DNA of 64,000 nt, from NCBI RefSeq assembly GCF_016599855.1, contig NZ_CP067041.1, positions 4,402,001-4,466,000 on the forward strand. The letters are read 5' to 3'. Position numbers and translations under genes: made by a program. The stretch comes from Bradyrhizobium diazoefficiens (GTDB lineage Bacteria > Pseudomonadota > Alphaproteobacteria > Rhizobiales > Xanthobacteraceae). Positions 1 through 64,000 of the stretch are shown piece by piece; within the stretch, counting starts at the first letter, position 1, and each line of letters opens with the position of its first letter. Below the pieces are notes generated by a model that ran no database searches, was not told the origin of the DNA, and worked only from the letters and a program-made list of their open reading frames with translations.

Positions 1-3000
1 ACATTCTTGGCGTCTGACTGGAGCACGACCTTGCCACCTGGAGCATATGTGGTCACGTCGATGAACGTCTTTTTGTACCCTCCGGCAGCGATATACGCGC
101 CCGGATCGAGGGTGACGTCGCCACTCGTGGCGTGCAGCGTAATAATGCCGGCCTGCGCCTGAATGATGCCGCCGGCCAGCAGCGGCTGGTCGTTTGCATC
201 GACCTCGCCGAGGCGAATGCTGGCCGCCGTTACTGCGAAATTGCCGCCGAGATCGCTGCTGTCGTCCGGCCGGGACACGAAGGCGCTCGGGTCGCCGGGC
301 CGAGTGATCGTCGCTGTGCCCTTCGTAGTGAGAGCGAATTGCGCGCCGCTCGCGGCTCCGGTCTGACCGCTCACCCGCACGAGGGGTGTGTTGATGTTAA
401 CGTCGACAGCGGCGGCCTGGCCCGCAGCCCCCAGCGCAAGCGCGCCGGGACCGGCAATGTCGAGCCGCTCGGCAGCCGTCCAGTTGATGTGCGAGAAGCC
501 GGCGATCGTCTGCGTCCCGCCGCCAAGGACGATCCTGCCGGCGTCGAGCTCGAAGATTCCGGAGGTTGATGTACTCGCAGCTTCGCTGGCCGAGGAACTG
601 CTGATCAGCGTAACGGTGCCACCGATGGCAAGCTTGGCGTTGCCACCCGTTCCGAGGACCGTGCGCGCGTCCAGTGTCAGGTTTTGCATGGCCCCGCTAG
701 GCGCGAAGGCAACGTCGCCATAGAACGTCATCGGGCCGGAGAGTGCCTTTAGCGCTAGGCTCTGCACGCCGGCGAGTTGGCCGAGGTTAGTCTGCGAGAG
801 CAGCAGCGCCTCCGTCCGGCCCGGGCTCGGGTTGCTCTCGAACCCGATGCTGCGCGCCGTGATGTTGATCTGTTTGGCATCCAGCACCGCGGGCGGAGCG
901 CCCGGATGGCTCGTCTGGGCGTTGAGTTCGATCGCGTTGGTATTGCTGGTCGCCTGCAACGACAGGGTCTGGGTCGAGATCCGGCTGCCGGCCTCAAGCA
1001 AAATCTGGCCGGCGAACGGCAGGTTGATCGTTCCGGTCACGGCGGCCCCCCCCGCCGCTGCGACGGGCCCGAAGCTGATCGTCAGGTCCGGCCGGTTCGC
1101 GGCCGGGCCTGTCACCGTCAGACTGGAATCGTTCGAGGCGACAAACAGCGCAGCTTGGCCGCGAGCGAGCACCGCGAGGTCGGTGGGCCCCACCGATCGG
1201 CCGTCGGGAAGGGTAAGGGGGAGTCTCGTGAGATCGGCGTTGCTGATCTGCGTGCCGTTCAACGTGCCTCCCAGAGCAGTCGCGATTTGTTGCGCCGAGA
1301 CAGGAGTTGTTGACGCAAACACATAGTGACGACCGAAGCCCGACTGAATAGTGCCGGCGGTCTCGATGACGCTGCCGGAAGCAATCGTGACCCCGCCGCC
1401 GGCAGTCGGGAGCGTGACCTTTACGGTGCCGAGGCCGGCAACGGTGACGGTCTGCGCAAGAGGATTCGCGGGTTGCGCCGCGAGTACGAGTTCGGGAACC
1501 GTCAGCGCTGTGCCTCGGGCGTCGATCATGACCTCGCCTGCAGTGGGTGTGATCAACGTGTCGCCGCTGGCCGTATCCGTGCGCAGCCCGCCGAGCAGCA
1601 TGCTCTCCAATCCGAGCGCGTTGAGCTGATCGACCGAAAGCCAGACCCAACCATCGCCTGACGGATAGGCGGGTTCGACGCCGATCGGGTTCGTCGGGCT
1701 CACGACCAGCTTGCTCGCGGAAATGTCGAACTCGCCGCCGCGGCCGCCAGGAGCCGCTTCTGCTGCGATCGTGCCGGCCAGGTCGAGCGACTGCGATGCA
1801 ACCGCGGCAATCCGCCCAGCGTCGATCGGCAATCGGGGTGCCATGACGCCGTCATGTTTGGCCTTGGCGGCGAAATAGCTGTTCGCCGAGCTCAGGGTGT
1901 ATTCGCTGTACTGCTTCCACACCGCGCCGGTCTGCACCGCGAACAGCTCCTCACCGGCCGACCGCTTGCCCGGTTGCGTCGACGAGGTGTAATAGCCCGT
2001 CGTCAGCACGGTGCCGTCCGGCAGGGCCGTTCCTGACGCCAGGTTCTTGCCGACATTGCTGCCGTAATCGACGACACGCAGCGCGCCCGGAAGGGTGGCG
2101 TAGTGCCCCGGGTAGAGCGTGTAGTTTCCCGCCGGGATGCCGTTTCCACCATCGATGTAGATCTGCTTGCCGGCGAGCGGATAAGCATCGCCAGCGGTGA
2201 TGGTCTTGCCGCCGTCTAGGCTGCGCGCGGTCGTAAAATGAATGTCGAAGGCCGCGATGCCATCGTTGCGCGACGGAAGCAACGCATACACGGTTTGTCC
2301 GGCGGGTGTGGTGGCGAGCACGTCGCGCGAGCCGCCCTTGCCCAAGACGAACTCCATGGCCTGCAAATCGCCGCCGCCCCTAAGGTCGATCTTGGCTCCC
2401 GATGCAACGGTGACGTTGGCGCTGTCGAGCACCAGTCCCTTCGACGGGAGCACGGGAGAGGTGCCGTTCGGCAGAACGACAGCACTTCCGTCCGCATTGC
2501 GCGCCTCAAGCGGATAGAGGCTGGCGTTGTAGTACCAGTTCGTACCTTCCATCGTCTCGCCGTAGGGAACCAGCGTATCGGCAAGCGTCACGGAGGTCAG
2601 ACTGCCCGGAACGAGAGCAATCTTGGTGGTCGCGACACCGCCGATGTTGCGCGCAGCCGTCCCGTCGTCGCCCAGCGTGATTTTGCCGAGTGGAGCGAAC
2701 AGGTTCCCGCGCTGTTCGATGCTCGCCGCATATACCGTGATGCTGCCGCCGGCCGAGAGCGGGATCTGAGGATTGCTGCCAGCCGAAGCACTGAAAGTCA
2801 CGCTCTTCGGCGTTCGAATGAAGAAGTCGACGGAGGACACCGGATAGATCCGCTGCGCGTCGAGCGCGAGATCGCCGGAAGTGTCCAGGAAGCCGCGAAA
2901 GGTGGTGGTATCTTGCAGGGCTGCCTGGGCCCCGGATACGAAGCCGTCCGCAACTTTCGGGGTACTCAGGCGGATGTCACCCGAACTGCTCAGCCTGACC

Positions 3001-6000
3001 GATGAGAAACCGCTGAAGGCCGCACCCTCGACGCCGATCGTTTGAGCGTTCTTGACGACCAGCATGCTGGCCCCCGCGGCTGTTGTTCCGTTGCCATTGG
3101 GGAATCCACCCGTGAGCAGGACGTAAGGCGCTGCGAGCGTGACCGAGCTCTGCGGCGTCGCGCTTCCGGGCGTCACTGATCGGATCGAACTCGCGGCAAT
3201 CTCCAACCGACTGGCGACGTTGAAGTCGAGCGTGCCATCGACGACGAGTTCGACCAGGTTCGGGCCGACGATTTTGTAGGTGTTGCCCGGCAGATCGGTG
3301 AAAATGCGCCCGGGTCCGCCGCCGGAAGTCCCGCTGTAGAGGAACACATCGTCGAACGCTTCCAATCGGCTCGAGTCGGCGGCCGCGGCGATGGACACCG
3401 AGTGCCCGGCCGACGCACTCAGCTGCGTCCGAAGCGATTGTGACAGGCTGCTCAGATTCGCCAGCGACGCCTGACCGACGTTGGAGAGCGCGGCCGTTAC
3501 GGCGGTCGAGTCCTGCCGCAAGGATATTGCGCCCCCTCCGAGCATCAGGGTTCCACCATGGGCACGCGGATCGATCGCGCGCGCCACGAACGTGCCTCCC
3601 CACGCGAACGCGCCGACGTCAATGCTCACGGAGCCGGCGTCGCTCCAGGACCTCATCGACGTGAACGTCCCCGGATGCGCACCTCCCGAATTCGCCACCA
3701 GCAGCGTGGCGGCGGCGCCGGACACATCGACCTTCGCTCCCGTCATCGCAACAAGTGCGGTTCCCGACAAATCGGGATTCGTGCCGGTTGCAAGCGACGC
3801 CGGATCCGCCGCGTCGACAATCAGATTGCCCCCGGCCAGAACCGTGCCGCTCACGGCAGGCCCGCCGCTGCTTCCGAACAGAGCGTTCGTTTGCAGGATT
3901 CCCGACAAGTCGATCGAGGCGTTCTGATCGAGCCAGGTGGACGTGGCGTTCACTGACACGGTGCCCGAGTGGTCGATGATCGAACCGCGCAACAGCACGT
4001 TCGCCGCCCGCCGCTGTGGAACCTCGAAGGTCGGTGTCCCGGTGATCGTGATCACGGCCCCGGGATCGGTCTGGATCGTCGCCCCTGCGTCGAGCAGAAT
4101 GTTGTCCGACTTGAGCGTCAGGTTGACGGGGGAACGCTGACCGTCCGGCACCGTTACCAGGGACGCGATCGTTGCGATCTTGCTGCCGGTCGGCACCGCG
4201 CTGTAGTCGGCAAGACTGCTCAAGCTTTGCTTTCGCAGCGTCAGGGAGGTCCCGGCCGCGACCACGATCGTTCCCGTCCTCGGCGACGCAACCTGGGCGT
4301 TGGGTGCCCAGCCGCTTGGCGCGGACTGGATCACGAAGGCGCCGAATCCATTGTTCGCGAACAGCGAAACCGGGAGCGTCGCCAGCGCCCCCCCGATCCG
4401 AATCCCAGACGCGCTGTCTGGCTGCGACGTATTGCCGATCGTGATCGTCCCCGCAGCGGCGAGCGTCAGGGTGCCGCTATCGGCGAACCCGTAGCCCCGC
4501 ATGACGCCGTCGAGCTGAAGGACCGCAAAGCTCCCTGTCGTTGGGGTGAATGGTTCGGTGCTGCCCGGCGTACCTGACACGCCGCCAAAATCCTTGCCTT
4601 GATAGACTTTCAGGGAAATGCCACCGGCGGCGCCGGCCATCAGGCCGCTTGAGACCGTCTTCGGCGTTCCCCTCGCCGAGATGTATCCGCCGCTGGACAC
4701 ATCGAGCAGGCTTCCCGCCGCGAGCAGAATGCTTCCCGTGGTGTCCAGACCGCTAACACTATTGTTGTTCGTGGAAATCGTAATGGTCCCGCCGTTGATG
4801 TAGGCCGGACCGGACGCATCGTTGCCGAAGCGACCCGTGTCGTTTGTCCACTGCCCGCTGACGTCCAGGACGCCTGAAACGAACACGTTGGCGGGCATTG
4901 TGGCACCCGAGAGCGTCACCGACGGCGTGAACAGATTTTGCAGCGGTGAACTGCTAATTCCGTAGCCGTCAGTCTTCAGATTGACCTTACCTCCGGCTGC
5001 CTCAACAGTTCCGGCAACGTCCATCGCACCACCTGTCGTGACCGACAACTGCCCGCCCGGCGCCAGGCGGAGCATGCTGCCCTTCGTCACGACCAGGTCG
5101 TTGGACGTGATGGAAAGTGCGCTGAGGCCGTAGCCCGAAAGCTCGTCGGCCGACAGGAAGGTCTGGTAAGTGCTCCGCGACGCGAAGTTGTCCGAGGACA
5201 CGAACTCTGTCGCATTGGTCGGATTCTGAGGGGGCAGCGCGGCCCCCGTGCCGATCAGCGTTCCATCGGCCGAATAGACATTTTGGTTGTATCTGGAATC
5301 GAAATCGGCGGGCAGCGACGCCGCGTTGGCCCCGATCACGACGGTCGATGGCGTGGTGAGGGTCAGGGATCCCTGCGACGGGATAGTGCCGGCCGCGATC
5401 TGGCGCTCGCCCGGGACCGAGCCGAACAGCAGCGTCCCCGCCAGCACCGGCGTCACCGTGCTAACGGCAACGCCGCCCGCATCTTGCCCTTCGACATACC
5501 CCGAAACCTGCGTCGTGGTGTTGGTGCTCCAGGTCTCGTTGATGTTCCAGCGCGGGTGAGCGGAGGTGAACACGCCGGCAATCCCGAGATAGGTCATGTC
5601 GGGACTGGCATTTTGCATGCTGTAGATTCGACCGTCGCTGCCTATCAGGCGAGTGACCGGAACCGTCCCGGACAGGTACCGAACGCTGCCGCCCGCAGTG
5701 TTGATCACGGACCCGGGCTGGAGCAGCACCTCCTGGCCCGGCGCATTAACTTGGGGGACTTGGGGGGTGGTCAGCGACACATTGCCGCTGGCCGTCATCA
5801 ACTGGAAGATGCTCCGGCCGACCGCATTTACGACGTCGTTCGCGTTCGCGAGCGGCGTGCCGAGCCATGTCGTGCCGTCGCTGCGCGTTCCGGACGCGCG
5901 GATGTCGATCCACAGGGCTTTTCCGTAAAGCGCGCCGCTGCGCTGAAGCGGCATGTCCGCGAACTCATTGGTCGGCGTGAAAGAGATGAAGTTGTAGCTC

Positions 6001-7607
6001 GCCGGGAGTTCGACATTCTGCAGCCCGGCCACATCGATAGTGGCGCCGGGCGCGAGCAGCACGCGTTGCGGGCCCGACAGGGAGGCAGGCACCGTCAGGC
6101 CGCCAAACAGGGTTCTGCCCTGTAACGCCGCCGTTCCCGTCATATCCGCGACATTGATCGAAACCGACGCGGAGGGAGCCGACACGAGGCCGCTCGATTC
6201 GACGGTGACCTGGCCTTGCGCCGTCGCTTCGACGTAGGGCGGCATGAAGCTGTGTACGGTGCTTCCCGCACTGCTCGACTGCGAAAGCGGCTGATCGCCA
6301 TCGATCGGGAGCATGCTGATCGTGCCGCTCAGGGTGACGCTGGTCGCCGCATGAAGCAGCAGCATGCTGGCCAGACTGATGCCGGTGTCCGCCGAAACGA
6401 CCCCCTGGGCGCCGATGCTGACCTGGTTCCCGGCCATCAGGACGATGCCGCGCGGAGTCTCGATCAGTCCGTTGCTGGCGACGGAGCCGGTTCCCGACAA
6501 GTAAGGGCCAATCGGGTCCCCGTTGAAACCGAATGTGGTTGCATATGGCGTGAGTTCGAACCCCGTCCCGCGGAACGTCACGTTCGCCGGCAGGACGGCG
6601 GCCGGAAAATTAGCGGCGGCGTCACTGTTTGGATTCAGGGTTATCGTACGCCCCGAAACCAGGGCGGCTTCTCCGTTCGGCACATTGATGGTGCCATAAT
6701 TCGCGACATTCGCTCCGAATAGATAGGCGAACCCCCCCGGCGTATCCGGCCCGACAGCGTCGGTCTGTATCGCCGCGCCGGTTTGAACGACGACGCCGCC
6801 GCCGACTGTTTTCGTCTTCGGGTCTTCCCCTCCGATCGAAAAACTTTTGACGGCAAGCGTTCCATTCGCGATGCCGGTGCCGAGGAAGAACTGATCGCGG
6901 TCGTACCGCGGCTGCCCGAGCGTCCCCACATCGAGATCAGAGGCTACAAGCGCGTGAACATTGATCTGGGAGCCACCGCCGAAGATGATGCCGTTCTGGT
7001 TGATGATGTAGACGCCACCCTTTGCGGTGATCTGCCCGAGGATCGTGCTCGGAGAGGCAGACGGGTTCGAGACCCGGTTCAACACCGTCCAGTCGCTCGC
7101 CTGCTGATCAAAGTTGAGCGTGGTGTTCCGGCCGACATTGAAAGTCTTCCAGTTCAGGATGGCCTTTTGCTGTGTCTGTTGGATATCGACCAGCGTGCGG
7201 CCATTCGCGACGGTTTGGGTGGGCGCCGACGCGCCTTGCCACAAGGTCGGATCACCGGCGATTCCATCGGCCGGCCTGAGTCCGTTCGTCGCAAGGCCGT
7301 CCGGGATCCCCCCCGTCAAAGTCGATGCAAGCGATTTTGCCGATTGCTGCACAGCCCGCGCCGCCTGGAGCGCGGCGGCTGCACGGGCAAGCGATTGCTG
7401 CGATTGTTGCGCGGCCGAGGCAGCCTGTACTGCCGCAGCCAACTGCGCCGCGCTGGCGGCATTCGTGAGCGAAACGCTTGACGAGCTGTTGAGGTTGCGC
7501 GCTCCGGCGGTACCGCCGCCCGCCAGCAAGGCGACAATGCTGACGCTGCGGAGATAGGCCGACACGGCGCTTGCACCCCGGCCACGAAATGCTTGAAGGA
7601 TTGTCAC
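1..7607 (-). CDS. Filamentous haemagglutinin family exoprotein (TpsA), C-terminus beyond window
   Basis: The reading frame is open from a GTG at 7607 to the window edge, giving at least 2,535 residues without a stop. The first ~36 residues look like a signal peptide with a long basic n-region. An Ala/Gln-rich stretch follows, then a two-partner-secretion haemagglutinin domain at about residues 130-300, with the hallmark NQNGIIFGGG near residue 204. The rest is rich in Gly, Ser, Thr, Val and Ile in repeats such as SGTISM and AGTITIG, as expected of a right-handed beta-helix. Members of this family are exported through a TpsB porin and act as large adhesins. The nearest TpsB candidate is at 31168-32946, not adjacent. 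GTG is chosen because GGGG lies 8 bases upstream and an in-frame TAG lies further up; TTG at 7613 is the alternative. Adhesin function is inferred from the family. Confidence 0.9.
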   Translation of the reverse strand, partial: MTILQAFRGRGASAVSAYLRSVSIVALLAGGGTAGARNLNSSSSVSLTNAASAAQLAAAVQAASAAQQSQQSLARAAAALQAARAVQQSAKSLASTLTGGIPDGLATNGLRPADGIAGDPTLWQGASAPTQTVANGRTLVDIQQTQQKAILNWKTFNVGRNTTLNFDQQASDWTVLNRVSNPSASPSTILGQITAKGGVYIINQNGIIFGGGSQINVHALVASDLDVGTLGQPRYDRDQFFLGTGIANGTLAVKSFSIGGEDPKTKTVGGGVVVQTGAAIQTDAVGPDTPGGFAYLFGANVANYGTINVPNGEAALVSGRTITLNPNSDAAANFPAAVLPANVTFRGTGFELTPYATTFGFNGDPIGPYLSGTGSVASNGLIETPRGIVLMAGNQVSIGAQGVVSADTGISLASMLLLHAATSVTLSGTISMLPIDGDQPLSQSSSAGSTVHSFMPPYVEATAQGQVTVESSGLVSAPSASVSINVADMTGTAALQGRTLFGGLTVPASLSGPQRVLLAPGATIDVAGLQNVELPASYNFISFTPTNEFADMPLQRSGALYGKALWIDIRASGTRSDGTTWLGTPLANANDVVNAVGRSIFQLMTASGNVSLTTPQVPQVNAPGQEVLLQPGSVINTAGGSVRYLSGTVPVTRLIGSDGRIYSMQNASPDMTYLGIAGVFTSAHPRWNINETWSTNTTTQVSGYVEGQDAGGVAVSTVTPVLAGTLLFGSVPGERQIAAGTIPSQGSLTLTTPSTVVIGANAASLPADFDSRYNQNVYSADGTLIGTGAALPPQNPTNATEFVSSDNFASRSTYQTFLSADELSGYGLSALSITSNDLVVTKGSMLRLAPGGQLSVTTGGAMDVAGTVEAAGGKVNLKTDGYGISSSPLQNLFTPSVTLSGATMPANVFVSGVLDVSGQWTNDTGRFGNDASGPAYINGGTITISTNNNSVSGLDTTGSILLAAGSLLDVSSGGYISARGTPKTVSSGLMAGAAGGISLKVYQGKDFGGVSGTPGSTEPFTPTTGSFAVLQLDGVMRGYGFADSGTLTLAAAGTITIGNTSQPDSASGIRIGGALATLPVSLFANNGFGAFVIQSAPSGWAPNAQVASPRTGTIVVAAGTSLTLRKQSLSSLADYSAVPTGSKIATIASLVTVPDGQRSPVNLTLKSDNILLDAGATIQTDPGAVITITGTPTFEVPQRRAANVLLRGSIIDHSGTVSVNATSTWLDQNASIDLSGILQTNALFGSSGGPAVSGTVLAGGNLIVDAADPASLATGTNPDLSGTALVAMTGAKVDVSGAAATLLVANSGGAHPGTFTSMRSWSDAGSVSIDVGAFAWGGTFVARAIDPRAHGGTLMLGGGAISLRQDSTAVTAALSNVGQASLANLSSLSQSLRTQLSASAGHSVSIAAAADSSRLEAFDDVFLYSGTSGGGPGRIFTDLPGNTYKIVGPNLVELVVDGTLDFNVASRLEIAASSIRSVTPGSATPQSSVTLAAPYVLLTGGFPNGNGTTAAGASMLVVKNAQTIGVEGAAFSGFSSVRLSSSGDIRLSTPKVADGFVSGAQAALQDTTTFRGFLDTSGDLALDAQRIYPVSSVDFFIRTPKSVTFSASAGSNPQIPLSAGGSITVYAASIEQRGNLFAPLGKITLGDDGTAARNIGGVATTKIALVPGSLTSVTLADTLVPYGETMEGTNWYYNASLYPLEARNADGSAVVLPNGTSPVLPSKGLVLDSANVTVASGAKIDLRGGGDLQAMEFVLGKGGSRDVLATTPAGQTVYALLPSRNDGIAAFDIHFTTARSLDGGKTITAGDAYPLAGKQIYIDGGNGIPAGNYTLYPGHYATLPGALRVVDYGSNVGKNLASGTALPDGTVLTTGYYTSSTQPGKRSAGEELFAVQTGAVWKQYSEYTLSSANSYFAAKAKHDGVMAPRLPIDAGRIAAVASQSLDLAGTIAAEAAPGGRGGEFDISASKLVVSPTNPIGVEPAYPSGDGWVWLSVDQLNALGLESMLLGGLRTDTASGDTLITPTAGEVMIDARGTALTVPELVLAAQPANPLAQTVTVAGLGTVKVTLPTAGGGVTIASGSVIETAGTIQSGFGRHYVFASTTPVSAQQIATALGGTLNGTQISNADLTRLPLTLPDGRSVGPTDLAVLARGQAALFVASNDSSLTVTGPAANRPDLTISFGPVAAAGGAAVTGTINLPFAGQILLEAGSRISTQTLSLQATSNTNAIELNAQTSHPGAPPAVLDAKQINITARSIGFESNPSPGRTEALLLSQTNLGQLAGVQSLALKALSGPMTFYGDVAFAPSGAMQNLTLDARTVLGTGGNAKLAIGGTVTLISSSSASEAASTSTSGIFELDAGRIVLGGGTQTIAGFSHINWTAAERLDIAGPGALALGAAGQAAAVDVNINTPLVRVSGQTGAASGAQFALTTKGTATITRPGDPSAFVSRPDDSSDLGGNFAVTAASIRLGEVDANDQPLLAGGIIQAQAGIITLHATSGDVTLDPGAYIAAGGYKKTFIDVTTYAPGGKVVLQSDAKN

Positions 7608-7720
7608 GCGCAACGCCCCATAGTGAACATACTCAAGATCCTCGGCCTCCGCCGGGCGCCTACCGACGGTTGCCGCGCGGGCAGCCACAGCTTTAGCTTG
7701 GCGTCCCTGTTCCCGTATAT

Positions 7721-7757
7721 CGTTACGCTAACGCTTACTACTTGTTAAGCAACATTG
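7721..7757 (-). promoter_or_regulatory. Probable promoter/operator region of the haemagglutinin gene
   Basis: This AT-rich stretch lies 114-150 bases before the GTG start. On the minus strand it reads CCAATGTTGCTTAAC, a weak relative of the CAATGTTAG motif seen elsewhere in the locus. It is followed by the inverted repeat CGTTA-GCG-TAACG (7721-7733). No convincing -35/-10 pair stands out. A regulatory role is inferred from position and base composition only. Confidence 0.35.
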
Positions 7758-7841
7758 GTGTGTCAGTTCTGATGTGATGCCGGCGGCCCACCGCCTGTGG
7801 ATCGGGAACCTGGGATACCTGCGCGGCATCCTCTCGGCGCT

Positions 7842-7875
7842 AAAAAAATGTGCACCCGGTTGCCCGGGTGCACAC
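7842..7875 (-). terminator. Rho-independent terminator of the PstS-like gene
   Basis: On the minus strand an 11-bp GC-rich stem (TGTGCACCCGG/CCGGGTGCACA, loop of four bases) is followed by seven T residues. It lies just 33 bases past the stop codon of the PstS-like gene at 7908. It should separate that gene from the haemagglutinin gene downstream, so the two probably form separate transcripts. Confidence 0.9.
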
Positions 7876-7907
7876 AGGTCTCGGTTCAGACGAGACGGCG
7901 CGTCGTA

Positions 7908-9407
7908 TCAGGCGCCCGACTTGGCGTTGCAGACGCCACCATCGCCGTTGTGGCCGATCGGCGACGTCGTGGTGATCAGCTTCTGGATCTCGTTGACCCA
8001 GGCAGTCGGGGGAACCGCCATGCCGTTGTCGCCGAGGACACTCGCCGCCAAGGCATTCGAGTAGTGCCAGTTGATATACTGCGGAATGACCGCAGCCACA
8101 TCCGATGCGGCGTAGCACTGGTAGAACAGGAACCACGAGAATCCCGCGATCGGATAGGCGCCCGGCAACGCCGGGTTCGGAACCGTCCCTTGAGCCGCCC
8201 AGTTCAGCGGATTGGCACGAGTGGTATCGTCAAACACGGGAGTAACCGCCGCCATGGCAGCCTGGGCACCAGCCGCCGTGGGAAGGTGATAAGCGCCGGT
8301 CGAGTTGTCGATGTCGTATTGCGACTGGAGCATGGCCGTTTGCGGGCCAGCGGCAACGATCGGCTGCACCACGTCGGCCGTATTGTACCCGATCGCTCCG
8401 TTGGTGGTCGTCACAGAGCTGGCAACGCCGCTGTTGCCTTGCGCTCCAATGAACTTGCCACCGCCCGGGTTCGAAATCGAGTGGGTGCACTGGTCAGTGG
8501 CGTTAGCGTCGGGCCAGTTGTTCTTGTTCGCACCAACCGCCGGAAGCGCCGGACACTGGGCGACTGCAACACCGTTGTCGGTCCAAGGGAACGAGTACAG
8601 CGTCAGTGCCGTGTCAGATTCGTTGTTCGTTCCGTACACGGTCCGGCACTGTTCGGTCAGCGCGTTCGTGGTCAGGAAATTGGTGCCGCTGCCGTCCGAG
8701 CGGTGAACGACCGTGATCTGACCGGTGCCGACCGTTGTACCATTGTCCGCGGTGATCGAAGCGTTGTCCCACTTCGTGATGTGCCCGGAGAAGATGCCGC
8801 ACAGCGACTTGCGCGACAGCTTGATCGTATTGGCGGCCACCGCCCACGCGGCGCCGCTGCCGTCCTTAGTCGGGTTGATCGAGATTGCCACCGGGCCGAC
8901 GACTGCCGGCATGAACAGGATGTTGCCCCAATTGGCAGGCCCGCTGTTCGTGTTGTAGGTCGCGACGTCGCTCGGGAGCAGAAGGTCGTCCGAGCCGGCG
9001 AACTGGACGCTGGCATACGGCCAGGTGGGAGCAAAAGTATTGTCAGCATACGGGATGTTGCCCGACACTTTGGCAGTCCAGTTGTTGGTGCCGCCGGGGC
9101 TGGCAGTGTGAGCCACGAAACCGGCCTTGCCGGCTCCCGAACCGACCGGCGCGTACAAGAAGAGATACGCATCGTGTGGGAAATTCGGGCCAATGCCGGT
9201 GCACGAAGCCGAGAGCGGAGTTGTCACTCCAGCGGGGGTGCTGGCGCTCGGGCCGAAGGGCTGGTAGGTCGAGCAATCAAACAGATTGCGATAAGCGATT
9301 GAGGGGAACGTAGCGCCGCCACCCCGAATGATCGTTTGCGCGCTGGCAGCTTCGGAAGCGCAGATCGCTCCCAAGGCAACCGACGCCAGAACAAGACTCT
9401 TTTTCAT
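7908..9407 (-). CDS. PstS-like phosphate-binding protein, secreted
   Basis: The protein has 499 residues and a classic signal peptide (MKKSLVLASVALG..., cleavage likely after ASAQ at residue 24). The mature N-terminus RGGGATFPSIAY matches the PstS start, and HRSDGSGTNF near residues 234-243 matches the PstS phosphate-binding loop. It is longer than a typical PstS (about 320-350) and carries several cysteines. The start at 9407 is backed by GGAG nine bases upstream; a longer frame from 9446 lacks this. No pstCAB or phoU genes are nearby, so a scavenging or extracellular role, perhaps as cargo of the type II system at 37.7-49 kb, is an inference. In Pseudomonas, some PstS-like/DING proteins and phosphatases are known to be linked to type II secretion. 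Confidence 0.85.
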   Translation of the reverse strand: MKKSLVLASVALGAICASEAASAQTIIRGGGATFPSIAYRNLFDCSTYQPFGPSASTPAGVTTPLSASCTGIGPNFPHDAYLFLYAPVGSGAGKAGFVAHTASPGGTNNWTAKVSGNIPYADNTFAPTWPYASVQFAGSDDLLLPSDVATYNTNSGPANWGNILFMPAVVGPVAISINPTKDGSGAAWAVAANTIKLSRKSLCGIFSGHITKWDNASITADNGTTVGTGQITVVHRSDGSGTNFLTTNALTEQCRTVYGTNNESDTALTLYSFPWTDNGVAVAQCPALPAVGANKNNWPDANATDQCTHSISNPGGGKFIGAQGNSGVASSVTTTNGAIGYNTADVVQPIVAAGPQTAMLQSQYDIDNSTGAYHLPTAAGAQAAMAAVTPVFDDTTRANPLNWAAQGTVPNPALPGAYPIAGFSWFLFYQCYAASDVAAVIPQYINWHYSNALAASVLGDNGMAVPPTAWVNEIQKLITTTSPIGHNGDGGVCNAKSGA

Positions 9408-9510
9408 TTTCCAACTCCAGTTGGGTTCAGTTTGCCGCAAAGGCACCTCGCCAATTGCGCGGGGGGACTCATAGATGTTGCGAGTGAACCTTTGATATTA
9501 ATTATGTGAA

Positions 9511-9525
9511 CTAACATTGTATCGA
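9511..9525 (-). promoter_or_regulatory. Recurrent motif TCGATACAATGTTAG, promoter of the PstS-like gene
   Basis: This is one of the two best copies of the locus-wide motif. On the minus strand TATGTCGATACAATGTTAG is followed five bases later by CATAAT, a plausible -10 box. The motif lies 104 bases before the ATG. The copy at 18727-18741 shares TATGT(C)GATACAATGTTA. Regulator unknown. Confidence 0.5.
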
Positions 9526-10081
9526 CATAACTGGAATGATGATCTCCGGATAGCGATCCAGCCACCGAGGAGCAAAATGTAAATGTCCTTTGCTGCGGTT
9601 CGAGCAACCACGCGTTCAAGCGGGTAACGACTGCGGTTCGAAGCGAGTGGCCTCGAACAGGCCTTCTGATCAATGGTGCCTCGTGACATTCGGCACGGCG
9701 CCTCAAGCGCGAGTTCGCGCCGATGCCCGCATGAGACTGACACTTAGCCGCGCACAGTACCGACGGCTGGCTCCAAAACCCTGAAATCGCTCATGGGCCC
9801 GCACGAACCCCGGCCCGCTACAAGCGATTGTTGCGACGCGGCTGATAACCTCAGCCGACGGCTGCCAGTTGAGCGTCCGACCCCATCTTCTCACTAACAT
9901 GGATCGATACAACCGCGCCGCATCGCCTCCGTGGGACGTCACTACTTCGTCTCACCTCATTCATCATAACGTTAATAACACACAATATGTACAGCATTAA
10001 CACTCTTCCTCGCATAACGCTGAGCCGTGTTCAGCCGCTCTGATCGGGCAGCTTTCGCTTGGCAGATACAGGATTGTTCAG
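9526..10081. other. Non-coding region between the divergent PstS-like and parvulin genes
   Basis: About 555 bases with no convincing gene: short frames on both strands show no ribosome-binding site or recognisable domain. It holds a further copy of the motif on the minus strand (ATCGATCCATGTTAG, 9894-9908). It also has an AT-rich block at 9957-10015 that probably contains the parvulin promoter, with the near-repeated TTAATAACAC / TTAACAC. Confidence 0.5.
9894..9908 (-). promoter_or_regulatory. Recurrent motif copy ATCGATCCATGTTAG
   Basis: It matches the locus motif at 12 of 15 positions and has the same orientation as the others. It sits 487 bases before the PstS-like start and 174 bases before the divergent parvulin start, so its target is unclear. 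Confidence 0.3.
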
Positions 10082-10993
10082 ATGATAGGTCTACCGCGTC
10101 TTTCTCAGATCGCGTCGATTGCCCAAGCCGGACGGCGTCGCATAGGAGCTTTGACGACAGTTTTCTTGGGGACTTTGGTGATCGCCTGCACGTCGAGTGT
10201 CGCGCAGACCCCGGCGAGCGACCCAGTCATCGCCGTCGTCGGTGCTACCGAGATTCACCAGAGCGATTTTCGGTTGGCCGAGGAAGATATGGGCAAAATG
10301 CTTGCCGGCCTCGATGAGGAGAACAAGCGCCGCTATCTCGCAACCTATCTCCATGACCTGGTTATCCTTTCCAAAGCCGCTCGGGACGGAGGCCTCGTTG
10401 ACGAGGCAGATCTACAGAGGCGCATGACGTACACCCGGAACAAGGCCCTGATGGATCGTATGTTACGGGTTACAGCTGATGCGGTAACTGATGAAGATGT
10501 TCGCAAGTTTTACGATGAGGCGGTCCAGAAGACGAAACCCGAACCCGAACTTCATCTCCGCGCGATTGTCTTCAAATTTTCCAGCCCCAATGACGAGGCG
10601 GCGGTTGCCGCCGTGGAAGCGAGAGCCAACAGCGCTCTCGAAGGCCTCGCCAAAGACGATTTCGCTGCGGTCGCCCGCGAAATGACCGACGCCGAAAACG
10701 AAAAGGCGAACGGAGGAGATCTGGGCTGGCTCACGGCGGCCCAGATGGGCAAGGAGTATGCAGACGTTGCATTCACCCTCGGCAAGGGCGGCGTCTCGAA
10801 GCCTATAAAGACTGAGTTCGGATGGCACATCATCAAAGTCGAAGACGAGCGGACTCGCAAGCCGAACGAATTTGCAGCCGTACGCGACCAATTTGAGACT
10901 GTCGTTCGGCGCAAGGCCCAGATCGAGCTCGTGGACAAATTGCGCGCCGAAACGCCAATCGAGTGGCGCGACGACGAGGTGAAGCCGCGATAG
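10082..10993 (+). CDS. Parvulin-type peptidyl-prolyl isomerase, exported
   Basis: The protein has 303 residues with an N-terminal hydrophobic segment (about 22-42, ending SSVAQ), so it is probably periplasmic. It may be a lipoprotein, since Cys lies in GTLVIACTSS. A SurA/PrsA-like N-terminal helical region is followed by a PpiC rotamase domain at about residues 165-270, with the signatures NGGDLGWL and FGWHIIKVED. Such enzymes catalyse proline cis-trans isomerisation and act as folding chaperones for exported and outer-membrane proteins. It heads a plus-strand group with two glycosyltransferases. A second parvulin is at 24589-25602. The substrate is unknown; help in folding surface proteins of this locus is an inference. 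Confidence 0.85.
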   Translation: MIGLPRLSQIASIAQAGRRRIGALTTVFLGTLVIACTSSVAQTPASDPVIAVVGATEIHQSDFRLAEEDMGKMLAGLDEENKRRYLATYLHDLVILSKAARDGGLVDEADLQRRMTYTRNKALMDRMLRVTADAVTDEDVRKFYDEAVQKTKPEPELHLRAIVFKFSSPNDEAAVAAVEARANSALEGLAKDDFAAVAREMTDAENEKANGGDLGWLTAAQMGKEYADVAFTLGKGGVSKPIKTEFGWHIIKVEDERTRKPNEFAAVRDQFETVVRRKAQIELVDKLRAETPIEWRDDEVKPR

Positions 10994-11089
10994 CCACGTG
11001 AAACGTGTGGCCCAGAGTCAGCGCTCAGACCCGCGGCGCTTCAGAAACAAGAATCCGGTCGTATCGCGCATCGGGAGGGGTACGACATC

Positions 11090-11968
11090 ATGTCTGTTGC
11101 GTCCGACCAATGCACACCCGTCGTCGGGATGGTGCCCGCTGGGAGGGGCCTCGCCGAATTGACAGATCGGCCCAATGACCGGGTGACCGAGCGCTTCTGG
11201 GTTGTCGGAACACCGGTGAGCGTCGTCGACATGGCGTCTGCGATAACGCTTATCCGTGAGTGGATCCAGGAGAAGAAGAGTCGGTACATTTGCGTAACCG
11301 ACGTGCATAGCATCATGCTCTCGCGGTGGGATCCGGCTCTTCGCCGCGCTCTGACAGGCGCCGACCTCGTCATCGCGGATGGCACGCCCCTCGTTTGGAC
11401 CGCATGGTCGCGCGGTGTGAAATCGATCGGTCGTGTCCCTGGCCCCGATTTCATGCATGAGCTTTGTCGTCTGTCTCCCGAGAATTGGACCCACTTTCTG
11501 CTGGGTGGCGCGAAGGACGTTCCTGATCGGCTGGCCCAGTCGCTAACGGCGCTCAATCCGCGACTCACGATCTGTGGCACTCATTCACCGCCGTTTCGGC
11601 CGCTCACGCAGGGAGAGGACAACGAACTGGTCGAGCGCATCAATGCGTCGAAACCCAATATCGTGTGGATTGGGCTTGGATGCCCGAAGCAAGAGCTTTG
11701 GATGTCTCAGCACGCACCGGCGATTCCTGGTGCGATCATGATCGGAGTCGGTGCAGCATTCAATTTCCTTTCCGGAACTATTCCGCGCGCTCCGCTCTGG
11801 ATGCAGAACAACGGCTTGGAATGGCTTCATCGTCTGTTGACGGAGCCCCGGCGTCTGTGGCGACGCTACCTCGTGATCGCTCCGATGTTTGCTGTTCTGG
11901 CCGTCGTCGAGACGATCGGGATTTGGTGGCGGCGATCTCAGAACCCGAAGAAGCTCCACCATGTGTAG
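11090..11968 (+). CDS. WecG/TagA/CpsF family glycosyltransferase
   Basis: The protein has 292 residues with the family landmarks: VVGTPVSVVDMASAI at residues 40-54, VTDVHSIMLS, the IADGTPLVW motif and GLGCPKQELWM. Family members transfer a sugar (for example N-acetylmannosaminuronate) to an undecaprenyl-linked acceptor during surface polysaccharide assembly. A C-terminal basic and hydrophobic segment (about 255-285) may bind the inner membrane. The ATG is preceded by GGAGGGG at good spacing. The sugar specificity cannot be read from sequence. It lies 97 bases after the parvulin gene and is probably co-transcribed with it. Confidence 0.9.
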   Translation: MSVASDQCTPVVGMVPAGRGLAELTDRPNDRVTERFWVVGTPVSVVDMASAITLIREWIQEKKSRYICVTDVHSIMLSRWDPALRRALTGADLVIADGTPLVWTAWSRGVKSIGRVPGPDFMHELCRLSPENWTHFLLGGAKDVPDRLAQSLTALNPRLTICGTHSPPFRPLTQGEDNELVERINASKPNIVWIGLGCPKQELWMSQHAPAIPGAIMIGVGAAFNFLSGTIPRAPLWMQNNGLEWLHRLLTEPRRLWRRYLVIAPMFAVLAVVETIGIWWRRSQNPKKLHHV

Positions 11969-12106
11969 CCTGCCGACTGCAGTGTGGCCTGCAAGTTCGA
12001 TACGACCGCCGCCAGAGCTGTAAGGGGTGCAACACGAACTCGTGCGGGCCGCCCTTGATCTTGGCCTACGCGACCTTGCACGGATATTGCGCGATCGAGG
12101 TTGGCA

Positions 12107-13270
12107 TTGAAGATTCTCGTCATTCACAACATTTATCGAGAAACTGGCGGCGAGGACACAGTCGTCAAACAGGAGATCGATCTTCTCAGACGGCGCGGCC
12201 ACGACGTTCATACCGCGTTCTTTGACAATTCAGACATAAGGAATTCCGGCGATCGCATCAGGGTGGCGCTGCAAGTTGGACGGAACGGCACCTCGGCTGC
12301 CCGGCTGAGCGCCATGATTTCGACGTCTCGTCCGGACGTCGTCCATGTGCACAATTTTTTTCCCCTTGTGTCGCCGGGCGGATTGGACGTGATAGCGCGC
12401 GAAGGCATTCCGGTGGTGCAGACACTGCATAACTTTCGGACGATTTGTCCTGGCGGAATACTCATGCGCGACGGACAGCCGTGCGAAGCCTGTGTGGGTC
12501 GCAACCGATGGCCAGCAGTACGGTGGAGGTGTTATCGGGGGTCGGCCGTCGGCTCGGCTGCTGCAGCCTATATGGGTCACGTGTTCCGGCGGGTCCTCGA
12601 TCGCCATCGAGCCCACATCACGGTCGTGGCCATGACCCAGTTCGCAAGATCGCGGTTTCTCGCCGATGGTTTCATGGAGGACCAGATCGTCGTGCGACCC
12701 AACTTCGCGCCCGATATCGGACCTGGACTGGCGGCACGCGATGGGCGCCTTGTCTATATCGGCCGGTTGAGCGAGGAAAAAGGCGCCGATATCATCGTCA
12801 GGGCAGCCGCAAAGGTGCGAGGAGAAGTCGAGATCGTGGGCGACGGCCCCGAAACGGATCACTTGCGGTCGACCGCACCCCCGAATGTAACCTTTGCGGG
12901 ACGCATCGCTCGCGAAGCGGTCGCGAGCAAGCTGCGGAGCGCGAGCGCGGTCCTCGTTCCGTCGCGCTGTTATGAAGGATTTCCCATGATCGTCGCCGAA
13001 TCGATGGCCTGCTCCACCCCGGTCATCGCCAGCAGGATCGGTGCGCTCGCGGAAATAGTGGAGGACCGCAAGACCGGACGATTGATCGCGACCGACGACA
13101 TCGACGGATGGACGCAAGCCATGAACGAAGCGATCGACGATCCCGGTCAACTCGCGCAATGGGGCCGGTCCGCACGTCAGGCCTACACTCTCCTGTGCAG
13201 CGAAGAGCGCGGCTACGACAGTTTGATCGGTATCTATCAACGCGCGATCGAAAGGGCTCGCGCCGCCTGA
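12107..13270 (+). CDS. Glycosyltransferase family 4 protein
   Basis: A GT-B fold enzyme of about 387 residues. The N-terminal Rossmann half carries HNIYRETGGEDTVV and DVVHVHNFFP. The C-terminal half carries GRLSEEKGADIIVRA, VGDGPE and the EGFPMIVAESMACSTPVIAS nucleotide-sugar-binding region. The central segment has four cysteines (CPGG...CEACVG...CYRG), as in a subset of GT4 enzymes. The start is TTG at 12107, six bases after GAGG; TTG at 12101 would abut that site. It probably adds a sugar to the locus polysaccharide; donor and acceptor are unknown. Confidence 0.88.
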   Translation: MKILVIHNIYRETGGEDTVVKQEIDLLRRRGHDVHTAFFDNSDIRNSGDRIRVALQVGRNGTSAARLSAMISTSRPDVVHVHNFFPLVSPGGLDVIAREGIPVVQTLHNFRTICPGGILMRDGQPCEACVGRNRWPAVRWRCYRGSAVGSAAAAYMGHVFRRVLDRHRAHITVVAMTQFARSRFLADGFMEDQIVVRPNFAPDIGPGLAARDGRLVYIGRLSEEKGADIIVRAAAKVRGEVEIVGDGPETDHLRSTAPPNVTFAGRIAREAVASKLRSASAVLVPSRCYEGFPMIVAESMACSTPVIASRIGALAEIVEDRKTGRLIATDDIDGWTQAMNEAIDDPGQLAQWGRSARQAYTLLCSEERGYDSLIGIYQRAIERARAA

Positions 13271-13327
13271 TCAAGCGCGGTGAGGATCAAGCGAACCGTC
13301 GGCGCAGAACCGGCGTTCTTTTTGCAA

Positions 13328-14266
13328 TCACAGCACAGCGTCGGAATACAGCGCGGTGACGCTCGCGGGAACCACGCTGGTCGATCTGAAAACATGGGGG
13401 CGCGGCTCGACCAGCCTGACCGCGATGACCGGCCGACGCGGTAGAAAGCGCGGCTGGCAGAGCGTCGCCCAGCAGCCGTCGAGAGAGCGGTAGGTCAGCA
13501 GGAACAGCCCGATCCATCGACGAAAGAGGCCGTAGTCGCTCAGATAGATCGGAATCGAGAGCGCGACGCCCTTGCGGGTTTCGATTGTATGTACCGATAG
13601 GCACCACTGGCTTCCATCCGTCACCAGCACATATCGCCCACGGCTCCCCTTGCCGTGATCCGACATGATGCGCTTGTGGCGCTCATCGACGATTGCGAAG
13701 ATCTCGTCGAATGAGGTGAGGACGCGCAGCTTGCGTGTCGCGAACGAAACTCCCACGTTGGGAATGAGGTAGACGTGGTCATCGAGTGTCTTCCAGCCGA
13801 GGCCACAGACGATCTTGGCCACCTCTCTGATCGGAGAAAAGCCTGTCAAGGTCAACTCCTTCTGCGCCATCATCGCTTTGATCAGACGCAGGCTTTCTTT
13901 CCGGAAAGCGGGCTTCACGCACCAATGTGCGAGGTTGGCGAACCGCTCCACCCGGCCCTCGATGATCTGCTCGGAGTAGATGGCTGCCATGACGCCGACC
14001 ACCCCCTCGTTCGGACGAACCAGCGCCACCCCGTAGTCCGAATTCGGTTGCAGCCAGGGGTAACGAAGCAGCGATTTCCAGCCTTCGACGGAAATATCGC
14101 CGTTCAACTCGCGATGAAGGAATTCGCAGGTTTCCTGAAGGAGATCGTCGGTGATCCGGACCAGTTGCGAACGCGACGACGACTTTGAGCCGCTTCCTGT
14201 CGCACCGTTTGCTGCCGCATTGTCAGCGCCCGCTGGCGCCGCATCGGATGCTATGCTGTCAGCCAC
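13328..14266 (-). CDS. GNAT-like acyltransferase of the polysaccharide locus
   Basis: 312 residues with a low-complexity Ala/Ser-rich N-terminus (about 1-34). A region at about 36-190 resembles the acyl-CoA N-acyltransferase fold (GVALVRPNEGVVGVMAAIYSEQII; NLAHWCVKPAFRKESLRLIKAMM). The C-terminal part has no motif I can name. Similar proteins occur in exopolysaccharide clusters, so acylation of a sugar or lipid-linked precursor is plausible but unproven. It follows the GT4 gene at 14341 on the same strand with a 74-base gap and is probably in the same operon. The catalytic assignment is weak. Confidence 0.65.
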   Translation of the reverse strand: MADSIASDAAPAGADNAAANGATGSGSKSSSRSQLVRITDDLLQETCEFLHRELNGDISVEGWKSLLRYPWLQPNSDYGVALVRPNEGVVGVMAAIYSEQIIEGRVERFANLAHWCVKPAFRKESLRLIKAMMAQKELTLTGFSPIREVAKIVCGLGWKTLDDHVYLIPNVGVSFATRKLRVLTSFDEIFAIVDERHKRIMSDHGKGSRGRYVLVTDGSQWCLSVHTIETRKGVALSIPIYLSDYGLFRRWIGLFLLTYRSLDGCWATLCQPRFLPRRPVIAVRLVEPRPHVFRSTSVVPASVTALYSDAVL

Positions 14267-14340
14267 CTGTCCGTCCTCGCTTGTCGAAATCCGGGAAATT
14301 CATCTTGGCTTTCTCCGTCACTGGCGACTTCGGCGCCGCT

Positions 14341-15468
14341 TCAGGTCGCGGACGCAAGCTTCCTTGCGGCCGGCGGCAGACCAGCTGCCGCAAGGTTCAA
14401 CCCGTCGACGTATCGGCGCGCCGACCGATCGAGATTGAGTTGCGCTGCGGCCTGGACCGCGGCCCGCGACATCGCCGACCAGCGCGCGGCATCGCCGACC
14501 AGCCGCAAAATCGCGGCCGCCCAGGGCTCGACCTCGAGCGGGCGCACCAAACCGCAGGCATCGTCGATCACGAGTTCGTCCGCCGCGCCGACGAACGGAG
14601 AGACAATGCACGGCGTGCCGCATTGCATCGCTTCGTTGCAGACCAGTCCCCATGCGTCCGACTTCGACGGCAAAGCGAGCATACGCGCGGAGGCGAACAC
14701 CGACGAAATCTCCTCTGGCGGGACGTGCGACGTATATTCGAATGCGACCTCCGCCGTGGAGAGCTGATCAAGCTCCTCGGGCCTGGATGGGCTATCCGCG
14801 ATGATGCGCACCGAAAGCGTGGGCAACCGGCGCTTCAGCTCAAGCACGAGCTTCACGAAGAAAGGCCAGTTTTTCCGCTCGTCGTTCACGCGTCCGCACC
14901 ACAGCAGATCATAGCGGCGCCGGGCGAATTCCGGAATATCGGCCGGTCCGCCCCAGGCCGGAACGATGTTCGCCACGAAAATCTTCTTCGGGTCCGCGCC
15001 CTGCTCTACGAAGAAGTCTCGCCCCTTCGCGCTCGCGCAGATGATCGCCCGGCAACGACCGACGACCGCCGGTCGCGTCAGGCGATGATAGACGCTCTGC
15101 GGCATCATGATCGCCCACCCGTCGGTCAGAAAGACCAGCGGCTTTCTGTGGACCCGGCTCCAGGCTGCGGCGACCAGCATCGTCGGATAGACACCGTTGA
15201 TGGCAACGAGATCGGGAGACAGACGGCTCAGCGTGCTCCACATCCCCACATTGATATGCGCCGACCTCGATCCTGGCAGATCGAACTCTATTCCGCGAAG
15301 CAGGATGTGGCTATACCGCGCGGCGTAGCGTTCCGACCACTGTCGGTTCTTCTCCCGGGCGGCACACGATATCACCGTGAGATCGAGCCCGTGGCCATCG
15401 ACTATGTGATTGAAGAGCCGGTTCGTATATGGCGTGACCATGTTGTTGCAGATCGCGATACCCGGCAT
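14341..15468 (-). CDS. Glycosyltransferase family 4 protein
   Basis: 375 residues with a GT-B layout: CNNMVTPYTNRLFNHI near the N-terminus, DLVAINGVYPTMLVAAAW, and a C-terminal half with LLWCGRVNDERKNWPFFVKL and PSKSDAWGLVCNEAMQCGTPCI, which contains the conserved acidic donor-binding pair. The best copy of the locus motif in this spacer is 141 bases upstream. It heads a two-gene unit with the GNAT-like gene. It is likely to build the same polysaccharide as the WecG and GT4 genes on the other strand. Confidence 0.88.
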   Translation of the reverse strand: MPGIAICNNMVTPYTNRLFNHIVDGHGLDLTVISCAAREKNRQWSERYAARYSHILLRGIEFDLPGSRSAHINVGMWSTLSRLSPDLVAINGVYPTMLVAAAWSRVHRKPLVFLTDGWAIMMPQSVYHRLTRPAVVGRCRAIICASAKGRDFFVEQGADPKKIFVANIVPAWGGPADIPEFARRRYDLLWCGRVNDERKNWPFFVKLVLELKRRLPTLSVRIIADSPSRPEELDQLSTAEVAFEYTSHVPPEEISSVFASARMLALPSKSDAWGLVCNEAMQCGTPCIVSPFVGAADELVIDDACGLVRPLEVEPWAAAILRLVGDAARWSAMSRAAVQAAAQLNLDRSARRYVDGLNLAAAGLPPAARKLASAT

Positions 15469-15598
15469 TGATTCTGCCCAACAGTCGAACTAACAAGGCT
15501 GCCTAATTTCAGCTCGCGCGTTAGCCGCAGAAGCGGCCTTCGCCGCAGCCTGGATGTTCCGGGCCGACGTTTTTTGAATAGTCAGCAACTATAACGAC

Positions 15599-16477
15599 GT
15601 GATGACCGCTAACATTGAATCGACTGCGACCTTTGGCTTCGTCGCCTGTCACAATCTAACGCGATTTCGAATGATAGGTATCCCCCTCATGACGTACACC
15701 GCAACGCGGCTCCGCGCTTCTATTGGCGCGTTTCACAGGACGTTCCTGCGCCGGCCTCTTCCGGATAAGCTGGCGCTTTATCTCCATTCGTTGAGGGGAC
15801 GCGCCTCGGCAGTGGAACAGCTGATGCGGCGGTTTTCCGACCTCGGCTACAGCTTCGTCGGCCCCGACCAGTTCCTATACAGCTCAGGCCGGATGATCTT
15901 GCTGACATTCGATGATAACTACCAATCATGGTACACCTGCCTGCCGATGTTCGAGCGGCTCGGGGCCACGGCGACTTTCTACGTCAATACCGTTTCGTTT
16001 CGCGATAGGGCCAACGAAGCTGAACTCCGCCGGTTCTTTTCCAGTATCTCCGCGGAGCCTGAGCCGACGCTGACTGTCGACGAGCTGAAATGCATTGCCG
16101 CGGCGGGGCACACGATCGGCGCGCATACCCACACACACCCCAATTTGGCGGCCATTTCGCTGGAGAAGGCAAAGCACGAGATCAGGACCAGCAAAGCCAT
16201 CCTCGAAGACATCCTGCTCGAGCCTGTGGCCCATTTTGCTTATCCGTTCGGCATGCGCAGGCATTTTTCCTCGCCCTTGAAACAGTACTGCTTCGAGATC
16301 GGCTTCAAGACCGTCGCGACCGGCCTTCCTGCCCTGCAGTATGTGAAGCCGGAGAGCGGCATTGTTCATCGTTCCGTTGTCCAGCTCGATGTGCCGTTTG
16401 AGCGGTATATCGAAAACCTCCAGGTCGATGGGCGGATTTTCGAACGGATCACCGGCCGCAACCCCGTCGCGGTGTGA
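15599..16477 (+). CDS. Polysaccharide deacetylase (NodB homology, CE4)
   Basis: Up to 292 residues. NodB-type motifs are clear: LTFDDNYQSW (metal-binding Asp pair, about 102-110), GATATFYVN, GAHTHTHPNL (metal-binding His pair) and HFAYPFGM. CE4 enzymes remove N- or O-acetyl groups from polysaccharides. There is no signal peptide, so a cytoplasmic or membrane-face role on a lipid-linked precursor is possible. The start is uncertain: GTG 15599, ATG 15602, ATG 15670 and ATG 15690 are all in frame and none has a good ribosome-binding site. The catalytic motifs all lie after 15690. Confidence 0.85.
   Translation: MMTANIESTATFGFVACHNLTRFRMIGIPLMTYTATRLRASIGAFHRTFLRRPLPDKLALYLHSLRGRASAVEQLMRRFSDLGYSFVGPDQFLYSSGRMILLTFDDNYQSWYTCLPMFERLGATATFYVNTVSFRDRANEAELRRFFSSISAEPEPTLTVDELKCIAAAGHTIGAHTHTHPNLAAISLEKAKHEIRTSKAILEDILLEPVAHFAYPFGMRRHFSSPLKQYCFEIGFKTVATGLPALQYVKPESGIVHRSVVQLDVPFERYIENLQVDGRIFERITGRNPVAV
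15609..15623 (-). promoter_or_regulatory. Recurrent motif TCGATTCAATGTTAG upstream of the GT4 gene
   Basis: It differs from the copy at 9511-9525 at only one position and has the same orientation. It lies 141 bases before the GT4 ATG. It overlaps the first codons of the divergent deacetylase frame if that frame starts at 15599, which is one reason to suspect a later start there. Confidence 0.45.
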
Positions 16478-16484
16478 GTGCGAC

Positions 16485-16587
16485 GACTTTCATCATGCCC
16501 GGACTTGTCCGGGACATCGACGTCTTTGCATTCTGACTGCCAGGCGAAGCCGTGGATGGCCGGGACAAGCCGGCCATGACGAAAGTC
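16485..16587. repeat. REP-like intergenic palindrome
   Basis: A 103-base imperfect inverted repeat. The left arm GACTTTCATCATGCCCGG... and the right arm ...CCGGCCATGACGAAAGTC pair over about 30 bases. The inner sequence (CGTCTTTGCATTC, CAGGCGAAGCCGTGGATGG) is of the kind found scattered between genes in Bradyrhizobium genomes. It lies between two convergent genes and could act as a bidirectional terminator. Confidence 0.7.
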
Positions 16588-16635
16588 ATGCCGCCATGGT
16601 GGCGCGACTATCCGGTTGCCAAGCGCTCGAACCAA

Positions 16636-18635
16636 TCACGGCTTGAGGATGAATATCGGCGAGTTGGTCAGCGTGACCTGGTTGCCGGAGATCGGATTGA
16701 TGTTACCCGACACATCCTGGTATCGGCTATAGCCCGGATCGAGCGGAAGAACCGTCGGGTTTCCGCTCGAGTCCCAGGCCAGTATCACGGAAGATCCGTC
16801 CGCGCGCGTATAGGTGCCCTGCCAGGTGGTGGCATTGTCGAAACTCGGCCGGGCCAGTCGGAGAGTGATGTCGACCGGTTGTCCCGCGCTGTAGCCGAAC
16901 GCAACCGTCGGGACCACGAACCAGCAATCTGGGCTCTTGGTGATCGCCATGATCGGATTCTGTTGGAGCGTATAGTCCCACGACGTCGCCGGGGCATTCT
17001 GGCCACCGGTGAAGGTTATCGGTTGCTGAGAGCTATTGTACTCGACGAGGCCGGTCCAGACAGTGACGTTGTCGTAGGACCCCGCGATCAGGCTCTGGTT
17101 GAAGCTGCCGAACCATTGCGTGCCCTGCTTGGAGGCGATCGTGCCGGGGGTCTCGAATTCGATCCGGGCAAAAGTACGCGTGGTCGTCGGCGTTCCCTGG
17201 ATCCGGAAGTCGACAGCGTCGCCCGCGACGTTGACGACGCTGATCGCGAGACCATCAGCGGCAATGGCCCGCCAGGACGTGGGGGCCGACCCGCCGCTTG
17301 GGGTGGGGTTGCTGATCCGGTTCGGGCCGGCTTGGCGGGCGATCGGCTTGGCCGGCGTTGTACCGACGAACTGGCCCAGCAGGGCGTAGGCTGTCCCCGC
17401 TCCGTTGAGACTCGTTCCCTGCCCGCCCCAGAGATAACCGTAGGCGATATTATCGTAGGCATACCAGTAGGAACGCTCAAGCCCGCCGGCCTGCCATCAG
17501 CATGGTTGTCTTGACTACGTACTCGGCGGACAGTTGCCGATTTTGTAGATAATTGGGATTCGTCAGGCAATCCACCGCCTGACAGGACGGGAGCTGTCCG
17601 TCGGTTCCGTAGTTGTTCTTAAGCCAGACACCAAGGCCACCCTCGGTGCTCCACACGGCTTCGAGGCGGTAGGTCGCGGCGATGTTCTTGTGTTTCTGGA
17701 CGTCGATGATGGCCTGTTCGGCAAGGAGCGGGTAGCTCGCCGGATCGATGACGCCCAAAGGGACGTTGCCTTGACTGGTCTGGATGACGCGCTGGGCCAT
17801 CAGCGTCTCGTCTCCGATTTCTACCCAGTTCACCGGGTAGCCGTGATAGGCCAGAATGTCTGCGCACGGCGGCGCCGTAGTACTGCCCGCCGGCGGCACA
17901 CTGCACTGCCTGAGAAATTCGAGCATCCACAAGACGCCGTCGCCCGGGAGCGTCGCACCCGTCGGCTGGGAGTAAACCGCTGGCGTCAAGACCTTCGCGG
18001 TTGGATCAATACTCTTTATGATCCGATACGCGTCCCGCGCCAACGCCACCATCGTCTGGATGTCCCCCGACCAAAAGCTGCTGTCGTTTGGCTCGTTCCA
18101 TATTTCCCACAGTTTCACCCTGCCAGCGGCGTGACCCACCACGGCCGTGATCCAGGCGGTCCAGTATTCCTCCCGGGGCGGCGAACAGGTTCCATCGCCA
18201 TATGCGCATGGACTCGCTTTAGGGTTGGTCACGGCCCAAGCCGGAGCGGTTCCTAAATTGAAATACGATGTCGGCGCCATTTGCGGTCGTTCTCGCGACG
18301 ATGGCGTCGAACGCTGTCCAATTGAATTGCCCGGAACCCGTATTGATGCCGGACCAAGTGGCGCCGCTATCCCACAAACGGCGCGACCCGATCGGAAGCG
18401 CCGGCCATGAATTGGAATCGTTTTGAATGTGCATTCCGAAATAAGAGAGGGGAATCGGCGATTGAGCCGAGGCCGCGGTCGCACTCAGAAATGATATCCC
18501 AAGCAATGCGCCAAATCGGATCAGTGACCCGGAGCAGGATCGTACATAATTGACGATGCCTGCAACAGAGAGAGCGCTAGCGTGCTCTTTGAACTCGATC
18601 AGCGGGCTACTTGAGCTTCCTGTACCGACTTCCAT
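16636..18635 (-). pseudogene. Clan-A glycoside hydrolase (GH39/PslG-like), two frameshifts
   Basis: Three frames make one protein of about 665 codons. It starts at ATG 18635 (AAGGAG upstream) with a signal peptide that has an unusually long n-region (about 45 residues before the hydrophobic core, ending SAQS). Next is LSYFGMHIQ..WP. Near 18255-18265 the frame shifts (one extra base, or two lost). It resumes as FNLGTAPAWAV, then KLWEIWNEPND (acid/base Glu), DILAYHGYPVNW and WSTEGGLGV (nucleophile region). A second shift at 17481-17495 fits a four-base duplication in GGCCGGCGGG. The last frame runs GGLERSYWYAYDN to the stop at 16636. PslG-like enzymes trim exopolysaccharide in the periplasm. 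Either it is a recent pseudogene or there are two sequencing errors. Confidence 0.8.
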
Positions 18636-18726
18636 TGCCCTCTCCTTAACGTCGGCTCGCAAAAAGCGACGAATACGCACTCCTCGCACCATTCGCAATG
18701 CCACGTCTGATATTTGCGATATCTAC

Positions 18727-18741
18727 TTAACATTGTATCAC
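18727..18741 (-). promoter_or_regulatory. Recurrent motif GTGATACAATGTTAA before the glycosidase pseudogene
   Basis: On the minus strand TATGTGATACAATGTTAAGTAGATAT; the motif ends 92 bases before the ATG. It is almost identical over 17 bases to the copy upstream of the PstS-like gene. A poor -10 (GATATC) follows at the expected spacing. Confidence 0.5.
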
Positions 18742-18923
18742 ATAGATCGCAAGGCGCTCCGGCAGCGTTTCGCGGCAGCAGCGTTCGTGATCAGGTCGTA
18801 GCTTGAATAAGATCGACTGCTATTGCGAGTCAGCGGATCACGCTGGTGCATGCCTCGATGACAGGTTCCGCGAAGCAACCCAGGGCCGCTAGCGAGAATG
18901 AATTGCTCAGCCGGCGCGCTATC

Positions 18924-19613
18924 TCACTGCTTTATCGCGATCAAGCTCTTCGTGAGAAAGAGAAACCGTTCGCGGAAGATCCGCGCATCGGGAAACAATT
19001 CGCGCATCTGTCCGACAGTCAGCAATTCGATGGTTGACATTGATTCCTCGATCTCCGCCTTGTTCGGCTTCGTAACGATGCCCCAGAGGCTAAACCTGCG
19101 CACCAGTCGCTTGAAAACCGGCTTAGGCAGGAACTGAATTCCCAAACACATGTAATGTGGTTCGATGGGGAAATATCTGTACGGCGTCTGCACAAAGTAT
19201 CGCGGTGCGATACGGCGGACCTCCCTCGCAAATGCCTGTTGTCGCGAAAAGTCACCCACATGTTCAATGACAGAGTTCGAAAACGCGATTTCGTATGAGT
19301 TATCGGGCGCGTCGATGTTACAGGCATCGCCGATCAGATATTTGAAACGCTCCGTCGCGTAAGATGAGCCCCATTGGTTGACCATGGTCACGAGCGGTTT
19401 GGGACCGATGGTCTCCCAGGTGGACGCCGCACCACCGAGATCGATGATACGTGTTTCGTCCGTTACCGCGAACGTCCGCAGAAACAACTCCATCCGCTTG
19501 CCGCGGAAGAGGGGCGCAATGAAGCGTTTGAAAAAACGGTGCCAAGCCTTGATGCTGGCGCGTTCTTCGACCTCGACTGGGCCGCTGTTCGAGATTCCTG
19601 CATCCAGTTTCAT
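18924..19613 (-). CDS. SAM-dependent methyltransferase (class I)
   Basis: 229 residues from ATG 19613, which has GGAG seven bases upstream; the frame is open back to 19718 but those starts lack a site. Motif I is IIDLGGAASTWE, and GDACNIDAPDNSYEIAFSNSVIEHV is the acidic loop and post-motif region of Methyltransf_11/25-type enzymes. The C-terminus (FPDARIFRERFLFLTKSLIAI) is typical of small-molecule or sugar methyltransferases in polysaccharide loci. Its first 20 residues and flanking DNA resemble the start of the neighbouring glycosidase pseudogene. The substrate is unknown. Confidence 0.85.
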   Translation of the reverse strand: MKLDAGISNSGPVEVEERASIKAWHRFFKRFIAPLFRGKRMELFLRTFAVTDETRIIDLGGAASTWETIGPKPLVTMVNQWGSSYATERFKYLIGDACNIDAPDNSYEIAFSNSVIEHVGDFSRQQAFAREVRRIAPRYFVQTPYRYFPIEPHYMCLGIQFLPKPVFKRLVRRFSLWGIVTKPNKAEIEESMSTIELLTVGQMRELFPDARIFRERFLFLTKSLIAIKQ

Positions 19614-19711
19614 TGCCGTCTCCATCGATGACGCCCCGGTATCGGTCACAAGTCCTTCGAGACCAACAGGCCTTCCGCGACCCGACCGCGGAGAGGGACA
19701 CCGATACGTCT

Positions 19712-19726
19712 CTAACATAATCTACT
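19712..19726 (-). promoter_or_regulatory. Recurrent motif copy (AGTAGATTATGTTAG) before the methyltransferase
   Basis: A weaker copy that keeps the ATGTTAG core and orientation; it ends 99 bases before the chosen ATG, matching the spacing seen at the other copies. Confidence 0.35.
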
Positions 19727-19784
19727 GAGCATTTGTCGTAACAATATCATGTCGTCGCTGTAACGCCGGTCCGCCGGCACTAAA

Positions 19785-20534
19785 TCAGAGGTCAAGATAA
19801 CTGATCATGGTCACGTCGCGGCCGAGGACACCCCTCCAGTCGCCATCGAGCAGACGCGTCTCATCCGTAAACAGCGGACTGCCTGGATGGCACATGAGCT
19901 CGACCGTGCCGGTCCAAGCGTACCCGGCGACAACCCGCTCATAGAGCGTCGCAAATTCGGTGAAGGCGTTGGTCGTCTGCGTGGGAACGATCGTGGTGAA
20001 CGCCAGGTTCCATGCGGTCGTGGCCGCCCGTATTCCTGGTCGCCGGCGGCCGAGGTTGAAGATGTTGCGCCTGAGGCGCGCCTTGCGGATGTTGAAGCGG
20101 AGCTGAACGCGCTTGAAAACGGCAAACAGCGCCGGATGGGTATGAATGTGATGGTGTGAGTCGAGATGCGACACTGGTACGCGCAGGTCGAGAGCGCGCT
20201 CGACCTGAGCGCACCATTCACGGAACACCGCTTCCCTCGTCTCTCCGCTCAGCGTCAGATTCTTGACCCAGCCTGGCGCCAGTGCGCCGCTCTCGTCGCA
20301 CAAGGCATCGAGCGCGGCACCGCGCGTCAATGGCAGGAATTCAGTGGCGTTGAGGTGGACCCCGAACGAAGCCTGCGGGAAATCCCGGAGCCGGGCCGCC
20401 GCGGCCTCGACTGCCGACCCGTTCGCCAGGATGGTCGCAGAAGTGACGCTTCCGGCTTCGATCAGCCGGAAAATATCCTCGTTCACGACGCGGTCGTGCC
20501 CAAGATCGTCGGCGTTGACGATCAGGCGCCTCAT
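19785..20534 (-). CDS. ChbG/HpnK-family carbohydrate deacetylase (YdjC-like)
   Basis: 249 residues. NADDLGHDRVVNEDI at the N-terminus and HLDSHHHIHTHPALF in the middle are the metal-binding motifs of the YdjC/ChbG fold, which deacetylates N-acetylated sugars or glycolipids. The frame overlaps the stop of the FkbH-like gene by four bases, so the two are translationally coupled. No signal peptide is present, so it acts in the cytoplasm. It may deacetylate a precursor of the locus polysaccharide; the hopanoid pathway is unlikely since no hpn genes are near. Confidence 0.88.
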   Translation of the reverse strand: MRRLIVNADDLGHDRVVNEDIFRLIEAGSVTSATILANGSAVEAAAARLRDFPQASFGVHLNATEFLPLTRGAALDALCDESGALAPGWVKNLTLSGETREAVFREWCAQVERALDLRVPVSHLDSHHHIHTHPALFAVFKRVQLRFNIRKARLRRNIFNLGRRRPGIRAATTAWNLAFTTIVPTQTTNAFTEFATLYERVVAGYAWTGTVELMCHPGSPLFTDETRLLDGDWRGVLGRDVTMISYLDL

Positions 20535-22375
20535 GCGGCGACTTTATCGCCGGCCAAATCGCTCGCGTCCAGCGCAATCACGGCCCCGTCCTCAAGGTCG
20601 GCAGTCGCCAGATCGAGCGCCAGCAGGACCCTGCCCGCTTCTTCCTTCTCGGTCGAGAAGCGCATGTCCGCGAACACCTTGAGCAGCGGCTTGTTCTTGG
20701 ACGTCGGCCGCAGATCGGCCAGCAGCTTCCGATGTCCGCGTTCGCGCGCGCGGCGCGCCAGCCAGCCGAACACGCAATGTTCGACGCGCTTCTGCGCCAC
20801 GCGGCAGGACATGACGAAGTCCAGCAGCATGGGTTGCCCGGCATCCTCGACGACGCTGGCAAATCCGACGATCCCATAGCTGCCGAAGCGGTCTTCGCAT
20901 TCTATGGCCAGGCAGAGATTCCCGGGAGTGCGGAGAAGTCGGTCAAACGCCTCCGGGTCGTAACTCCGGCCGGAGAGGTTGAGCTGATTGGTGCGCTCGA
21001 TCAGCTCAAGGCAGCGCAACGTCTCCGCAGCGGTCGATGGCTTGAAGATGCGCAGTTTTATCTCGCATGAGCGGAGGAAGTCGAGATAATCGCCCGCGAA
21101 GACTTCGCGAGCGCGATCGCGATGCACCTCGGTGAGATAGGACAGCCGCCGCTGGCGGCTGGCCGACGTCACGGGCACATCGAACTCCGGCCGGTCAAGC
21201 ACGGATTCGAGGCCCTGCTCCGAATAGACCCGCACCATCGGCAGCGCGGTCCCGACCTCCTGCCTCTCGAAGGGAGAGTCGTCGATCAGCGCAAAAGTAT
21301 CGATGTTGATGTTGAGCCGATCGGCGATCTGTTGCAGGTTGGCGCTCTTCTGGCCCCAGTTGACCGCCGGACAAAGGAAATAGTCGCTCAAGCCAAAATC
21401 GGCGATGACCGCCAGGGCGTCGTCGTGATTGTTCTTGCTGACGACAGTCTGAATGATGCCACGGGCGTCGAGCTGCTTGATCAACTCGACGGCCTCCGGT
21501 CGCAGACTGAGGTTGGCTGCTCCGTCCTCGACAAGGATACCCTGCCACAGCGTGTTGTCGAGATCCCAGGCGACGCATTTGACCTTGCGCGCCGGCCCGC
21601 GCACCTCCCCACCAACAACCGGGAGGCTCGCGTCCTGGCGCAGCGCGACGAAATCAAGCCATGTGAAGATCACCCGAACCTCGTGATCGACTTCAGGCTC
21701 AATCGTCAGAAAATATTCCCTTTCGGCGAGGTCGCGCGGAAGCGGGACGGGAATGGAGAAGAAGTTCGGACCCGGCGCCACCTCGACCGCATGGCGGAAG
21801 ATGGTCGCATCGTCGACCCGCAAATTAAGCGCCAAGCGAAACGGCGAGCTTTCCGGACTAAAGCATTCGATGACAAAGGCGTTGTATTGATCGTTGGCCC
21901 GGCCCAAATGACGAAAGACCCGACTGCGCAGCTTGGCCAGGAGGTCATGGGGGACGCTGTTCGCCGCATCGATATGCTTGACCGCCGAATGGGTCACATT
22001 CGCCATGGCGACGGCGGCATCGTCGAACCGCTCGATCACCTGATGCGCCCGGGTCGAGACCAGGCAGCCGGTCAGTTCGGTCTCGAGCTTGGCCCAGCGG
22101 CGGAAGCGAATGTCGGCGCCGAAGCCGAGCCCGCCGCTGGCGGCGGTGTTACGAACGATACCATAGGCAAATCGCGCACAACGCCCGTCGCCACGGGGAA
22201 CGTACAGGCGGCACGTCGAATAGCATTGCGGTACGGCGCATTCGACGCAGTGCTCCTGCCAATGCAGCAACATCACGCCAGCCACATCTGTCGCGGGGAG
22301 ACGCGAGCGGATTTCCGGGATTGGCGCCTCGGTGCTCGCCGAGATGTCGGCCCGCGCCCATTCAGACTGATACAT
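20531..22375 (-). CDS. FkbH-like HAD-IIIC protein with cysteine-rich N-terminus
   Basis: 614 residues. The C-terminal 350 form an FkbH-like module: HAD domain with AWDLDNTLWQG (nucleophile Asp near 271), TVVSKNNHDDA and ALIDDSPFERQEV, then a GNAT-like domain ending about 590. FkbH-type proteins usually load glyceryl or similar acyl groups onto carrier proteins, but stand-alone versions occur in polysaccharide loci. The first 80 residues hold Cys43, 46, 51, 55 and 66 (C-x2-C-x4-C-x3-C-x10-C), a pattern that could bind zinc or an iron-sulfur cluster. Residues 80-250 look beta-rich. GGAGG lies 13 bases before the ATG, a long spacing. No carrier protein is in view. Confidence 0.82.
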   Translation of the reverse strand: MYQSEWARADISASTEAPIPEIRSRLPATDVAGVMLLHWQEHCVECAVPQCYSTCRLYVPRGDGRCARFAYGIVRNTAASGGLGFGADIRFRRWAKLETELTGCLVSTRAHQVIERFDDAAVAMANVTHSAVKHIDAANSVPHDLLAKLRSRVFRHLGRANDQYNAFVIECFSPESSPFRLALNLRVDDATIFRHAVEVAPGPNFFSIPVPLPRDLAEREYFLTIEPEVDHEVRVIFTWLDFVALRQDASLPVVGGEVRGPARKVKCVAWDLDNTLWQGILVEDGAANLSLRPEAVELIKQLDARGIIQTVVSKNNHDDALAVIADFGLSDYFLCPAVNWGQKSANLQQIADRLNINIDTFALIDDSPFERQEVGTALPMVRVYSEQGLESVLDRPEFDVPVTSASRQRRLSYLTEVHRDRAREVFAGDYLDFLRSCEIKLRIFKPSTAAETLRCLELIERTNQLNLSGRSYDPEAFDRLLRTPGNLCLAIECEDRFGSYGIVGFASVVEDAGQPMLLDFVMSCRVAQKRVEHCVFGWLARRARERGHRKLLADLRPTSKNKPLLKVFADMRFSTEKEEAGRVLLALDLATADLEDGAVIALDASDLAGDKVAA

Positions 22376-22461
22376 GTCCGTTACCCGACCTCCTCCGAGG
22401 CGCGCTGGAAGTACCAGCGCCTCATCGAGGAATAGTAGAGAAACTTGTCATTGAGATGACT

Positions 22462-22476
22462 GTTAACATAGCGACT
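22462..22476 (-). promoter_or_regulatory. Recurrent motif copy (AGTCGCTATGTTAAC) before the FkbH-like gene
   Basis: A weaker copy keeping TATGTTA and the orientation; it ends 87 bases before the ATG, again in the shared spacing range. Confidence 0.35.
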
Positions 22477-22519
22477 CACACGCTTATAACGGAGGCTCCC
22501 AGATGAGGCTTTGTGTCGA

Positions 22520-24478
22520 TCATTCAGCCGGTGGATCGCGACGGCCGGGAATAGATTGCGGCGAGCAGGTCTGCCCATTCATCTCGCTCAACTTCTGTGG
22601 CGTGGTCAGCAACAGCGCACCCAGTGCCGGATCCTCCAGCACCACACCCGCACCGCGAAAGAACTTGTTTCCGGAAATCAGATTATACTTCGGCTGTCCG
22701 GGCTGGTCCTGCAGCAGTTCGGCCAGATGCGGATAGCGCGAGCGGTAGGGCTCCCGGTCGTAAGGAACCGCGACGAGCCTGCGGCGAATCTCGGAAGACG
22801 GATCGTTCACCGAGGCTTTGGCCCAGCTCAAGCCGCGCCCGTCGAGTAGAACTCCGAACTGATCTGCATCGGCGATCGTATTTTCCATAACGATATTATC
22901 GCGGCCGCCGCCGACCAGGATTCCTCGCCGCAGGCTCACGACCACGTTGCGCCAGACGACGATGCCGCTCGCGGCATCGTCGAGGTAAATGCCGCTTACG
23001 TCCCGATCGGGTGCCGGCGTAATTCCGTGAATGACGTTGCCGTCGATGCAGGTGCCGCGCGCGCTCCAGTCCCGGCCCGTGTAGATCGCCGCGCAGTCGC
23101 CGCACTCCGACATGGTGCGCGAGATGTCGTTGTGACGGATGAGATGATCGTTGCCCTGGAAGCCAATCGCCTGGGACGGCGCGTCGCTGAGGATATTGCC
23201 TTCGACGACGATGCCGACGCCATCGATCCGGATTCCATCCCGACCGCTGCGGATGCGCCGCCCGAAGCGATACAGAATGTTGGAGAGAATCCTTTGCCTG
23301 GCGGAAACGAGGTTTTGCCGGTCCCCGCCCGTGACCCAGGCGCCTTCTTCGCCGGTATCGTGGATGATGGAGTTCTGCAGCAGAAAGTCGCGGCCGCCCT
23401 CGACCGCGACCCCGCGCATTCCGGTGTCCGCCACCTGGATATGATCCAATTGCACGTCGTCGCTGTTGACGACACGGATGGCGTCGCCACGCACGCCCAG
23501 CACGCTGAGCCCTTCGATCCGCACGTGTCGCGCCCCGGTAATGACGATCGCGTTGTTCAGGACGGATGCTTGGATGGTTCGCGCGTCTTTGGCGTGTGCC
23601 CAGACCGCCAGCACGCGATTGGCGCGGTCGAGATAGAACTGGTTGGGAGCGCTGAACAGGCTTGGCGGGCCCTCCAGCGCGGCAAAATCGCGCCATTTCG
23701 GTGGATAGTCGAACGGACGCACTGTCCGGATGACGCCCGAGATGGGGTCGACATCGGCGATCTGGACACGCTGGTAACCCCACTCGACGCCGGGAAATCC
23801 CGCGAACCAGACGTCGGTGCGGCCGGCAACGGCGGAGACCGGCGCGTCGCGGATCACCACCCGCGATCTATCGATGCCGCGCTCGATTTCCGAATAGCCG
23901 AACGCCGGCCACCGGGCTGGAGTCAACGGCGTGTCGCCGACGAAGAACTCCATCTCTGCCGCATGGCGCGGAAGCGAGTGCCCCCGCGGCAGCTCCACTC
24001 CAAGATCGGGAAATTCGGATTGCGGCAGGGAGTAATATCTTATCTTGCCGCGCGCAATCTCGGGGAGTTGGTCTTCGATATGCTTCGCCGGAGGAATGAC
24101 GCTCTCGACTTTTTTCCAGCCGACGAGGCGCACGTCAGCACCGGGCCTCGCCTCGAGCGTGATCCCGCCTTCGCCTGCGAGGCCCGCATCGATGACAATG
24201 GGCTTGTCCAGGTAATAGGTTCCAGTCTGCAATTCGACCTCGAGGGGTGTCGCGGGATCGGAAACGCGCCGTCTGGCGGCTTCCTCCAGCGCGAAGCTCA
24301 AAGTCGGGCGCCCGTCAGCCGACCGGCGCAGGTCAGTTCCACCGTCGGGAGCAACCAACAGCCGCTGCGGCTGTCGACCGGCCCGGACCGCCTCTTCTCC
24401 GGCCGATGAACCAATGGTCGCAAGCAACGCCCACACGGCTATCGATGGTGCATACATGGCCAATCGTAGGAATAACAT
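22520..24478 (-). CDS. Secreted right-handed beta-helix protein (pectate-lyase-like fold)
   Basis: 652 residues from ATG 24478, giving a signal peptide (MLFLRLAMYAPSIAVWALLATIGSSAGEE). AAGG lies just two bases before this ATG, so ATG 24457 (MYAPSIAV) is possible. Residues 320-560 hold parallel beta-helix repeats with the rungs NAIVITGARHVRIEGLSV, NSDDVQLDHIQVADT, LLQNSIIHDTG and RHNDISRTMSECGDCAAIYT. This is the layout of proteins that bind or cleave acidic polysaccharides. The context suggests a periplasmic lyase or epimerase acting on the locus polymer; catalytic residues are not identifiable by eye. Convergent to nothing; 110 bases follow the parvulin gene at 24589. Confidence 0.82.
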   Translation of the reverse strand: MLFLRLAMYAPSIAVWALLATIGSSAGEEAVRAGRQPQRLLVAPDGGTDLRRSADGRPTLSFALEEAARRRVSDPATPLEVELQTGTYYLDKPIVIDAGLAGEGGITLEARPGADVRLVGWKKVESVIPPAKHIEDQLPEIARGKIRYYSLPQSEFPDLGVELPRGHSLPRHAAEMEFFVGDTPLTPARWPAFGYSEIERGIDRSRVVIRDAPVSAVAGRTDVWFAGFPGVEWGYQRVQIADVDPISGVIRTVRPFDYPPKWRDFAALEGPPSLFSAPNQFYLDRANRVLAVWAHAKDARTIQASVLNNAIVITGARHVRIEGLSVLGVRGDAIRVVNSDDVQLDHIQVADTGMRGVAVEGGRDFLLQNSIIHDTGEEGAWVTGGDRQNLVSARQRILSNILYRFGRRIRSGRDGIRIDGVGIVVEGNILSDAPSQAIGFQGNDHLIRHNDISRTMSECGDCAAIYTGRDWSARGTCIDGNVIHGITPAPDRDVSGIYLDDAASGIVVWRNVVVSLRRGILVGGGRDNIVMENTIADADQFGVLLDGRGLSWAKASVNDPSSEIRRRLVAVPYDREPYRSRYPHLAELLQDQPGQPKYNLISGNKFFRGAGVVLEDPALGALLLTTPQKLSEMNGQTCSPQSIPGRRDPPAE

Positions 24479-24588
24479 GTCCTTCAACCTTCGATGTGTT
24501 ACTACCGCCGAACGGCGCGGAGGTCCGTCAGTCGAAGTGGTATGCAATGGAAGCTGATCCTGCAGCGGGACGTGTCCTGGCGCGCGCG

Positions 24589-25602
24589 TTAACGCGCCGG
24601 CTGCGCCTCGGGTTTTGTCCGGAGCAGTTTCGTCAGCGCGATTTCGTTCACAACCGGCGGGGTTTGCTTGAGCAATTCCGTCACATAGGCGCGACGATTG
24701 GCCTCGACGCGTTCAGCTCGCATGCGCTCGACCAGCGCGTCCCTCACCTCCGCATACGGCCGCGTGTGGGCCGCCTCAGTATCCAACAGCTTCACGATGT
24801 GCCAGCCGTCATCGAGCCGGATCGGATCCGTGAGTCCGGCTTTTGGCAATCCGGTGACTTGGCCGCGAATTTCGGGCCGAAGTTCCGGCTCGTTCACCCA
24901 GCCGATCTCGCCGTCCCGCTCGGCCGACGCGGAATCCTCGGACGAGCTGTGCGCAATCGCGCCGAAATCCGCGCCCGGCTGCTTGGCCTTCTTGACAACG
25001 TCATCGAGCTTCTTGCGCGCCGCATCCTCGGCGGCCTTGTCCGCCTCCTTCGGCACCGCGACCACGACCTGGGCAAGGCGGAAACGGCGGGGAACGAGCA
25101 GAGCGCTGGCGTTTGCCTCGTACACGCTCTTGATCTCGGCCTCGCTCGGAAAACTGTCAGGCGGCGCCGTCACCGACTGGAGATAGCTTTCGACGATCAG
25201 GCTTTCGCGCGCGCGTGCAAGCTGGGCGATAACGGCCGGCTGCTGCTCCCATTTCTTCGCCGTCGCCTCCCTGAGCACGAGGCGATTGGCGAGGATCGCC
25301 CGCACCGTCTGGCTCAGCAGGGCCGGGTCGCGCGCCAGTGCGGCCTGCTGGCGCGCATCCAGAAGCTGGATCGTCGCCTTCACCTCCTCCGCAGTCACAT
25401 CGCTGCCGCCGACCCGCGCAATGACCTCGCCGCTCTTCACGGCCGGAGTCTCCTCGACCGCGGCAGAGCGCGCTGGTGCGGCAGGCCCAGGGCGCGCGGG
25501 GGCCGGCTGCGGTGCATTGCGGGTCTGCGCCATCGCTACGGACGAGGTCGCGGCGAACAGCACGCCGACAAGCATGGCGGCTTTGAATGCAGGATTGGTC
25601 AT
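24589..25602 (-). CDS. Parvulin-type peptidyl-prolyl isomerase, periplasmic
   Basis: 337 residues, signal peptide ending SVAMAQ, then a Pro/Ala-rich linker (26-50). A SurA-like helical region follows at about 60-160, then a rotamase domain at about 165-270 (FRLAQVVVAVP, ERDGEIGWVNEPELRPEI, GLTDPIRLDDGWHIVKLLD). It overlaps the preceding coiled-coil gene by four bases and closes the seven-gene TpsB-TonB operon. The likely role is periplasmic chaperone for the exported partner or the outer-membrane proteins encoded upstream. Confidence 0.88.
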   Translation of the reverse strand: MTNPAFKAAMLVGVLFAATSSVAMAQTRNAPQPAPARPGPAAPARSAAVEETPAVKSGEVIARVGGSDVTAEEVKATIQLLDARQQAALARDPALLSQTVRAILANRLVLREATAKKWEQQPAVIAQLARARESLIVESYLQSVTAPPDSFPSEAEIKSVYEANASALLVPRRFRLAQVVVAVPKEADKAAEDAARKKLDDVVKKAKQPGADFGAIAHSSSEDSASAERDGEIGWVNEPELRPEIRGQVTGLPKAGLTDPIRLDDGWHIVKLLDTEAAHTRPYAEVRDALVERMRAERVEANRRAYVTELLKQTPPVVNEIALTKLLRTKPEAQPAR

Positions 25603-26192
25603 GGCTTGGCCTTCTGTTCGAGGATCTTGTCGCGAAAATCCTGGGCCGCGTTCTGATGCTCGACCCGCTTCAACCCGAATACGGGATCGTGGTCGAGAAC
25701 CTTCTCGAACGGATCCATCGCTTCGTATCTGGTCACGACCTCGTTGGCCGTCTTCACGAGCTGAACGTTCTTGGCCTCGCAGGCTTTGGTACTGGCCTTG
25801 AACGCGGTCGCCTCGGCCTCGAACTTGGCGCGCTCGGCATCCTTGGCGCGCGCCACGCCCGCCGCCTCACCATAGGCGACCTTCCACTTCTCGAGTGAAT
25901 CGTCGCGTTCGGTAAGGCGCTCGTTGAAGTCCTTCACGGCTTGGCGATAGGCCTGCTCCGCTTCCTTGACCTGGGCACGATACGCTTCGTTCTGCTTGCG
26001 CAGACGTTCGCGTTCCTGCTCGGCCGCCGTCAGCTTGGCCTGGAGCGCGGCACGCTGATCTTCCGCCGCCCTCGCCTGCGCCGTGGCGGACCGCAACGCC
26101 TCGCGCAGGCGATCGCCTTCCTGGTCCGCGTGCGCGGCGGAGGTGACAATCAAACCCAATGCGACAAGGGAACAAAGGCGCAAGAGCCGCAT
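25599..26192 (-). CDS. Periplasmic coiled-coil protein of the TonB operon
   Basis: 197 residues: signal peptide (ending SAAHA), then a long charged heptad-like helix from about 25 to 140 (LREALRSATAQARAAEDQRAALQAKLTAAEQE). A short conserved-looking tail follows, VLDHDPVFGLKRVEHQNAAQDF. The two Cys at most do not suggest metal binding. I do not recognise a named family. Tight coupling (two bases after the porin gene, four-base overlap with the parvulin) implies a shared periplasmic job, perhaps as a spacer or adaptor between inner- and outer-membrane parts. Confidence 0.75.
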   Translation of the reverse strand: MRLLRLCSLVALGLIVTSAAHADQEGDRLREALRSATAQARAAEDQRAALQAKLTAAEQERERLRKQNEAYRAQVKEAEQAYRQAVKDFNERLTERDDSLEKWKVAYGEAAGVARAKDAERAKFEAEATAFKASTKACEAKNVQLVKTANEVVTRYEAMDPFEKVLDHDPVFGLKRVEHQNAAQDFRDKILEQKAKP

Positions 26193-26194
26193 GA

Positions 26195-27997
26195 TCAGAA
26201 CCTCGCATTGAGATCAAGCTGGACGACGTCGACCGCGTAAGGCAGGCCTGCGATGTTGTTGGCGCTCATCCAGCGCACCGACGCCCAGATGTTCTCGCCG
26301 AGACCGACATTACCGCCGATGAAGTAGCCCTTGAGATTGGTGCCGCCGAGACCAAAGTCGGAATCAACGAACGCATCCACCATCGCGTCGGATTGCAGGT
26401 ATTTATAGCCGACATGCGCATTCCAGTCCCAAAGATGCTTGACCTCCTTGTTGCCGACGGTCAGGCGGGCGAGCCACCCCTGATTACCGCCGTTATAGGG
26501 ACCCGGGCTGCCGTCCGGTGTGCCCGCAAAATTGTTCGGCCACACCGCGACGGCCGCGACTGCGGCACGGTCAAACGCGGTGTTCCAGATATATTCACCA
26601 TCAAGGATGATGTGAATCGGATTGAACTGTGCGAAGTCGAGCTGAGCGCTCGCGACGACCGGCCGGAAGTCGCTGGCAAGGCCGTAGTACTGATACGGGG
26701 TCGTCGTGAAAGGGACGGTAATGAGCGGAATGTTGCGCAAGCGCATATAGGTGTTGCCCTTCTGCGCGAAGGACGGTCGCAGCAAATCCGTGTCGCAGAC
26801 GTCGCTTGCCGTAATGACAAGGCATTCGCTGGAAAGCTTACCTTTCACATTGGTGAAGTCATAGTAGGCAAACGCCAAGGTGAGACTGGTTTCGGGATCG
26901 AGTCTTGCGCCAAAGCCACCTTGAACGCCGAACAGCCACTTGTCTCGGCTCGGCACCTTCGTTGGTCCTGATATCGTGGCAGTATTGAGTCCCGCATTCA
27001 GATCGGTGTTGAAGACAGGAAAGGCACCGCCTACGAAGAAGGGCGTGAAGCCCTCGGCAACTTCCTGCTTGGCCTGAATTGCGAAACCGTCGAAGCCGAT
27101 ATCCTTGTACCAGACCAGATCCGTCGGCGACCAGAATGGGTTGTCGAATCGGCCGACAGATCCAACGAAGTCCTGCACTGGCTGATATTTGACGAAAGCG
27201 CGGTCGAGCCAGAGCGCGTACTTCGAGAAATTTCCAGCGTTCGTGCCAAATGTCTGATTGGTTGAGACTGGCGAACTGTTTTCTCCCGTCGCGATTCTCA
27301 GGCCTGCGGTGAACCCATCGAACAGATCGACGTCGGCACCAAGGCGCGCGCGGAAGCGGAAGCGGTTACGGTCTTGGGTCGCATTGTAGGTGGGTGGAAA
27401 GTAGGGATTCAGGATATCCTCGCTAAAGGGAGACCCGGTATTGATCGCGTTGAAATTTTCGAAGAGACTACCATTTCCGGCCGGGAAATGGTCGCCCTCA
27501 TAACGCGCGCGGACGTCGCCGGAGAACCGGATTCGCTGCGCCCACTCCGGATACTTGCCCGGCGAGGCCCAGTTCTCCTTCTCCGCCTTCGCCATCACCT
27601 CGGCGCGAATTTCGTCGCGCAGCTGCTCCTTGACGATCTCGGGGACATAGGTGACGCGCTTGGTGCCGGGCGGCGAGACCGCTTCCGTGGCAGTCGTCGC
27701 CGCCTTCTCGGCGCCTTCCGCCTTGGTGGTGGCCTCACGCATAGCCTGGCGGGCGACATAGGCTTCGTCGTCCGCCTGTTTGATCAAAGCCGCCGCCTGG
27801 TCCTCGCTCAGCGTGCCCTGCTTCACCAGCAGGTTGATCAGGTTGACGGTTGCGTTCGACGATGGCGGCGCGTCGCGCGACACGGTCGGGCGCTTGCCAG
27901 GAGACGTATCGTCCTGAGCCGAGGCGGTGCCGGAAAGCGCAAGCAGGATGGCTGCGGTCCCCGCAAGCTGTCGCTTCGTCATCTCTACACCCCACAT
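26195..27997 (-). CDS. Putative porin (Porin_5-like outer-membrane beta-barrel)
   Basis: 600 residues with a signal peptide (MWGVEMTKRQLAGTAAILLAL...ASAQ). A helical segment at about 45-130 (LINLLVKQGTLSEDQAAALIKQADDEAYVAR) is characteristic of the putative-porin family. A beta-barrel with alternating aromatic strands follows, starting RIRFSGDVRARYEGD and ending in the C-terminal VQLDLNARF with a terminal Phe, the outer-membrane insertion signal. AGAAGGG eight bases upstream supports the ATG. As the only free-standing barrel beside TonB/ExbBD it is a candidate partner of that energy system, although no plug domain or TonB box is evident. Confidence 0.85.
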   Translation of the reverse strand: MWGVEMTKRQLAGTAAILLALSGTASAQDDTSPGKRPTVSRDAPPSSNATVNLINLLVKQGTLSEDQAAALIKQADDEAYVARQAMREATTKAEGAEKAATTATEAVSPPGTKRVTYVPEIVKEQLRDEIRAEVMAKAEKENWASPGKYPEWAQRIRFSGDVRARYEGDHFPAGNGSLFENFNAINTGSPFSEDILNPYFPPTYNATQDRNRFRFRARLGADVDLFDGFTAGLRIATGENSSPVSTNQTFGTNAGNFSKYALWLDRAFVKYQPVQDFVGSVGRFDNPFWSPTDLVWYKDIGFDGFAIQAKQEVAEGFTPFFVGGAFPVFNTDLNAGLNTATISGPTKVPSRDKWLFGVQGGFGARLDPETSLTLAFAYYDFTNVKGKLSSECLVITASDVCDTDLLRPSFAQKGNTYMRLRNIPLITVPFTTTPYQYYGLASDFRPVVASAQLDFAQFNPIHIILDGEYIWNTAFDRAAVAAVAVWPNNFAGTPDGSPGPYNGGNQGWLARLTVGNKEVKHLWDWNAHVGYKYLQSDAMVDAFVDSDFGLGGTNLKGYFIGGNVGLGENIWASVRWMSANNIAGLPYAVDVVQLDLNARF

Positions 27998-28064
27998 GGC
28001 ATCAACCCTTCTTCAACTCTCACACTCATTTGCGCGGGACGGCTCTCGCCGTTCCGCCGTCTCC

Positions 28065-28790
28065 TCAACCCGGAGTGCGCGCCGTGACCTGCATCACGAT
28101 CGGCATCGGCATTTCCTTCGGCGGCGGCTCGCGCAGAGTCATGCCGCCGAGAACCTGGTCGCGGATCACCGCGTCGAGCTCGCCGTTGCCGGTCGACGAT
28201 ACCAGCTGCACGCGGTTGATCCGGCCGGTCGCGTCCGGCCAGAGCCGAACCCTGACCCGCATCGTCGCGTGGCGCGTCTTTTCGTTCGCACGCAGCGCGG
28301 CTTCGATCTGCGCCTGCACGATGCTCGCGTACCAGCCCCATTTGCTGCTCCCGCCGCCGCCTCCGCTCCCGCCTCCGATCAGGCCGCCCTTGCCACCCTT
28401 CAGGGTCCCGGGACCAGTCGTGTTGGCTTCGATCGACGGCGGACTGTCCATCGGACTGTCGGGTGCATCCGGCGGTGCGTCCTTCGGGATGTCCACCGGC
28501 TTCTCCTCGATCATCTCCTGCTTGACCGGAGTCTGCTCGACCATCTTCTGCTCGGGCTGCTGCTCCGGTGGCGGCGGCGGAGGTGGCGGGGGCGGCGGCG
28601 GCGGAACGATCATCGTCACCTGAAGCTCGTTCACCTTGCGCGGTGGATACTTGTCGCCGTTCATCAGCACCATGAGGCCGCCGACCATCAGCGCGAGCAC
28701 CACGAGAGCGCCGCCGCCCAGCAGCAGATAGCGCCGCCAGGCCGGGCCTTCGCTTTCCTCGATATCGTCGCGCTGGTCCATCGGCGTCAC
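28065..28790 (-). CDS. TonB-like energy transducer
   Basis: 241 residues. One membrane helix (about 22-44), then a run of 13 prolines near residues 64-76 and further P/E/K-rich spacer, a Gly-rich segment (GGGSGGGGGSSKWGW) and a C-terminal domain at about 155-235. In that domain, MRVRVRLWPDATGRINRVQLVSSTGNGELDAV matches the TonB_C fold. TonB links the proton-driven ExbB/ExbD motor to outer-membrane proteins. It sits 12 bases after exbD. The usual His in the TonB membrane helix is not obvious (GGALVVLALMVGGLMVLM), which is odd. Confidence 0.88.
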   Translation of the reverse strand: MTPMDQRDDIEESEGPAWRRYLLLGGGALVVLALMVGGLMVLMNGDKYPPRKVNELQVTMIVPPPPPPPPPPPPPEQQPEQKMVEQTPVKQEMIEEKPVDIPKDAPPDAPDSPMDSPPSIEANTTGPGTLKGGKGGLIGGGSGGGGGSSKWGWYASIVQAQIEAALRANEKTRHATMRVRVRLWPDATGRINRVQLVSSTGNGELDAVIRDQVLGGMTLREPPPKEMPMPIVMQVTARTPG

Positions 28791-28802
28791 ATGCGCTCAG
28801 GT

Positions 28803-29207
28803 TCACCGCGCCACCGGCTTGGTCGCCATGCCGACCTGCGTGAAGTTGAGGCGGCCGAGCATATCGAGCACGTCGACGACGTTCTGGTATTGGGTCTGGG
28901 CGTCGCCGCGCACCACGATCGGAAACTCCGGCGTCAGCGCACGCTGCTGCACCAGCCTTTGCTCGAGCTCAGGCAGCGTCACCGGGATGGTGTCGAGGAA
29001 CAGCTTGCCGTCGTTGGCGACCGTGATCGCCTTCGTGGTCTGCTGCGCAAGGCTCGGCGCCGCGCTCGCCTTGGGCAAGTTCACCTTCATGCCCTGCACG
29101 GTCGCCGTGGTCATGATGATGAAGATCACCAGGAGCACATAGGCGAGATCGAGCATCGGCGTGATGTTGATGTCGTCGTACGGCTTGCTTTCGGACTGGA
29201 CTTGCAT
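28803..29207 (-). CDS. exbD: ExbD/TolR family biopolymer transport protein
   Basis: 134 residues. DDINITPMLDLAYVLLVIFIIMTTAT is the single ExbD membrane helix with its proton-carrying Asp. The periplasmic part (KVNLPKASAAPSLAQQTTKAITVANDGKLFLD; VVRGDAQTQYQNVVDVLDML) is typical. It starts four bases after the ExbB-fusion gene. Together with that protein and TonB it forms a complete three-part motor. Confidence 0.93.
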   Translation of the reverse strand: MQVQSESKPYDDINITPMLDLAYVLLVIFIIMTTATVQGMKVNLPKASAAPSLAQQTTKAITVANDGKLFLDTIPVTLPELEQRLVQQRALTPEFPIVVRGDAQTQYQNVVDVLDMLGRLNFTQVGMATKPVAR

Positions 29208-29211
29208 GGGT

Positions 29212-31167
29212 TCACTCCGCCGCCTGCTTCACCGGCTCTTCCGGCAGTTCGTAGGACTCCGCAATCCTCGTGATGAACTCATCGACGAAGACCTGCATCT
29301 CGCTGCTGACGTCCTTGATGCGGATCGTCAGGTAGTTGTAGGCAAACAGAGACGGGATCGCGACGCCGAGACCGGCGACGGTCGCGACCAGCGCGGCGGC
29401 GATGCCCGGCGCGATGGCGTTGACGTTGACGTCGCCGCTGGCCGCGATCGCTGCGAAGGTGATCATGACGCCCACGACGGTGCCGAGCAGGCCAAGGAAC
29501 GGGCCACCGGAGATCGCGATGGTGAGCATCACCATCAGGCGGTTGAGGCGCTGACTCTCCCGCACGAAGCCGCTGTCGAGCACGGCGCGGATCGACTGGA
29601 TCGCCTGCGGCGAAAGCCGGCGGTAGCCGCCACCCGAAAAGCGCCGCCGGATTTCCTGCGCGCCGGCCGCAAACAAGCGATAGAGCGGCGCGGCATGCAC
29701 CGCTTTGCACTGCTTCTTGCCGAGCTCGCCGCCGAAGCTCGGATCGTTCTCCTGGCTGTCGAGCTGAAGCAGACCGCTGATGTCGGTCGACGTCTCGCGA
29801 AAATGCTTGAGGAAGATCTCGTTGCCGCCCGACACCCGGTTCAGATACGAGATGCGATCAACCATGACGTACCAGCTGATCAACGCCATGATCGCGAGCA
29901 GGCCGATGACGACCCAGCCGTCCAGCGTCACCGAACGCAGGATGACGCCGAAATAGCCGCCACTGAACCAGCCCGACGTTTCCTCATCGACGCTGAACGA
30001 GATCAACTTGGCCTGATCAGGCCCCTGCCCGATCGCCGCCAATTTGATGAAGCCGGCCGGCCGCGCGACCTTCGCGATCTGGAACTCGTCGATGTCGCCC
30101 GCAAATCCCACGACCGGGCTTGTCGGTGCAGCCGCGGGCGCAGGCGTTTCAGCAGCATCGCCCGCGGGCGCGCCTGTCGAGGCATCGGCGGCAGGAGCCG
30201 GGGCCGGAGCGGCCGCAGGCGCACCGCCGAGCTGCGCCACACCGGTCATGGTCGGCAAGCCGGCGGCAAGCGTCGCGGCTTGGTTGCCGTCGACATAGAG
30301 AGTGATCTGGGTCGCCTTCGCCGTGAACGCGATGTGATGCCATGTCCCGGCGGCAATCGCCGTGCCGCCGGCACTGCGCTGCGTATTGCCGCCGTTTGTG
30401 ACCTCCACGAACGCGACACCGTTGTCCAATCCGACGGTGACCCCGTTCGCGCCTTCGGCGCGAGCGAACAACACGGCACCCGGCTGTGGCGCGGTCATCT
30501 TGACCCAGAGCGACCAGGTGAGTTCGCCCCCTTCGGCAACGACAAGCGACGGCGAGCCGGGCAGCGTCAACGCGGTCTGTCCGTCGAAGCGCGCGCCCTG
30601 GCCGATGATGGCGCCATCGGCGGCCGGCACCGCGCTCTGCGCGCTATTCGCCCAGGCGGTGACGTCCTGCGCCGGCGTTGCCCGGTCATTGAAATGATAG
30701 ACCAGCAGGGTGTCGGGATCGTAGGTGCCCTTTGCATCGACCGCCGTCGGCGCCTTCTGATTCCCGTAATAGAGCCAGATGTCGTTCTTGGTGCCCGGCT
30801 TCAGATCGGGAACGCTGACCCAGATCAGCGCCTCACCCAGCAGCGAGTCATATTTCTCGACATGGTGCTTGATCGGGGTCTTGTCGTCGCCCGCGACGAA
30901 GCGAAGATCGCCGCCATCCTCCTTCGCTGCGCCGAAGCGGAAATTGCCGACATGCAGGCGCACCAGGATCGGCGTCGGGCCAATGGCCTCGCTGATACCC
31001 GCACCGGACTGGCCGGTGTCGATGGTGATCTTCTTGCGCAACGTCCACTGATCGTTCCACCAGGCCGCCGCAGGCTTCGGCCACAATATTGCAAGAAGAA
31101 CGAGAAAGAGCATCACCGGCGCGCTCAGGCCAAATCCGCGGCGTGATCCAAAGCGAAGGAGCGACAT
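29212..31167 (-). CDS. DUF2341-LamG-ExbB fusion (MotA/TolQ/ExbB proton channel)
   Basis: 651 residues. Signal/anchor helix at 13-35, then a DUF2341 domain (WWNDQWTLRKKITIDT..., about 36-155). A LamG/concanavalin-like domain follows at about 185-315 (ARFDGQTALTLPG; LTWSLWVKM; GTWHHIAFTAKATQITLYVDGN), then an Ala/Pro linker and a membrane helix at about 408-428. The ExbB core spans 500-640, with GPFLGLLGTVVGVMITF and GIAAALVATVAGLGVAIPSLFAYN. Plain ExbB is about 240 residues, so nearly 400 residues of sugar-binding-type periplasmic sequence have been added. The gene abuts the TpsB stop with no gap. A sensor gating the motor is an inference. Confidence 0.9.
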   Translation of the reverse strand: MSLLRFGSRRGFGLSAPVMLFLVLLAILWPKPAAAWWNDQWTLRKKITIDTGQSGAGISEAIGPTPILVRLHVGNFRFGAAKEDGGDLRFVAGDDKTPIKHHVEKYDSLLGEALIWVSVPDLKPGTKNDIWLYYGNQKAPTAVDAKGTYDPDTLLVYHFNDRATPAQDVTAWANSAQSAVPAADGAIIGQGARFDGQTALTLPGSPSLVVAEGGELTWSLWVKMTAPQPGAVLFARAEGANGVTVGLDNGVAFVEVTNGGNTQRSAGGTAIAAGTWHHIAFTAKATQITLYVDGNQAATLAAGLPTMTGVAQLGGAPAAAPAPAPAADASTGAPAGDAAETPAPAAAPTSPVVGFAGDIDEFQIAKVARPAGFIKLAAIGQGPDQAKLISFSVDEETSGWFSGGYFGVILRSVTLDGWVVIGLLAIMALISWYVMVDRISYLNRVSGGNEIFLKHFRETSTDISGLLQLDSQENDPSFGGELGKKQCKAVHAAPLYRLFAAGAQEIRRRFSGGGYRRLSPQAIQSIRAVLDSGFVRESQRLNRLMVMLTIAISGGPFLGLLGTVVGVMITFAAIAASGDVNVNAIAPGIAAALVATVAGLGVAIPSLFAYNYLTIRIKDVSSEMQVFVDEFITRIAESYELPEEPVKQAAE

Positions 31168-32946
31168 CTAGAATTCTCCCCAGACCCGAAAGCTGAACCG
31201 TGGATGGTTGGCGACGGTGACCTGCTGGCTGGTCAGCGGCACTCCGACGAAAACGATGCTGTTGAGGTAACGAAGCGTCTTCATGCGCATGCCGACACCG
31301 TAGCTCGCGAGGTCGAAATGCGATTGCTGGTCGGTCAGCGGCTCATGAATCCTAGCATTGGCACCGTCCACGAAGGCGAAGAACCGCCACTCGTCGAAAG
31401 CGTTGTACTTGATGGGATCGCCGATCGGATTCGGCAGCTTCTGCTCGAGGTATTGCGCGAGATTGGGCGTGCGCAACTCGAGCGTGCCGGCGACGCCATA
31501 GTCGCCGAGCACCTCGGACTCGAGATAGCCGCGGACCGTGTCCTGTCCGCCGAGGCTGAACTGCTCGCTGGACACCAGCGGCTGATCTGCCGCCTGACCC
31601 TGGAGCTTGCCGTAGAGCTGGAAGCCTCCGGCGAAATCCTGGGTGTGCGAAATGTCGGCGTGCAACGTGATGAAGCTCGCGGTGGCATCGAAACGCTTGG
31701 CGTCGAACTCGTCGCGGCTGGAGCCGATGCCGCGCAGGCCGGCGGTGATCGTGGCATTGAGCTGCGTGAGGCGTCCCTCGCCCTGCCAAGTCGCGCCATA
31801 GGTGCCGACGAGCGGGACATAGGTTACGGGCGAGTCGAAGGCATCGGAGCCGAGCTTGAGCGACTGCTTGAAATCCTTGTAATCGACGCCAAGCGACAGT
31901 GTCTGGAACAGATCGCCCCTTGACGGCAGCGTCAGGACAGCGCGGCCGCCGACGACCTGGCCCGGGCCCACGACGTTCGCTCCGCCGACCGTCGCGACGG
32001 AACTGTCCGAGACCAGGCCGTAAACGAGAACACTGAGCCAGTCGATCTCGGTGCGCGCCAGATACGAGCCCGATATGACCATCGCATCTTTGGGATTCAT
32101 CGGAGCGACCTGATAGGTCCAGGTCATGGAGTGGCCGAGTTGCCAGAGATTGTCGTAGTGCATCGAAACGCTGGTCCGCAGCGGCGTGGTGCTCGGGCTC
32201 TGCTTGTTGTTGAGCTCGATACTGCCATGCAGCGGATAAGTATCCTCGACGTTGAGGTCGACATCGACCGTTCCGGGCGCGACGCCTGCCCGCAGCGCCG
32301 GCGTGATACGCCGGTCCGACCAGCGATTGAGCGCGACGATGTCTTTCGTTACGTTCTGGAAATTCGGCAGCGTCCCTTCCTTCAGTGACGGTGCATTGTC
32401 CTTGATGTTCTTGAGGTCGAAATAGCGCGACCCTTTAATGCGCAGGCGTCCGACCCGGTTTTCGGTGACCTTGAGCACGATGAAGCCGCGCTGCGCGTCC
32501 TGCTGCGGGACCCCCACGCTCACGGTTTGGAGGCCCTTGTCATGATAGGCCTTCTCAACCGCGGCGCGCGCCTTTTCGACGTCCTGCGCGCTCTTGTTCG
32601 GACCGAGGAACGGATACACCGCCGCCTCGACTTCGATCTGCGGCAGATTGTCCGCGCCCTCGACGCGAAACTCGTCAATGTCGAAGTGAGCTTCCGGAGC
32701 AGCTGGCTTGGCGGGATCGGCAGCGTTCTTGGCTGGCGTGGTTTCTGCGGGCTTCGCAGGCGCGGGCTTGGTGGTGCCCGCTTCGGACTTCGCCAGCGCC
32801 GGCCCTGCGCATATCGCGCAGATCAGCAGACCGCAAACAGCGAGCTGCGAAGCGCACGCAGCGGCTGACCGGCCTCTCCGGACGGCGCGCAACGGAAGCG
32901 GCGTGTGGCGGCGCGCGCTCCTCTCATACAGACCACGCGAATTCAC
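31168..32946 (-). CDS. TpsB-type outer-membrane transporter (ShlB/FhaC/HecB family)
   Basis: 592 residues. A long basic N-terminus and signal helix end GPALA (about 53), then a Lys/Pro/Ala-rich spacer. A POTRA region spans about 88-175 (FDIDEFRVEGADNLPQIEVEAAV; VTENRVGRLRIKGSRYF). The beta-barrel runs from about 245 to the final FRVWGEF (terminal Phe), with GQDTVRGYLE, the FhaC/ShlB loop-6 VRGY motif. It is the only TpsB in the window and thus the best candidate exporter for the haemagglutinin protein at 1-7607, 23 kb away. It leads the operon with ExbB, ExbD and TonB. Whether TonB energises export is unknown; known TpsB proteins need no energy source. Confidence 0.9.
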   Translation of the reverse strand: MNSRGLYERSARRHTPLPLRAVRRGRSAAACASQLAVCGLLICAICAGPALAKSEAGTTKPAPAKPAETTPAKNAADPAKPAAPEAHFDIDEFRVEGADNLPQIEVEAAVYPFLGPNKSAQDVEKARAAVEKAYHDKGLQTVSVGVPQQDAQRGFIVLKVTENRVGRLRIKGSRYFDLKNIKDNAPSLKEGTLPNFQNVTKDIVALNRWSDRRITPALRAGVAPGTVDVDLNVEDTYPLHGSIELNNKQSPSTTPLRTSVSMHYDNLWQLGHSMTWTYQVAPMNPKDAMVISGSYLARTEIDWLSVLVYGLVSDSSVATVGGANVVGPGQVVGGRAVLTLPSRGDLFQTLSLGVDYKDFKQSLKLGSDAFDSPVTYVPLVGTYGATWQGEGRLTQLNATITAGLRGIGSSRDEFDAKRFDATASFITLHADISHTQDFAGGFQLYGKLQGQAADQPLVSSEQFSLGGQDTVRGYLESEVLGDYGVAGTLELRTPNLAQYLEQKLPNPIGDPIKYNAFDEWRFFAFVDGANARIHEPLTDQQSHFDLASYGVGMRMKTLRYLNSIVFVGVPLTSQQVTVANHPRFSFRVWGEF

Positions 32947-33246
32947 CTAAGCCTCGATATCATGCTCGCATTACGGCCAGCTCTTCGCGACCGCAGTGAT
33001 CTTCGGAGCCCGAGCCGACCGGGACGCGCCAGTCCGTCGGGCCTTATCCGATAGACGCCGCGCTCACAGCCCCCGCGAAAAGATTCTCGCACTCGCGACG
33101 AGGGGCAATCGTTGATGTGATGATTCCGCGCAACATAACACCAGTATCGCGATATGAGCGTTATTGACTAACGGTTCGTCACATTACCGTTGTCCGACCT
33201 CTCTACCGTCCGGCAAAAATTCGGGGTTTAATAAGTGGGGCGTAAC
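32947..33246. other. Divergent promoter region, TpsB operon / ECF sigma gene
   Basis: About 300 bases without a gene. The AT-rich segment 33128-33235 should hold both promoters. On the minus strand it has GATACTGGTGTTATGTTG, a poor relative of the locus motif, 190 bases before the TpsB start. On the plus strand no clear ECF-type -35/-10 pair could be picked out. Confidence 0.45.
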
Positions 33247-33906
33247 ATGACCATCGATACCATCTCCAGCCTGCGGAGCTTGTTGCTCGCCGAGTACGTC
33301 GAATTCGATCGGCGGCTGACGCGCCGCCTCGGCTCGCCGGATCTTGCCTCCGAGGCGCTCAACGAGACCTATCTTCGCCTCGCGGGCATGCGGGAGATCG
33401 GCCCGGTGCGCAGCCCGAAAGCCTATCTGTTTCGTATCGCGCTCAACATTGCCGCCGATCGCCGTCGCGCGGAGAAGCGCCGCCTCACTGCCGACGAGGT
33501 CGACAGCCTCCTCGAGATTCCGGATGACCGCCCCGACGCTGCTCGCGTGATCGAGGATCGCTCGGATGTTGAACTGCTGAAGCGCGCCATCGCCGAACTG
33601 CCCGAGCGCCGGCGCCGCGTCCTCATGCTCTCGCGCATCGAGGGCCTGCCGAACCGGGAGATCGCCGCTCTCCTCGGCGTGACGGTCCGGACCGTCGAGA
33701 CCGATCTCAAACAGGCAGTCGAGCATTGCGCCGAGCGCCTCAAACGCCCCGCGCGCGACAAATTCGGTTTTCAGCGCTTTGCATCGTCTCACCTACAGAG
33801 ATATGTCGATCGGGGCCATCCGCTCTTGACCGGCATGGGCGGGAAAGCGCTGGATCGTGACGAAGCGAAACCATCAGGTCGATCACTTAGATCCGTTAGT
33901 CCGTGA
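33247..33906 (+). CDS. ECF-family RNA polymerase sigma factor
   Basis: 219 residues from ATG 33247 (GGGG seven bases upstream; GTG 33235 is less likely). Region 2 is at about 15-80 (ARRL-type helices with SEALNETYLRLAGMREIGPVRSPKAYLFRIALNIAADR). Region 4 is at about 110-165 (AIAELPERRRRVLMLSRIEGLPNREIAALLGVTVRTVETDLKQAV). A tail of about 50 residues after region 4 is longer than usual. It overlaps the FecR-like gene, the normal partner arrangement in FecI/FecR pairs. Its targets are unknown; the flanking TonB and secretion genes are obvious candidates. Confidence 0.92.
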   Translation: MTIDTISSLRSLLLAEYVEFDRRLTRRLGSPDLASEALNETYLRLAGMREIGPVRSPKAYLFRIALNIAADRRRAEKRRLTADEVDSLLEIPDDRPDAARVIEDRSDVELLKRAIAELPERRRRVLMLSRIEGLPNREIAALLGVTVRTVETDLKQAVEHCAERLKRPARDKFGFQRFASSHLQRYVDRGHPLLTGMGGKALDRDEAKPSGRSLRSVSP

Positions 33907-34120
33907 GGCACTGTCGTGGATCATGCGGCTGAAGTCCGGCGAGGCGACGATCGCCGATGCCGAACAACTGATGGACTGGCGCGGCAAGAGTTCCGCTCAT
34001 GAGCATGCATTCCGCGACGCCGTAAAATGCTGGCGTGCCATCGGCCAAGCGCTGGCCACCGGCCGCCCGGCCCCGGCAGTGCGGCGCCGGCGCCCAACGG
34101 CCGGCAAGAAGCGCGCATGA
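33857..34120 (+). CDS. Truncated FecR-like anti-sigma protein (DUF4880 domain only)
   Basis: 87 residues starting with GTG and overlapping the sigma gene by 50 bases. DPLVREALSWIMRLKSGEATIADAEQLMDWRGKSSAHEHAFRDAVKCWRAIGQAL matches in pattern the cytoplasmic N-terminal domain of FecR. The membrane helix and periplasmic signalling domain that normally follow are absent: a basic tail ends at 34120 and the next gene is convergent 50 bases on. It may be a soluble anti-sigma factor responding to a cytoplasmic cue, or a remnant. Confidence 0.75.
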   Translation: MTKRNHQVDHLDPLVREALSWIMRLKSGEATIADAEQLMDWRGKSSAHEHAFRDAVKCWRAIGQALATGRPAPAVRRRRPTAGKKRA

Positions 34121-34170
34121 TGCGGCGGGCCCGATCTGAAGGCCGCTCATCCTTCTCAACGTAGATCGGA

Positions 34171-35040
34171 TCAGCGCAGATCGGACGGAGACTTTCGCTC
34201 GGCGGCGCTGCGCAGGCGCGTGTTGAGCTCAGCGAAATTGATCGTGCCGGTCCCCGAGAGCACGCGGCTACGCGCGGATCCGTTGCCGGGAGATCTTCCG
34301 GGCGCCGGAGATCTCCCGAAACTTGGTTGCGGAACGGACCCGGTGACGGCAACACCGTTAGCTACCAGGTGCGCGCGGACACGCGCGCAGTACTCGACTG
34401 AAAGGTAGGAAAACCGTGTCTCCCCGTGGCCTGCACGGTATTTCATCGTCGCCGTGCAGAGGTCACCACCGGCGCGGCGCCAGGCACCAGCGAGATACTG
34501 CACGCCATAATGCACGTTGACGTCCGGCGAAGCGAGTTCCGTCGATGTTCCCGTGAATCCCATCATCCGCGCGGTCGGCATCATCACCTGCATCAGTCCG
34601 ACCTCGCCATCCATGCCGACCACGCCCGGATTATACCTGCTCTCGACCGCCATCACGGCATCGACGAGCGCCGGCGACAGATCGAAGGCAAGCGATTCAC
34701 GCTCGATGAGCTGGCGGTACTGGGCGCGCCCGGCGCGCCAGTCGCGACCAAATATGGCGCTTGTCCGGTAAGTGTAATTCGCGAGAAGCGGATTGGCGGG
34801 TGGAAAATCAGCCGCGGTGAGCGGCCGCGGAGCAAACGGCTCGAGCACCAGGGGTTCAGGCGCACTATCGTCCGCATCCCCCGACGAAGCGTTAACGCTG
34901 CTGATCTCGGCTTTTTTGACGTCTCCTTCGTCTTGGGCCCTTACCTGCCCGTTCAGGACGAGGAGTAGGCACAATGCGGCCGATGGCCACAATCGGTTTG
35001 CGACCGCAATGATCTTCGCGTGCGGAGAGGATCGGGACAT
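34171..35040 (-). CDS. Lytic transglycosylase (SLT domain), exported
   Basis: 289 residues with a signal peptide ending QVRAQ. A Pro/Glu-rich stretch is followed at about 125-235 by a lysozyme-like SLT domain: VDAVMAVESRYNPGVVG (catalytic Glu in the ES pair), DGEVGLMQVMMPTARMMGF, and NVHYGVQYLAGAW. Such enzymes open peptidoglycan to let envelope-spanning machines through, which suits a locus with a type II system. The start codon overlaps the stop of the upstream small secreted gene (TGATG), indicating coupled translation. Confidence 0.9.
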   Translation of the reverse strand: MSRSSPHAKIIAVANRLWPSAALCLLLVLNGQVRAQDEGDVKKAEISSVNASSGDADDSAPEPLVLEPFAPRPLTAADFPPANPLLANYTYRTSAIFGRDWRAGRAQYRQLIERESLAFDLSPALVDAVMAVESRYNPGVVGMDGEVGLMQVMMPTARMMGFTGTSTELASPDVNVHYGVQYLAGAWRRAGGDLCTATMKYRAGHGETRFSYLSVEYCARVRAHLVANGVAVTGSVPQPSFGRSPAPGRSPGNGSARSRVLSGTGTINFAELNTRLRSAAERKSPSDLR

Positions 35041-35444
35041 CAGCGATGCGGGAGCACGTTGGCGATGGGCGGCGGACGAAAGGGGGTGGCCGAACGGCCG
35101 TAATTGGAGCCGTATTGCTGGCGGACGGCCGCCTCATTGGCGTTGCCAACGCGCACGTCGGACGAGCGGGCGTCGATCGGCGGCAGGTTGAGAGTTGGAT
35201 TGACCTTGTCCACCTCGCGCCGGAGCTTCTCGTTCAGACAGCCGAACGCGCTATCGCCTCCGATCTGCACATCGACGCAGCGTTGAACCGTGGAGCCGCT
35301 CGGCTGGCCGCCGATGACCGTGCTCTCACGTCGTTCGGCCGGGCCAGGGGCCTGAGCCATCGCCGAGACCGCCACGACGGTAACGAGACAGGCCACCAGG
35401 CCAGCACCACCGGCAAATCTCAATCTTGACAGAGCGTCGCCCAT
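35040..35444 (-). CDS. Small exported protein, unknown function
   Basis: 134 residues with a signal peptide (GAGLVACLVTVVAVSAMAQA). The mature part has one Cys pair (RCVDVQIGGDSAFGCLNEKL) that could form a disulfide, and a Pro/Arg-rich end. I do not recognise the family. Translational coupling to the lytic transglycosylase suggests a joint role in the periplasm, for example as its partner or regulator. Confidence 0.75.
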   Translation of the reverse strand: MGDALSRLRFAGGAGLVACLVTVVAVSAMAQAPGPAERRESTVIGGQPSGSTVQRCVDVQIGGDSAFGCLNEKLRREVDKVNPTLNLPPIDARSSDVRVGNANEAAVRQQYGSNYGRSATPFRPPPIANVLPHR

Positions 35445-35611
35445 GCTGCGAAGCCTCCATTAGCCAGCGTGCTTCCCGCTCGGGGTCTGCGAGACGACAT
35501 CATTGCCGGCCGACCGGTACCGTTGCGAGAATCCCACGTTATCATAATTCGTCGAAACTGGCGTGTCCCGATACGAGGCGCCATCGTCGACGCGCCGGAC
35601 TGCCCTCCCCC

Positions 35612-36790
35612 TCAGAGCTTGCTTCGAGCCACCTTGACGTCGTCGACGAGTGTCACCCCGTTATCGGCCGTTACGACGGCCGTATTGATGAAGGTCAAGA
35701 CCTTGGTGATGTCGACCGCCGGGGCATTGGCAGCATAAAGCACGTCGAACGGACGCATCTGCATCTTGGTGGCGACAAAGTAGCCCGCCGGATCCTGGAA
35801 GTTGACGTTGAAGATGACCGGCACGGTTTCGCCGTCGTATTTCGAGCAGTCGACCCCGAGCTGCTGGGCCACTTCGCGCGGCTCGCGGCGGTAGAGAAAG
35901 ACCGAAGCAGGATCGGCCTGCAAGTCGAGCAGCCCGCCCGCCTTCGCGACCGCCTGGGTGAGGTTAATGCGCCAGGCATCGAAATTGAATTCACCCTGCT
36001 GGCCGGTCGCGCCGAACGCGATGAATTTCATCGGCTCGCGGTAGAGATAGATCCGATCACCAGGTTGCACGAAGATGTTGCTGGCCGGGAAATAGACCAG
36101 ATTTCCAAACGGTACCGTGGCGCGCTTGCCGCTGCGCTCGAGCACCACCCAGGTCTCCCAGCCGGCGCCGCTGATCCCGCCGGCACGGGTGATCGCGTCG
36201 GTGATCCGGTCCTGCGCGCCCGCGGCAGGCATCGGGAAGCGCACCGGCGTCCTGACTTCGCCGAATACGCTGACCAAGGACGAGCGCTGCTGGCTCGATG
36301 TGACGACGACCTGCGGATCGATCGCGCGCTTTTTGATCTGTGCCAGAATGTCGTCCTGGATCTGCACATTGGTGCGCCCCGCCGCACGTATTCTACCAGC
36401 ATAAGGCACTGTGATGTTACCGTCATTATCAACGGCTTGATCCGGCAGGTTGACGAAATTTCCCGGACGCACGCCAGCCTCCAGCGGTACGTACAAGCCG
36501 CCGGCGGATGCTTCGAAGATCGTGACGCTAATGATGTCGCCGATGCCGAAGCGAATGCTCGAGGGAGGGCGGCTATCGGCCAGAGCTCCGGGCAAGCCGT
36601 TCGGTTCGAACTTCTCGAGCAGGTGCACGATGTCGGGCGTCAGCTTGACCACGGCGAACGGCAGCACGGTCGTATTCTCGGTCTTGACGTCAATGCTGGC
36701 CGGACCCGACATCGAAATGAATCCGCAGCCACCAAGCAGCAGCGAGCAGACGAGACAGCATGCGATCGCCAGGAAGTTTCTCAATCGCAT
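35612..36790 (-). CDS. Polysaccharide export lipoprotein (OPX/Wza family)
   Basis: 392 residues from ATG 36790. The lipobox LLGGC near residue 21-22 marks an outer-membrane lipoprotein. A Poly_export domain follows (IRFGIGDIISVTIFEAS; NITVPYAGRIRAAGRTNVQIQDDILAQI), then SLBB-type segments (VVTSSQQRSSLVSVFGEVRTPVRFPMP; GDRIYLYREPMKFIAFGATGQQGEF). OPX proteins form the outer-membrane channel for capsule or exopolysaccharide, so the window encodes the exit for a polymer. The matching Wzc-type co-polymerase and Wzx/Wzy genes are not in view. About 165 bases separate it from the next gene; nothing is evident there. Confidence 0.9.
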   Translation of the reverse strand: MRLRNFLAIACCLVCSLLLGGCGFISMSGPASIDVKTENTTVLPFAVVKLTPDIVHLLEKFEPNGLPGALADSRPPSSIRFGIGDIISVTIFEASAGGLYVPLEAGVRPGNFVNLPDQAVDNDGNITVPYAGRIRAAGRTNVQIQDDILAQIKKRAIDPQVVVTSSQQRSSLVSVFGEVRTPVRFPMPAAGAQDRITDAITRAGGISGAGWETWVVLERSGKRATVPFGNLVYFPASNIFVQPGDRIYLYREPMKFIAFGATGQQGEFNFDAWRINLTQAVAKAGGLLDLQADPASVFLYRREPREVAQQLGVDCSKYDGETVPVIFNVNFQDPAGYFVATKMQMRPFDVLYAANAPAVDITKVLTFINTAVVTADNGVTLVDDVKVARSKL

Positions 36791-37136
36791 GATCGTTTCG
36801 TACCCAACCGCAATACCATTCGCCGAGCCTGCCCGGTGCGCTACGCGCCGCCACGCTCTCCGCAACCCGCTTCGGATCAGGATGTGGTTCCTGCTTCATA
36901 GACGCCGCTCGCGTAATGACCACGAAAACAAAACGCACGACATTGCTCGGAAATCGCGTGGGGACGCCCCGCAACGGCAGTGGCGACTGCCGTCAGTGCG
37001 GCAGAGGCAAGCACTGATGCCCGCCTGTGGCGAGCATCGACCTCCAATCTGGTCCGCTTGGCTGGTTTGCCGCTTTTGCCGCGGCCGCTGATACGGGCCG
37101 ACGGCGCCGATCAGCTGACGGCAGCGACCTTGGTCG
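36791..37136. other. Non-coding region upstream of the OPX gene
   Basis: About 345 bases. Frames here have no start site or recognisable domain. It probably carries the OPX promoter; on the minus strand GAGCAATGTCGTG (near 36938-36950) only loosely resembles the locus motif. Confidence 0.4.
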
Positions 37137-37349
37137 TCACACCGCCGACAGCAGATCGCGCAGACGCACGATTTCGATGCGGGTTTCCTCGACCATGCGC
37201 ATCAGGAGCGCATTCTCGCATTTGAGGTTTTCGATGCGGCGAAGCCTGCTGCTTTCGTCCTGCTTGAGGCCGAGGCTGTACACGTTCTCGTTTGACTCGG
37301 GGCACGCGGACTTAAGACAAGCCAGATCAATCGCATTTGTCGCGCGCAT
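37137..37349 (-). CDS. Small coiled-coil protein, unknown
   Basis: 70 residues from ATG 37349, with GGGGGGTGA ideally placed upstream. The C-terminal half is amphipathic and helical (SSRLRRIENLKCENALLMRMVEETRIEIVRLRDLL), with heptad-like Leu/Met/Ile spacing. Two Cys lie near the N-terminus. No signal peptide. It is a plausible cytoplasmic oligomer or adaptor. I do not recognise the family; support is the ribosome-binding site and the structured sequence. Confidence 0.5.
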   Translation of the reverse strand: MRATNAIDLACLKSACPESNENVYSLGLKQDESSRLRRIENLKCENALLMRMVEETRIEIVRLRDLLSAV

Positions 37350-37698
37350 TTCACCCCCCAGAACTACAGACACAGGCTCGACTTTTACGTCTGCGCAAGC
37401 AGCAGCCCACTGCCCGTTACGCGCTGCCTATTTCTCATTCTTGTGCGAATGTTTCTTATCGTTGCTGTGACCGACATTAAAAAATAACTTCAAATTTAAG
37501 AAGGAAAGCGGCCGCTATGTTGGACGAAACGCGGCGATTAGATGGCAGCCTTGAAAGGACTTGCTTTTGGGGCCGGGAGCGCGTCCGTTCGTCGTATCCG
37601 CGCTGTGTCCTCACGTTTGCACGGGCGCTATCCTGCACCGGACTGTTCCATGCGCCGCTCAAGGGCGCCAGATCCACCGGTCAACCTGACGTGGTTAC
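37350..37698. other. Intergenic region between the small protein and the gspC/N-like gene
   Basis: About 350 bases. AT-rich at 37425-37500 (ACATTAAAAAATAAC). This is probably the promoter of the small protein and the end of the type II operon. I see no gene or terminator I can defend. Confidence 0.4.
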
Positions 37699-38499
37699 CT
37701 AGCGCGGCCTCTGCATGCCTGGCCCCCCAGGTGGCGGGGGCGGCTGCAACGCGCGTTGCACGCCAGCGCTTGTCAACGTTTGGCCTGTCGTCTTGAAAGG
37801 GTTGACAAGGGCCGCTGGCGGCGAAGATGCGCTTGGCGCAGCCGTTGACCTTGCCGAAGCGACCATCGGCGCTGCCGTCCCGGCAAACATCGGTGCGGCT
37901 GGCCCCGGCTTGAGATCGGGGGGCGCCAAATCGAGGATGGCGCTATCCAGTCCCTTCGCCAGTTCGACCTGACGCGGGCGCACACTGCGCAGCATCCATC
38001 CCTTATGGTTCTCGCCCGTTTTCAGGCGCAGGATTTCCTTGCTCGCGGAATCGATGAAAAGGCCGATCCGTTCGCGCGATCCTGCAACTGTGCCAAGCAA
38101 GGACAGCTGAGGCTTCTCGGGTTCCGGCGGTTTGGGTGGCGGACCGACGGGCGCCGCCACAGGTCGGATCATCTCCACCGGCGGCGCCGGACGCCGGGAT
38201 GGCACAAACAATGGTTGATCGCGCGAAGCAGTCAAACGCGCCAGCGGAATCGCCCAGAGCGGATTGCCGCTCGTGATCTGCTCAACTGGGGGCGCAGTCG
38301 TGATCGCCGTTGCAGCCGTGCTGGGCACCGGCGCTGGCGGCGGAACAGCAACCGGCGCCGCCGTGACCGGCCTCGGCGAGAACAAATCGCCACCGGTCGG
38401 ATCGATGGTTTGCGCATCGACCGTCAGCGGCGCGTTCGTGGCCAGCGCCTCGGCGTTACCGATCAGCACCAAACCAATCAGCAAAGCAACAACGCGCAT
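37699..38499 (-). CDS. Type II secretion GspC/GspN-like periplasmic protein
   Basis: 266 residues from ATG 38499 (AAGGG seven bases upstream). Upstream ATGs in the same frame overlap the promoter motif and lack good sites. A signal or anchor helix is followed by a Pro/Ala-rich spacer, then PLFVPSRRPAPP and a compact domain LSLLGTVAGSRERIGLFIDSASKEILRLKTGENHKGWMLRSV that resembles the homology region of GspC and the PilP/GspN group. The tail is Pro/Ala-rich. GspC couples the inner-membrane platform to the secretin and helps choose cargo. It is last in gene order but has its own motif copy upstream. Confidence 0.75.
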   Translation of the reverse strand: MRVVALLIGLVLIGNAEALATNAPLTVDAQTIDPTGGDLFSPRPVTAAPVAVPPPAPVPSTAATAITTAPPVEQITSGNPLWAIPLARLTASRDQPLFVPSRRPAPPVEMIRPVAAPVGPPPKPPEPEKPQLSLLGTVAGSRERIGLFIDSASKEILRLKTGENHKGWMLRSVRPRQVELAKGLDSAILDLAPPDLKPGPAAPMFAGTAAPMVASARSTAAPSASSPPAALVNPFKTTGQTLTSAGVQRALQPPPPPGGPGMQRPR

Positions 38500-38581
38500 T
38501 TCCGCGCCCTTCCCCAAGGTGGACATGGCGGCGAGCAATAACGTTCGCATCTCTCGAAATTGTGACATTATCATTATAGGG

Positions 38582-38596
38582 CTAACATTGCGATCC
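38582..38596 (-). promoter_or_regulatory. Recurrent motif GGATCGCAATGTTAG, promoter of the gspC/N-like gene
   Basis: On the minus strand TTGATT, 18 bases, then TATAAT form a good sigma-70-type -35/-10 pair, with the motif inside the spacer. It lies 83 bases before the chosen ATG. This copy best shows how the motif could sit within a promoter. Confidence 0.55.
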
Positions 38597-38672
38597 AATC
38601 AAGTGACACCGGGACGCAGCATCGCGCCAACGCTAGTGCGCGTGCGGCCCGCATCTACCGAGCCCACATTGT

Positions 38673-39230
38673 TCATTTCTGGCTTTGGCGCTGTCCCGAG
38701 ACGCCAAGCTGCACACGCAGCTTTCCGCCCTGCGTCCAGGTTGACTGCGCCTGCACGACCAACTCGTCGACAAACAGAAACGGCATTCCCGCTTCGAGAT
38801 CGTACAGAAGCGGCTGGAGCTGTGTGGAATCGATCTCGAAGTTCGAGGTCGCTGTAATGAAGCCAGCTTTGGCTTTCGAGCCCTGGAGATCGACCTGCGA
38901 GGACAGTGTGTTCCCATTCACCCGCTTCGTCGCCGCCACGACGCGCTGGAGCAGCGCGGCGCCGGCGAGCGAGGCGCTGCTGCCCTCGAGGAATGGCGAG
39001 CCTGGCGGAACACGGACGGCAACCCGGGCCGCCGGGGCACGTTCCGGACCGCGAGCGTCCATCCGCGCCAGGGCTTCGAGGGTGGCGGCCGCCGCTCCAC
39101 GCCGCTCCAGGATGTCAAGCGCAGTGCCGATCGTGACGAACAGGAACAGCACGATGAGCGCAACGTAGGCGGCGGCCGCCGCGACCGGAAATCGTACGAG
39201 AAGGGTTTCGACCCGCTGCATGCTGATCAT
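38673..39230 (-). CDS. gspM: Type II secretion protein GspM
   Basis: 185 residues: one membrane helix (about 15-40) and a periplasmic ferredoxin-like domain of the T2SSM_b type (LLQRVVAATKRVNGNTLSSQVDLQGSKAKAGFITATSNFEIDSTQLQPLLYDLEAGMPFLFVDELVV). GspM stabilises GspL in the inner-membrane platform. It overlaps gspL by four bases. Confidence 0.85.
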   Translation of the reverse strand: MISMQRVETLLVRFPVAAAAAYVALIVLFLFVTIGTALDILERRGAAAATLEALARMDARGPERAPAARVAVRVPPGSPFLEGSSASLAGAALLQRVVAATKRVNGNTLSSQVDLQGSKAKAGFITATSNFEIDSTQLQPLLYDLEAGMPFLFVDELVVQAQSTWTQGGKLRVQLGVSGQRQSQK

Positions 39231-40300
39231 GTGCCTGACCCGAAATATGGCTTGAGCTTGGTTTCGATATGGAAACGATCGCCGGACTCGTTGGCGGCGT
39301 GCGTCGTCGGCGCGAAGAAACCCGCGCTGGAGAAATGTGGTGATTGCTCGAGGATGGAGATCAGGGATGGTGCGTCGCGGGTGACACCAACGATCTGCAA
39401 TTTGTCGCCCTCGATCCGGACCTCGGTCGCATAAGTATCCAGCGGCAACAGCGCCGACAGCGCTTCGATGACGAGCACACTAGAGGGCGAACCCTGCTTG
39501 CGCCGGATCAGGAGATCGAGCGGGGTGCCGCCCGAGCCGGTCTGATCGCCGCGCATGACTGCGCGCCGTTCAGCGATCCGCTGCAGGGTTTGCTGTTGCT
39601 GCGCGTCGTAGGAGTCGGCGACGAAACCGCCGAAGCCAAGCGACAGCATCGCCAGCAGACCGGTTGCCGCAAGCCCCGCGATCAAAGCAATGCGCATCCG
39701 GGTGCTTCCTGCCTGCTTGCCACTGCTCTGGTCAAGGACGGTGACCCGGCCGTGCTCGGGTGTCGAGGTCGATATCTCGACACTCGCTGCACCCAAATCG
39801 GCAAAGGCCTGCGCCAGAGAGGCCGCAGCGGCGCGCCCGGTCGTCACTACGGTCGTTGCAATTCGGTCGCTGGCGATGCCAAGCGGCGGGGTCCAGTGAA
39901 AGAGTGCCTCGCTCGCAGTCCAGGGCGTGAGCCGATCGATCTGCGCGCGAATAATCCCGTCGAGGAACTCGGCAGCACGACCAGGCAGCTCAATAGGGCG
40001 AAACACGAAACGGGTTGGCCGAAGCTGGAGATCTACAACGCCTCCGCGCACCGCGGCCGCCCATTGAGGGGAAAGCGTGTCGCCGACTGCGCCATCGGTC
40101 ACGTCGACTTGACACGGAGAAAGATCGGGATCGCCATTCCTCGTTTTCGGTGAAAAGCGCATCGTGAAGGCGCCGGTTTCCTCCTCGGCGACTTCGATTC
40201 GACGCACACGCTTCACGTTCACGAGCCGCGCGCTCACCACGCGGTCGACGGCGTCAATCCACAAGGATAGCGCAACCGTAAACTCACTCACAACACTCAT
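39227..40300 (-). CDS. gspL: Type II secretion protein GspL
   Basis: 357 residues. A cytoplasmic actin-like part (about 1-195; FIRPIELPGRA-like segment FVFRPIELPGRAAEFLDGIIRAQIDRLTPW) leads to one membrane helix (about 205-230) and a PilN-like periplasmic domain (LLPLDTYATEVRIEGDKLQIVGVTRDAPSLISILEQSPHF). GspL recruits the ATPase GspE to the membrane. Four-base overlaps with gspK and gspM show tight coupling. Confidence 0.87.
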   Translation of the reverse strand: MSVVSEFTVALSLWIDAVDRVVSARLVNVKRVRRIEVAEEETGAFTMRFSPKTRNGDPDLSPCQVDVTDGAVGDTLSPQWAAAVRGGVVDLQLRPTRFVFRPIELPGRAAEFLDGIIRAQIDRLTPWTASEALFHWTPPLGIASDRIATTVVTTGRAAAASLAQAFADLGAASVEISTSTPEHGRVTVLDQSSGKQAGSTRMRIALIAGLAATGLLAMLSLGFGGFVADSYDAQQQQTLQRIAERRAVMRGDQTGSGGTPLDLLIRRKQGSPSSVLVIEALSALLPLDTYATEVRIEGDKLQIVGVTRDAPSLISILEQSPHFSSAGFFAPTTHAANESGDRFHIETKLKPYFGSGT

Positions 40301-41229
40301 TTCTGTGCAGCCCCGGTAGATGGATCGATCTCATCCCGCCATGTGAACACCCGGTACGCCGTTTTCGCGCCGGGTCCGGAAAGCATGATGACCCCTTCCG
40401 ACGTGCTCTTTCGACCGTCGGGTAGACTGATCTGCATGCGAACGCGATAGGCGTCGCTCCCCGCCACCGTTGCACCGGCCACTCTGCCGCCGAGCGCGCC
40501 CACCACGAATTCCGGATCATTTGGCGGCAACGAGTCGCGCTGATTCAAGAATGCGTCGAGCTTTGCGGAAGTCATCTCGGGCAATGCGGCCATGACTTGC
40601 GGCGCGGCCTCCAGCACGTTGATCCCCGCAGTTCCGCTGTACACGGTCAAGTAGGGCCGTGCGCGCTCGAAAAGCGCCGCAGGCATGCCTAGCACCAGCG
40701 ATAGCTCATCGACGCTGCCGAAGGGAGCATGGCGTGGCAGGTAGCTCAATCCGGCGGCGGCATAGAGAGCGTCCTCAGTGTCTTGGCCGTTATGTCTTGG
40801 CGCGCTCCGCCACGCGACCACCCGGTCGGCAAATTGGCTGGCCAAATCGGGCTCGACGCCGAGGGCTGAGAACAGGCCACCGATCATGGACCGGGGAGCC
40901 ATGTTGAGATTGATGCATGCCGACTCCGCCTGATACTGGACCGTCACTCTTGCGTTCGCCAGCCCGAAGGCAAAGCCGCCATGGGTCGGGCGCAAAACCG
41001 TTGCGGGACCCGACAGCCTGTAAGCGGTCAACTCGATACCGGCCGTCGATACCATCTGGAGCTGCACGGGCGCATCCAATGCGGCGAGCGCAATGGCGGA
41101 CTGCGTCATATACACCGAGCCCACTAAGGCAAGAGTAGCCAGCGCGGCGAGCAGCCACAGGGCTGCGACCACGATGAACCCGCGCTGACCGGACCGCGAA
41201 CCTCCAGCTGTTGCATCGGCCTTGGTCAC
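40297..41229 (-). CDS. gspK: Type II secretion minor pseudopilin GspK
   Basis: 310 residues. The prepilin site RGFIVVAALWLLAALATLAL lacks Glu at +5, as is normal for GspK, the tip subunit that caps the pseudopilus. A large alpha domain follows (INLNMAPRSMIGGLFSALGVEPDLASQFADRVVAWR; GSVDELSLVLGM). It overlaps gspJ and gspL by four bases each. Confidence 0.92.
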   Translation of the reverse strand: MTKADATAGGSRSGQRGFIVVAALWLLAALATLALVGSVYMTQSAIALAALDAPVQLQMVSTAGIELTAYRLSGPATVLRPTHGGFAFGLANARVTVQYQAESACINLNMAPRSMIGGLFSALGVEPDLASQFADRVVAWRSAPRHNGQDTEDALYAAAGLSYLPRHAPFGSVDELSLVLGMPAALFERARPYLTVYSGTAGINVLEAAPQVMAALPEMTSAKLDAFLNQRDSLPPNDPEFVVGALGGRVAGATVAGSDAYRVRMQISLPDGRKSTSEGVIMLSGPGAKTAYRVFTWRDEIDPSTGAAQK

Positions 41230-41933
41230 CTTGCCTCCCGCGCGTTATTGTTCGGTTGCGCTGAAGTTTCTGCCGGGCGAGTATCGTCGGCCTGTTCGGG
41301 CTGCGGCATTCCCATCTCGGCGCGTATACGGACCGCGGTCGAAAGCACGATTCCCCGTTCACCGTCACGAACATCGAAGCGAACGGCGACGGGCAAACCG
41401 GCCCAACTTGGCCAGTTGCCGATCCACTCTCCATTGGGGCCATCATACGCAAAGGTGAGGCGCAATGGTGCGCGCAGCAGCACGACCGGATCCGCGAACG
41501 GTATCCGATCAACCAACGGATCCCCGGTCGGGAGCAGAACGAAAGGCGCGCGCGTTCGCACCAGAGCCCAACCATTGCGGTCGCTCGTTCCGGCGATCCG
41601 CACGATCTCTAAGCCCGGGCCATTGTTCGGACCGAGTGCCGAGCGCACGAATGTGACCGCCTCCTCGTCACCTCGAAAGAGCGCCGCATTGCTCGTTCGA
41701 TCGGCCGCCACGAACTCGGCCGCGGACAGGTCGGCTGCCAGGCGATCGAGTGCGATCGTCACCTGCTCGTTGCGCTGGGTCTGGAGCAGCCCGCGATTCC
41801 ACGGCGGCAACCATTCTCCCGTTACGCTCGCCAGCACGCCGAGCAGCAAACCCATCAGCGCAATGGCGACGAGCGCCTCGAACATGGTGAAGCCCGCAGT
41901 TGACCGCCACACCCTGGGCCGGAGCAGCCTCAT
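41226..41933 (-). CDS. gspJ: Type II secretion minor pseudopilin GspJ
   Basis: 235 residues with the prepilin cleavage motif AGFTMFEALVAIALMGLLLG (Glu +5 present) and the GspJ-like domain VTIALDRLAADLSAAEFV...LRLTFAYDGPNGEWIGNWP. The C-terminal tail is Pro/Asn/Gln-rich. It belongs to the tip complex with GspI and GspK. Confidence 0.9.
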   Translation of the reverse strand: MRLLRPRVWRSTAGFTMFEALVAIALMGLLLGVLASVTGEWLPPWNRGLLQTQRNEQVTIALDRLAADLSAAEFVAADRTSNAALFRGDEEAVTFVRSALGPNNGPGLEIVRIAGTSDRNGWALVRTRAPFVLLPTGDPLVDRIPFADPVVLLRAPLRLTFAYDGPNGEWIGNWPSWAGLPVAVRFDVRDGERGIVLSTAVRIRAEMGMPQPEQADDTRPAETSAQPNNNAREAR

Positions 41934-42340
41934 TGGCGCGGCTCCTCGCGATATTGCAGGCGCACGGTCTCGAGCGCTACGATCGCACCGGTCGGCGATT
42001 GCACGCGCAGCTCGATGCGGCGTGGAATGAAGGGCGACCCCGGAACCGCCGTGTCGTCATCCACAAATGGCGAGATCCGCATCTGCCAGCGATAACCGGC
42101 CTCCCTGCCCGCGAGCTCGGTCGGAAGCGGTTGGCCGCCCTGCGGCAGACGCGAGGCAATCAGCCGCGCGGTCTGCATTAATGCCGTATGCTGTTCGAGC
42201 TGCTGCGCGCCGCGCACGTTCCTGGCGACGAGCGAGCCGATCGCGGCGAGCACGATCGACACCAGCGCCAGTGCCACCACCGCCTCGATCATCGTGAAGC
42301 CGGCCTCACTGTGACGCCTGGACGATATCCTGCGCGACAA
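41930..42340 (-). CDS. gspI: Type II secretion minor pseudopilin GspI
   Basis: 136 residues, prepilin motif AGFTMIEAVVALALVSIVLA with Glu +5. RNVRGAQQLEQHTALMQTARLIASRL is a typical GspI helix. It overlaps the end of gspH by 35 bases and the start of gspJ by four. Confidence 0.9.
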   Translation of the reverse strand: MSRRISSRRHSEAGFTMIEAVVALALVSIVLAAIGSLVARNVRGAQQLEQHTALMQTARLIASRLPQGGQPLPTELAGREAGYRWQMRISPFVDDDTAVPGSPFIPRRIELRVQSPTGAIVALETVRLQYREEPRQ

Positions 42341-42830
42341 TATCTACCCCTCCCGTCAACCAGTTCACCCGCACATCGAAGCCGCTGCCGAGCCGCGTCA
42401 GCCGTATCGTTCCGCCGCAGGACATTCCACTCGGGAGGAACGTGATGGTCGACGGCACGTCTCGCCCGTTGCAGCGTCGCGGCAGCAGCGCATCGAACTC
42501 GACATCATCAGGCACCCTGATGAGGCGGGGGCTCGAGCCGGCCCTGATCGTTCGTCCCGGCGCATCGACGACGGCGCCGACTGCCAGACGGCGCCCCAGC
42601 GCCGCATTGCGATCGGCCTTGAGCAAGGTGGCGATCTGGATCGCATAGGCTTCCAGCTTTGGGCGCGACGTCGATATCGGCATGCGCGGCAGCGAAATGG
42701 CAATCAGCAGCGCCATGATCGCAAGCACGCAAACCATCTCCAGCAGCGTAAAGCCCGCCTCTCCGTGCGCGCGGCTACTTCGCTGCCGAGGTGATATCGC
42801 CAGCCGTTCCCGTTCCGCCTTCCTGGCCAT
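42306..42830 (-). CDS. gspH: Type II secretion minor pseudopilin GspH
   Basis: About 174 residues with the prepilin motif AGFTLLEMVCVLAIMALLIA and GspH-type IQIATLLKADRNAALGRRLAVGAVVDAPGRTI. The start is uncertain: ATG 42830 gives a 51-residue leader overlapping gspG by 56 bases. This is longer than usual, and no better start with a ribosome-binding site was found; a rare start codon nearer the gspG stop is possible. Confidence 0.87.
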   Translation of the reverse strand: MARKAERERLAISPRQRSSRAHGEAGFTLLEMVCVLAIMALLIAISLPRMPISTSRPKLEAYAIQIATLLKADRNAALGRRLAVGAVVDAPGRTIRAGSSPRLIRVPDDVEFDALLPRRCNGRDVPSTITFLPSGMSCGGTIRLTRLGSGFDVRVNWLTGGVDIVAQDIVQASQ

Positions 42831-43245
42831 CCGAACCGAGCGAGCGGATTTCGTAAGGATCCTTCTCCCCGGGTTGCTTGTAGACATAAGGATTGCCCCA
42901 TGGATCGTTGGGAACATTGCCGCCCTTCACATAGGGCCCGTTCCAGGACGACACGCCACTGACCGGATGCGCGAGCGCCGCGAGCCCTTCCGAGCCCGTG
43001 GGGAAGCGGCCGGCGTCGAGATAGAACAAATCGAGCGCACTGCTGAAACTCTGGATCTGGATCTTCGCCGCCTTCACTCGCGACTCGCTCAGATAATTGA
43101 GCACCCTTGGGCCGACCAACGCCATGATCATGCCGATGATGGTGATGACCACCAGCATCTCGACCAGCGTGAATCCCTCCTCCCCGCGGCGGCACCGGCG
43201 CCGCCTGGGTGGAGCGAACAGGCCCTTCCGCCGAAAGCCGATCAT
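42775..43245 (-). CDS. gspG: Type II secretion major pseudopilin GspG
   Basis: 156 residues. A basic 22-residue leader ends EEG/FTLVEMLVVITIIGMIMALVGP with Glu +5. The domain carries YYLD-type helix SALDLFYLDAGRFPTGSEGLAAL and the calcium-loop region SSWNGPYVKGGNVPNDPWGNPYVYKQPG. GspG is the main building block of the pseudopilus. The processing peptidase GspO/PilD must be elsewhere. Confidence 0.95.
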   Translation of the reverse strand: MIGFRRKGLFAPPRRRRCRRGEEGFTLVEMLVVITIIGMIMALVGPRVLNYLSESRVKAAKIQIQSFSSALDLFYLDAGRFPTGSEGLAALAHPVSGVSSWNGPYVKGGNVPNDPWGNPYVYKQPGEKDPYEIRSLGSDGQEGGTGTAGDITSAAK

Positions 43246-43261
43246 GCATATTCTCCCCTGT

Positions 43262-44479
43262 TCATCCGACGACTTGTGTTACCGACAACAGCGCCGTCAT
43301 CACCGAGACGATCAGCCCGCCGACGACGACGCTGATGAGGATGATTGCGGCCGGGCCGATGATGGCCACAAGACGGTCGAGCTGCCGCTGCAGCTTTTCC
43401 TCGTAAAACTCCGCGACGCGGCCCGACAGCGTCGGCAGCTGGCCGGTCTCCTCGCCAAGCCGCAGCATGCGCACCGCGACCGGCGGCAAGACGGCCGAGG
43501 CTGCCAACGCATCGGCGAGCCTGCCGCCATAGCGCACGCGATCGGCCATTGCCGCCCATGCCGGCGCGTCGCCCGTGGCGGTCATGATGTCGATCAGGAT
43601 GCGCAGCGTTGCCGTCAGCGTCACACCGCTGCCGAGCAGGATGCCGAGATTGCGCGAGAACAGCGCGGCGCGATGAAATTCCACGACCGTCGAGATCACG
43701 GGGAGTCGCGCGAGCTGCGTCACGACACCGGCGCGAACTGCCGGTCTACGCCAGGCCAGCCAGCCGCCGATGACGAGGATGCCGACCACGGCGCCGACCT
43801 CCAGGCCATGGCCCCGCAGCACGTCGGAAAGCGCGAGGAAGACCTCGATGACCGGGTCGGTCTTCGCGTTGAAGTCGCGCAGCACTGCGGAAAATTGCGG
43901 TAGCACGAAAGTCACGAAGAAGATCAGCACGCCCCCGGCCGCGAGCAGCACGAAGGCAGGATATTGCAAGGCTCCCGTCACCTTGCGGCGCAGGGCCTCG
44001 GCGCGCGTACGCTCGGTCCCGATCGTCTCCAGGATGAGATCCAGCCCGCCGGACATTTCCCCGACCCTGACCAGCGCAACATACATGGCCGGAAACAGCG
44101 CCGGCTCGCGCCCGAGCGCCTCGGCAAAGCTCTCGCCGGACATGATCGCATTCTTGATGTCGGTGATGACCGGGCGCAGCCGGCCGACATCCATGTCGTT
44201 GGCGAGCAGCTCGAGCGCGTCGTTGAGACGTGCACCCGCCTTCAACAGCAGGGCAAGGTCGCGGGTAAAGATGGTGACGTCCGCAGCGCTCGGTTTGGAC
44301 AGCGACAGCGAGGCCAGCGAAAGCGACCATCCCTTGGCTTGCTCCTCGGGGCCGGCGTCGATTGCGACCAGCCCGAGATATTCGATGCGCTGGGCGACCT
44401 CGGAGAGATTCGCCGCCGTGATCGAGCCGGAAACGACCTCGCCCTTCTGGGTCAGCGCGCGATAGCGGAAGTTCGGCAT
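43262..44479 (-). CDS. gspF: Type II secretion inner-membrane platform protein GspF
   Basis: 405 residues with two repeated T2SSF domains (about 65-190 and 270-395). Each contains the helix LARDLALLLKAGARLNDALELLANDM / FHRAALFSRNLGILLGSGVTLTATLRIL and membrane helices near 165-190, 215-240 and 370-395. GspF is the platform core on which pseudopilins are assembled by GspE. Sixteen bases separate it from gspG. Confidence 0.95.
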   Translation of the reverse strand: MPNFRYRALTQKGEVVSGSITAANLSEVAQRIEYLGLVAIDAGPEEQAKGWSLSLASLSLSKPSAADVTIFTRDLALLLKAGARLNDALELLANDMDVGRLRPVITDIKNAIMSGESFAEALGREPALFPAMYVALVRVGEMSGGLDLILETIGTERTRAEALRRKVTGALQYPAFVLLAAGGVLIFFVTFVLPQFSAVLRDFNAKTDPVIEVFLALSDVLRGHGLEVGAVVGILVIGGWLAWRRPAVRAGVVTQLARLPVISTVVEFHRAALFSRNLGILLGSGVTLTATLRILIDIMTATGDAPAWAAMADRVRYGGRLADALAASAVLPPVAVRMLRLGEETGQLPTLSGRVAEFYEEKLQRQLDRLVAIIGPAAIILISVVVGGLIVSVMTALLSVTQVVG

Positions 44480-44483
44480 CTCG

Positions 44484-46169
<1,686 letters not shown>

Positions 46170-46489
46170 GAACGTCTACCGGAAATTCTGAGAGCCGCCC
46201 AGAGCGGCGAGCGCGCCATTTACCTTACTTCTTCGGTTGGAAATGTGACGTTTCGATCCGCGGTACCTGCATATGGCCAGCCGGTCCCAACCGCGGCGCC
46301 AATCAACGCCCTGATACTCCTCCGCGATCCTTGCTCGATATATGTGAATATGTACCATATCTTATTGTGATTACCTCATCGCAAGAACATTGATAACACA
46401 TCACTGTCACAGGAGAGAGTTAAGCAAACGCCGTTCGGCCCGACCCGCCTCGAACGGCGGCAACGGGCAGCGCGTGAGTGGGGTAGACA
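46170..46489. other. Divergent promoter region, gspE operon / gspD
   Basis: About 320 bases with no gene. The segment 46335-46430 is AT-rich and should hold both promoters. On the minus strand GTTATCAATGTTC (46385-46397) keeps CAATGTT of the locus motif, 216 bases before gspE. The weak match and long spacing leave its role open. Confidence 0.45.
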
Positions 46490-48847
46490 GTGAGCCGAGC
46501 AGCATTCCGGATCGGCTTGGTTGTCCAATGCGCGCTGATCTGCGTGTTGCTGGGGTCGTGCAACACGATGAGCAGCATTGCCGATGCCGATGGCAACAAG
46601 GATCCTGACGTTTTCGACAAGGTCCGCTCGATCGACCTCCTGCCGCGTTATCCGAACCAGTTGCCCCAACGGCAGCTCAGTACCGGCCCCAAGGCCAAGA
46701 CCGCGATCTACGCCGCAGACCCCGGAGATGACACCCCAACTGCAACCTCGGCACAGGCGGCTACCGCCAGTATGGATCGGTTCGAGCTGAATTTCGACAA
46801 TTCACCGATCGCATCCGTCTCCAAGATCGTGCTCGGAGACATTCTCGGCGTCGGATACGTGATTGATCCGCGCGTCCAGGGCAATATCAGCCTTTCGTCG
46901 GGTCGACCGATCCCAAAAACGGACGTCGTGTTCGCGCTCGAGAACGCGCTCCGGCTCGTCGGTGTCGCGTTGGTGCGCGATGACACCGGCTACCGGCTGA
47001 TGCCCCAGACCGATGCGGTTGGGGTCGGCATGGTGGATGCGGCGGATCGTATGACGCCCGGCTATGGCATTACGATCGTGCCACTGCAATATGTCTCTGC
47101 GCAGACCGTGATCAAGCTGGTCGAGAGCTTTGCCACCAAGCAAGGCACGATCCGCGCCGACACCAGCCGCAATCTCATTCTGATCCAGGGTACGGGCAGC
47201 GAACGCCGCAATGCTGTCGATCTCGTGCTCAGCTTCGATGCAGACTTCCTGAAGGGGCAATCCGTCGCCATCTTCCCGGTGCAGAACAGCAATCCGGGGC
47301 CGATCATCGCCGAACTCGAGAAGATCGTGGACTCCGGCGAAGGCGGAATGACGCAGAATGTCATCAAGTTCCAGTCGATCGCCCGAATGAATGCGGTGCT
47401 CGCGGTGACGCGAAAGCCGGAACTGCTGAGCCGCGTCGAGACCTGGATTCATCGCCTCGACACGACCAATACCGGGCGGTCGGCGGTCCACGTCTATCGC
47501 GTGAAATTCGGCGACGCCAAGCAGATTGCGCGGGTGCTGAATGATGTATTCGGCGGCAGCGGCGCGTCGGGCGCCGCCTCGTCCCCACTGGACAGCCCGG
47601 CGGGACAGGTTGCACCGGGCTCCGGCCTATCAGCGAGTTCGAGCGGCGGCTCCGCGCTCAACCGCCTGTCGGCCTCACCCACCGGCCAATCGTCGCCCGG
47701 AGGCTTCGGATCGAGCGGCCGGAGCGGCGGCAACACGACCGCCGACGCGTCATCCGGCAATCAGGGCGGCTACAGTGCGGCCGGCAGCGTCCAAGGCGGC
47801 GGTAGCCTGTTCGACAATTCCGCCTCGGGCCAGAACGGCGGTCGATCAGGCCCCGGCGGTGCCGGCGTTCTTGATGGCGTGCGCATCACCGCCGACAGCG
47901 TCAACAATACGCTTCTGATCTATGCGAGCCAGGAGCAGTACCGCACCATCGAGCAGACGATCAAGGAGGTCGACCAGCCTCAGCTTCAGGTCGCCATCGA
48001 CGCCACGATCGCCGAAGTGACGCTGACGGACGACCTGCAATACGGCATTCAGTCCTACATCATGAGCCGCGACCTCGGACTCAAGCCGGGCACTGGCTCG
48101 TTCGGCTACAATGGTGCCTCTGCGATCGTCGCCGCGGCGGCCGACGTCGCACTCCAGCGCGCCATACCCGGCTTCAACTTCCTCGTGGGCAACGCCTCCA
48201 CGCCGCGGGCCGTGCTCAATGCGCTGCATGCGATCACCGACGTCAAGGTGCTGTCGAACCCCTCAGTCGTCGTCATCGACAACCAGATCGCAACCCTTCA
48301 GGTCGGCGACGAGATCCCGATCCAGACCGGAAGCGCAACCGTGCTGACCGGCAGCAACACCATTGCCAACACCACCGATTATCGCAGCACCGGCATCATC
48401 CTGCGCGTGGTGCCGCGGATCAATGCCAACGGCAATGTCAGGCTGGATGTCGAGCAGGAGATATCCAATCCCGTTGCGAATTCTTCGTCGGGCTCCTCCT
48501 CGACCTCGACCAACTCGCTGACGCCGACGGTTTCGACCCGCAAGGTGCGCAGTTCGGTCGCCGTCGCCAGCGGGCAGACGGTGCTGCTTGCCGGCCTGAT
48601 CAGCGACAGCCAAACCAAGTCCCGCTCGGGCATTCCCGTGCTCGACCAGATTCCCGGCCTCGGCGAGGCCGTGTTCGGCCAGACGGAAAAGCAGGTCAAG
48701 CGCACCGAGTTGATCATCTTCATCCGTCCGCAGATCATCCGCGACGGCGCAGACGCACATTTCGTCGCCGAGGAGCTGCGCACCAAGCTGCGCGGTACGA
48801 TCAACGCGATCGGGCCTAAGCAGACCGCGCCGACCACCTATCGCTGA
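46490..48847 (+). CDS. gspD: Type II secretion secretin GspD, lipoprotein
   Basis: 785 residues starting with GTG (GGGG six bases upstream). Lipobox LLGSC puts the lipid on Cys24, which may allow insertion in the outer membrane without a pilotin. N0 (LNFDNSPIASVSKIVLGDILGVGYVIDPRVQG) and N1-N3 domains follow. A Gly/Ser-rich insert of about 105 residues breaks N3 (about 355-460). The secretin core is at about 540-760 (VLSNPSVVVIDNQIATLQVGDEIPIQTG; GIILRVVPRIN; VLLAGLISDSQTKSRSGIPVLDQIPGLG). It forms the outer-membrane pore, divergent from gspE and followed after 17 bases by a Sel1 protein. Confidence 0.95.
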   Translation: MSRAAFRIGLVVQCALICVLLGSCNTMSSIADADGNKDPDVFDKVRSIDLLPRYPNQLPQRQLSTGPKAKTAIYAADPGDDTPTATSAQAATASMDRFELNFDNSPIASVSKIVLGDILGVGYVIDPRVQGNISLSSGRPIPKTDVVFALENALRLVGVALVRDDTGYRLMPQTDAVGVGMVDAADRMTPGYGITIVPLQYVSAQTVIKLVESFATKQGTIRADTSRNLILIQGTGSERRNAVDLVLSFDADFLKGQSVAIFPVQNSNPGPIIAELEKIVDSGEGGMTQNVIKFQSIARMNAVLAVTRKPELLSRVETWIHRLDTTNTGRSAVHVYRVKFGDAKQIARVLNDVFGGSGASGAASSPLDSPAGQVAPGSGLSASSSGGSALNRLSASPTGQSSPGGFGSSGRSGGNTTADASSGNQGGYSAAGSVQGGGSLFDNSASGQNGGRSGPGGAGVLDGVRITADSVNNTLLIYASQEQYRTIEQTIKEVDQPQLQVAIDATIAEVTLTDDLQYGIQSYIMSRDLGLKPGTGSFGYNGASAIVAAAADVALQRAIPGFNFLVGNASTPRAVLNALHAITDVKVLSNPSVVVIDNQIATLQVGDEIPIQTGSATVLTGSNTIANTTDYRSTGIILRVVPRINANGNVRLDVEQEISNPVANSSSGSSSTSTNSLTPTVSTRKVRSSVAVASGQTVLLAGLISDSQTKSRSGIPVLDQIPGLGEAVFGQTEKQVKRTELIIFIRPQIIRDGADAHFVAEELRTKLRGTINAIGPKQTAPTTYR

Positions 48848-48864
48848 GCCTCGGGGTGGATCAG

Positions 48865-49362
48865 ATGATCAAGTCGAGTACGCTTCTCGTTCTCGCAATT
48901 GTGCTCGGAATGGCTCCAGCCCACCCTGCCCGTGCGGATACGCTCGGCGCTGGAAGCGCGGCGTTGTCCCGCAGCGATTACAGCAGGACCGCACGTCTGT
49001 TGCTGCCGCTGGCCGAGCGCGGAAATGCCCGCGCCCAGGCCATAATCGGCTTCATGTATGCAACCGGCCAAGGGCTTCCACAGGCCTATGACGCCGCGGG
49101 CTATTGGTATCGGATGGCCGCCGAACAGGGCGATACCACGGCGCAATACCTGCTTGGCCTCGCCTACGACAAGGGCCAGGGCGTTCCGCAAGACGACGTT
49201 GCCGCCTACAAATGGCTCAACCTCGCAGCGGCGAACGCGCCGAAGCGCAGCCGCGAAAATTTTGCGAAGCTGCGCAACGCGGTAGCCTCGAAAATGAGCC
49301 GTGGCCAGATCGCAGCCGGCCAATGGCACGCGCTGCGATGGCCCGAAGCGCCTCGGTTCTGA
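48865..49362 (+). CDS. Sel1-repeat periplasmic protein
   Basis: 165 residues from ATG 48865 (GGGGTGGA upstream; GTG 48856 is in frame but closer to that site). Signal peptide ends HPARA. Two Sel1-like repeats span about 48-120 (AQAIIGFMYATGQGLPQAYDAAGYWYRMAAEQGD; AQYLLGLAYDKGQGVPQDDVAAYKWLNLAA). Such solenoids mediate protein contacts. Its place directly after gspD suggests an accessory of the secretin, for example an assembly or stability factor. Confidence 0.85.
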   Translation: MIKSSTLLVLAIVLGMAPAHPARADTLGAGSAALSRSDYSRTARLLLPLAERGNARAQAIIGFMYATGQGLPQAYDAAGYWYRMAAEQGDTTAQYLLGLAYDKGQGVPQDDVAAYKWLNLAAANAPKRSRENFAKLRNAVASKMSRGQIAAGQWHALRWPEAPRF

Positions 49363-49884
49363 GCCGCCGCCGCGAGCGAAATCATGTCGCAGTGGCGCCG
49401 CGCCTTTCGGCGTTTACCTCGCACATGCGGCAATCAATAACATTAATCTAACATTATCGATACGTAGCGCTATAGCGCATCATGTTCCGCCTCACGCGGG
49501 CCAGGATCGAAGACCTCGGCGTCGGCGACATTGTGCTGACCGCCTTCCAGCGATCCCGGCGAGCCGCCGGGGCAACATTGTGCGCCGATCGTATACAATG
49601 GTCTGCGCGCCGAACCGACGGCCCCCGTCACGAACCTGTTGTCGCCGCCGCGGCACATGCGACAGCTCCACCTCATCCGGGCCCGGTTGAATGCCCGGGC
49701 GGCCACTCTTGGTGGGCGGCTTTCGACCACTGAGCGGCCCCTTCGCTGGTTTTCGCGCCGGGTGAAGCCGTCGTTTTCCGCAGTTTCGGCAGCGAGCCGC
49801 CCTCTTTCAAACCTGTGAGAAGCCGGGCTTGTCACAACCACCGGTCTCGCCACAACCACCGATTGGCTTGCTATATTGGCCATA
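49363..49884. other. Intergenic region with an orphan tandem copy of the motif
   Basis: About 520 bases. At 49437-49461 the minus strand reads ATCGATAATGTTAG followed at once by ATTAATGTTAT, a double half-motif. No minus-strand gene lies downstream of it, only the end of the Sel1 gene in antisense. A frame from 49482 (83 residues) has no recognisable domain. The direct repeat CACAACCACCG occurs at 49834 and 49851. Confidence 0.4.
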
Positions 49885-49969
49885 TGGTGCGCTCGGAGGG
49901 ACTCGAACCCCCACGGTGTTACCCACTGCCACCTCAAGGCAGCGCGTCTACCAGTTCCGCCACGAGCGC
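49885..49969 (-). tRNA. tRNA-Leu (anticodon GAG)
   Basis: An 85-base cloverleaf with encoded CCA. The acceptor stem GCGCTCG/CGAGCGC closes. The D-loop AACTGGTAGAC is present. The anticodon stem CTGCC/GGCAG holds loop TTGAGGT, and a long variable arm (GTGGGTAACACC...) marks a class II tRNA. The T-arm is GGGGGTTCGAGTCCCTC. Leu identity fits the GAG anticodon and the variable arm. Confidence 0.97.
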
Positions 49970-50147
49970 TAGGAGATACCGGCCTGAGGTCTCAAGGCTG
50001 GCCGGATCAGCGGCCGCCGATCTAACAAATCCATCAGGGGGATACAAGCCTGCAAAGGCCCTGAATTCTACAAAGCTTGGCAGGAAAATCCCGCCCCGGA
50101 CCGGACCGGCCCTATCGGGTGCCCGAGTCCCTACCGCGCCTTGAGCC

Positions 50148-50474
50148 CTAGCGGGTGCCCGGGGTGCGCGGCAGCATCTGCTTGACCTCTACCGCGATCC
50201 GGTTGCGGTCGACCAGCACGACGCCGGAGGCCACCGGCAGATTGTTGGCCAGGACCTTGACCTCGTCGGCCTCGGTTGCGTCCAGCTCGATGATGGCGCC
50301 GCGGGAAAGACGTAATACCTGATGGATCGGCATGGTGGTCGTCCCGAGGACGACCATGAGATCCACGGTAACTTTATCGAGTGTGGGCACTGTCAGGACC
50401 GCCGCAACCTGGGACTCAACGCCAAAGGACTTGGCATTTGCGCCTCCAATGATCACCACGTTATGGTTAGCCAA
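50148..50474 (-). CDS. FliN family flagellar motor switch protein
   Basis: 108 residues of the SpoA/FliN type: [76 protein letters not shown]. FliN sits in the C-ring and takes part in switching and export. No other flagellar genes are in the window. The only start before an in-frame TAA is TTG at 50474, whose last base is shared with the ATG of divergent lipB; GTG codons five to six residues in are alternatives. Confidence 0.85.
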
Positions 50475-51211
50475 TGGTTAATTCGCCACAAAACCCCCGC
50501 CAAGAGCTCGATTTGACGTCGTTTTCCGCTGCCGGCGGCGAGCCCGTCGAGTGGCTGATCTCGGACGCCCCCGTGCCCTATCCGGAGGCCGTGGCCGCCA
50601 TGGAGGCGCGGGTCGCCGCGATCGCGGCGGGCGAGGCGACGGAGCTGGTCTGGCTGCTCGAGCATCCCCCGCTCTACACCTCCGGCACCTCCGGCAAGGA
50701 CTCCGACCTGCTAGATCCGCGATTCCCGACCTTTGCAACGGGGCGCGGCGGCCAGCTGACTTATCACGGGCCCGGCCAGCGAGTGGCCTACATCATGCTC
50801 GACCTCAAGCGGCGCCGGCCGGACGTGCGGGCCTATGTCGCGAGCCTCGAGGAGCTGATCCTGAAGACCCTCGCCGCGTTCAATGTCCGCGGCGAGCGGC
50901 GCGAAGACCGGGTCGGCGTCTGGGTGAAGCGCCCGGACAAGGGGCCCGAGCACGAGGACAAGATCGCGGCGATCGGCGTGCGGTTGAAGCGCTGGGTCTC
51001 GTTCCACGGCGTCGCCATCAATGTCGAGCCGGAGCTTGCGCATTTCGCCGGTATCGTGCCCTGCGGCGTCGCCGATCCCCGTTACGGCGTCACCTCGCTG
51101 GTCGATCTCGGCCAGTTCGTGACATTGGCCGATGTCGACGTCGCGCTTCGGCAGGCGTTCGAAGATCTGTTCGGGCCGACCAAGGCGCTGCTGCCGGAAG
51201 CGGCCGCCTGA
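50474..51211 (+). CDS. lipB: Octanoyl-[acyl-carrier-protein]:protein N-octanoyltransferase LipB
   Basis: 245 residues. LipB motifs are clear: [58 protein letters not shown] (active-site Lys) and [19 protein letters not shown] (active-site Cys). It transfers octanoate from acyl-carrier protein to lipoyl domains, which LipA then converts to lipoate. The ATG overlaps the first codon of the divergent FliN-like gene, so each promoter must lie inside the other gene. Confidence 0.95.
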
Positions 51212-51410
51212 CCGCATTCCTGTTGGCGACGCGCCCCCTCGCATTCTCCACCGGCGCGAATCGGTTACGCTTGCCTCCGGCGCTGCCCACGCCTCCCCCC
51301 TCCGCCGGGAAAGCAGACCTCATGCCGGGCGACTAAACCATCGGACCGACTGTTCGAGCGCCAGGCATAAGGAGGGATTGCATTTCAGCTCGCAATGGGA
51401 GGTTTTGACG

Positions 51411-52124
51411 ATGAAATTGTCTGTGCCGATTTATCATCTCAAGCGAAAAGCAAAGCGCCTGTCCCGCGAGGAAGGCATTCCGCTCCACGACGCGCTTGAC
51501 CGCGTCGCCGCGACCGAAGGGTTTTCCGCCTGGAGCATGCTCGCGGCGAAAGCCGCTGCAGTGACCCCGGCCAATCGGTTGTTTCCCCAATTTAGGCACG
51601 GCGACCTAGTGCTGGTCGGCGCACGTCCCGGTCAGGGCAAGACTTTGATGAGCCTCCAACTCGCCGTGGAGGCGATGAAGTCCGGCCATCGTGCCGCATT
51701 CTTCTCGCTCGAATACACCGAGAAAGACGTGCTGGATCGCATGCGCGCCATCGGCGCAGAGCCAGCGCAATTCGATAAGCTGTTCGAGATCGATTGCTCC
51801 GACGCCATCAGCGCCGACTACGTCGTCAAACAAATGGCAGCAGCGCCTCGCGGCACGGTCGTGGTGATCGACTATCTGCAGCTGCTCGACCAGCGGCGGG
51901 AAAACCCCGACCTGACCGTGCAAGTGCGCGTGCTGAAATCCTTCGCGCACGACAAGGGACTGATCGTCGTCTTCATCTCGCAGATCGACCGGTCCTATGA
52001 CCCCTCCGTCAAGCCCTGCCCCGATCTCCGCGATATCAGGCTGCCAAACCCGCTGGATCTAAAGCTGTTCGACAAGATGTGCTTCATGAACAATTCCGAA
52101 GTCCAGTTCCGCGCAGCGAACTGA
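51411..52124 (+). CDS. DnaB-like RecA-fold ATPase with small N-terminal domain
   Basis: 237 residues from ATG 51411 (GGGAGG upstream). An N-terminal ~48 residues (KRKAKRLSREEGIPLHDALDRVAATEGFSAWSML) resemble the small domain found in Glyoxalase-related and toxin-associated proteins. The DnaB C-terminal-like ATPase core follows: VLVGARPGQGKTLMSLQ (Walker A), AFFSLEYTEKDVLDR and VVVIDYLQLLDQ (Walker B). It lacks the DnaB N-terminal primase-binding domain, so it is not the replicative helicase. Its role is unknown. No phage genes surround it. Confidence 0.8.
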   Translation: MKLSVPIYHLKRKAKRLSREEGIPLHDALDRVAATEGFSAWSMLAAKAAAVTPANRLFPQFRHGDLVLVGARPGQGKTLMSLQLAVEAMKSGHRAAFFSLEYTEKDVLDRMRAIGAEPAQFDKLFEIDCSDAISADYVVKQMAAAPRGTVVVIDYLQLLDQRRENPDLTVQVRVLKSFAHDKGLIVVFISQIDRSYDPSVKPCPDLRDIRLPNPLDLKLFDKMCFMNNSEVQFRAAN

Positions 52125-52168
52125 CAACTATAGCCGCGGGTGAGACGGCTCACCTGCGGCTTGCAGCC

Positions 52169-52297
52169 TCACGCCGCAGCAAGCAACACTTCGAGCTTGC
52201 CAGCGATGTAGCGCCGCTCCTACACGGCACTCGCGATGTCGGCCTTCAATGAGGGCGATTGGCGGGATGACGTATAGGATATGGTGATCAGGGGCAT
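52169..52297 (-). pseudogene. Tautomerase (4-oxalocrotonate type) remnant
   Basis: GAGGAG and an ATG at 52297 start MPLITISYTSSRQSPSLKADIASAV, a good tautomerase N-terminus with the catalytic Pro2. A TAG follows at once. The frame then reads ERRYIAGKLEVLLAAA and stops at 52169, which resembles the C-terminal end of the same family. About 90 central residues are missing, so an internal deletion has fused head and tail. It lies back to back with a broken LysR gene, a usual regulator-target pair. Confidence 0.7.
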
Positions 52298-52411
52298 GGT
52301 GGTTCTCCTCAAGATGCTCCGCGGAGTTTTGCGCGGCGTTGGTGAGAAGCTAGACCTCCTCAGATCATTCTTGTATCTTATCTCTGTTGATACTAGTGAT
52401 AACGATTCATA

Positions 52412-53298
52412 GTGACCGCGACACTCGACATCGCCACCATCAGGGCCTTCCTGCTGGTCGCCGACCTCCAGAGTTTTACGCGCGCGGCGGAAGCGCTCGG
52501 CACACGCAGGCAGCGGTCAGCCTCAAGCTGCAGCGGCTGGAGACATTGCTTTGGAAAACGCCTCGTCGAGCGCTCGCCGCGCGCGGTCCGGCTCACCGCG
52601 GATGGAGCTGCGTTCCTTGATCGCGCCCGTGCGCTGATGGCGGCGCATGACCGCGCGCTCTCGGGCGAGGGACCGGCCGCGCAAACGCTCTCGCTCGGGA
52701 TCTCCGATCACGCGGCCGGTCCCGAGCTGGTGCCGCTGCTCGAACGCCTGCACGCAATGTCGGCGAATCTCACCCTCGCCGTCGCCATCGGCTTTTCGCG
52801 CGAAATGCAGGAGGCCTATAATTCGGGCGAGCTGGACGCGGTGATCGTGCGCCAGGAGGCAGCCGCCGCGGCGGCGAGACGCTGACCGAGAACGAGTTCG
52901 GCTGGTTCGCGTCGCGACGCCTCACGCTGCCAAAGGGCGAAGCACTGCCGCTTGCAACACTCGCCCCGCCCTGCGGCGTCCGCGCCGTCGCCGTGCGCGC
53001 GCTCGACAAGGCCGGCATCGCCTGGCGCGAGCGCTTTGTCGGCGGCGGTGTCATGGCAGTGGTCGCGGCCGCGCTTGCCGGCCTTGCTGTTGCTCCACTG
53101 GCGCGGCGGATTGCACCTCCCGGGTTGGTCGACATCGGGCCCGCCCACAAGCTGCCGAAACTCGGCAGATCGATGGTGATGCTGCATTCGAAGGTCAGCG
53201 ATCCCGCAAAACTGGCAGCGTTGCGCGCGGTGGCGGCAACGTTCCGAAGCGCAACTGCCCCTGAACGCTCACAGGATCAGATGAGTGCGACGACGTAA
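52412..53298 (+). pseudogene. LysR-family transcriptional regulator, three frameshifts
   Basis: Starts at GTG 52412. TIRAFLLVADLQSFTRAAEALGT is the LysR helix-turn-helix start. Near 52500 the frame is lost: the next helix QAAVSLKLQRLETLL reads in another frame. It returns near 52552 (extra T) with GKRLVERSPRAVRLTADGAAFLDRARAL. A third shift in GC-rich DNA near 52860-52880 leads to ETLTENEFGWFASRRLTLPKGEALPLATL and on to the stop at 53298. The effector domain is otherwise complete. With the tautomerase remnant this is a decayed unit. Confidence 0.82.
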
Positions 53299-53580
53299 GA
53301 CCTTGCCTCGCTGAGGCTCCCGTGATCGCGGGATCGAGCTCCCGCTCCTTGCGCCGCGCGGCGATCCGGGCTGCGACCTCCCAGATGTCGAGCTCGGCCT
53401 CGTCATGGTCGCGGCGGTCGCCGAGGATCGGCACCCGCCGGATGGTTGTGATCGCGTGTCAAGTGCCGTGATCGTGTTGCGTCCTGCATACCGTCCGGTC
53501 TATTTGCCTACAAACGTTTCAGGGCAAACGGAACCAAACGACCCCCCAAGGCGTTTGCTCCCGTCGAGGCGGGGTCCGGA

Positions 53581-55101
53581 ATGGTCAAAAAGTCTAGTCA
53601 ACAGAGAGACTTGTTCGAAAGCGAGCGGAGTTTCCGGCTGTTGGTGGAGGGAGTCGCCGACTACGCGCTCTACATGCTCGACCCCAACGGCATCATCACG
53701 AGTTGGAACATCGGCGGCGAGCGGATCAAGGGCTATTCGCCCAACGAGATTCTCGGCCAGCATTTTTCGCGCTTCTATACCGAGACCGACCGCGCCAACG
53801 GCAAGCCCGCGCGCGCGCTCGGCATCGCCAGGGACCAGGGTCGCTATGAGGAGGAAGGCTGGCGCGTCCGCAAGGACGGCACCTTCTTCTGGGCCAGCGT
53901 CGTGATCGACCCGATCTACGAGGACGGCGCCCTCGTCGGCTTCGCCAAGATCACGCGCGACATCACCGAGCGCCGGAACACGCAGATCAAGCTCGAGGCG
54001 ATGCAGACGCAGCTTGCCGAAGCGCAGAAATTCGATGCGCTCGGCCAGCTCACCGGCGGCATCGCGCACGACTTCAACAACCTGCTGATGATCATCAGCG
54101 GCAGCCTTCACATCCTGAAGAATGGCGCCCCCGCCGATTCCAAGTTTCAGCGCGCGATCTCGGCGATCGACACTGCCACCAAACGCGGCGCGGCGCTGAC
54201 CGGACAACTCCTGAGCTTCGCGCGGCGGCAGAGCGTCAACCCCCAGGCGATCCATTTCGGCGACCGCATCGAGGCGATCCGCGAAGTGCTTTACGCCGGC
54301 GTCGGCAGCGCCGTTCACCTCGCCTTCGACATCGAGCGCGACGTCTGGCCGATCAAGGCTGACGTCTCCGAGTTCGAAACGGCGCTGCTCAACCTCGTCA
54401 TCAACGCGCGCGATGCGATGCCTGACGGCGGCACGGTGACGATCGGCGCGCACAACGTCCTCCTGGACGATCCGCTCCACAGCGGCGAATTCGTCGCGAT
54501 CACGGTCGCGGACACCGGGCTTGGCATCCCCTCGGACGTCGTCGACAAGATCTTCGAGCCGTTCTTTACGACGAAGCCGGTCGGAAAAGGCACCGGTCTC
54601 GGCCTGTCGCAGGTGCATGGCTTTGCGCATCAGGCGGGCGGCACGGTCAAAGTCGCCAGCGAACTCGGCAAGGGCACGACCTTCACCATCCTGCTTCCGC
54701 GCGAAAATGCGACCGCACCCGGCGAGACCCTCGAGGCGGCGCCGGTGCGCGGCAGCGGCACGGTGCTGCTGGTCGAAGACAATCCCGATGTTGCCCTGGT
54801 CAGCATCGGTCTTTTGGAGCAGCTCGGCTACCGCGTGCGCCGGGTTGCGGACGCCGAATCCGCGCTGCGCGAACTCGAGAGCAACGGTGTCGACTTCGTC
54901 TTCTCAGACATCGTCATGCCCGGCAAGATGGACGGGCTCGGCCTCGCCTACCGCCTTCGCCAGATCCACCCCGGCCTGCCGATCCTGCTCGCCACCGGCT
55001 ACAGCGAAGTCGCCGTCGATGTCCGCGGCGATTTTCCGATCCTGCGCAAGCCGTACGAAATCCACGAGCTCAGCGAGGCGATTGCGAAACTGCCGAGGTG
55101 A
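53581..55101 (+). CDS. PAS hybrid sensor histidine kinase/response regulator
   Basis: 506 residues, no membrane helix, so cytoplasmic. One PAS domain at about 16-138 ([33 protein letters not shown]). The H-box is [19 protein letters not shown] with phospho-His near 161. The HATPase follows ([38 protein letters not shown]). A receiver domain is at about 390-505 ([13 protein letters not shown]; phospho-Asp in [10 protein letters not shown]; final Lys in RKPY). No output gene is adjacent. The PAS ligand is unknown. Lies 280 bases after the LysR pseudogene; that gap shows nothing I can name. Confidence 0.92.
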
Positions 55102-55181
55102 TGGCTCTTCGCCTCTCCGCGCGTGCGGCGCCGCAAGCGGGGCGACGGAGCACACCGCTCGCGCGGAATGACAGTTCGCTG

Positions 55182-55481
55182 TCAAACCGTCGGCAACACC
55201 GAGAACGCTTCCCCTGCCCTGCGCAGATTCAGCTCGTCTGCGCTGGCCGTCTCGCTTGTCACGCTGTCCACGCGTGACGACGGCGGACCGTGGCGGCAAA
55301 GTGCGACCATATCGGCGACATGCTTCGGCGCGCCGGCGAACAGCGCTTCCACGCTGCCGTCCCGGCGATTGCGGACCCAGCCTTCGAGGCCGCACGTAAC
55401 GGCCTGGGACTCGACCCAGGCGCGATAGCCGACACCCTGCACGCGCCCGCGGATCATGACCTGAAGGATCGCGCGGCTCAT
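55182..55481 (-). CDS. acyP: Acylphosphatase
   Basis: 99 residues with both catalytic motifs: [13 protein letters not shown] (active-site Arg) and [20 protein letters not shown] (active-site Asn). It hydrolyses carboxyl-phosphate bonds of acyl phosphates. The ATG overlaps the stop of the upstream PEP mutase-family gene by four bases, so it is co-translated with it. Confidence 0.93.
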
Positions 55482-56344
55482 TGTTTCAACCCGAGAAGAT
55501 CGGCGCTGCGCGCCTTCACATCGGCCTCGCGCATGAGGCGGCTGACCAGTTCCGCCGACGGCAATCCCCTCAGCGCGTTCGGTGCCGTGCCCTCGCGCAG
55601 TGCTTTCTGCGTCTCGTAGACGGCCTGCATGGCCGCCGCAATCGGCGCGTGGCCTTGAAGCGCGATGCGCACGCGCTGGCCAGCAAGATAGCCGGTTGCG
55701 TTCAATTCGTCCGGCGCGCCGCCGAGCACGATGGGGAGGCGCGTTGCAGACGCGATCGCCTCGAGCTCGGCGCGCGACTTGATCCCGGTGAAGAACAACG
55801 CATCGACGCCGGCAGCTTCATAGGCCTTGGCACGGCATATCGCGTCCTCGATCGAGGTGATCGAGGCGGCTCCCGTGCGGCCCATGATGACGAGCGAGGG
55901 ATCGCCGCGGCCGTCGAGCGCGGCCTTCACCTTGCCGACGCCCTCCTCTAGGGAGATCAGCTGCGCCTTCGCTTGGCCGAAAGCAGCGGGAAGCAGCGTG
56001 TCCTCGATGGTGAGGCCGGCGGCACCGACCGTCTCCAGCTCCTCCACCGTGCGGCGCACGTTGAGCGCATTTCCGTAGCCGTGGTCAGCATCGACCAGCA
56101 CCGGTAGCGCCGCGGCGCGCGACATCCGCCGCATCTGCTCGGCGAGCTCAGTGAGCGTGATCAGGGTGACATCGGGATCGCCAAGCACCGCGAGCGAGGC
56201 GGCCGAGCCGCCGAACATGCCGAGCGGAAAGCCGAGATCCTCGGCAATGCGGATCGAGATCGCGTCATAGACCGAGCCGGGATGGACGCAAGCCGAGCCC
56301 GACAAGATGAGGCGCAGTTTCTCGCGGCGGGAACGGAAGGTCAT
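55478..56344 (-). CDS. Isocitrate lyase/PEP mutase superfamily enzyme (oxaloacetate decarboxylase-like)
   Basis: 288 residues from ATG 56344; the frame is open further up but those codons lie in an intergenic palindrome. TIM-barrel motifs: [48 protein letters not shown] (metal-binding Asp) and [12 protein letters not shown]. This matches the oxaloacetate decarboxylase/2-methylisocitrate lyase group, but the lyase Cys motif (KKCGH) is absent, favouring a decarboxylase or hydrolase. Exact substrate uncertain. Confidence 0.85.
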
Positions 56345-56372
56345 GGTTGCCTCACTCTTAAATCCAAATCCT

Positions 56373-56460
56373 GAGGAGCGCGCTCTTGCGCGCGTCTCGA
56401 AGGATGCAGGGCCTGTCTGGTGGCCTCGCCTTTCGAGACGCCGCGCAGGCGCGGCTCCTC
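56373..56460. repeat. Intergenic palindromic repeat
   Basis: Imperfect inverted repeat of about 88 bases. The left arm starts GAGGAGCGCGCTCTTGCGCG (56373-56403) and the right arm ends GCAGGCGCGGCTCCTC (56431-56460), with TCTCGAAGG/TTTCGAGA inside. It is a bradyrhizobial-type element between two genes on the same strand and could attenuate or terminate read-through from pccA. Confidence 0.65.
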
Positions 56461-56468
56461 TGGAGCCC

Positions 56469-58484
56469 TTACGCAAACTCCAGAATCAGCGCGTCCACCG
56501 CCAGCGTCGCGCCCGCGCTGGCGTGGACCTTCTTCACCGTGCCGTCCTGCTCGGCACGGAGCACGTTCTGCATCTTCATGGCTTCGACGACAGCAAGCGT
56601 CTCGCCGGCCTTGACCTCCTGCCCCTCAGTCACCGCGATCGAAACCACGAGCCCGGGCATCGGGCAGAGCAGCTTCTTGCCGGTGTCGGAGGCCGTCGCG
56701 ACCGGCATCAGCCGGGCGGACGCGGCTTCCGCTTCGGTCCAGACATAGACCGGCACCTCGACGCCCTGGTGCGCGAGACGGATGCCATTGGCAATCGGAC
56801 GCGCCTGCACCGCGACGACCTGGCCGTCGATGGTGCCCTGCCAGACCGGATCGCCCGGCTTCCATGACGACCGCAACAGATGCGCGTTGCCGGCCTTGCC
56901 GTCGGCGTCGACGAAGCACACCGCGACCGCCTCGCCCTCGCGCGCCACCTCGAGCAATATCTCCTGGCGGTCGAGCCAGACCGCGCGGCGGCGCTCGCGC
57001 TGCACGACGCGGCCACCCATCTGACCGGAGATCTGCCGCTTGCGCTCGCCGAGCACGTGATCGATGGCGGCGCCGACCGCGGCGATCCGCCGCGCGACCT
57101 CGCCTTCGGGCACGCGCACCGCAAAGCCCTTGGGGAATTCCTCGGCGATGAAGCCGGTCGAGAGCCGGCCCTCGCGCCAGCGCGGATGATGCATCAGCGC
57201 CGACAGGAATGGGATGTTGTGTCTGATACCATCGACATAGAACGAATCCAGCGCGGTCGCCTGCGCCTCGATCGCCGCCGCGCGCGACGGCGCATGCGTG
57301 ACGAGTTTTGCGATCATCGGATCGTAATGGATCGAGATCTCGCCGCCCTCCTGCACGCCGGTGTCGTTGCGAATGGTGATGCCGTCCTGGCTTGCTTCCG
57401 CCGGCGGACGGTATTTCACTAGCCGCCCTATCGAGGGCAGGAAGCTGCGGAACGGGTCTTCGGCGTAGAGGCGCGACTCCACCGCCCAGCCGGTGAGCGT
57501 AACGTCCTTCTGCGCAAGCGCAAGTTTCTCGCCGGCGGCAACGCGGATCATCTGCTCGACGAGGTCGACGCCGGTGACGAGCTCGGTGACGGGATGCTCG
57601 ACCTGGAGGCGCGTGTTCATCTCCAGGAAGTAAAAGCTCTTGTCCTGCCCGGCGACGAACTCGACGGTGCCGGCGGAATCGTAATTCACGGCCTTGGCCA
57701 GCGCGACCGCCTGCTCGCCCATCTTGCGGCGGGTGGCTTCGTCGAGCAGCGGCGACGGCGCTTCCTCGATGACCTTCTGGTTGCGGCGCTGGATCGAGCA
57801 CTCGCGCTCGCCGAGATAAATGACGTTGCCGTGCTTGTCGCCCAGCACCTGGATCTCGATGTGGCGGGGATCGACGATAAACTTTTCGACGAAGACGCGG
57901 TCGTCGCCAAACGAGGCCTTGGCCTCAGCCTTGGCGAGATTAAAACCCTCGGCGACCTCGGCCTTGGAATGCGCGATGCGCATACCCTTGCCGCCGCCGC
58001 CGGCAGACGCCTTGATCATCACGGGGTAGCCGATCTCGTCGGCGATCTTGACCGCGTGCTTGTCGTCCTCGATGACGCCGAGATGGCCCGGCACGGTCGA
58101 GACCTTGGCCTTCGCGGCCGCCCTCTTGGATTCGATCTTGTCGCCCATCGCCGCGATCGCGCCGGGGTTCGGGCCGATGAAGACGATGCCGGCAGCTTCC
58201 AGCGCGCGCGGAAACGCCTCGCGCTCGGACAGGAAGCCGTAACCGGGATGCACGGCCTCGGCGCCGGTCTTGCGGCAGGCCTCGACGATCTTCTCGATCA
58301 CAAGATAGCTCTCGGCGGCCGCGGGCGGGCCGATCAGCACGGCCTCGTCGGCCATCTCGACATGGAGGGCGTCGCGGTCGGCCTCGGAGTAGACCGCAAC
58401 CGTCTGAATTCCCATCTTGCGGGCGGTCTTGATGACCCGGCAGGCGATTTCGCCGCGATTGGCGATCAGGATGCGCTTGAACAT
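56469..58484 (-). CDS. pccA: Biotin-dependent acyl-CoA (probably propionyl-CoA) carboxylase alpha subunit
   Basis: 671 residues from ATG 58484 (MFKRILIANRGEIACRVIKTARKMG). Biotin carboxylase domains come first: YPVMIKASAGGGGKGMRI is the ATP-grasp glycine loop, then FYFLEMNTRLQVEHPVTE. A central BT-type domain follows at about 460-590. The biotin carrier domain is at the end, with VVEAMKMQNVL (biotinyl-Lys). It carboxylates biotin for transfer to propionyl-CoA by a beta subunit. The length and carrier in the same chain match PccA; other acyl-CoA carboxylases of this type cannot be excluded. No beta subunit is in the window. Confidence 0.93.
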   Translation of the reverse strand: MFKRILIANRGEIACRVIKTARKMGIQTVAVYSEADRDALHVEMADEAVLIGPPAAAESYLVIEKIVEACRKTGAEAVHPGYGFLSEREAFPRALEAAGIVFIGPNPGAIAAMGDKIESKRAAAKAKVSTVPGHLGVIEDDKHAVKIADEIGYPVMIKASAGGGGKGMRIAHSKAEVAEGFNLAKAEAKASFGDDRVFVEKFIVDPRHIEIQVLGDKHGNVIYLGERECSIQRRNQKVIEEAPSPLLDEATRRKMGEQAVALAKAVNYDSAGTVEFVAGQDKSFYFLEMNTRLQVEHPVTELVTGVDLVEQMIRVAAGEKLALAQKDVTLTGWAVESRLYAEDPFRSFLPSIGRLVKYRPPAEASQDGITIRNDTGVQEGGEISIHYDPMIAKLVTHAPSRAAAIEAQATALDSFYVDGIRHNIPFLSALMHHPRWREGRLSTGFIAEEFPKGFAVRVPEGEVARRIAAVGAAIDHVLGERKRQISGQMGGRVVQRERRRAVWLDRQEILLEVAREGEAVAVCFVDADGKAGNAHLLRSSWKPGDPVWQGTIDGQVVAVQARPIANGIRLAHQGVEVPVYVWTEAEAASARLMPVATASDTGKKLLCPMPGLVVSIAVTEGQEVKAGETLAVVEAMKMQNVLRAEQDGTVKKVHASAGATLAVDALILEFA

Positions 58485-58672
58485 GTTTTCTTGAGCTTCG
58501 TCCTTGGGCGGGACCCCTCCCGGGCCTTTGGCAGGCCGATCGGACGGAGCCGTATCCTGTCGTGGTACATCAAAATGGGCCGGAGGCAACGGCCAAAATC
58601 CGTTCGTGCCGCCTTGAATACCAGGGATCAGATTTGGCCCTTGGCGGCCTTATCGCTCCGCGAAAGCCGGCC

Positions 58673-59752
58673 TTATCGATCCGCGGCTTTCGTCCCCTCG
58701 GCGCAACCTCGCACCAGGCCGTGGATGAAGCCCAGTTTAGCCACCACCGCGGGTGACAGGATGAAGGGATAGAGGTCGCGCGCGCCCATGGCGCGGTTGA
58801 CGCTGTTCATGGCGAAGGTGAAGGGCAGCCATGCATCGATGAGCGCCTGGACGTCCCTGGCTTCGTAAGGGTTGAAACGGATGCGCACCGTCAGCTCTCC
58901 GTCGCGATCGACCTTGGGACGTACCTCCATCCCGAACTCGCCAGCCATCTCCAGCGTATCAACGATGTGAAGGTAATGCGCCCAGGTCTCGGCGAAGTCT
59001 TCCCAGGGGTGCATCGTCGCATACGCCGAGACGTAGTTCTGCTGCCAGTCCGGCCGTGCGCCCTCGGCGTAGTGCCGCTGCAAGGCCACGCGGTAGTCGG
59101 CGGAATCGTCGCCGAATACGGCGCGGCATTCTTCCAGCCTGCCGCCATCGCGGACCAGCACGTCCCAGAAATAGTGGCCGACCTCGTGGCGAAAATGGCC
59201 GAGCAACGTGCGGTAGGGCTCACCCATCTCCAGCCTGCGCCGCTCGCGCTCGATCGTATCAGTCTCGGTGAGCGCGATCGTGATCAGGCCGTTGTCGTGC
59301 CCGGTTATGATCCTTTCGCCGCTGTTCGGATCGTCGGCGAGGAAGCAAAACATCAGCCCATGCTCGGGGTTCTCCTGCCGGGTCTGGAGCGGCAGATTCC
59401 AGCGGATCAGGGAATAGAACAGCCGGTGCTTCGCCACCTCCAGCTCGCGCCAGCCGGCGAGTTGGGCGGGATCAGACAGATCTGGCACGACGCTGTTGTG
59501 GCGGCAGGCGCGGCAATAGCCGGTGGTATCGCTGGCATCCGTCAGCCAATTGCAGGCGTCGTACTCGGCATTGCGGCACAGCATCCGCGTCTTGCCCTTC
59601 TCGGTCAGCGCGACCCAGCCCTCCCCGTCCGGCTCGATCGCGGACATCGTCTCCTTCTCCGGCAGGAGCGCGACCCTGTGGCCGCAGCGTTCGCAGACGC
59701 GGTTCTCGAAATAGAGAACATTGCCGCAGTCCTGGCAGACAAAGAGCTTCAA
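58673..59752 (-). CDS. Zinc-ribbon putative zinc metallopeptidase
   Basis: 359 residues. An N-terminal zinc ribbon (FVCQDCGNVLYFENRVCERCGH) and a second Cys cluster (CRNAEYDACNWL...YCRACRHN) precede a peptidase-like domain with HFRHEVGHYFWDVLV (HExxH) near 185-190 and the downstream acidic segment PWEDFAETWAHYLHIVDTL. This matches a conserved group annotated as putative zinc-binding peptidases. The substrate is unknown and no signal peptide is present. About 190 bases separate it from pccA. Confidence 0.85.
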   Translation of the reverse strand: MKLFVCQDCGNVLYFENRVCERCGHRVALLPEKETMSAIEPDGEGWVALTEKGKTRMLCRNAEYDACNWLTDASDTTGYCRACRHNSVVPDLSDPAQLAGWRELEVAKHRLFYSLIRWNLPLQTRQENPEHGLMFCFLADDPNSGERIITGHDNGLITIALTETDTIERERRRLEMGEPYRTLLGHFRHEVGHYFWDVLVRDGGRLEECRAVFGDDSADYRVALQRHYAEGARPDWQQNYVSAYATMHPWEDFAETWAHYLHIVDTLEMAGEFGMEVRPKVDRDGELTVRIRFNPYEARDVQALIDAWLPFTFAMNSVNRAMGARDLYPFILSPAVVAKLGFIHGLVRGCAEGTKAADR

Positions 59753-59960
59753 GTTTGGCCTCTCGGAAAACGAGCGTTACGAATATCAGCCGCGGCGCCT
59801 CGCAGATACGCGCGCCGGCCGCTCATCGTTCCAATGTTCGGAACAAACAGCCAACCCCCGGCGTTCGTTTAAGCCGATCACGCAGCGGGTGGCTTCCCTG
59901 CATATTCGCCTTCCAGGTGATAGCCATCACGCTCCGTCTGTGTGAATATCGGTCCGGCAC

Positions 59961-62438
59961 GTGCGCTCCCGCATCACAACGGCCGACGCCTTGAACGATC
60001 GCTCGCCCGACACCGCCGCCGCCGAAAGGGTGCGCCAGCACCTCGAAGACATCGCGCGCGAGCGCGACAATGCCTATCGCGCGCTCCAGGAGCGCGAAGC
60101 CGAGCTGGCGCGGATCCAGCGCATCGGCAAGGTCGGCGGCCTCGAGGTCGACTTCCGCGAGGGCTTCAAGAACCGCCGCTCGCCCGAATATCTGATGATC
60201 CACGGCCTGCCGGCGGAAGCCGCCGACGAGTCGCACGAGGCCTGGGTCAACCGCATCCATCCCGAGGACCGGGATGCGACCGTCAAACATTTCTTCGAGG
60301 CGCTCGCCGGGACCAGCGAAGATTACACTGCAGAGTACCGCATCATCCGCCCTAGCGACGGCGAGATCCGCTGGATCCGGGTCGTCGCCAAGATCGAGCG
60401 CAACAGCGATGGCCGCGCCATCCGCCTGGTCGGCGCCCATATCGACGTCACCGACCAGATGCTTGCCCGTGAGACGCTGCGCGAGAGCGAGGAGCGGTTT
60501 CGGTTGATCGCCGATAGCGCGCCGGTACCGATCTGGGTGACAAAGCTCGACCGCACGCGGTCCTTCGCCAACCTGGCCTATGTCGACTTCCTCGGCCTGC
60601 CCTATGAGCAGGCCATCGCTTTCGACTGGCGCAAGGTGCTGCATCCGGACGACCTGCCGCATGTCTTGCAGCAATCGGTCCAGGGCGAAGCTTCGCTCAA
60701 ACCGTTCGTGCTGGAAGCCCGCTACAAGGACGCCTCCGGCGAATGGCGCTGGCTGCGCTCGGAATCCCAGCCGCGCTGGGACCCGACCGGCAAGCATATC
60801 GGCTTCATCGGCGTTGCTCACGACGTCACCGTTGCCAAGCAGGCGGAGATCGAACTGCGTCGGCTCAACGAGACCTTGGAAGAGCGCATCGCAGAGCGCA
60901 CTGCCGAGCTTGAGTCAAACGAGTCCCGGCTGCGCGCGATCCTGGAGACCAGCAACCAGTATCAGGGCCTCGTCAACCTCAAAGGCGAATTGCTCTACGC
61001 CAACAACACCGTCCTTGACGGCATCAAGGCAAGCTCCGCTGACGTGATCGGCAAGCTGCTGTGGGAGACGCCGTGGTTCACCGACACCCAAGGCATGAGC
61101 GCAATCGTGCGCAAGGCCTTTGACACCGTCCTGAAGGGCGAAGCCGTGCGGATGGAAATGCGGCTGCGGCTGCCGATCGGCGAGCGCGATTTCGACTTCG
61201 GCATGCGCCCGGTGCTCGACCGCCACGGCAACATCACCGGCGCCGTGCCTGAGGCCGTCGACATCACCGAGCGCCGCCTCGGCGAGGAAGCGTTACGGCA
61301 ATCACAGAAGATGGAGGCGATCGGCCAGCTCACGGGCGGCGTCGCGCACGATTTCAACAACCTCCTCACCATCATCCGCTCGGCGACAGATTTCCTACGC
61401 CGGCGCGAGCTGCCGGACGAGCGCCGCCGCCGCTATGTCGATGCGATCTCCGATACGGTCGAGCGCGCCTCCAAGCTGACCCAGCAGCTTCTGGCGTTCG
61501 CACGACGGCAGCCACTGAAGCCGCAGATCTTCAACGTCGGCAGCCAGGTCGAGGGCCTGGCGCAGCTGGTGCGGCCGCTGGTCGGCGGCCGCATCGAGAT
61601 CATCGTCGAGACCGACGACTCCGATTGCTTCGCAATGGCCGACATCGCGCAATTCGAGACGGCACTGATCAACCTCGCCATCAACGCCCGCGACGCAATG
61701 GGCGGCGAAGGCCGCCTCACCATCGCCGTACGCAAGGTTCAGGGCATCCCGAGCCTGCGCGCACACTCCGCGCGCGGCGGCGACTATGTCGCGATCTCGG
61801 TCGCGGACACCGGCAGCGGCATCGCACCGGAAAACATCGACGCCATCTTCGAGCCGTTCTTCACCACCAAGGAGGTCGGCAAGGGCACCGGCCTCGGCCT
61901 CAGTCAGGCGTTCGGTTTCGCCAAGCAATCCGAGGGCGACATCGCCGTGACGAGCACGCACGGACAGGGCGCAACCTTCACCATCTATTTACCCCAAGTT
62001 CAGTGCCCGGCCGCCGAGAAGCAAGCCGCATCGCTCACCAGCGAGGCCGCAACCACCGGGCGCGGCTATCGCGTGCTCGTGGTCGAGGACAATGACGATG
62101 TCGGCCAGTTCTCGACCGAGCTACTGGAAGATCTCGGCTATGTCACGCGACGCGTCGCCAACGCCAATGCGGCGCTTGCAATTCTCGGCGAGAACGAATT
62201 TACCGTGGATCTCGTCTTCTCCGACGTCATCATGCCCGGGATGAACGGGGTCGAGCTCGCCGGCATCATCCGCGAACGCTATCCGGGGCTCCCGGTTGTG
62301 CTGACCAGCGGCTACAGCAACGTGCTCGCGGAAAATGCCCATCGCGGTTTCGAGCTGATCCAGAAGCCGTATTCCGTTGAATCGCTCTCGCGCATCCTGC
62401 GCAAGGCGATCACCGAGAAGCTGTCGGTGGCACGGTGA
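59961..62438 (+). CDS. Multi-PAS hybrid sensor histidine kinase/response regulator
   Basis: 825 residues, GTG start without a strong site. A coiled segment (25-50) is followed by three PAS/PAC domains (about 52-165 ending HIDVTDQ, 175-300 ending HDVTVAKQ, 325-440 ending VDITERR). The H-box is [22 protein letters not shown] (phospho-His near 464), then the HATPase ([38 protein letters not shown]) and a receiver at about 700-820 ([26 protein letters not shown]). The kinase core is closely similar to that at 53581-55101, so the two are paralogues. Confidence 0.92.
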
Positions 62439-62460
62439 ATGCGAGCCAAGCCAAACCGGG

Positions 62461-62502
62461 TCGTCCCGGCCTAGCGCGCAACTGCGCGCTAGGCCGGGAC
62501 GA
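62461..62502. repeat. Perfect 20-bp inverted repeat, possible terminator
   Basis: TCGTCCCGGCCTAGCGCGCA, a two-base loop (AC), then its exact complement. It lies 23 bases after the kinase stop codon. No T-run follows, so it is either a factor-independent terminator of poor form or an intergenic repeat element. The GTCCCGGCC arm resembles the repeat at 16485-16587. Confidence 0.75.
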
Positions 62503-62566
62503 CGGCGGAATGTTAGGGTGCACTCATCCACATGACGCCGACTGAAACGCACCGGATATCTCCCCC

Positions 62567-63007
62567 ATGAAACCCGCCCTCCTCTCCGCCTGGCAGACCT
62601 GGGCGCTGCTCTCCGCCTGCTTCGCCGCCTTGACCGCGATCTTCGCCAAGGTCGGCGTCGAGAACATCAATCCGGACCTCGCCACCTTCATCCGGACCAT
62701 CGTGGTGCTGCTCGCCTTCTCTGTTCTGCTGTTCTTCACCGGGCAATTCGCCGTGCCCTCCGCGGTCTCGTTGAGGACGTGGCTATTTCTGGCGCTGTCG
62801 GGACTCGCGACCGGTGCGTCGTGGCTGTGCTATTTCCGCGCGCTGAAGCTCGGCCCCGCCACGCTGGTGGCGCCGATCGACAAGCTCAGCGTCGTGCTGG
62901 TCGCCCCGTTCGCGTTCGCCTTTCTCGGCGAGCGCCCCACCGCGCAGGGCTGGTTCGGCATCGCCATGATCGGTGCCGGCGCGGTGCTGCTGGCGGTGAA
63001 GTTTTAG
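62567..63007 (+). CDS. EamA-domain (DMT superfamily) half-size transporter
   Basis: 146 residues with five predicted membrane helices (about 8-25, 38-58, 68-88, 95-115, 122-145). It ends with the EamA signature PIDKLSVVLVAPFAFAFLGERPTAQGWFGIAMIGAGAVLLAV. Most DMT transporters carry two such domains, so this one should work as a dimer. Substrate unknown. The next gene begins 33 bases on. Confidence 0.88.
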   Translation: MKPALLSAWQTWALLSACFAALTAIFAKVGVENINPDLATFIRTIVVLLAFSVLLFFTGQFAVPSAVSLRTWLFLALSGLATGASWLCYFRALKLGPATLVAPIDKLSVVLVAPFAFAFLGERPTAQGWFGIAMIGAGAVLLAVKF

Positions 63008-63040
63008 GGCACCGATTCCAGAGCTGCGGGTTCTCAGCAC

Positions 63041-64000
63041 ATGCGTTCGCTCCGCTCCCGATTGCTGACCCTATGGATCATGCTGGCGGTGTCCGGTGCC
63101 GCCACCGGCTATTTGCTGTTCGAATCGTTTCAGCAGACGGCGAACGCCCGAATAGCCCGCTCGGAAGAACTGGTCGCGCGTGCCTGCCGCGACCTTGCCG
63201 ATCATTATCAATTCTTCGTCGCAGGCTGGGACGGCGGAAAGATCGACGACCAACTGAAGCAGCAACTGACGGCTCTCACCCAGACCGCGCTGGCGAGTGC
63301 GGCTGGCGTCGAAGGTGGCGTCTGGCATGCCGAAAGCGGCTCCCTCGCTTACGCGTTCCCGACCTATGAAGGTACCGGACCGAAGACCGACCTTCCCGCC
63401 GCCGAACTCAACACCATCCGCGAGGTCAATGCCGAGGCGCTGCGAGCCGGTCGCCCAGCCTCGATCCGGCAACCCGGCCGCTCGCAGGTGCTCATTGTCC
63501 ACGCCTGCCCGCTGCGCGGCCCGCTGGCAGGCGTCACTGCATGGACCATGACGCGCGCCTTCACGGCACAAGGTCCCGCCTACAACCAGCTTCTCGCCGG
63601 CCTTGCCGTGCTTGCGCTGACCATTTTCGGCTCCGCCGCGTGGCTTGCGCGCGTGCTCTATGTCTGGTCGGGCAAGATCAACCGGATCGAGACCGCGCTG
63701 GACGATCGTCGGAAGGGTGCTATCGATCTGCCGAGGCTGGCGCAGACCGGGGCTCCGGAGCTCGACCGCCTGGTTGATGCGCTCAACAGCACCGGCGAGC
63801 GCCTCGCGTCGGAGCGTCGCCGCGCCGCCGCCGCCGAACGGCTCGCAGCACTCGGCCGCATGTCGGCCGGCCTCGCTCACGAAATCCGCAACCCGATCGC
63901 GGCGATGCGCTTGAAGGCCGAAAATGCGCTGGCCGTTGCCGACGGCTCGCGCAGCGAAGCGGCCCTGACCGCAATCCTTCAGCAGGTCGACAGGCTCGAC
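63041..64000 (+). CDS. Membrane sensor histidine kinase, C-terminus beyond window
   Basis: The first 320 residues are visible, from ATG 63041. A membrane helix (about 10-28) is followed by a periplasmic sensor domain (about 30-180), a second helix (about 183-205), a HAMP-like linker (KINRIETALDDRRKGAIDLPRLA) and the start of a HisKA domain with the H-box AALGRMSAGLAHEIRNPIAAMRLKAENAL. Unlike the two hybrid kinases it is a classic membrane kinase. Its response regulator is probably just outside the window. Confidence 0.88.
   Translation, partial: MRSLRSRLLTLWIMLAVSGAATGYLLFESFQQTANARIARSEELVARACRDLADHYQFFVAGWDGGKIDDQLKQQLTALTQTALASAAGVEGGVWHAESGSLAYAFPTYEGTGPKTDLPAAELNTIREVNAEALRAGRPASIRQPGRSQVLIVHACPLRGPLAGVTAWTMTRAFTAQGPAYNQLLAGLAVLALTIFGSAAWLARVLYVWSGKINRIETALDDRRKGAIDLPRLAQTGAPELDRLVDALNSTGERLASERRRAAAAERLAALGRMSAGLAHEIRNPIAAMRLKAENALAVADGSRSEAALTAILQQVDRLD

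Follow-up and report, generated by a model that had tools for sequence, protein, structure and literature searches.

CtrA is a cell-cycle regulator of the OmpR family that binds two half-sites lying 11 bp apart, or one half-site alone. Its full site is given as TTAA-N7-TTAA in excerpts of PMC4287350, PMC6180460 and PMC4241560. Excerpts of PMC4287350 also write the half motif as “CtrA half (TTAACAT)” and describe both activators and repressors acting at half-sites, and full and half CtrA sites are likewise reported in part of PMC6180460. Another close point of reference is the PUMA3 system of P. aeruginosa, which, in the portions of PMC4971064 and PMC7035377 that describe it, combines an ECF sigma factor and a FecR-type partner (sigma-VreI-VreR, with PhoB) with an operon of TpsB, ExbB/ExbD and TonB and with a link to phosphate starvation.

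The locus considered here lies in a stretch of 64,000 nucleotides from Bradyrhizobium diazoefficiens, hereafter the window, and may carry a PUMA3-like surface programme, by which we mean type II secretion, two-partner secretion, TonB/ExbB, Wza export and a PstS-like protein. Its main genes are the following:

7908..9407, minus strand: gene for the PstS-like secreted protein (PBP_like_2)
28803..31167, minus strand: genes for ExbB (fused to DUF2341 and laminin-G) and ExbD
31168..32946, minus strand: TpsB/ShlB-type transporter gene (Pfam ShlB, POTRA_2)
37699..48847: type II secretion stretch, from the gspC-like ORF to gspD (Pfam M, L (PilN), K, F, E and D types)

The Pfam scan of the type II secretion stretch covered the ORFs outside 41226-43249, and the system may be Hxc-like. 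The PstS-like gene co-occurs with an ECF sigma factor encoded in the same locus, being found in 21 of the 22 genomes that carry the sigma factor vs 1 of 243 others. Among the ORFs scanned with Pfam from the pstS-like gene to gspD, which are a subset, this sigma factor is the sole regulator.

The initial annotation had placed seven copies of a motif, all on the minus strand, in this locus, most of them upstream of genes:

9511..9517, minus strand: ATGTTAG, upstream of the pstS-like gene (7908-9407, minus)
9894..9900, minus strand: ATGTTAG, not kept in relatives
15609..15615, minus strand: ATGTTAG, upstream of a GT4 glycosyltransferase gene (gt4; 14341-15468, minus)
18727..18733, minus strand: ATGTTAA, upstream of a glycosidase-like region (gh; 17477-18635, minus) with an interrupted frame
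19712..19718, minus strand: ATGTTAG, upstream of a methyltransferase gene (mt; start used 19613, minus)
22463..22469, minus strand: ATGTTAA, upstream of an fkbH-like gene (20531-22375, minus)
38582..38588, minus strand: ATGTTAG, between TTGATT and TATAAT, upstream of ORF 37699-38598 (start used 38499, minus)

All seven places share the core ATGTTA[G/A] on the minus strand, once the copy put at 22462 is moved to 22463, and an eighth copy that had escaped listing lies at 49448-49454 as part of an 11-bp tandem. The last ORF of the list matched no Pfam family, and its name, gspC-like, is that of the initial annotation. The proposed 15-base consensus is too long: with up to three mismatches it fits three of the seven copies (9511 and 15609 with none, 18727 with three), and four of its seven matches in the window (2.7 +/- 1.4 in shuffles) fall outside the listed copies. 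Matches with at most one mismatch occur in 97 of 265 genomes, and the idea that the 15-mer is a genus-wide site was abandoned when the 30 matches inspected with their flanks showed no common neighbour gene. In G015, one match at this threshold has a GspL homologue some 7 kb away.

The core itself is far from chance in the locus. ATGTTAG occurs 81 times in the 7.1-Mb genome, and six of these are on the minus strand of window positions 9511-49454, where about 0.26 would be expected by our own arithmetic, uncorrected for the choice of word and region. The more extended AATGTTAR is found 32 times genome-wide, six of them inside the window, and CAATGTTAG five times, three of them in the window. In 18 upstream regions of the locus, selected by us, AATGTTA ranked first among 7-mers and CAATGTTA first among 8-mers, with 180 upstream regions of this genome as the reference. 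The anticipated clustering in intergenic DNA was borne out, all eight minus-strand copies of ATGTTAR in the window lying in DNA called intergenic by the gene finder. Their shared orientation is partly forced because most genes of the stretch are on the minus strand. In the upstream regions of 22 related loci, the window included, ATGTTAG was sense 19 times vs 5 antisense, ATGTTAA 20 vs 14 and all ATGTTA just 72 vs 59, in sequences that are related and hence not independent. This slight overall excess, together with a drop of GC to 0.557 at 18-20 kb and the loss of the 9894 copy in relatives, is what could be said for the view that AT-rich intergenic DNA of a lower-GC stretch yields such words by accident, a view that the word ranks, the genome counts and conservation at three to four promoters make very improbable. 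The 9894 copy is probably due to chance. The spacing, which had been described as constant, is similar only: the 5′ end of ATGTTAR lies 89, 94, 98, 105, 110 and 147 bases from the start codons used, and the value of 98 is unsure, since the glycosidase frame that opens at 18635 runs into a stop after 138 residues. The glycosidase match is itself weak (20.8 bits vs a cut-off of 21) and is in a frame other than that one.

Conservation in orthologous promoters, another expectation of the initial annotation, stood in part: relatives keep the core before the pstS-like, fkbH and gt4 genes, keep it partly before gspC and lack it at 9894. At the pstS-like promoter, G230 and G231 carry CAATGTTAGTTCACATAATTAATATCAAAG unchanged next to diverging upstream DNA; at the fkbH-like promoter TATGTTAACAGTCATCTC is identical in the same two genomes, and at the gt4 promoter AATGTTA is kept in them as AATGTTAT. 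The sequence at 18727, CAATGTTAAGTAGA, is also found after ydjC in both, and the methyltransferase gene was not found in the stretches taken from them. The TCGATN part of the proposed motif is lost in the pstS-like promoter of relatives, and across 24 copies of that promoter ATGTTA is kept in 10. Before gspC, ATGTTAG is present in four of eight related promoters and TTGAT[CT] in all eight, with AT-rich hexamers (TATAAT, TATGAT, TATAAC, TATTAT, TAGTAT) at an equal distance from it, as would suit a word that is merely the part of a sigma-70 core promoter beside the -10 element (TTGATT-18-TATAAT at the gspC-like ORF) and no regulator site. This is distinctly unlikely, given that no -35 element is conserved at the pstS-like promoter, that the distance to -10-like words varies, and that the word is inverted (ATAACAT) at the corresponding place in four of the seven other pstS-like promoters aligned with those of G000 and G230; such inversion is easier to reconcile with a half-site than with a fixed promoter element.

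With a probability of roughly 0.45, the repeated word, when its complementary strand is read, may be a half-site for a response regulator of the CtrA type. The complement, [C/T]TAACAT, resembles the half motif TTAACAT as written in part of PMC4287350, where the initial annotation had known of no described regulator with such a site, and this resemblance, together with 11-bp tandems in related loci, makes a described regulator the likeliest binder. In those loci (21 compared), pairs of [ACT]TAAC peak at a 6-base spacer, with 27 matches vs 0-10 at every other spacer from 0 to 16, a count to which overlapping matches from either strand and sites shared between genomes contribute; pairs of TTAAC only give 11 at this spacer vs at most one at others. 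The tandem matches are mostly intergenic at all spacers, and their intergenic position therefore says little. Tandem sites recur at fliN (three genomes), at a TPS adhesin gene (five), after a Sel1-repeat gene (five) and at a membrane gene beside polysaccharide-type genes (four). Exact two-half CtrA sites occur at several promoters of relatives, and the window holds two near-matches:

49437..49454, plus strand: tandem ATAACAT-TAAT-CTAACAT with an 11-bp period, after the Sel1-repeat gene
50460..50481, minus strand: CtrA-like site TTAACCAT-TGG-CTAACCAT, at the start of fliN (ORF 50148-50474, minus)

No plus-strand gene start lies within 1 kb of the first in the window; similar tandems are present in G155, before a Hint-domain gene, and in G002, G104 and G179, before genes in corresponding positions. 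The second, which reads TTAA-N7-CTAA, with CTAAC used as a half, and is the same in G179 and G095, overlaps the listed start of the fliN ORF (FliMN_C domain) and lies directly before a divergent lipoyl-ligase-type gene (50474, plus). In this genome, AATGTTAG also lies 75 or 117 bases, depending on the start codon, before a histidine phosphotransferase-domain gene, presumably of the ChpT type.

A CtrA half-site would be expected as a TTAACAT-like word close to the -35 or -10 element. The six promoter copies (pstS-like, gt4, gh, mt, fkbH, gspC) are divided between TTAACAT (two) and CTAACAT (four), the initial C breaking the TTAA core in the latter. A full CtrA box was rejected at all six: no good second half was found 11 bp away, the best (pstS-like) matching at five of seven positions, the CtrA consensus scored no better than shuffles (median p 0.41-1.0), and no exact TTAA-N7-TTAA exists anywhere in the window. 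The missing second half would favour a different, undescribed DNA-binding regulator recognizing CAATGTTA as a single site, as the initial annotation had it; this word is the top-ranked 8-mer of the locus, and the conserved pstS-like block starts exactly at it. We consider such a regulator possible but rather unlikely, as the word resembles a described half motif, 11-bp tandem versions are present in the same locus family, and the sole regulator in the subset of ORFs scanned is the ECF sigma factor. Literature searches on ATGTTAG, AATGTTAG and CTAACATT returned nothing related, which does not prove absence from print, and among the papers listed for Bradyrhizobium loci like this one, none fitted. 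Returning to the CtrA half-site, phosphorylated CtrA would bind ATGTTA[GA], that is [CT]TAACAT, at the polysaccharide, PstS-like and gspC-like promoters and thereby set the cell-cycle timing of their expression. We infer both the binding and the sign of its effect from sequence; half-sites may activate or repress, which tells against assuming an activator. TTAACAT was also found by others under SciP peaks, according to a part of PMC4287350, and a CtrA partner could thus be the binder.

Given the PUMA3 precedent, the copies might instead be degenerate PHO boxes bound by PhoB. With the PHO matrix, the fkbH (p 0.01) and gspC (0 of 200 shuffles) regions stood above most shuffles, and both match the pattern at 10-11 of 14 positions; the pstS-like, gh, mt and gt4 regions were not above shuffles, match counts gave medians of 0.21 (fkbH) and 0.25 (gspC), and a reversed control pattern performed equally well at gspC (0.08). 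The genome's best PHO matches lie elsewhere, one of them before another PstS-type gene, and no window copy fits CTGTCAY-N4-CTGTCAY. PhoB was set aside as a highly improbable binder, the pattern and matrix scans lending it no consistent support.

Within this machinery, a different promoter type is common to the wza and shlB operons and is linked to the sigma factor gene:

33235..33906, plus strand: ECF sigma factor gene (Pfam Sigma70_r4_2, Sigma70_ECF, Sigma70_r2)
33857..34120, plus strand: short ORF with a FecR N-terminal domain (DUF4880), GTG start, overlapping the end of the sigma factor gene
33052..33081, minus strand: probable ECF promoter TTTTCG-N18-CGTCTA of the shlB operon (TpsB/ExbB-TonB)
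36899..36928, minus strand: probable ECF promoter TTTTCG-N18-CGTCTA of the wza operon

A close orthologue of the sigma factor (at least 63% identity) is found in 22 of 265 genomes, its own included. The short ORF carries the N-terminal domain of FecR anti-sigma factors (DUF4880, 40.4 bits vs a cut-off of 25), which is the sole domain matched in its 264 bases from the GTG; a periplasmic FecR domain is absent. In the window, TTTTCG-N18-CGTCTA occurs at two places only, shlB and wza. A relaxed pattern is present at shlB in 21 of the 22 sigma factor genomes; the wza region is covered by the stretch of 20 of them, and 19 of these have the pattern there, with four other matches elsewhere in the stretches, and an exact pair within 5 kb is found in 16 of the 22 vs none of 243 others. 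The bipartite promoter is thus linked to the sigma factor gene, for shlB and wza only, and is probably used by the sigma factor of the locus. The sigma/shlB intergenic alignment also contains an inverted repeat, TGTTA-N5-TAACA. That ATGTTAG might itself be the -35 element for this sigma factor, as its gene within the locus and the TGTC or TATC words after some copies could suggest, was dropped as extremely unlikely once the conserved TTTTCG-N18-CGTCTA had been seen at shlB and wza. With a second promoter type in the same machinery, and with the core only partly kept in the gspC (ATGTTAG) and pstS-like (ATGTTA) orthologues, a single new activator joining all genes in one regulon, as initially proposed, is not supported.

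Taken together, one tentative and rather doubtful model is that in a Bradyrhizobium clade two layers run the PUMA3-like surface programme: CtrA sets its cell-cycle timing, in part via half-sites, and the ECF sigma factor of the locus serves only two promoters and is controlled by a free-standing cytoplasmic FecR N-domain. In the second layer, TTTTCG-N18-CGTCTA would serve the sigma factor, with this domain as its partner, as the promoter of the TpsB-ExbB/D-TonB and Wza operons. If both layers hold, a receptor-free FecR system would be linked with the cell cycle, and a plant-associated genus would have its envelope polysaccharide and secretion tied to CtrA. A compact sigma factor regulon, its promoter defined, would then be open to direct testing; the CtrA half-site, if right, would explain the motif with no need for a new regulator.

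Compared with known CtrA sites, the likeness lies in the reverse complement of ATGTTAA, TTAACAT, and in the tandems of 11-bp period that these loci carry at fliN, at TPS adhesin genes and at genes of polysaccharide type, and the difference in the single copies at the pstS-like, gt4, gh, mt, fkbH and gspC-like promoters, four of six starting with C rather than T, in a window devoid of an exact full site. FecI/FecR signalling likewise has an ECF sigma factor followed by a FecR N-domain (DUF4880), but the ORF here is without the periplasmic FecR part, and no TonB-dependent receptor was seen among the ORFs scanned. As for PUMA3, the FecR partner of this locus is an N-terminal domain only, no VreA-like receptor was noticed, the scan found no PHO box at shlB or wza, and the promoter is TTTTCG-N18-CGTCTA, with wza among its targets. 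On the other hand, both systems, as far as excerpts of PMC4971064 and PMC7035377 describe PUMA3, pair an ECF sigma factor with a FecR-type partner and share an operon of TpsB, ExbB/ExbD and TonB, and the phosphate link through starvation there may have its counterpart here in the PstS-like protein.

The initial annotation had placed a shared 15-base motif upstream of secretion and polysaccharide genes and ascribed it to an activator, not known to have a described counterpart, that would join them in one regulon. The observation is real, yet narrower than first stated: the core ATGTTA[GA] stands on the minus strand at all seven places named (9511, 9894, 15609, 18727, 19712, 22463, and 38582), and the 15-mer occurs with at most three mismatches at only three of them. 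In the genome holding the window (7.1 Mb, single contig), which was compared with its Bradyrhizobium relatives, a genome-wide word count returned 81 ATGTTAG, six of these on the minus strand within 9511-49454. CAATGTTAG is found five times, three of them in the window; one of the two others is called coding and the second lies inside an open frame uncalled by the gene finder. AATGTTAR occurs 32 times and is called coding in 7 of the 30 listed with flanks. AATGTTA and CAATGTTA ranked first among the 7-mers and 8-mers when 18 hand-chosen upstream regions from the locus were set against 180 from the same genome. In the locus set, the gt4 and deacetylase entries are one DNA on two strands; many of the background regions belonged to loci retrieved because they contained a pattern hit, and these had their centres masked. 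Across 22 related loci, the six-base ATGTTA is found 72 times in sense and 59 times in antisense, which counts against a non-chance reading. Another type II secretion locus of this genome (G000:C1:5325001-5375000), which is more distant, has no ATGTTAR on the corresponding strand.

Conservation differs among the six promoters concerned (pstS-like, gt4, glycosidase-like, methyltransferase, fkbH-like, and the one named gspC-like in the initial annotation). G230 and G231, which nearly duplicate one another, have most polysaccharide genes in common with the window; the methyltransferase gene was not found in them. Before their pstS-like gene, identity begins exactly at CAATGTTAG and extends through AATATCAAAG, the upstream TCGATA part of the proposed motif being lost. 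They keep AATGTTA at gt4 and TATGTTAACAGTCATCTC at fkbH, carry CAATGTTAAGTAGA after ydjC, and lack the 9894 copy. At the gspC-like promoter, TTGAT[CT] is present in 8/8 sequences and ATGTTAG in four (the window, G002, G104, and G095), the remaining four having ACGTTAG, ACGATAG, or GCGATAT instead. Upstream of pstS-like genes, ATGTTA is found in 10 of 24 copies from 22 genomes; in an alignment of nine, the inverted word ATAACAT occupies the corresponding place in four of the seven besides G000 (the window's genome) and G230, and the adjoining TTCACA[AT]A is better conserved than either word. The gt4 (15575-15623) and fkbH (22430-22477) promoters share ATGTTA[GA]C[GA]GTCATC[AT]C, beyond the core, and ACTATTC at equal spacing. 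The start of the glycosidase-like region (17477-18635) is unsure because no single frame reads from 18635: that frame ends after 138 residues and the domain match sits in the frame of ORF 17477-18484, so the region spans two frames. Among the genes after ppiC2 in G021, G042, and G152, PHO-box-like sequences (12-13 of 14 matches, on the opposite strand) lie before a polysaccharide-type membrane gene.

The complement of the core, [CT]TAACAT, resembles the half motif of the cell-cycle response regulator CtrA, written TTAACAT in an excerpt of PMC4287350, which gives 107 half-site promoters for CtrA as activator and 24 as repressor and adds that others also found TTAACAT under SciP peaks. In 21 related loci, [ACT]TAAC pairs peak at the six-base spacer, with 27 matches (overlapping ones and sites that recur across genomes included) vs. 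0-10 at other spacers, and TTAAC-only pairs number 11 vs. at most one elsewhere; nearly all [ACT]TAAC pairs are intergenic whatever the spacer. Tandem sites recur at fliN (three genomes), a TPS adhesin (five), a membrane gene (four), and after a Sel1-repeat gene (five). The window holds no exact TTAA-N7-TTAA in its 64 kb and has the following related sites:

49437-49454: tandem of the core and ATAACAT, without a nearby plus-strand gene start
fliN site: TTAA-N7-CTAA

No full CtrA site was found at the six window promoters, which have TTAACAT-like words; their copies are therefore called probable half-sites, a putative assignment made from sequence and given slightly less than even odds (about 0.45). 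The idea that a new activator unites these genes has only partial support, and a half-site of a known regulator is the better reading. Elsewhere in the genome (G000:C1:1788810), AATGTTAG precedes a gene whose product has a ChpT-type histidine phosphotransferase domain, at a distance of 75 or 117 bases depending on the start codon.

The locus also encodes an ECF sigma factor, for which two promoters are putative:

33235-33906: ECF sigma factor gene
33052-33081: TTTTCG-N18-CGTCTA, upstream of shlB
36899-36928: TTTTCG-N18-CGTCTA, upstream of wza

An ORF overlapping the end of the sigma gene (together 33235-34120) has a FecR N-domain as its only match. Close sigma orthologues (E ≤1e-76) occur in 22 of 265 Bradyrhizobium genomes, the remaining matches among those listed having at most 53% identity. 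The relaxed promoter pattern is present at shlB in 21/22 sigma genomes (CGTCCA in G013) and at wza in 19 of the 20 stretches holding that region (CGTCTT in G115), and the exact pair within 5 kb in 16/22 sigma genomes vs. 0/243 others. Among the latter, 74 have one or two exact matches, far apart, and a reversed control is equally frequent. The genome of the window has two exact matches, both in this locus, and N15-19 adds a third match elsewhere. Co-conservation of sigma gene and promoters suggests that the sigma factor probably transcribes these two further promoters; the locus has an ECF sigma factor with a stand-alone FecR N-domain and a probable two-promoter regulon of its own.

The PstS-like gene (7908-9407) co-occurs almost one-to-one with the sigma factor (21/22 sigma genomes vs. 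1/243 others). The ExbB-type protein encoded at 29212-31167 has DUF2341 and a laminin-G-like domain as fusion partners. For PUMA3 of P. aeruginosa, an excerpt of PMC4971064 describes PphdA as driving phdA, pdtB, exbB2D2, and tonB4; the gene set of this locus resembles that of PUMA3.
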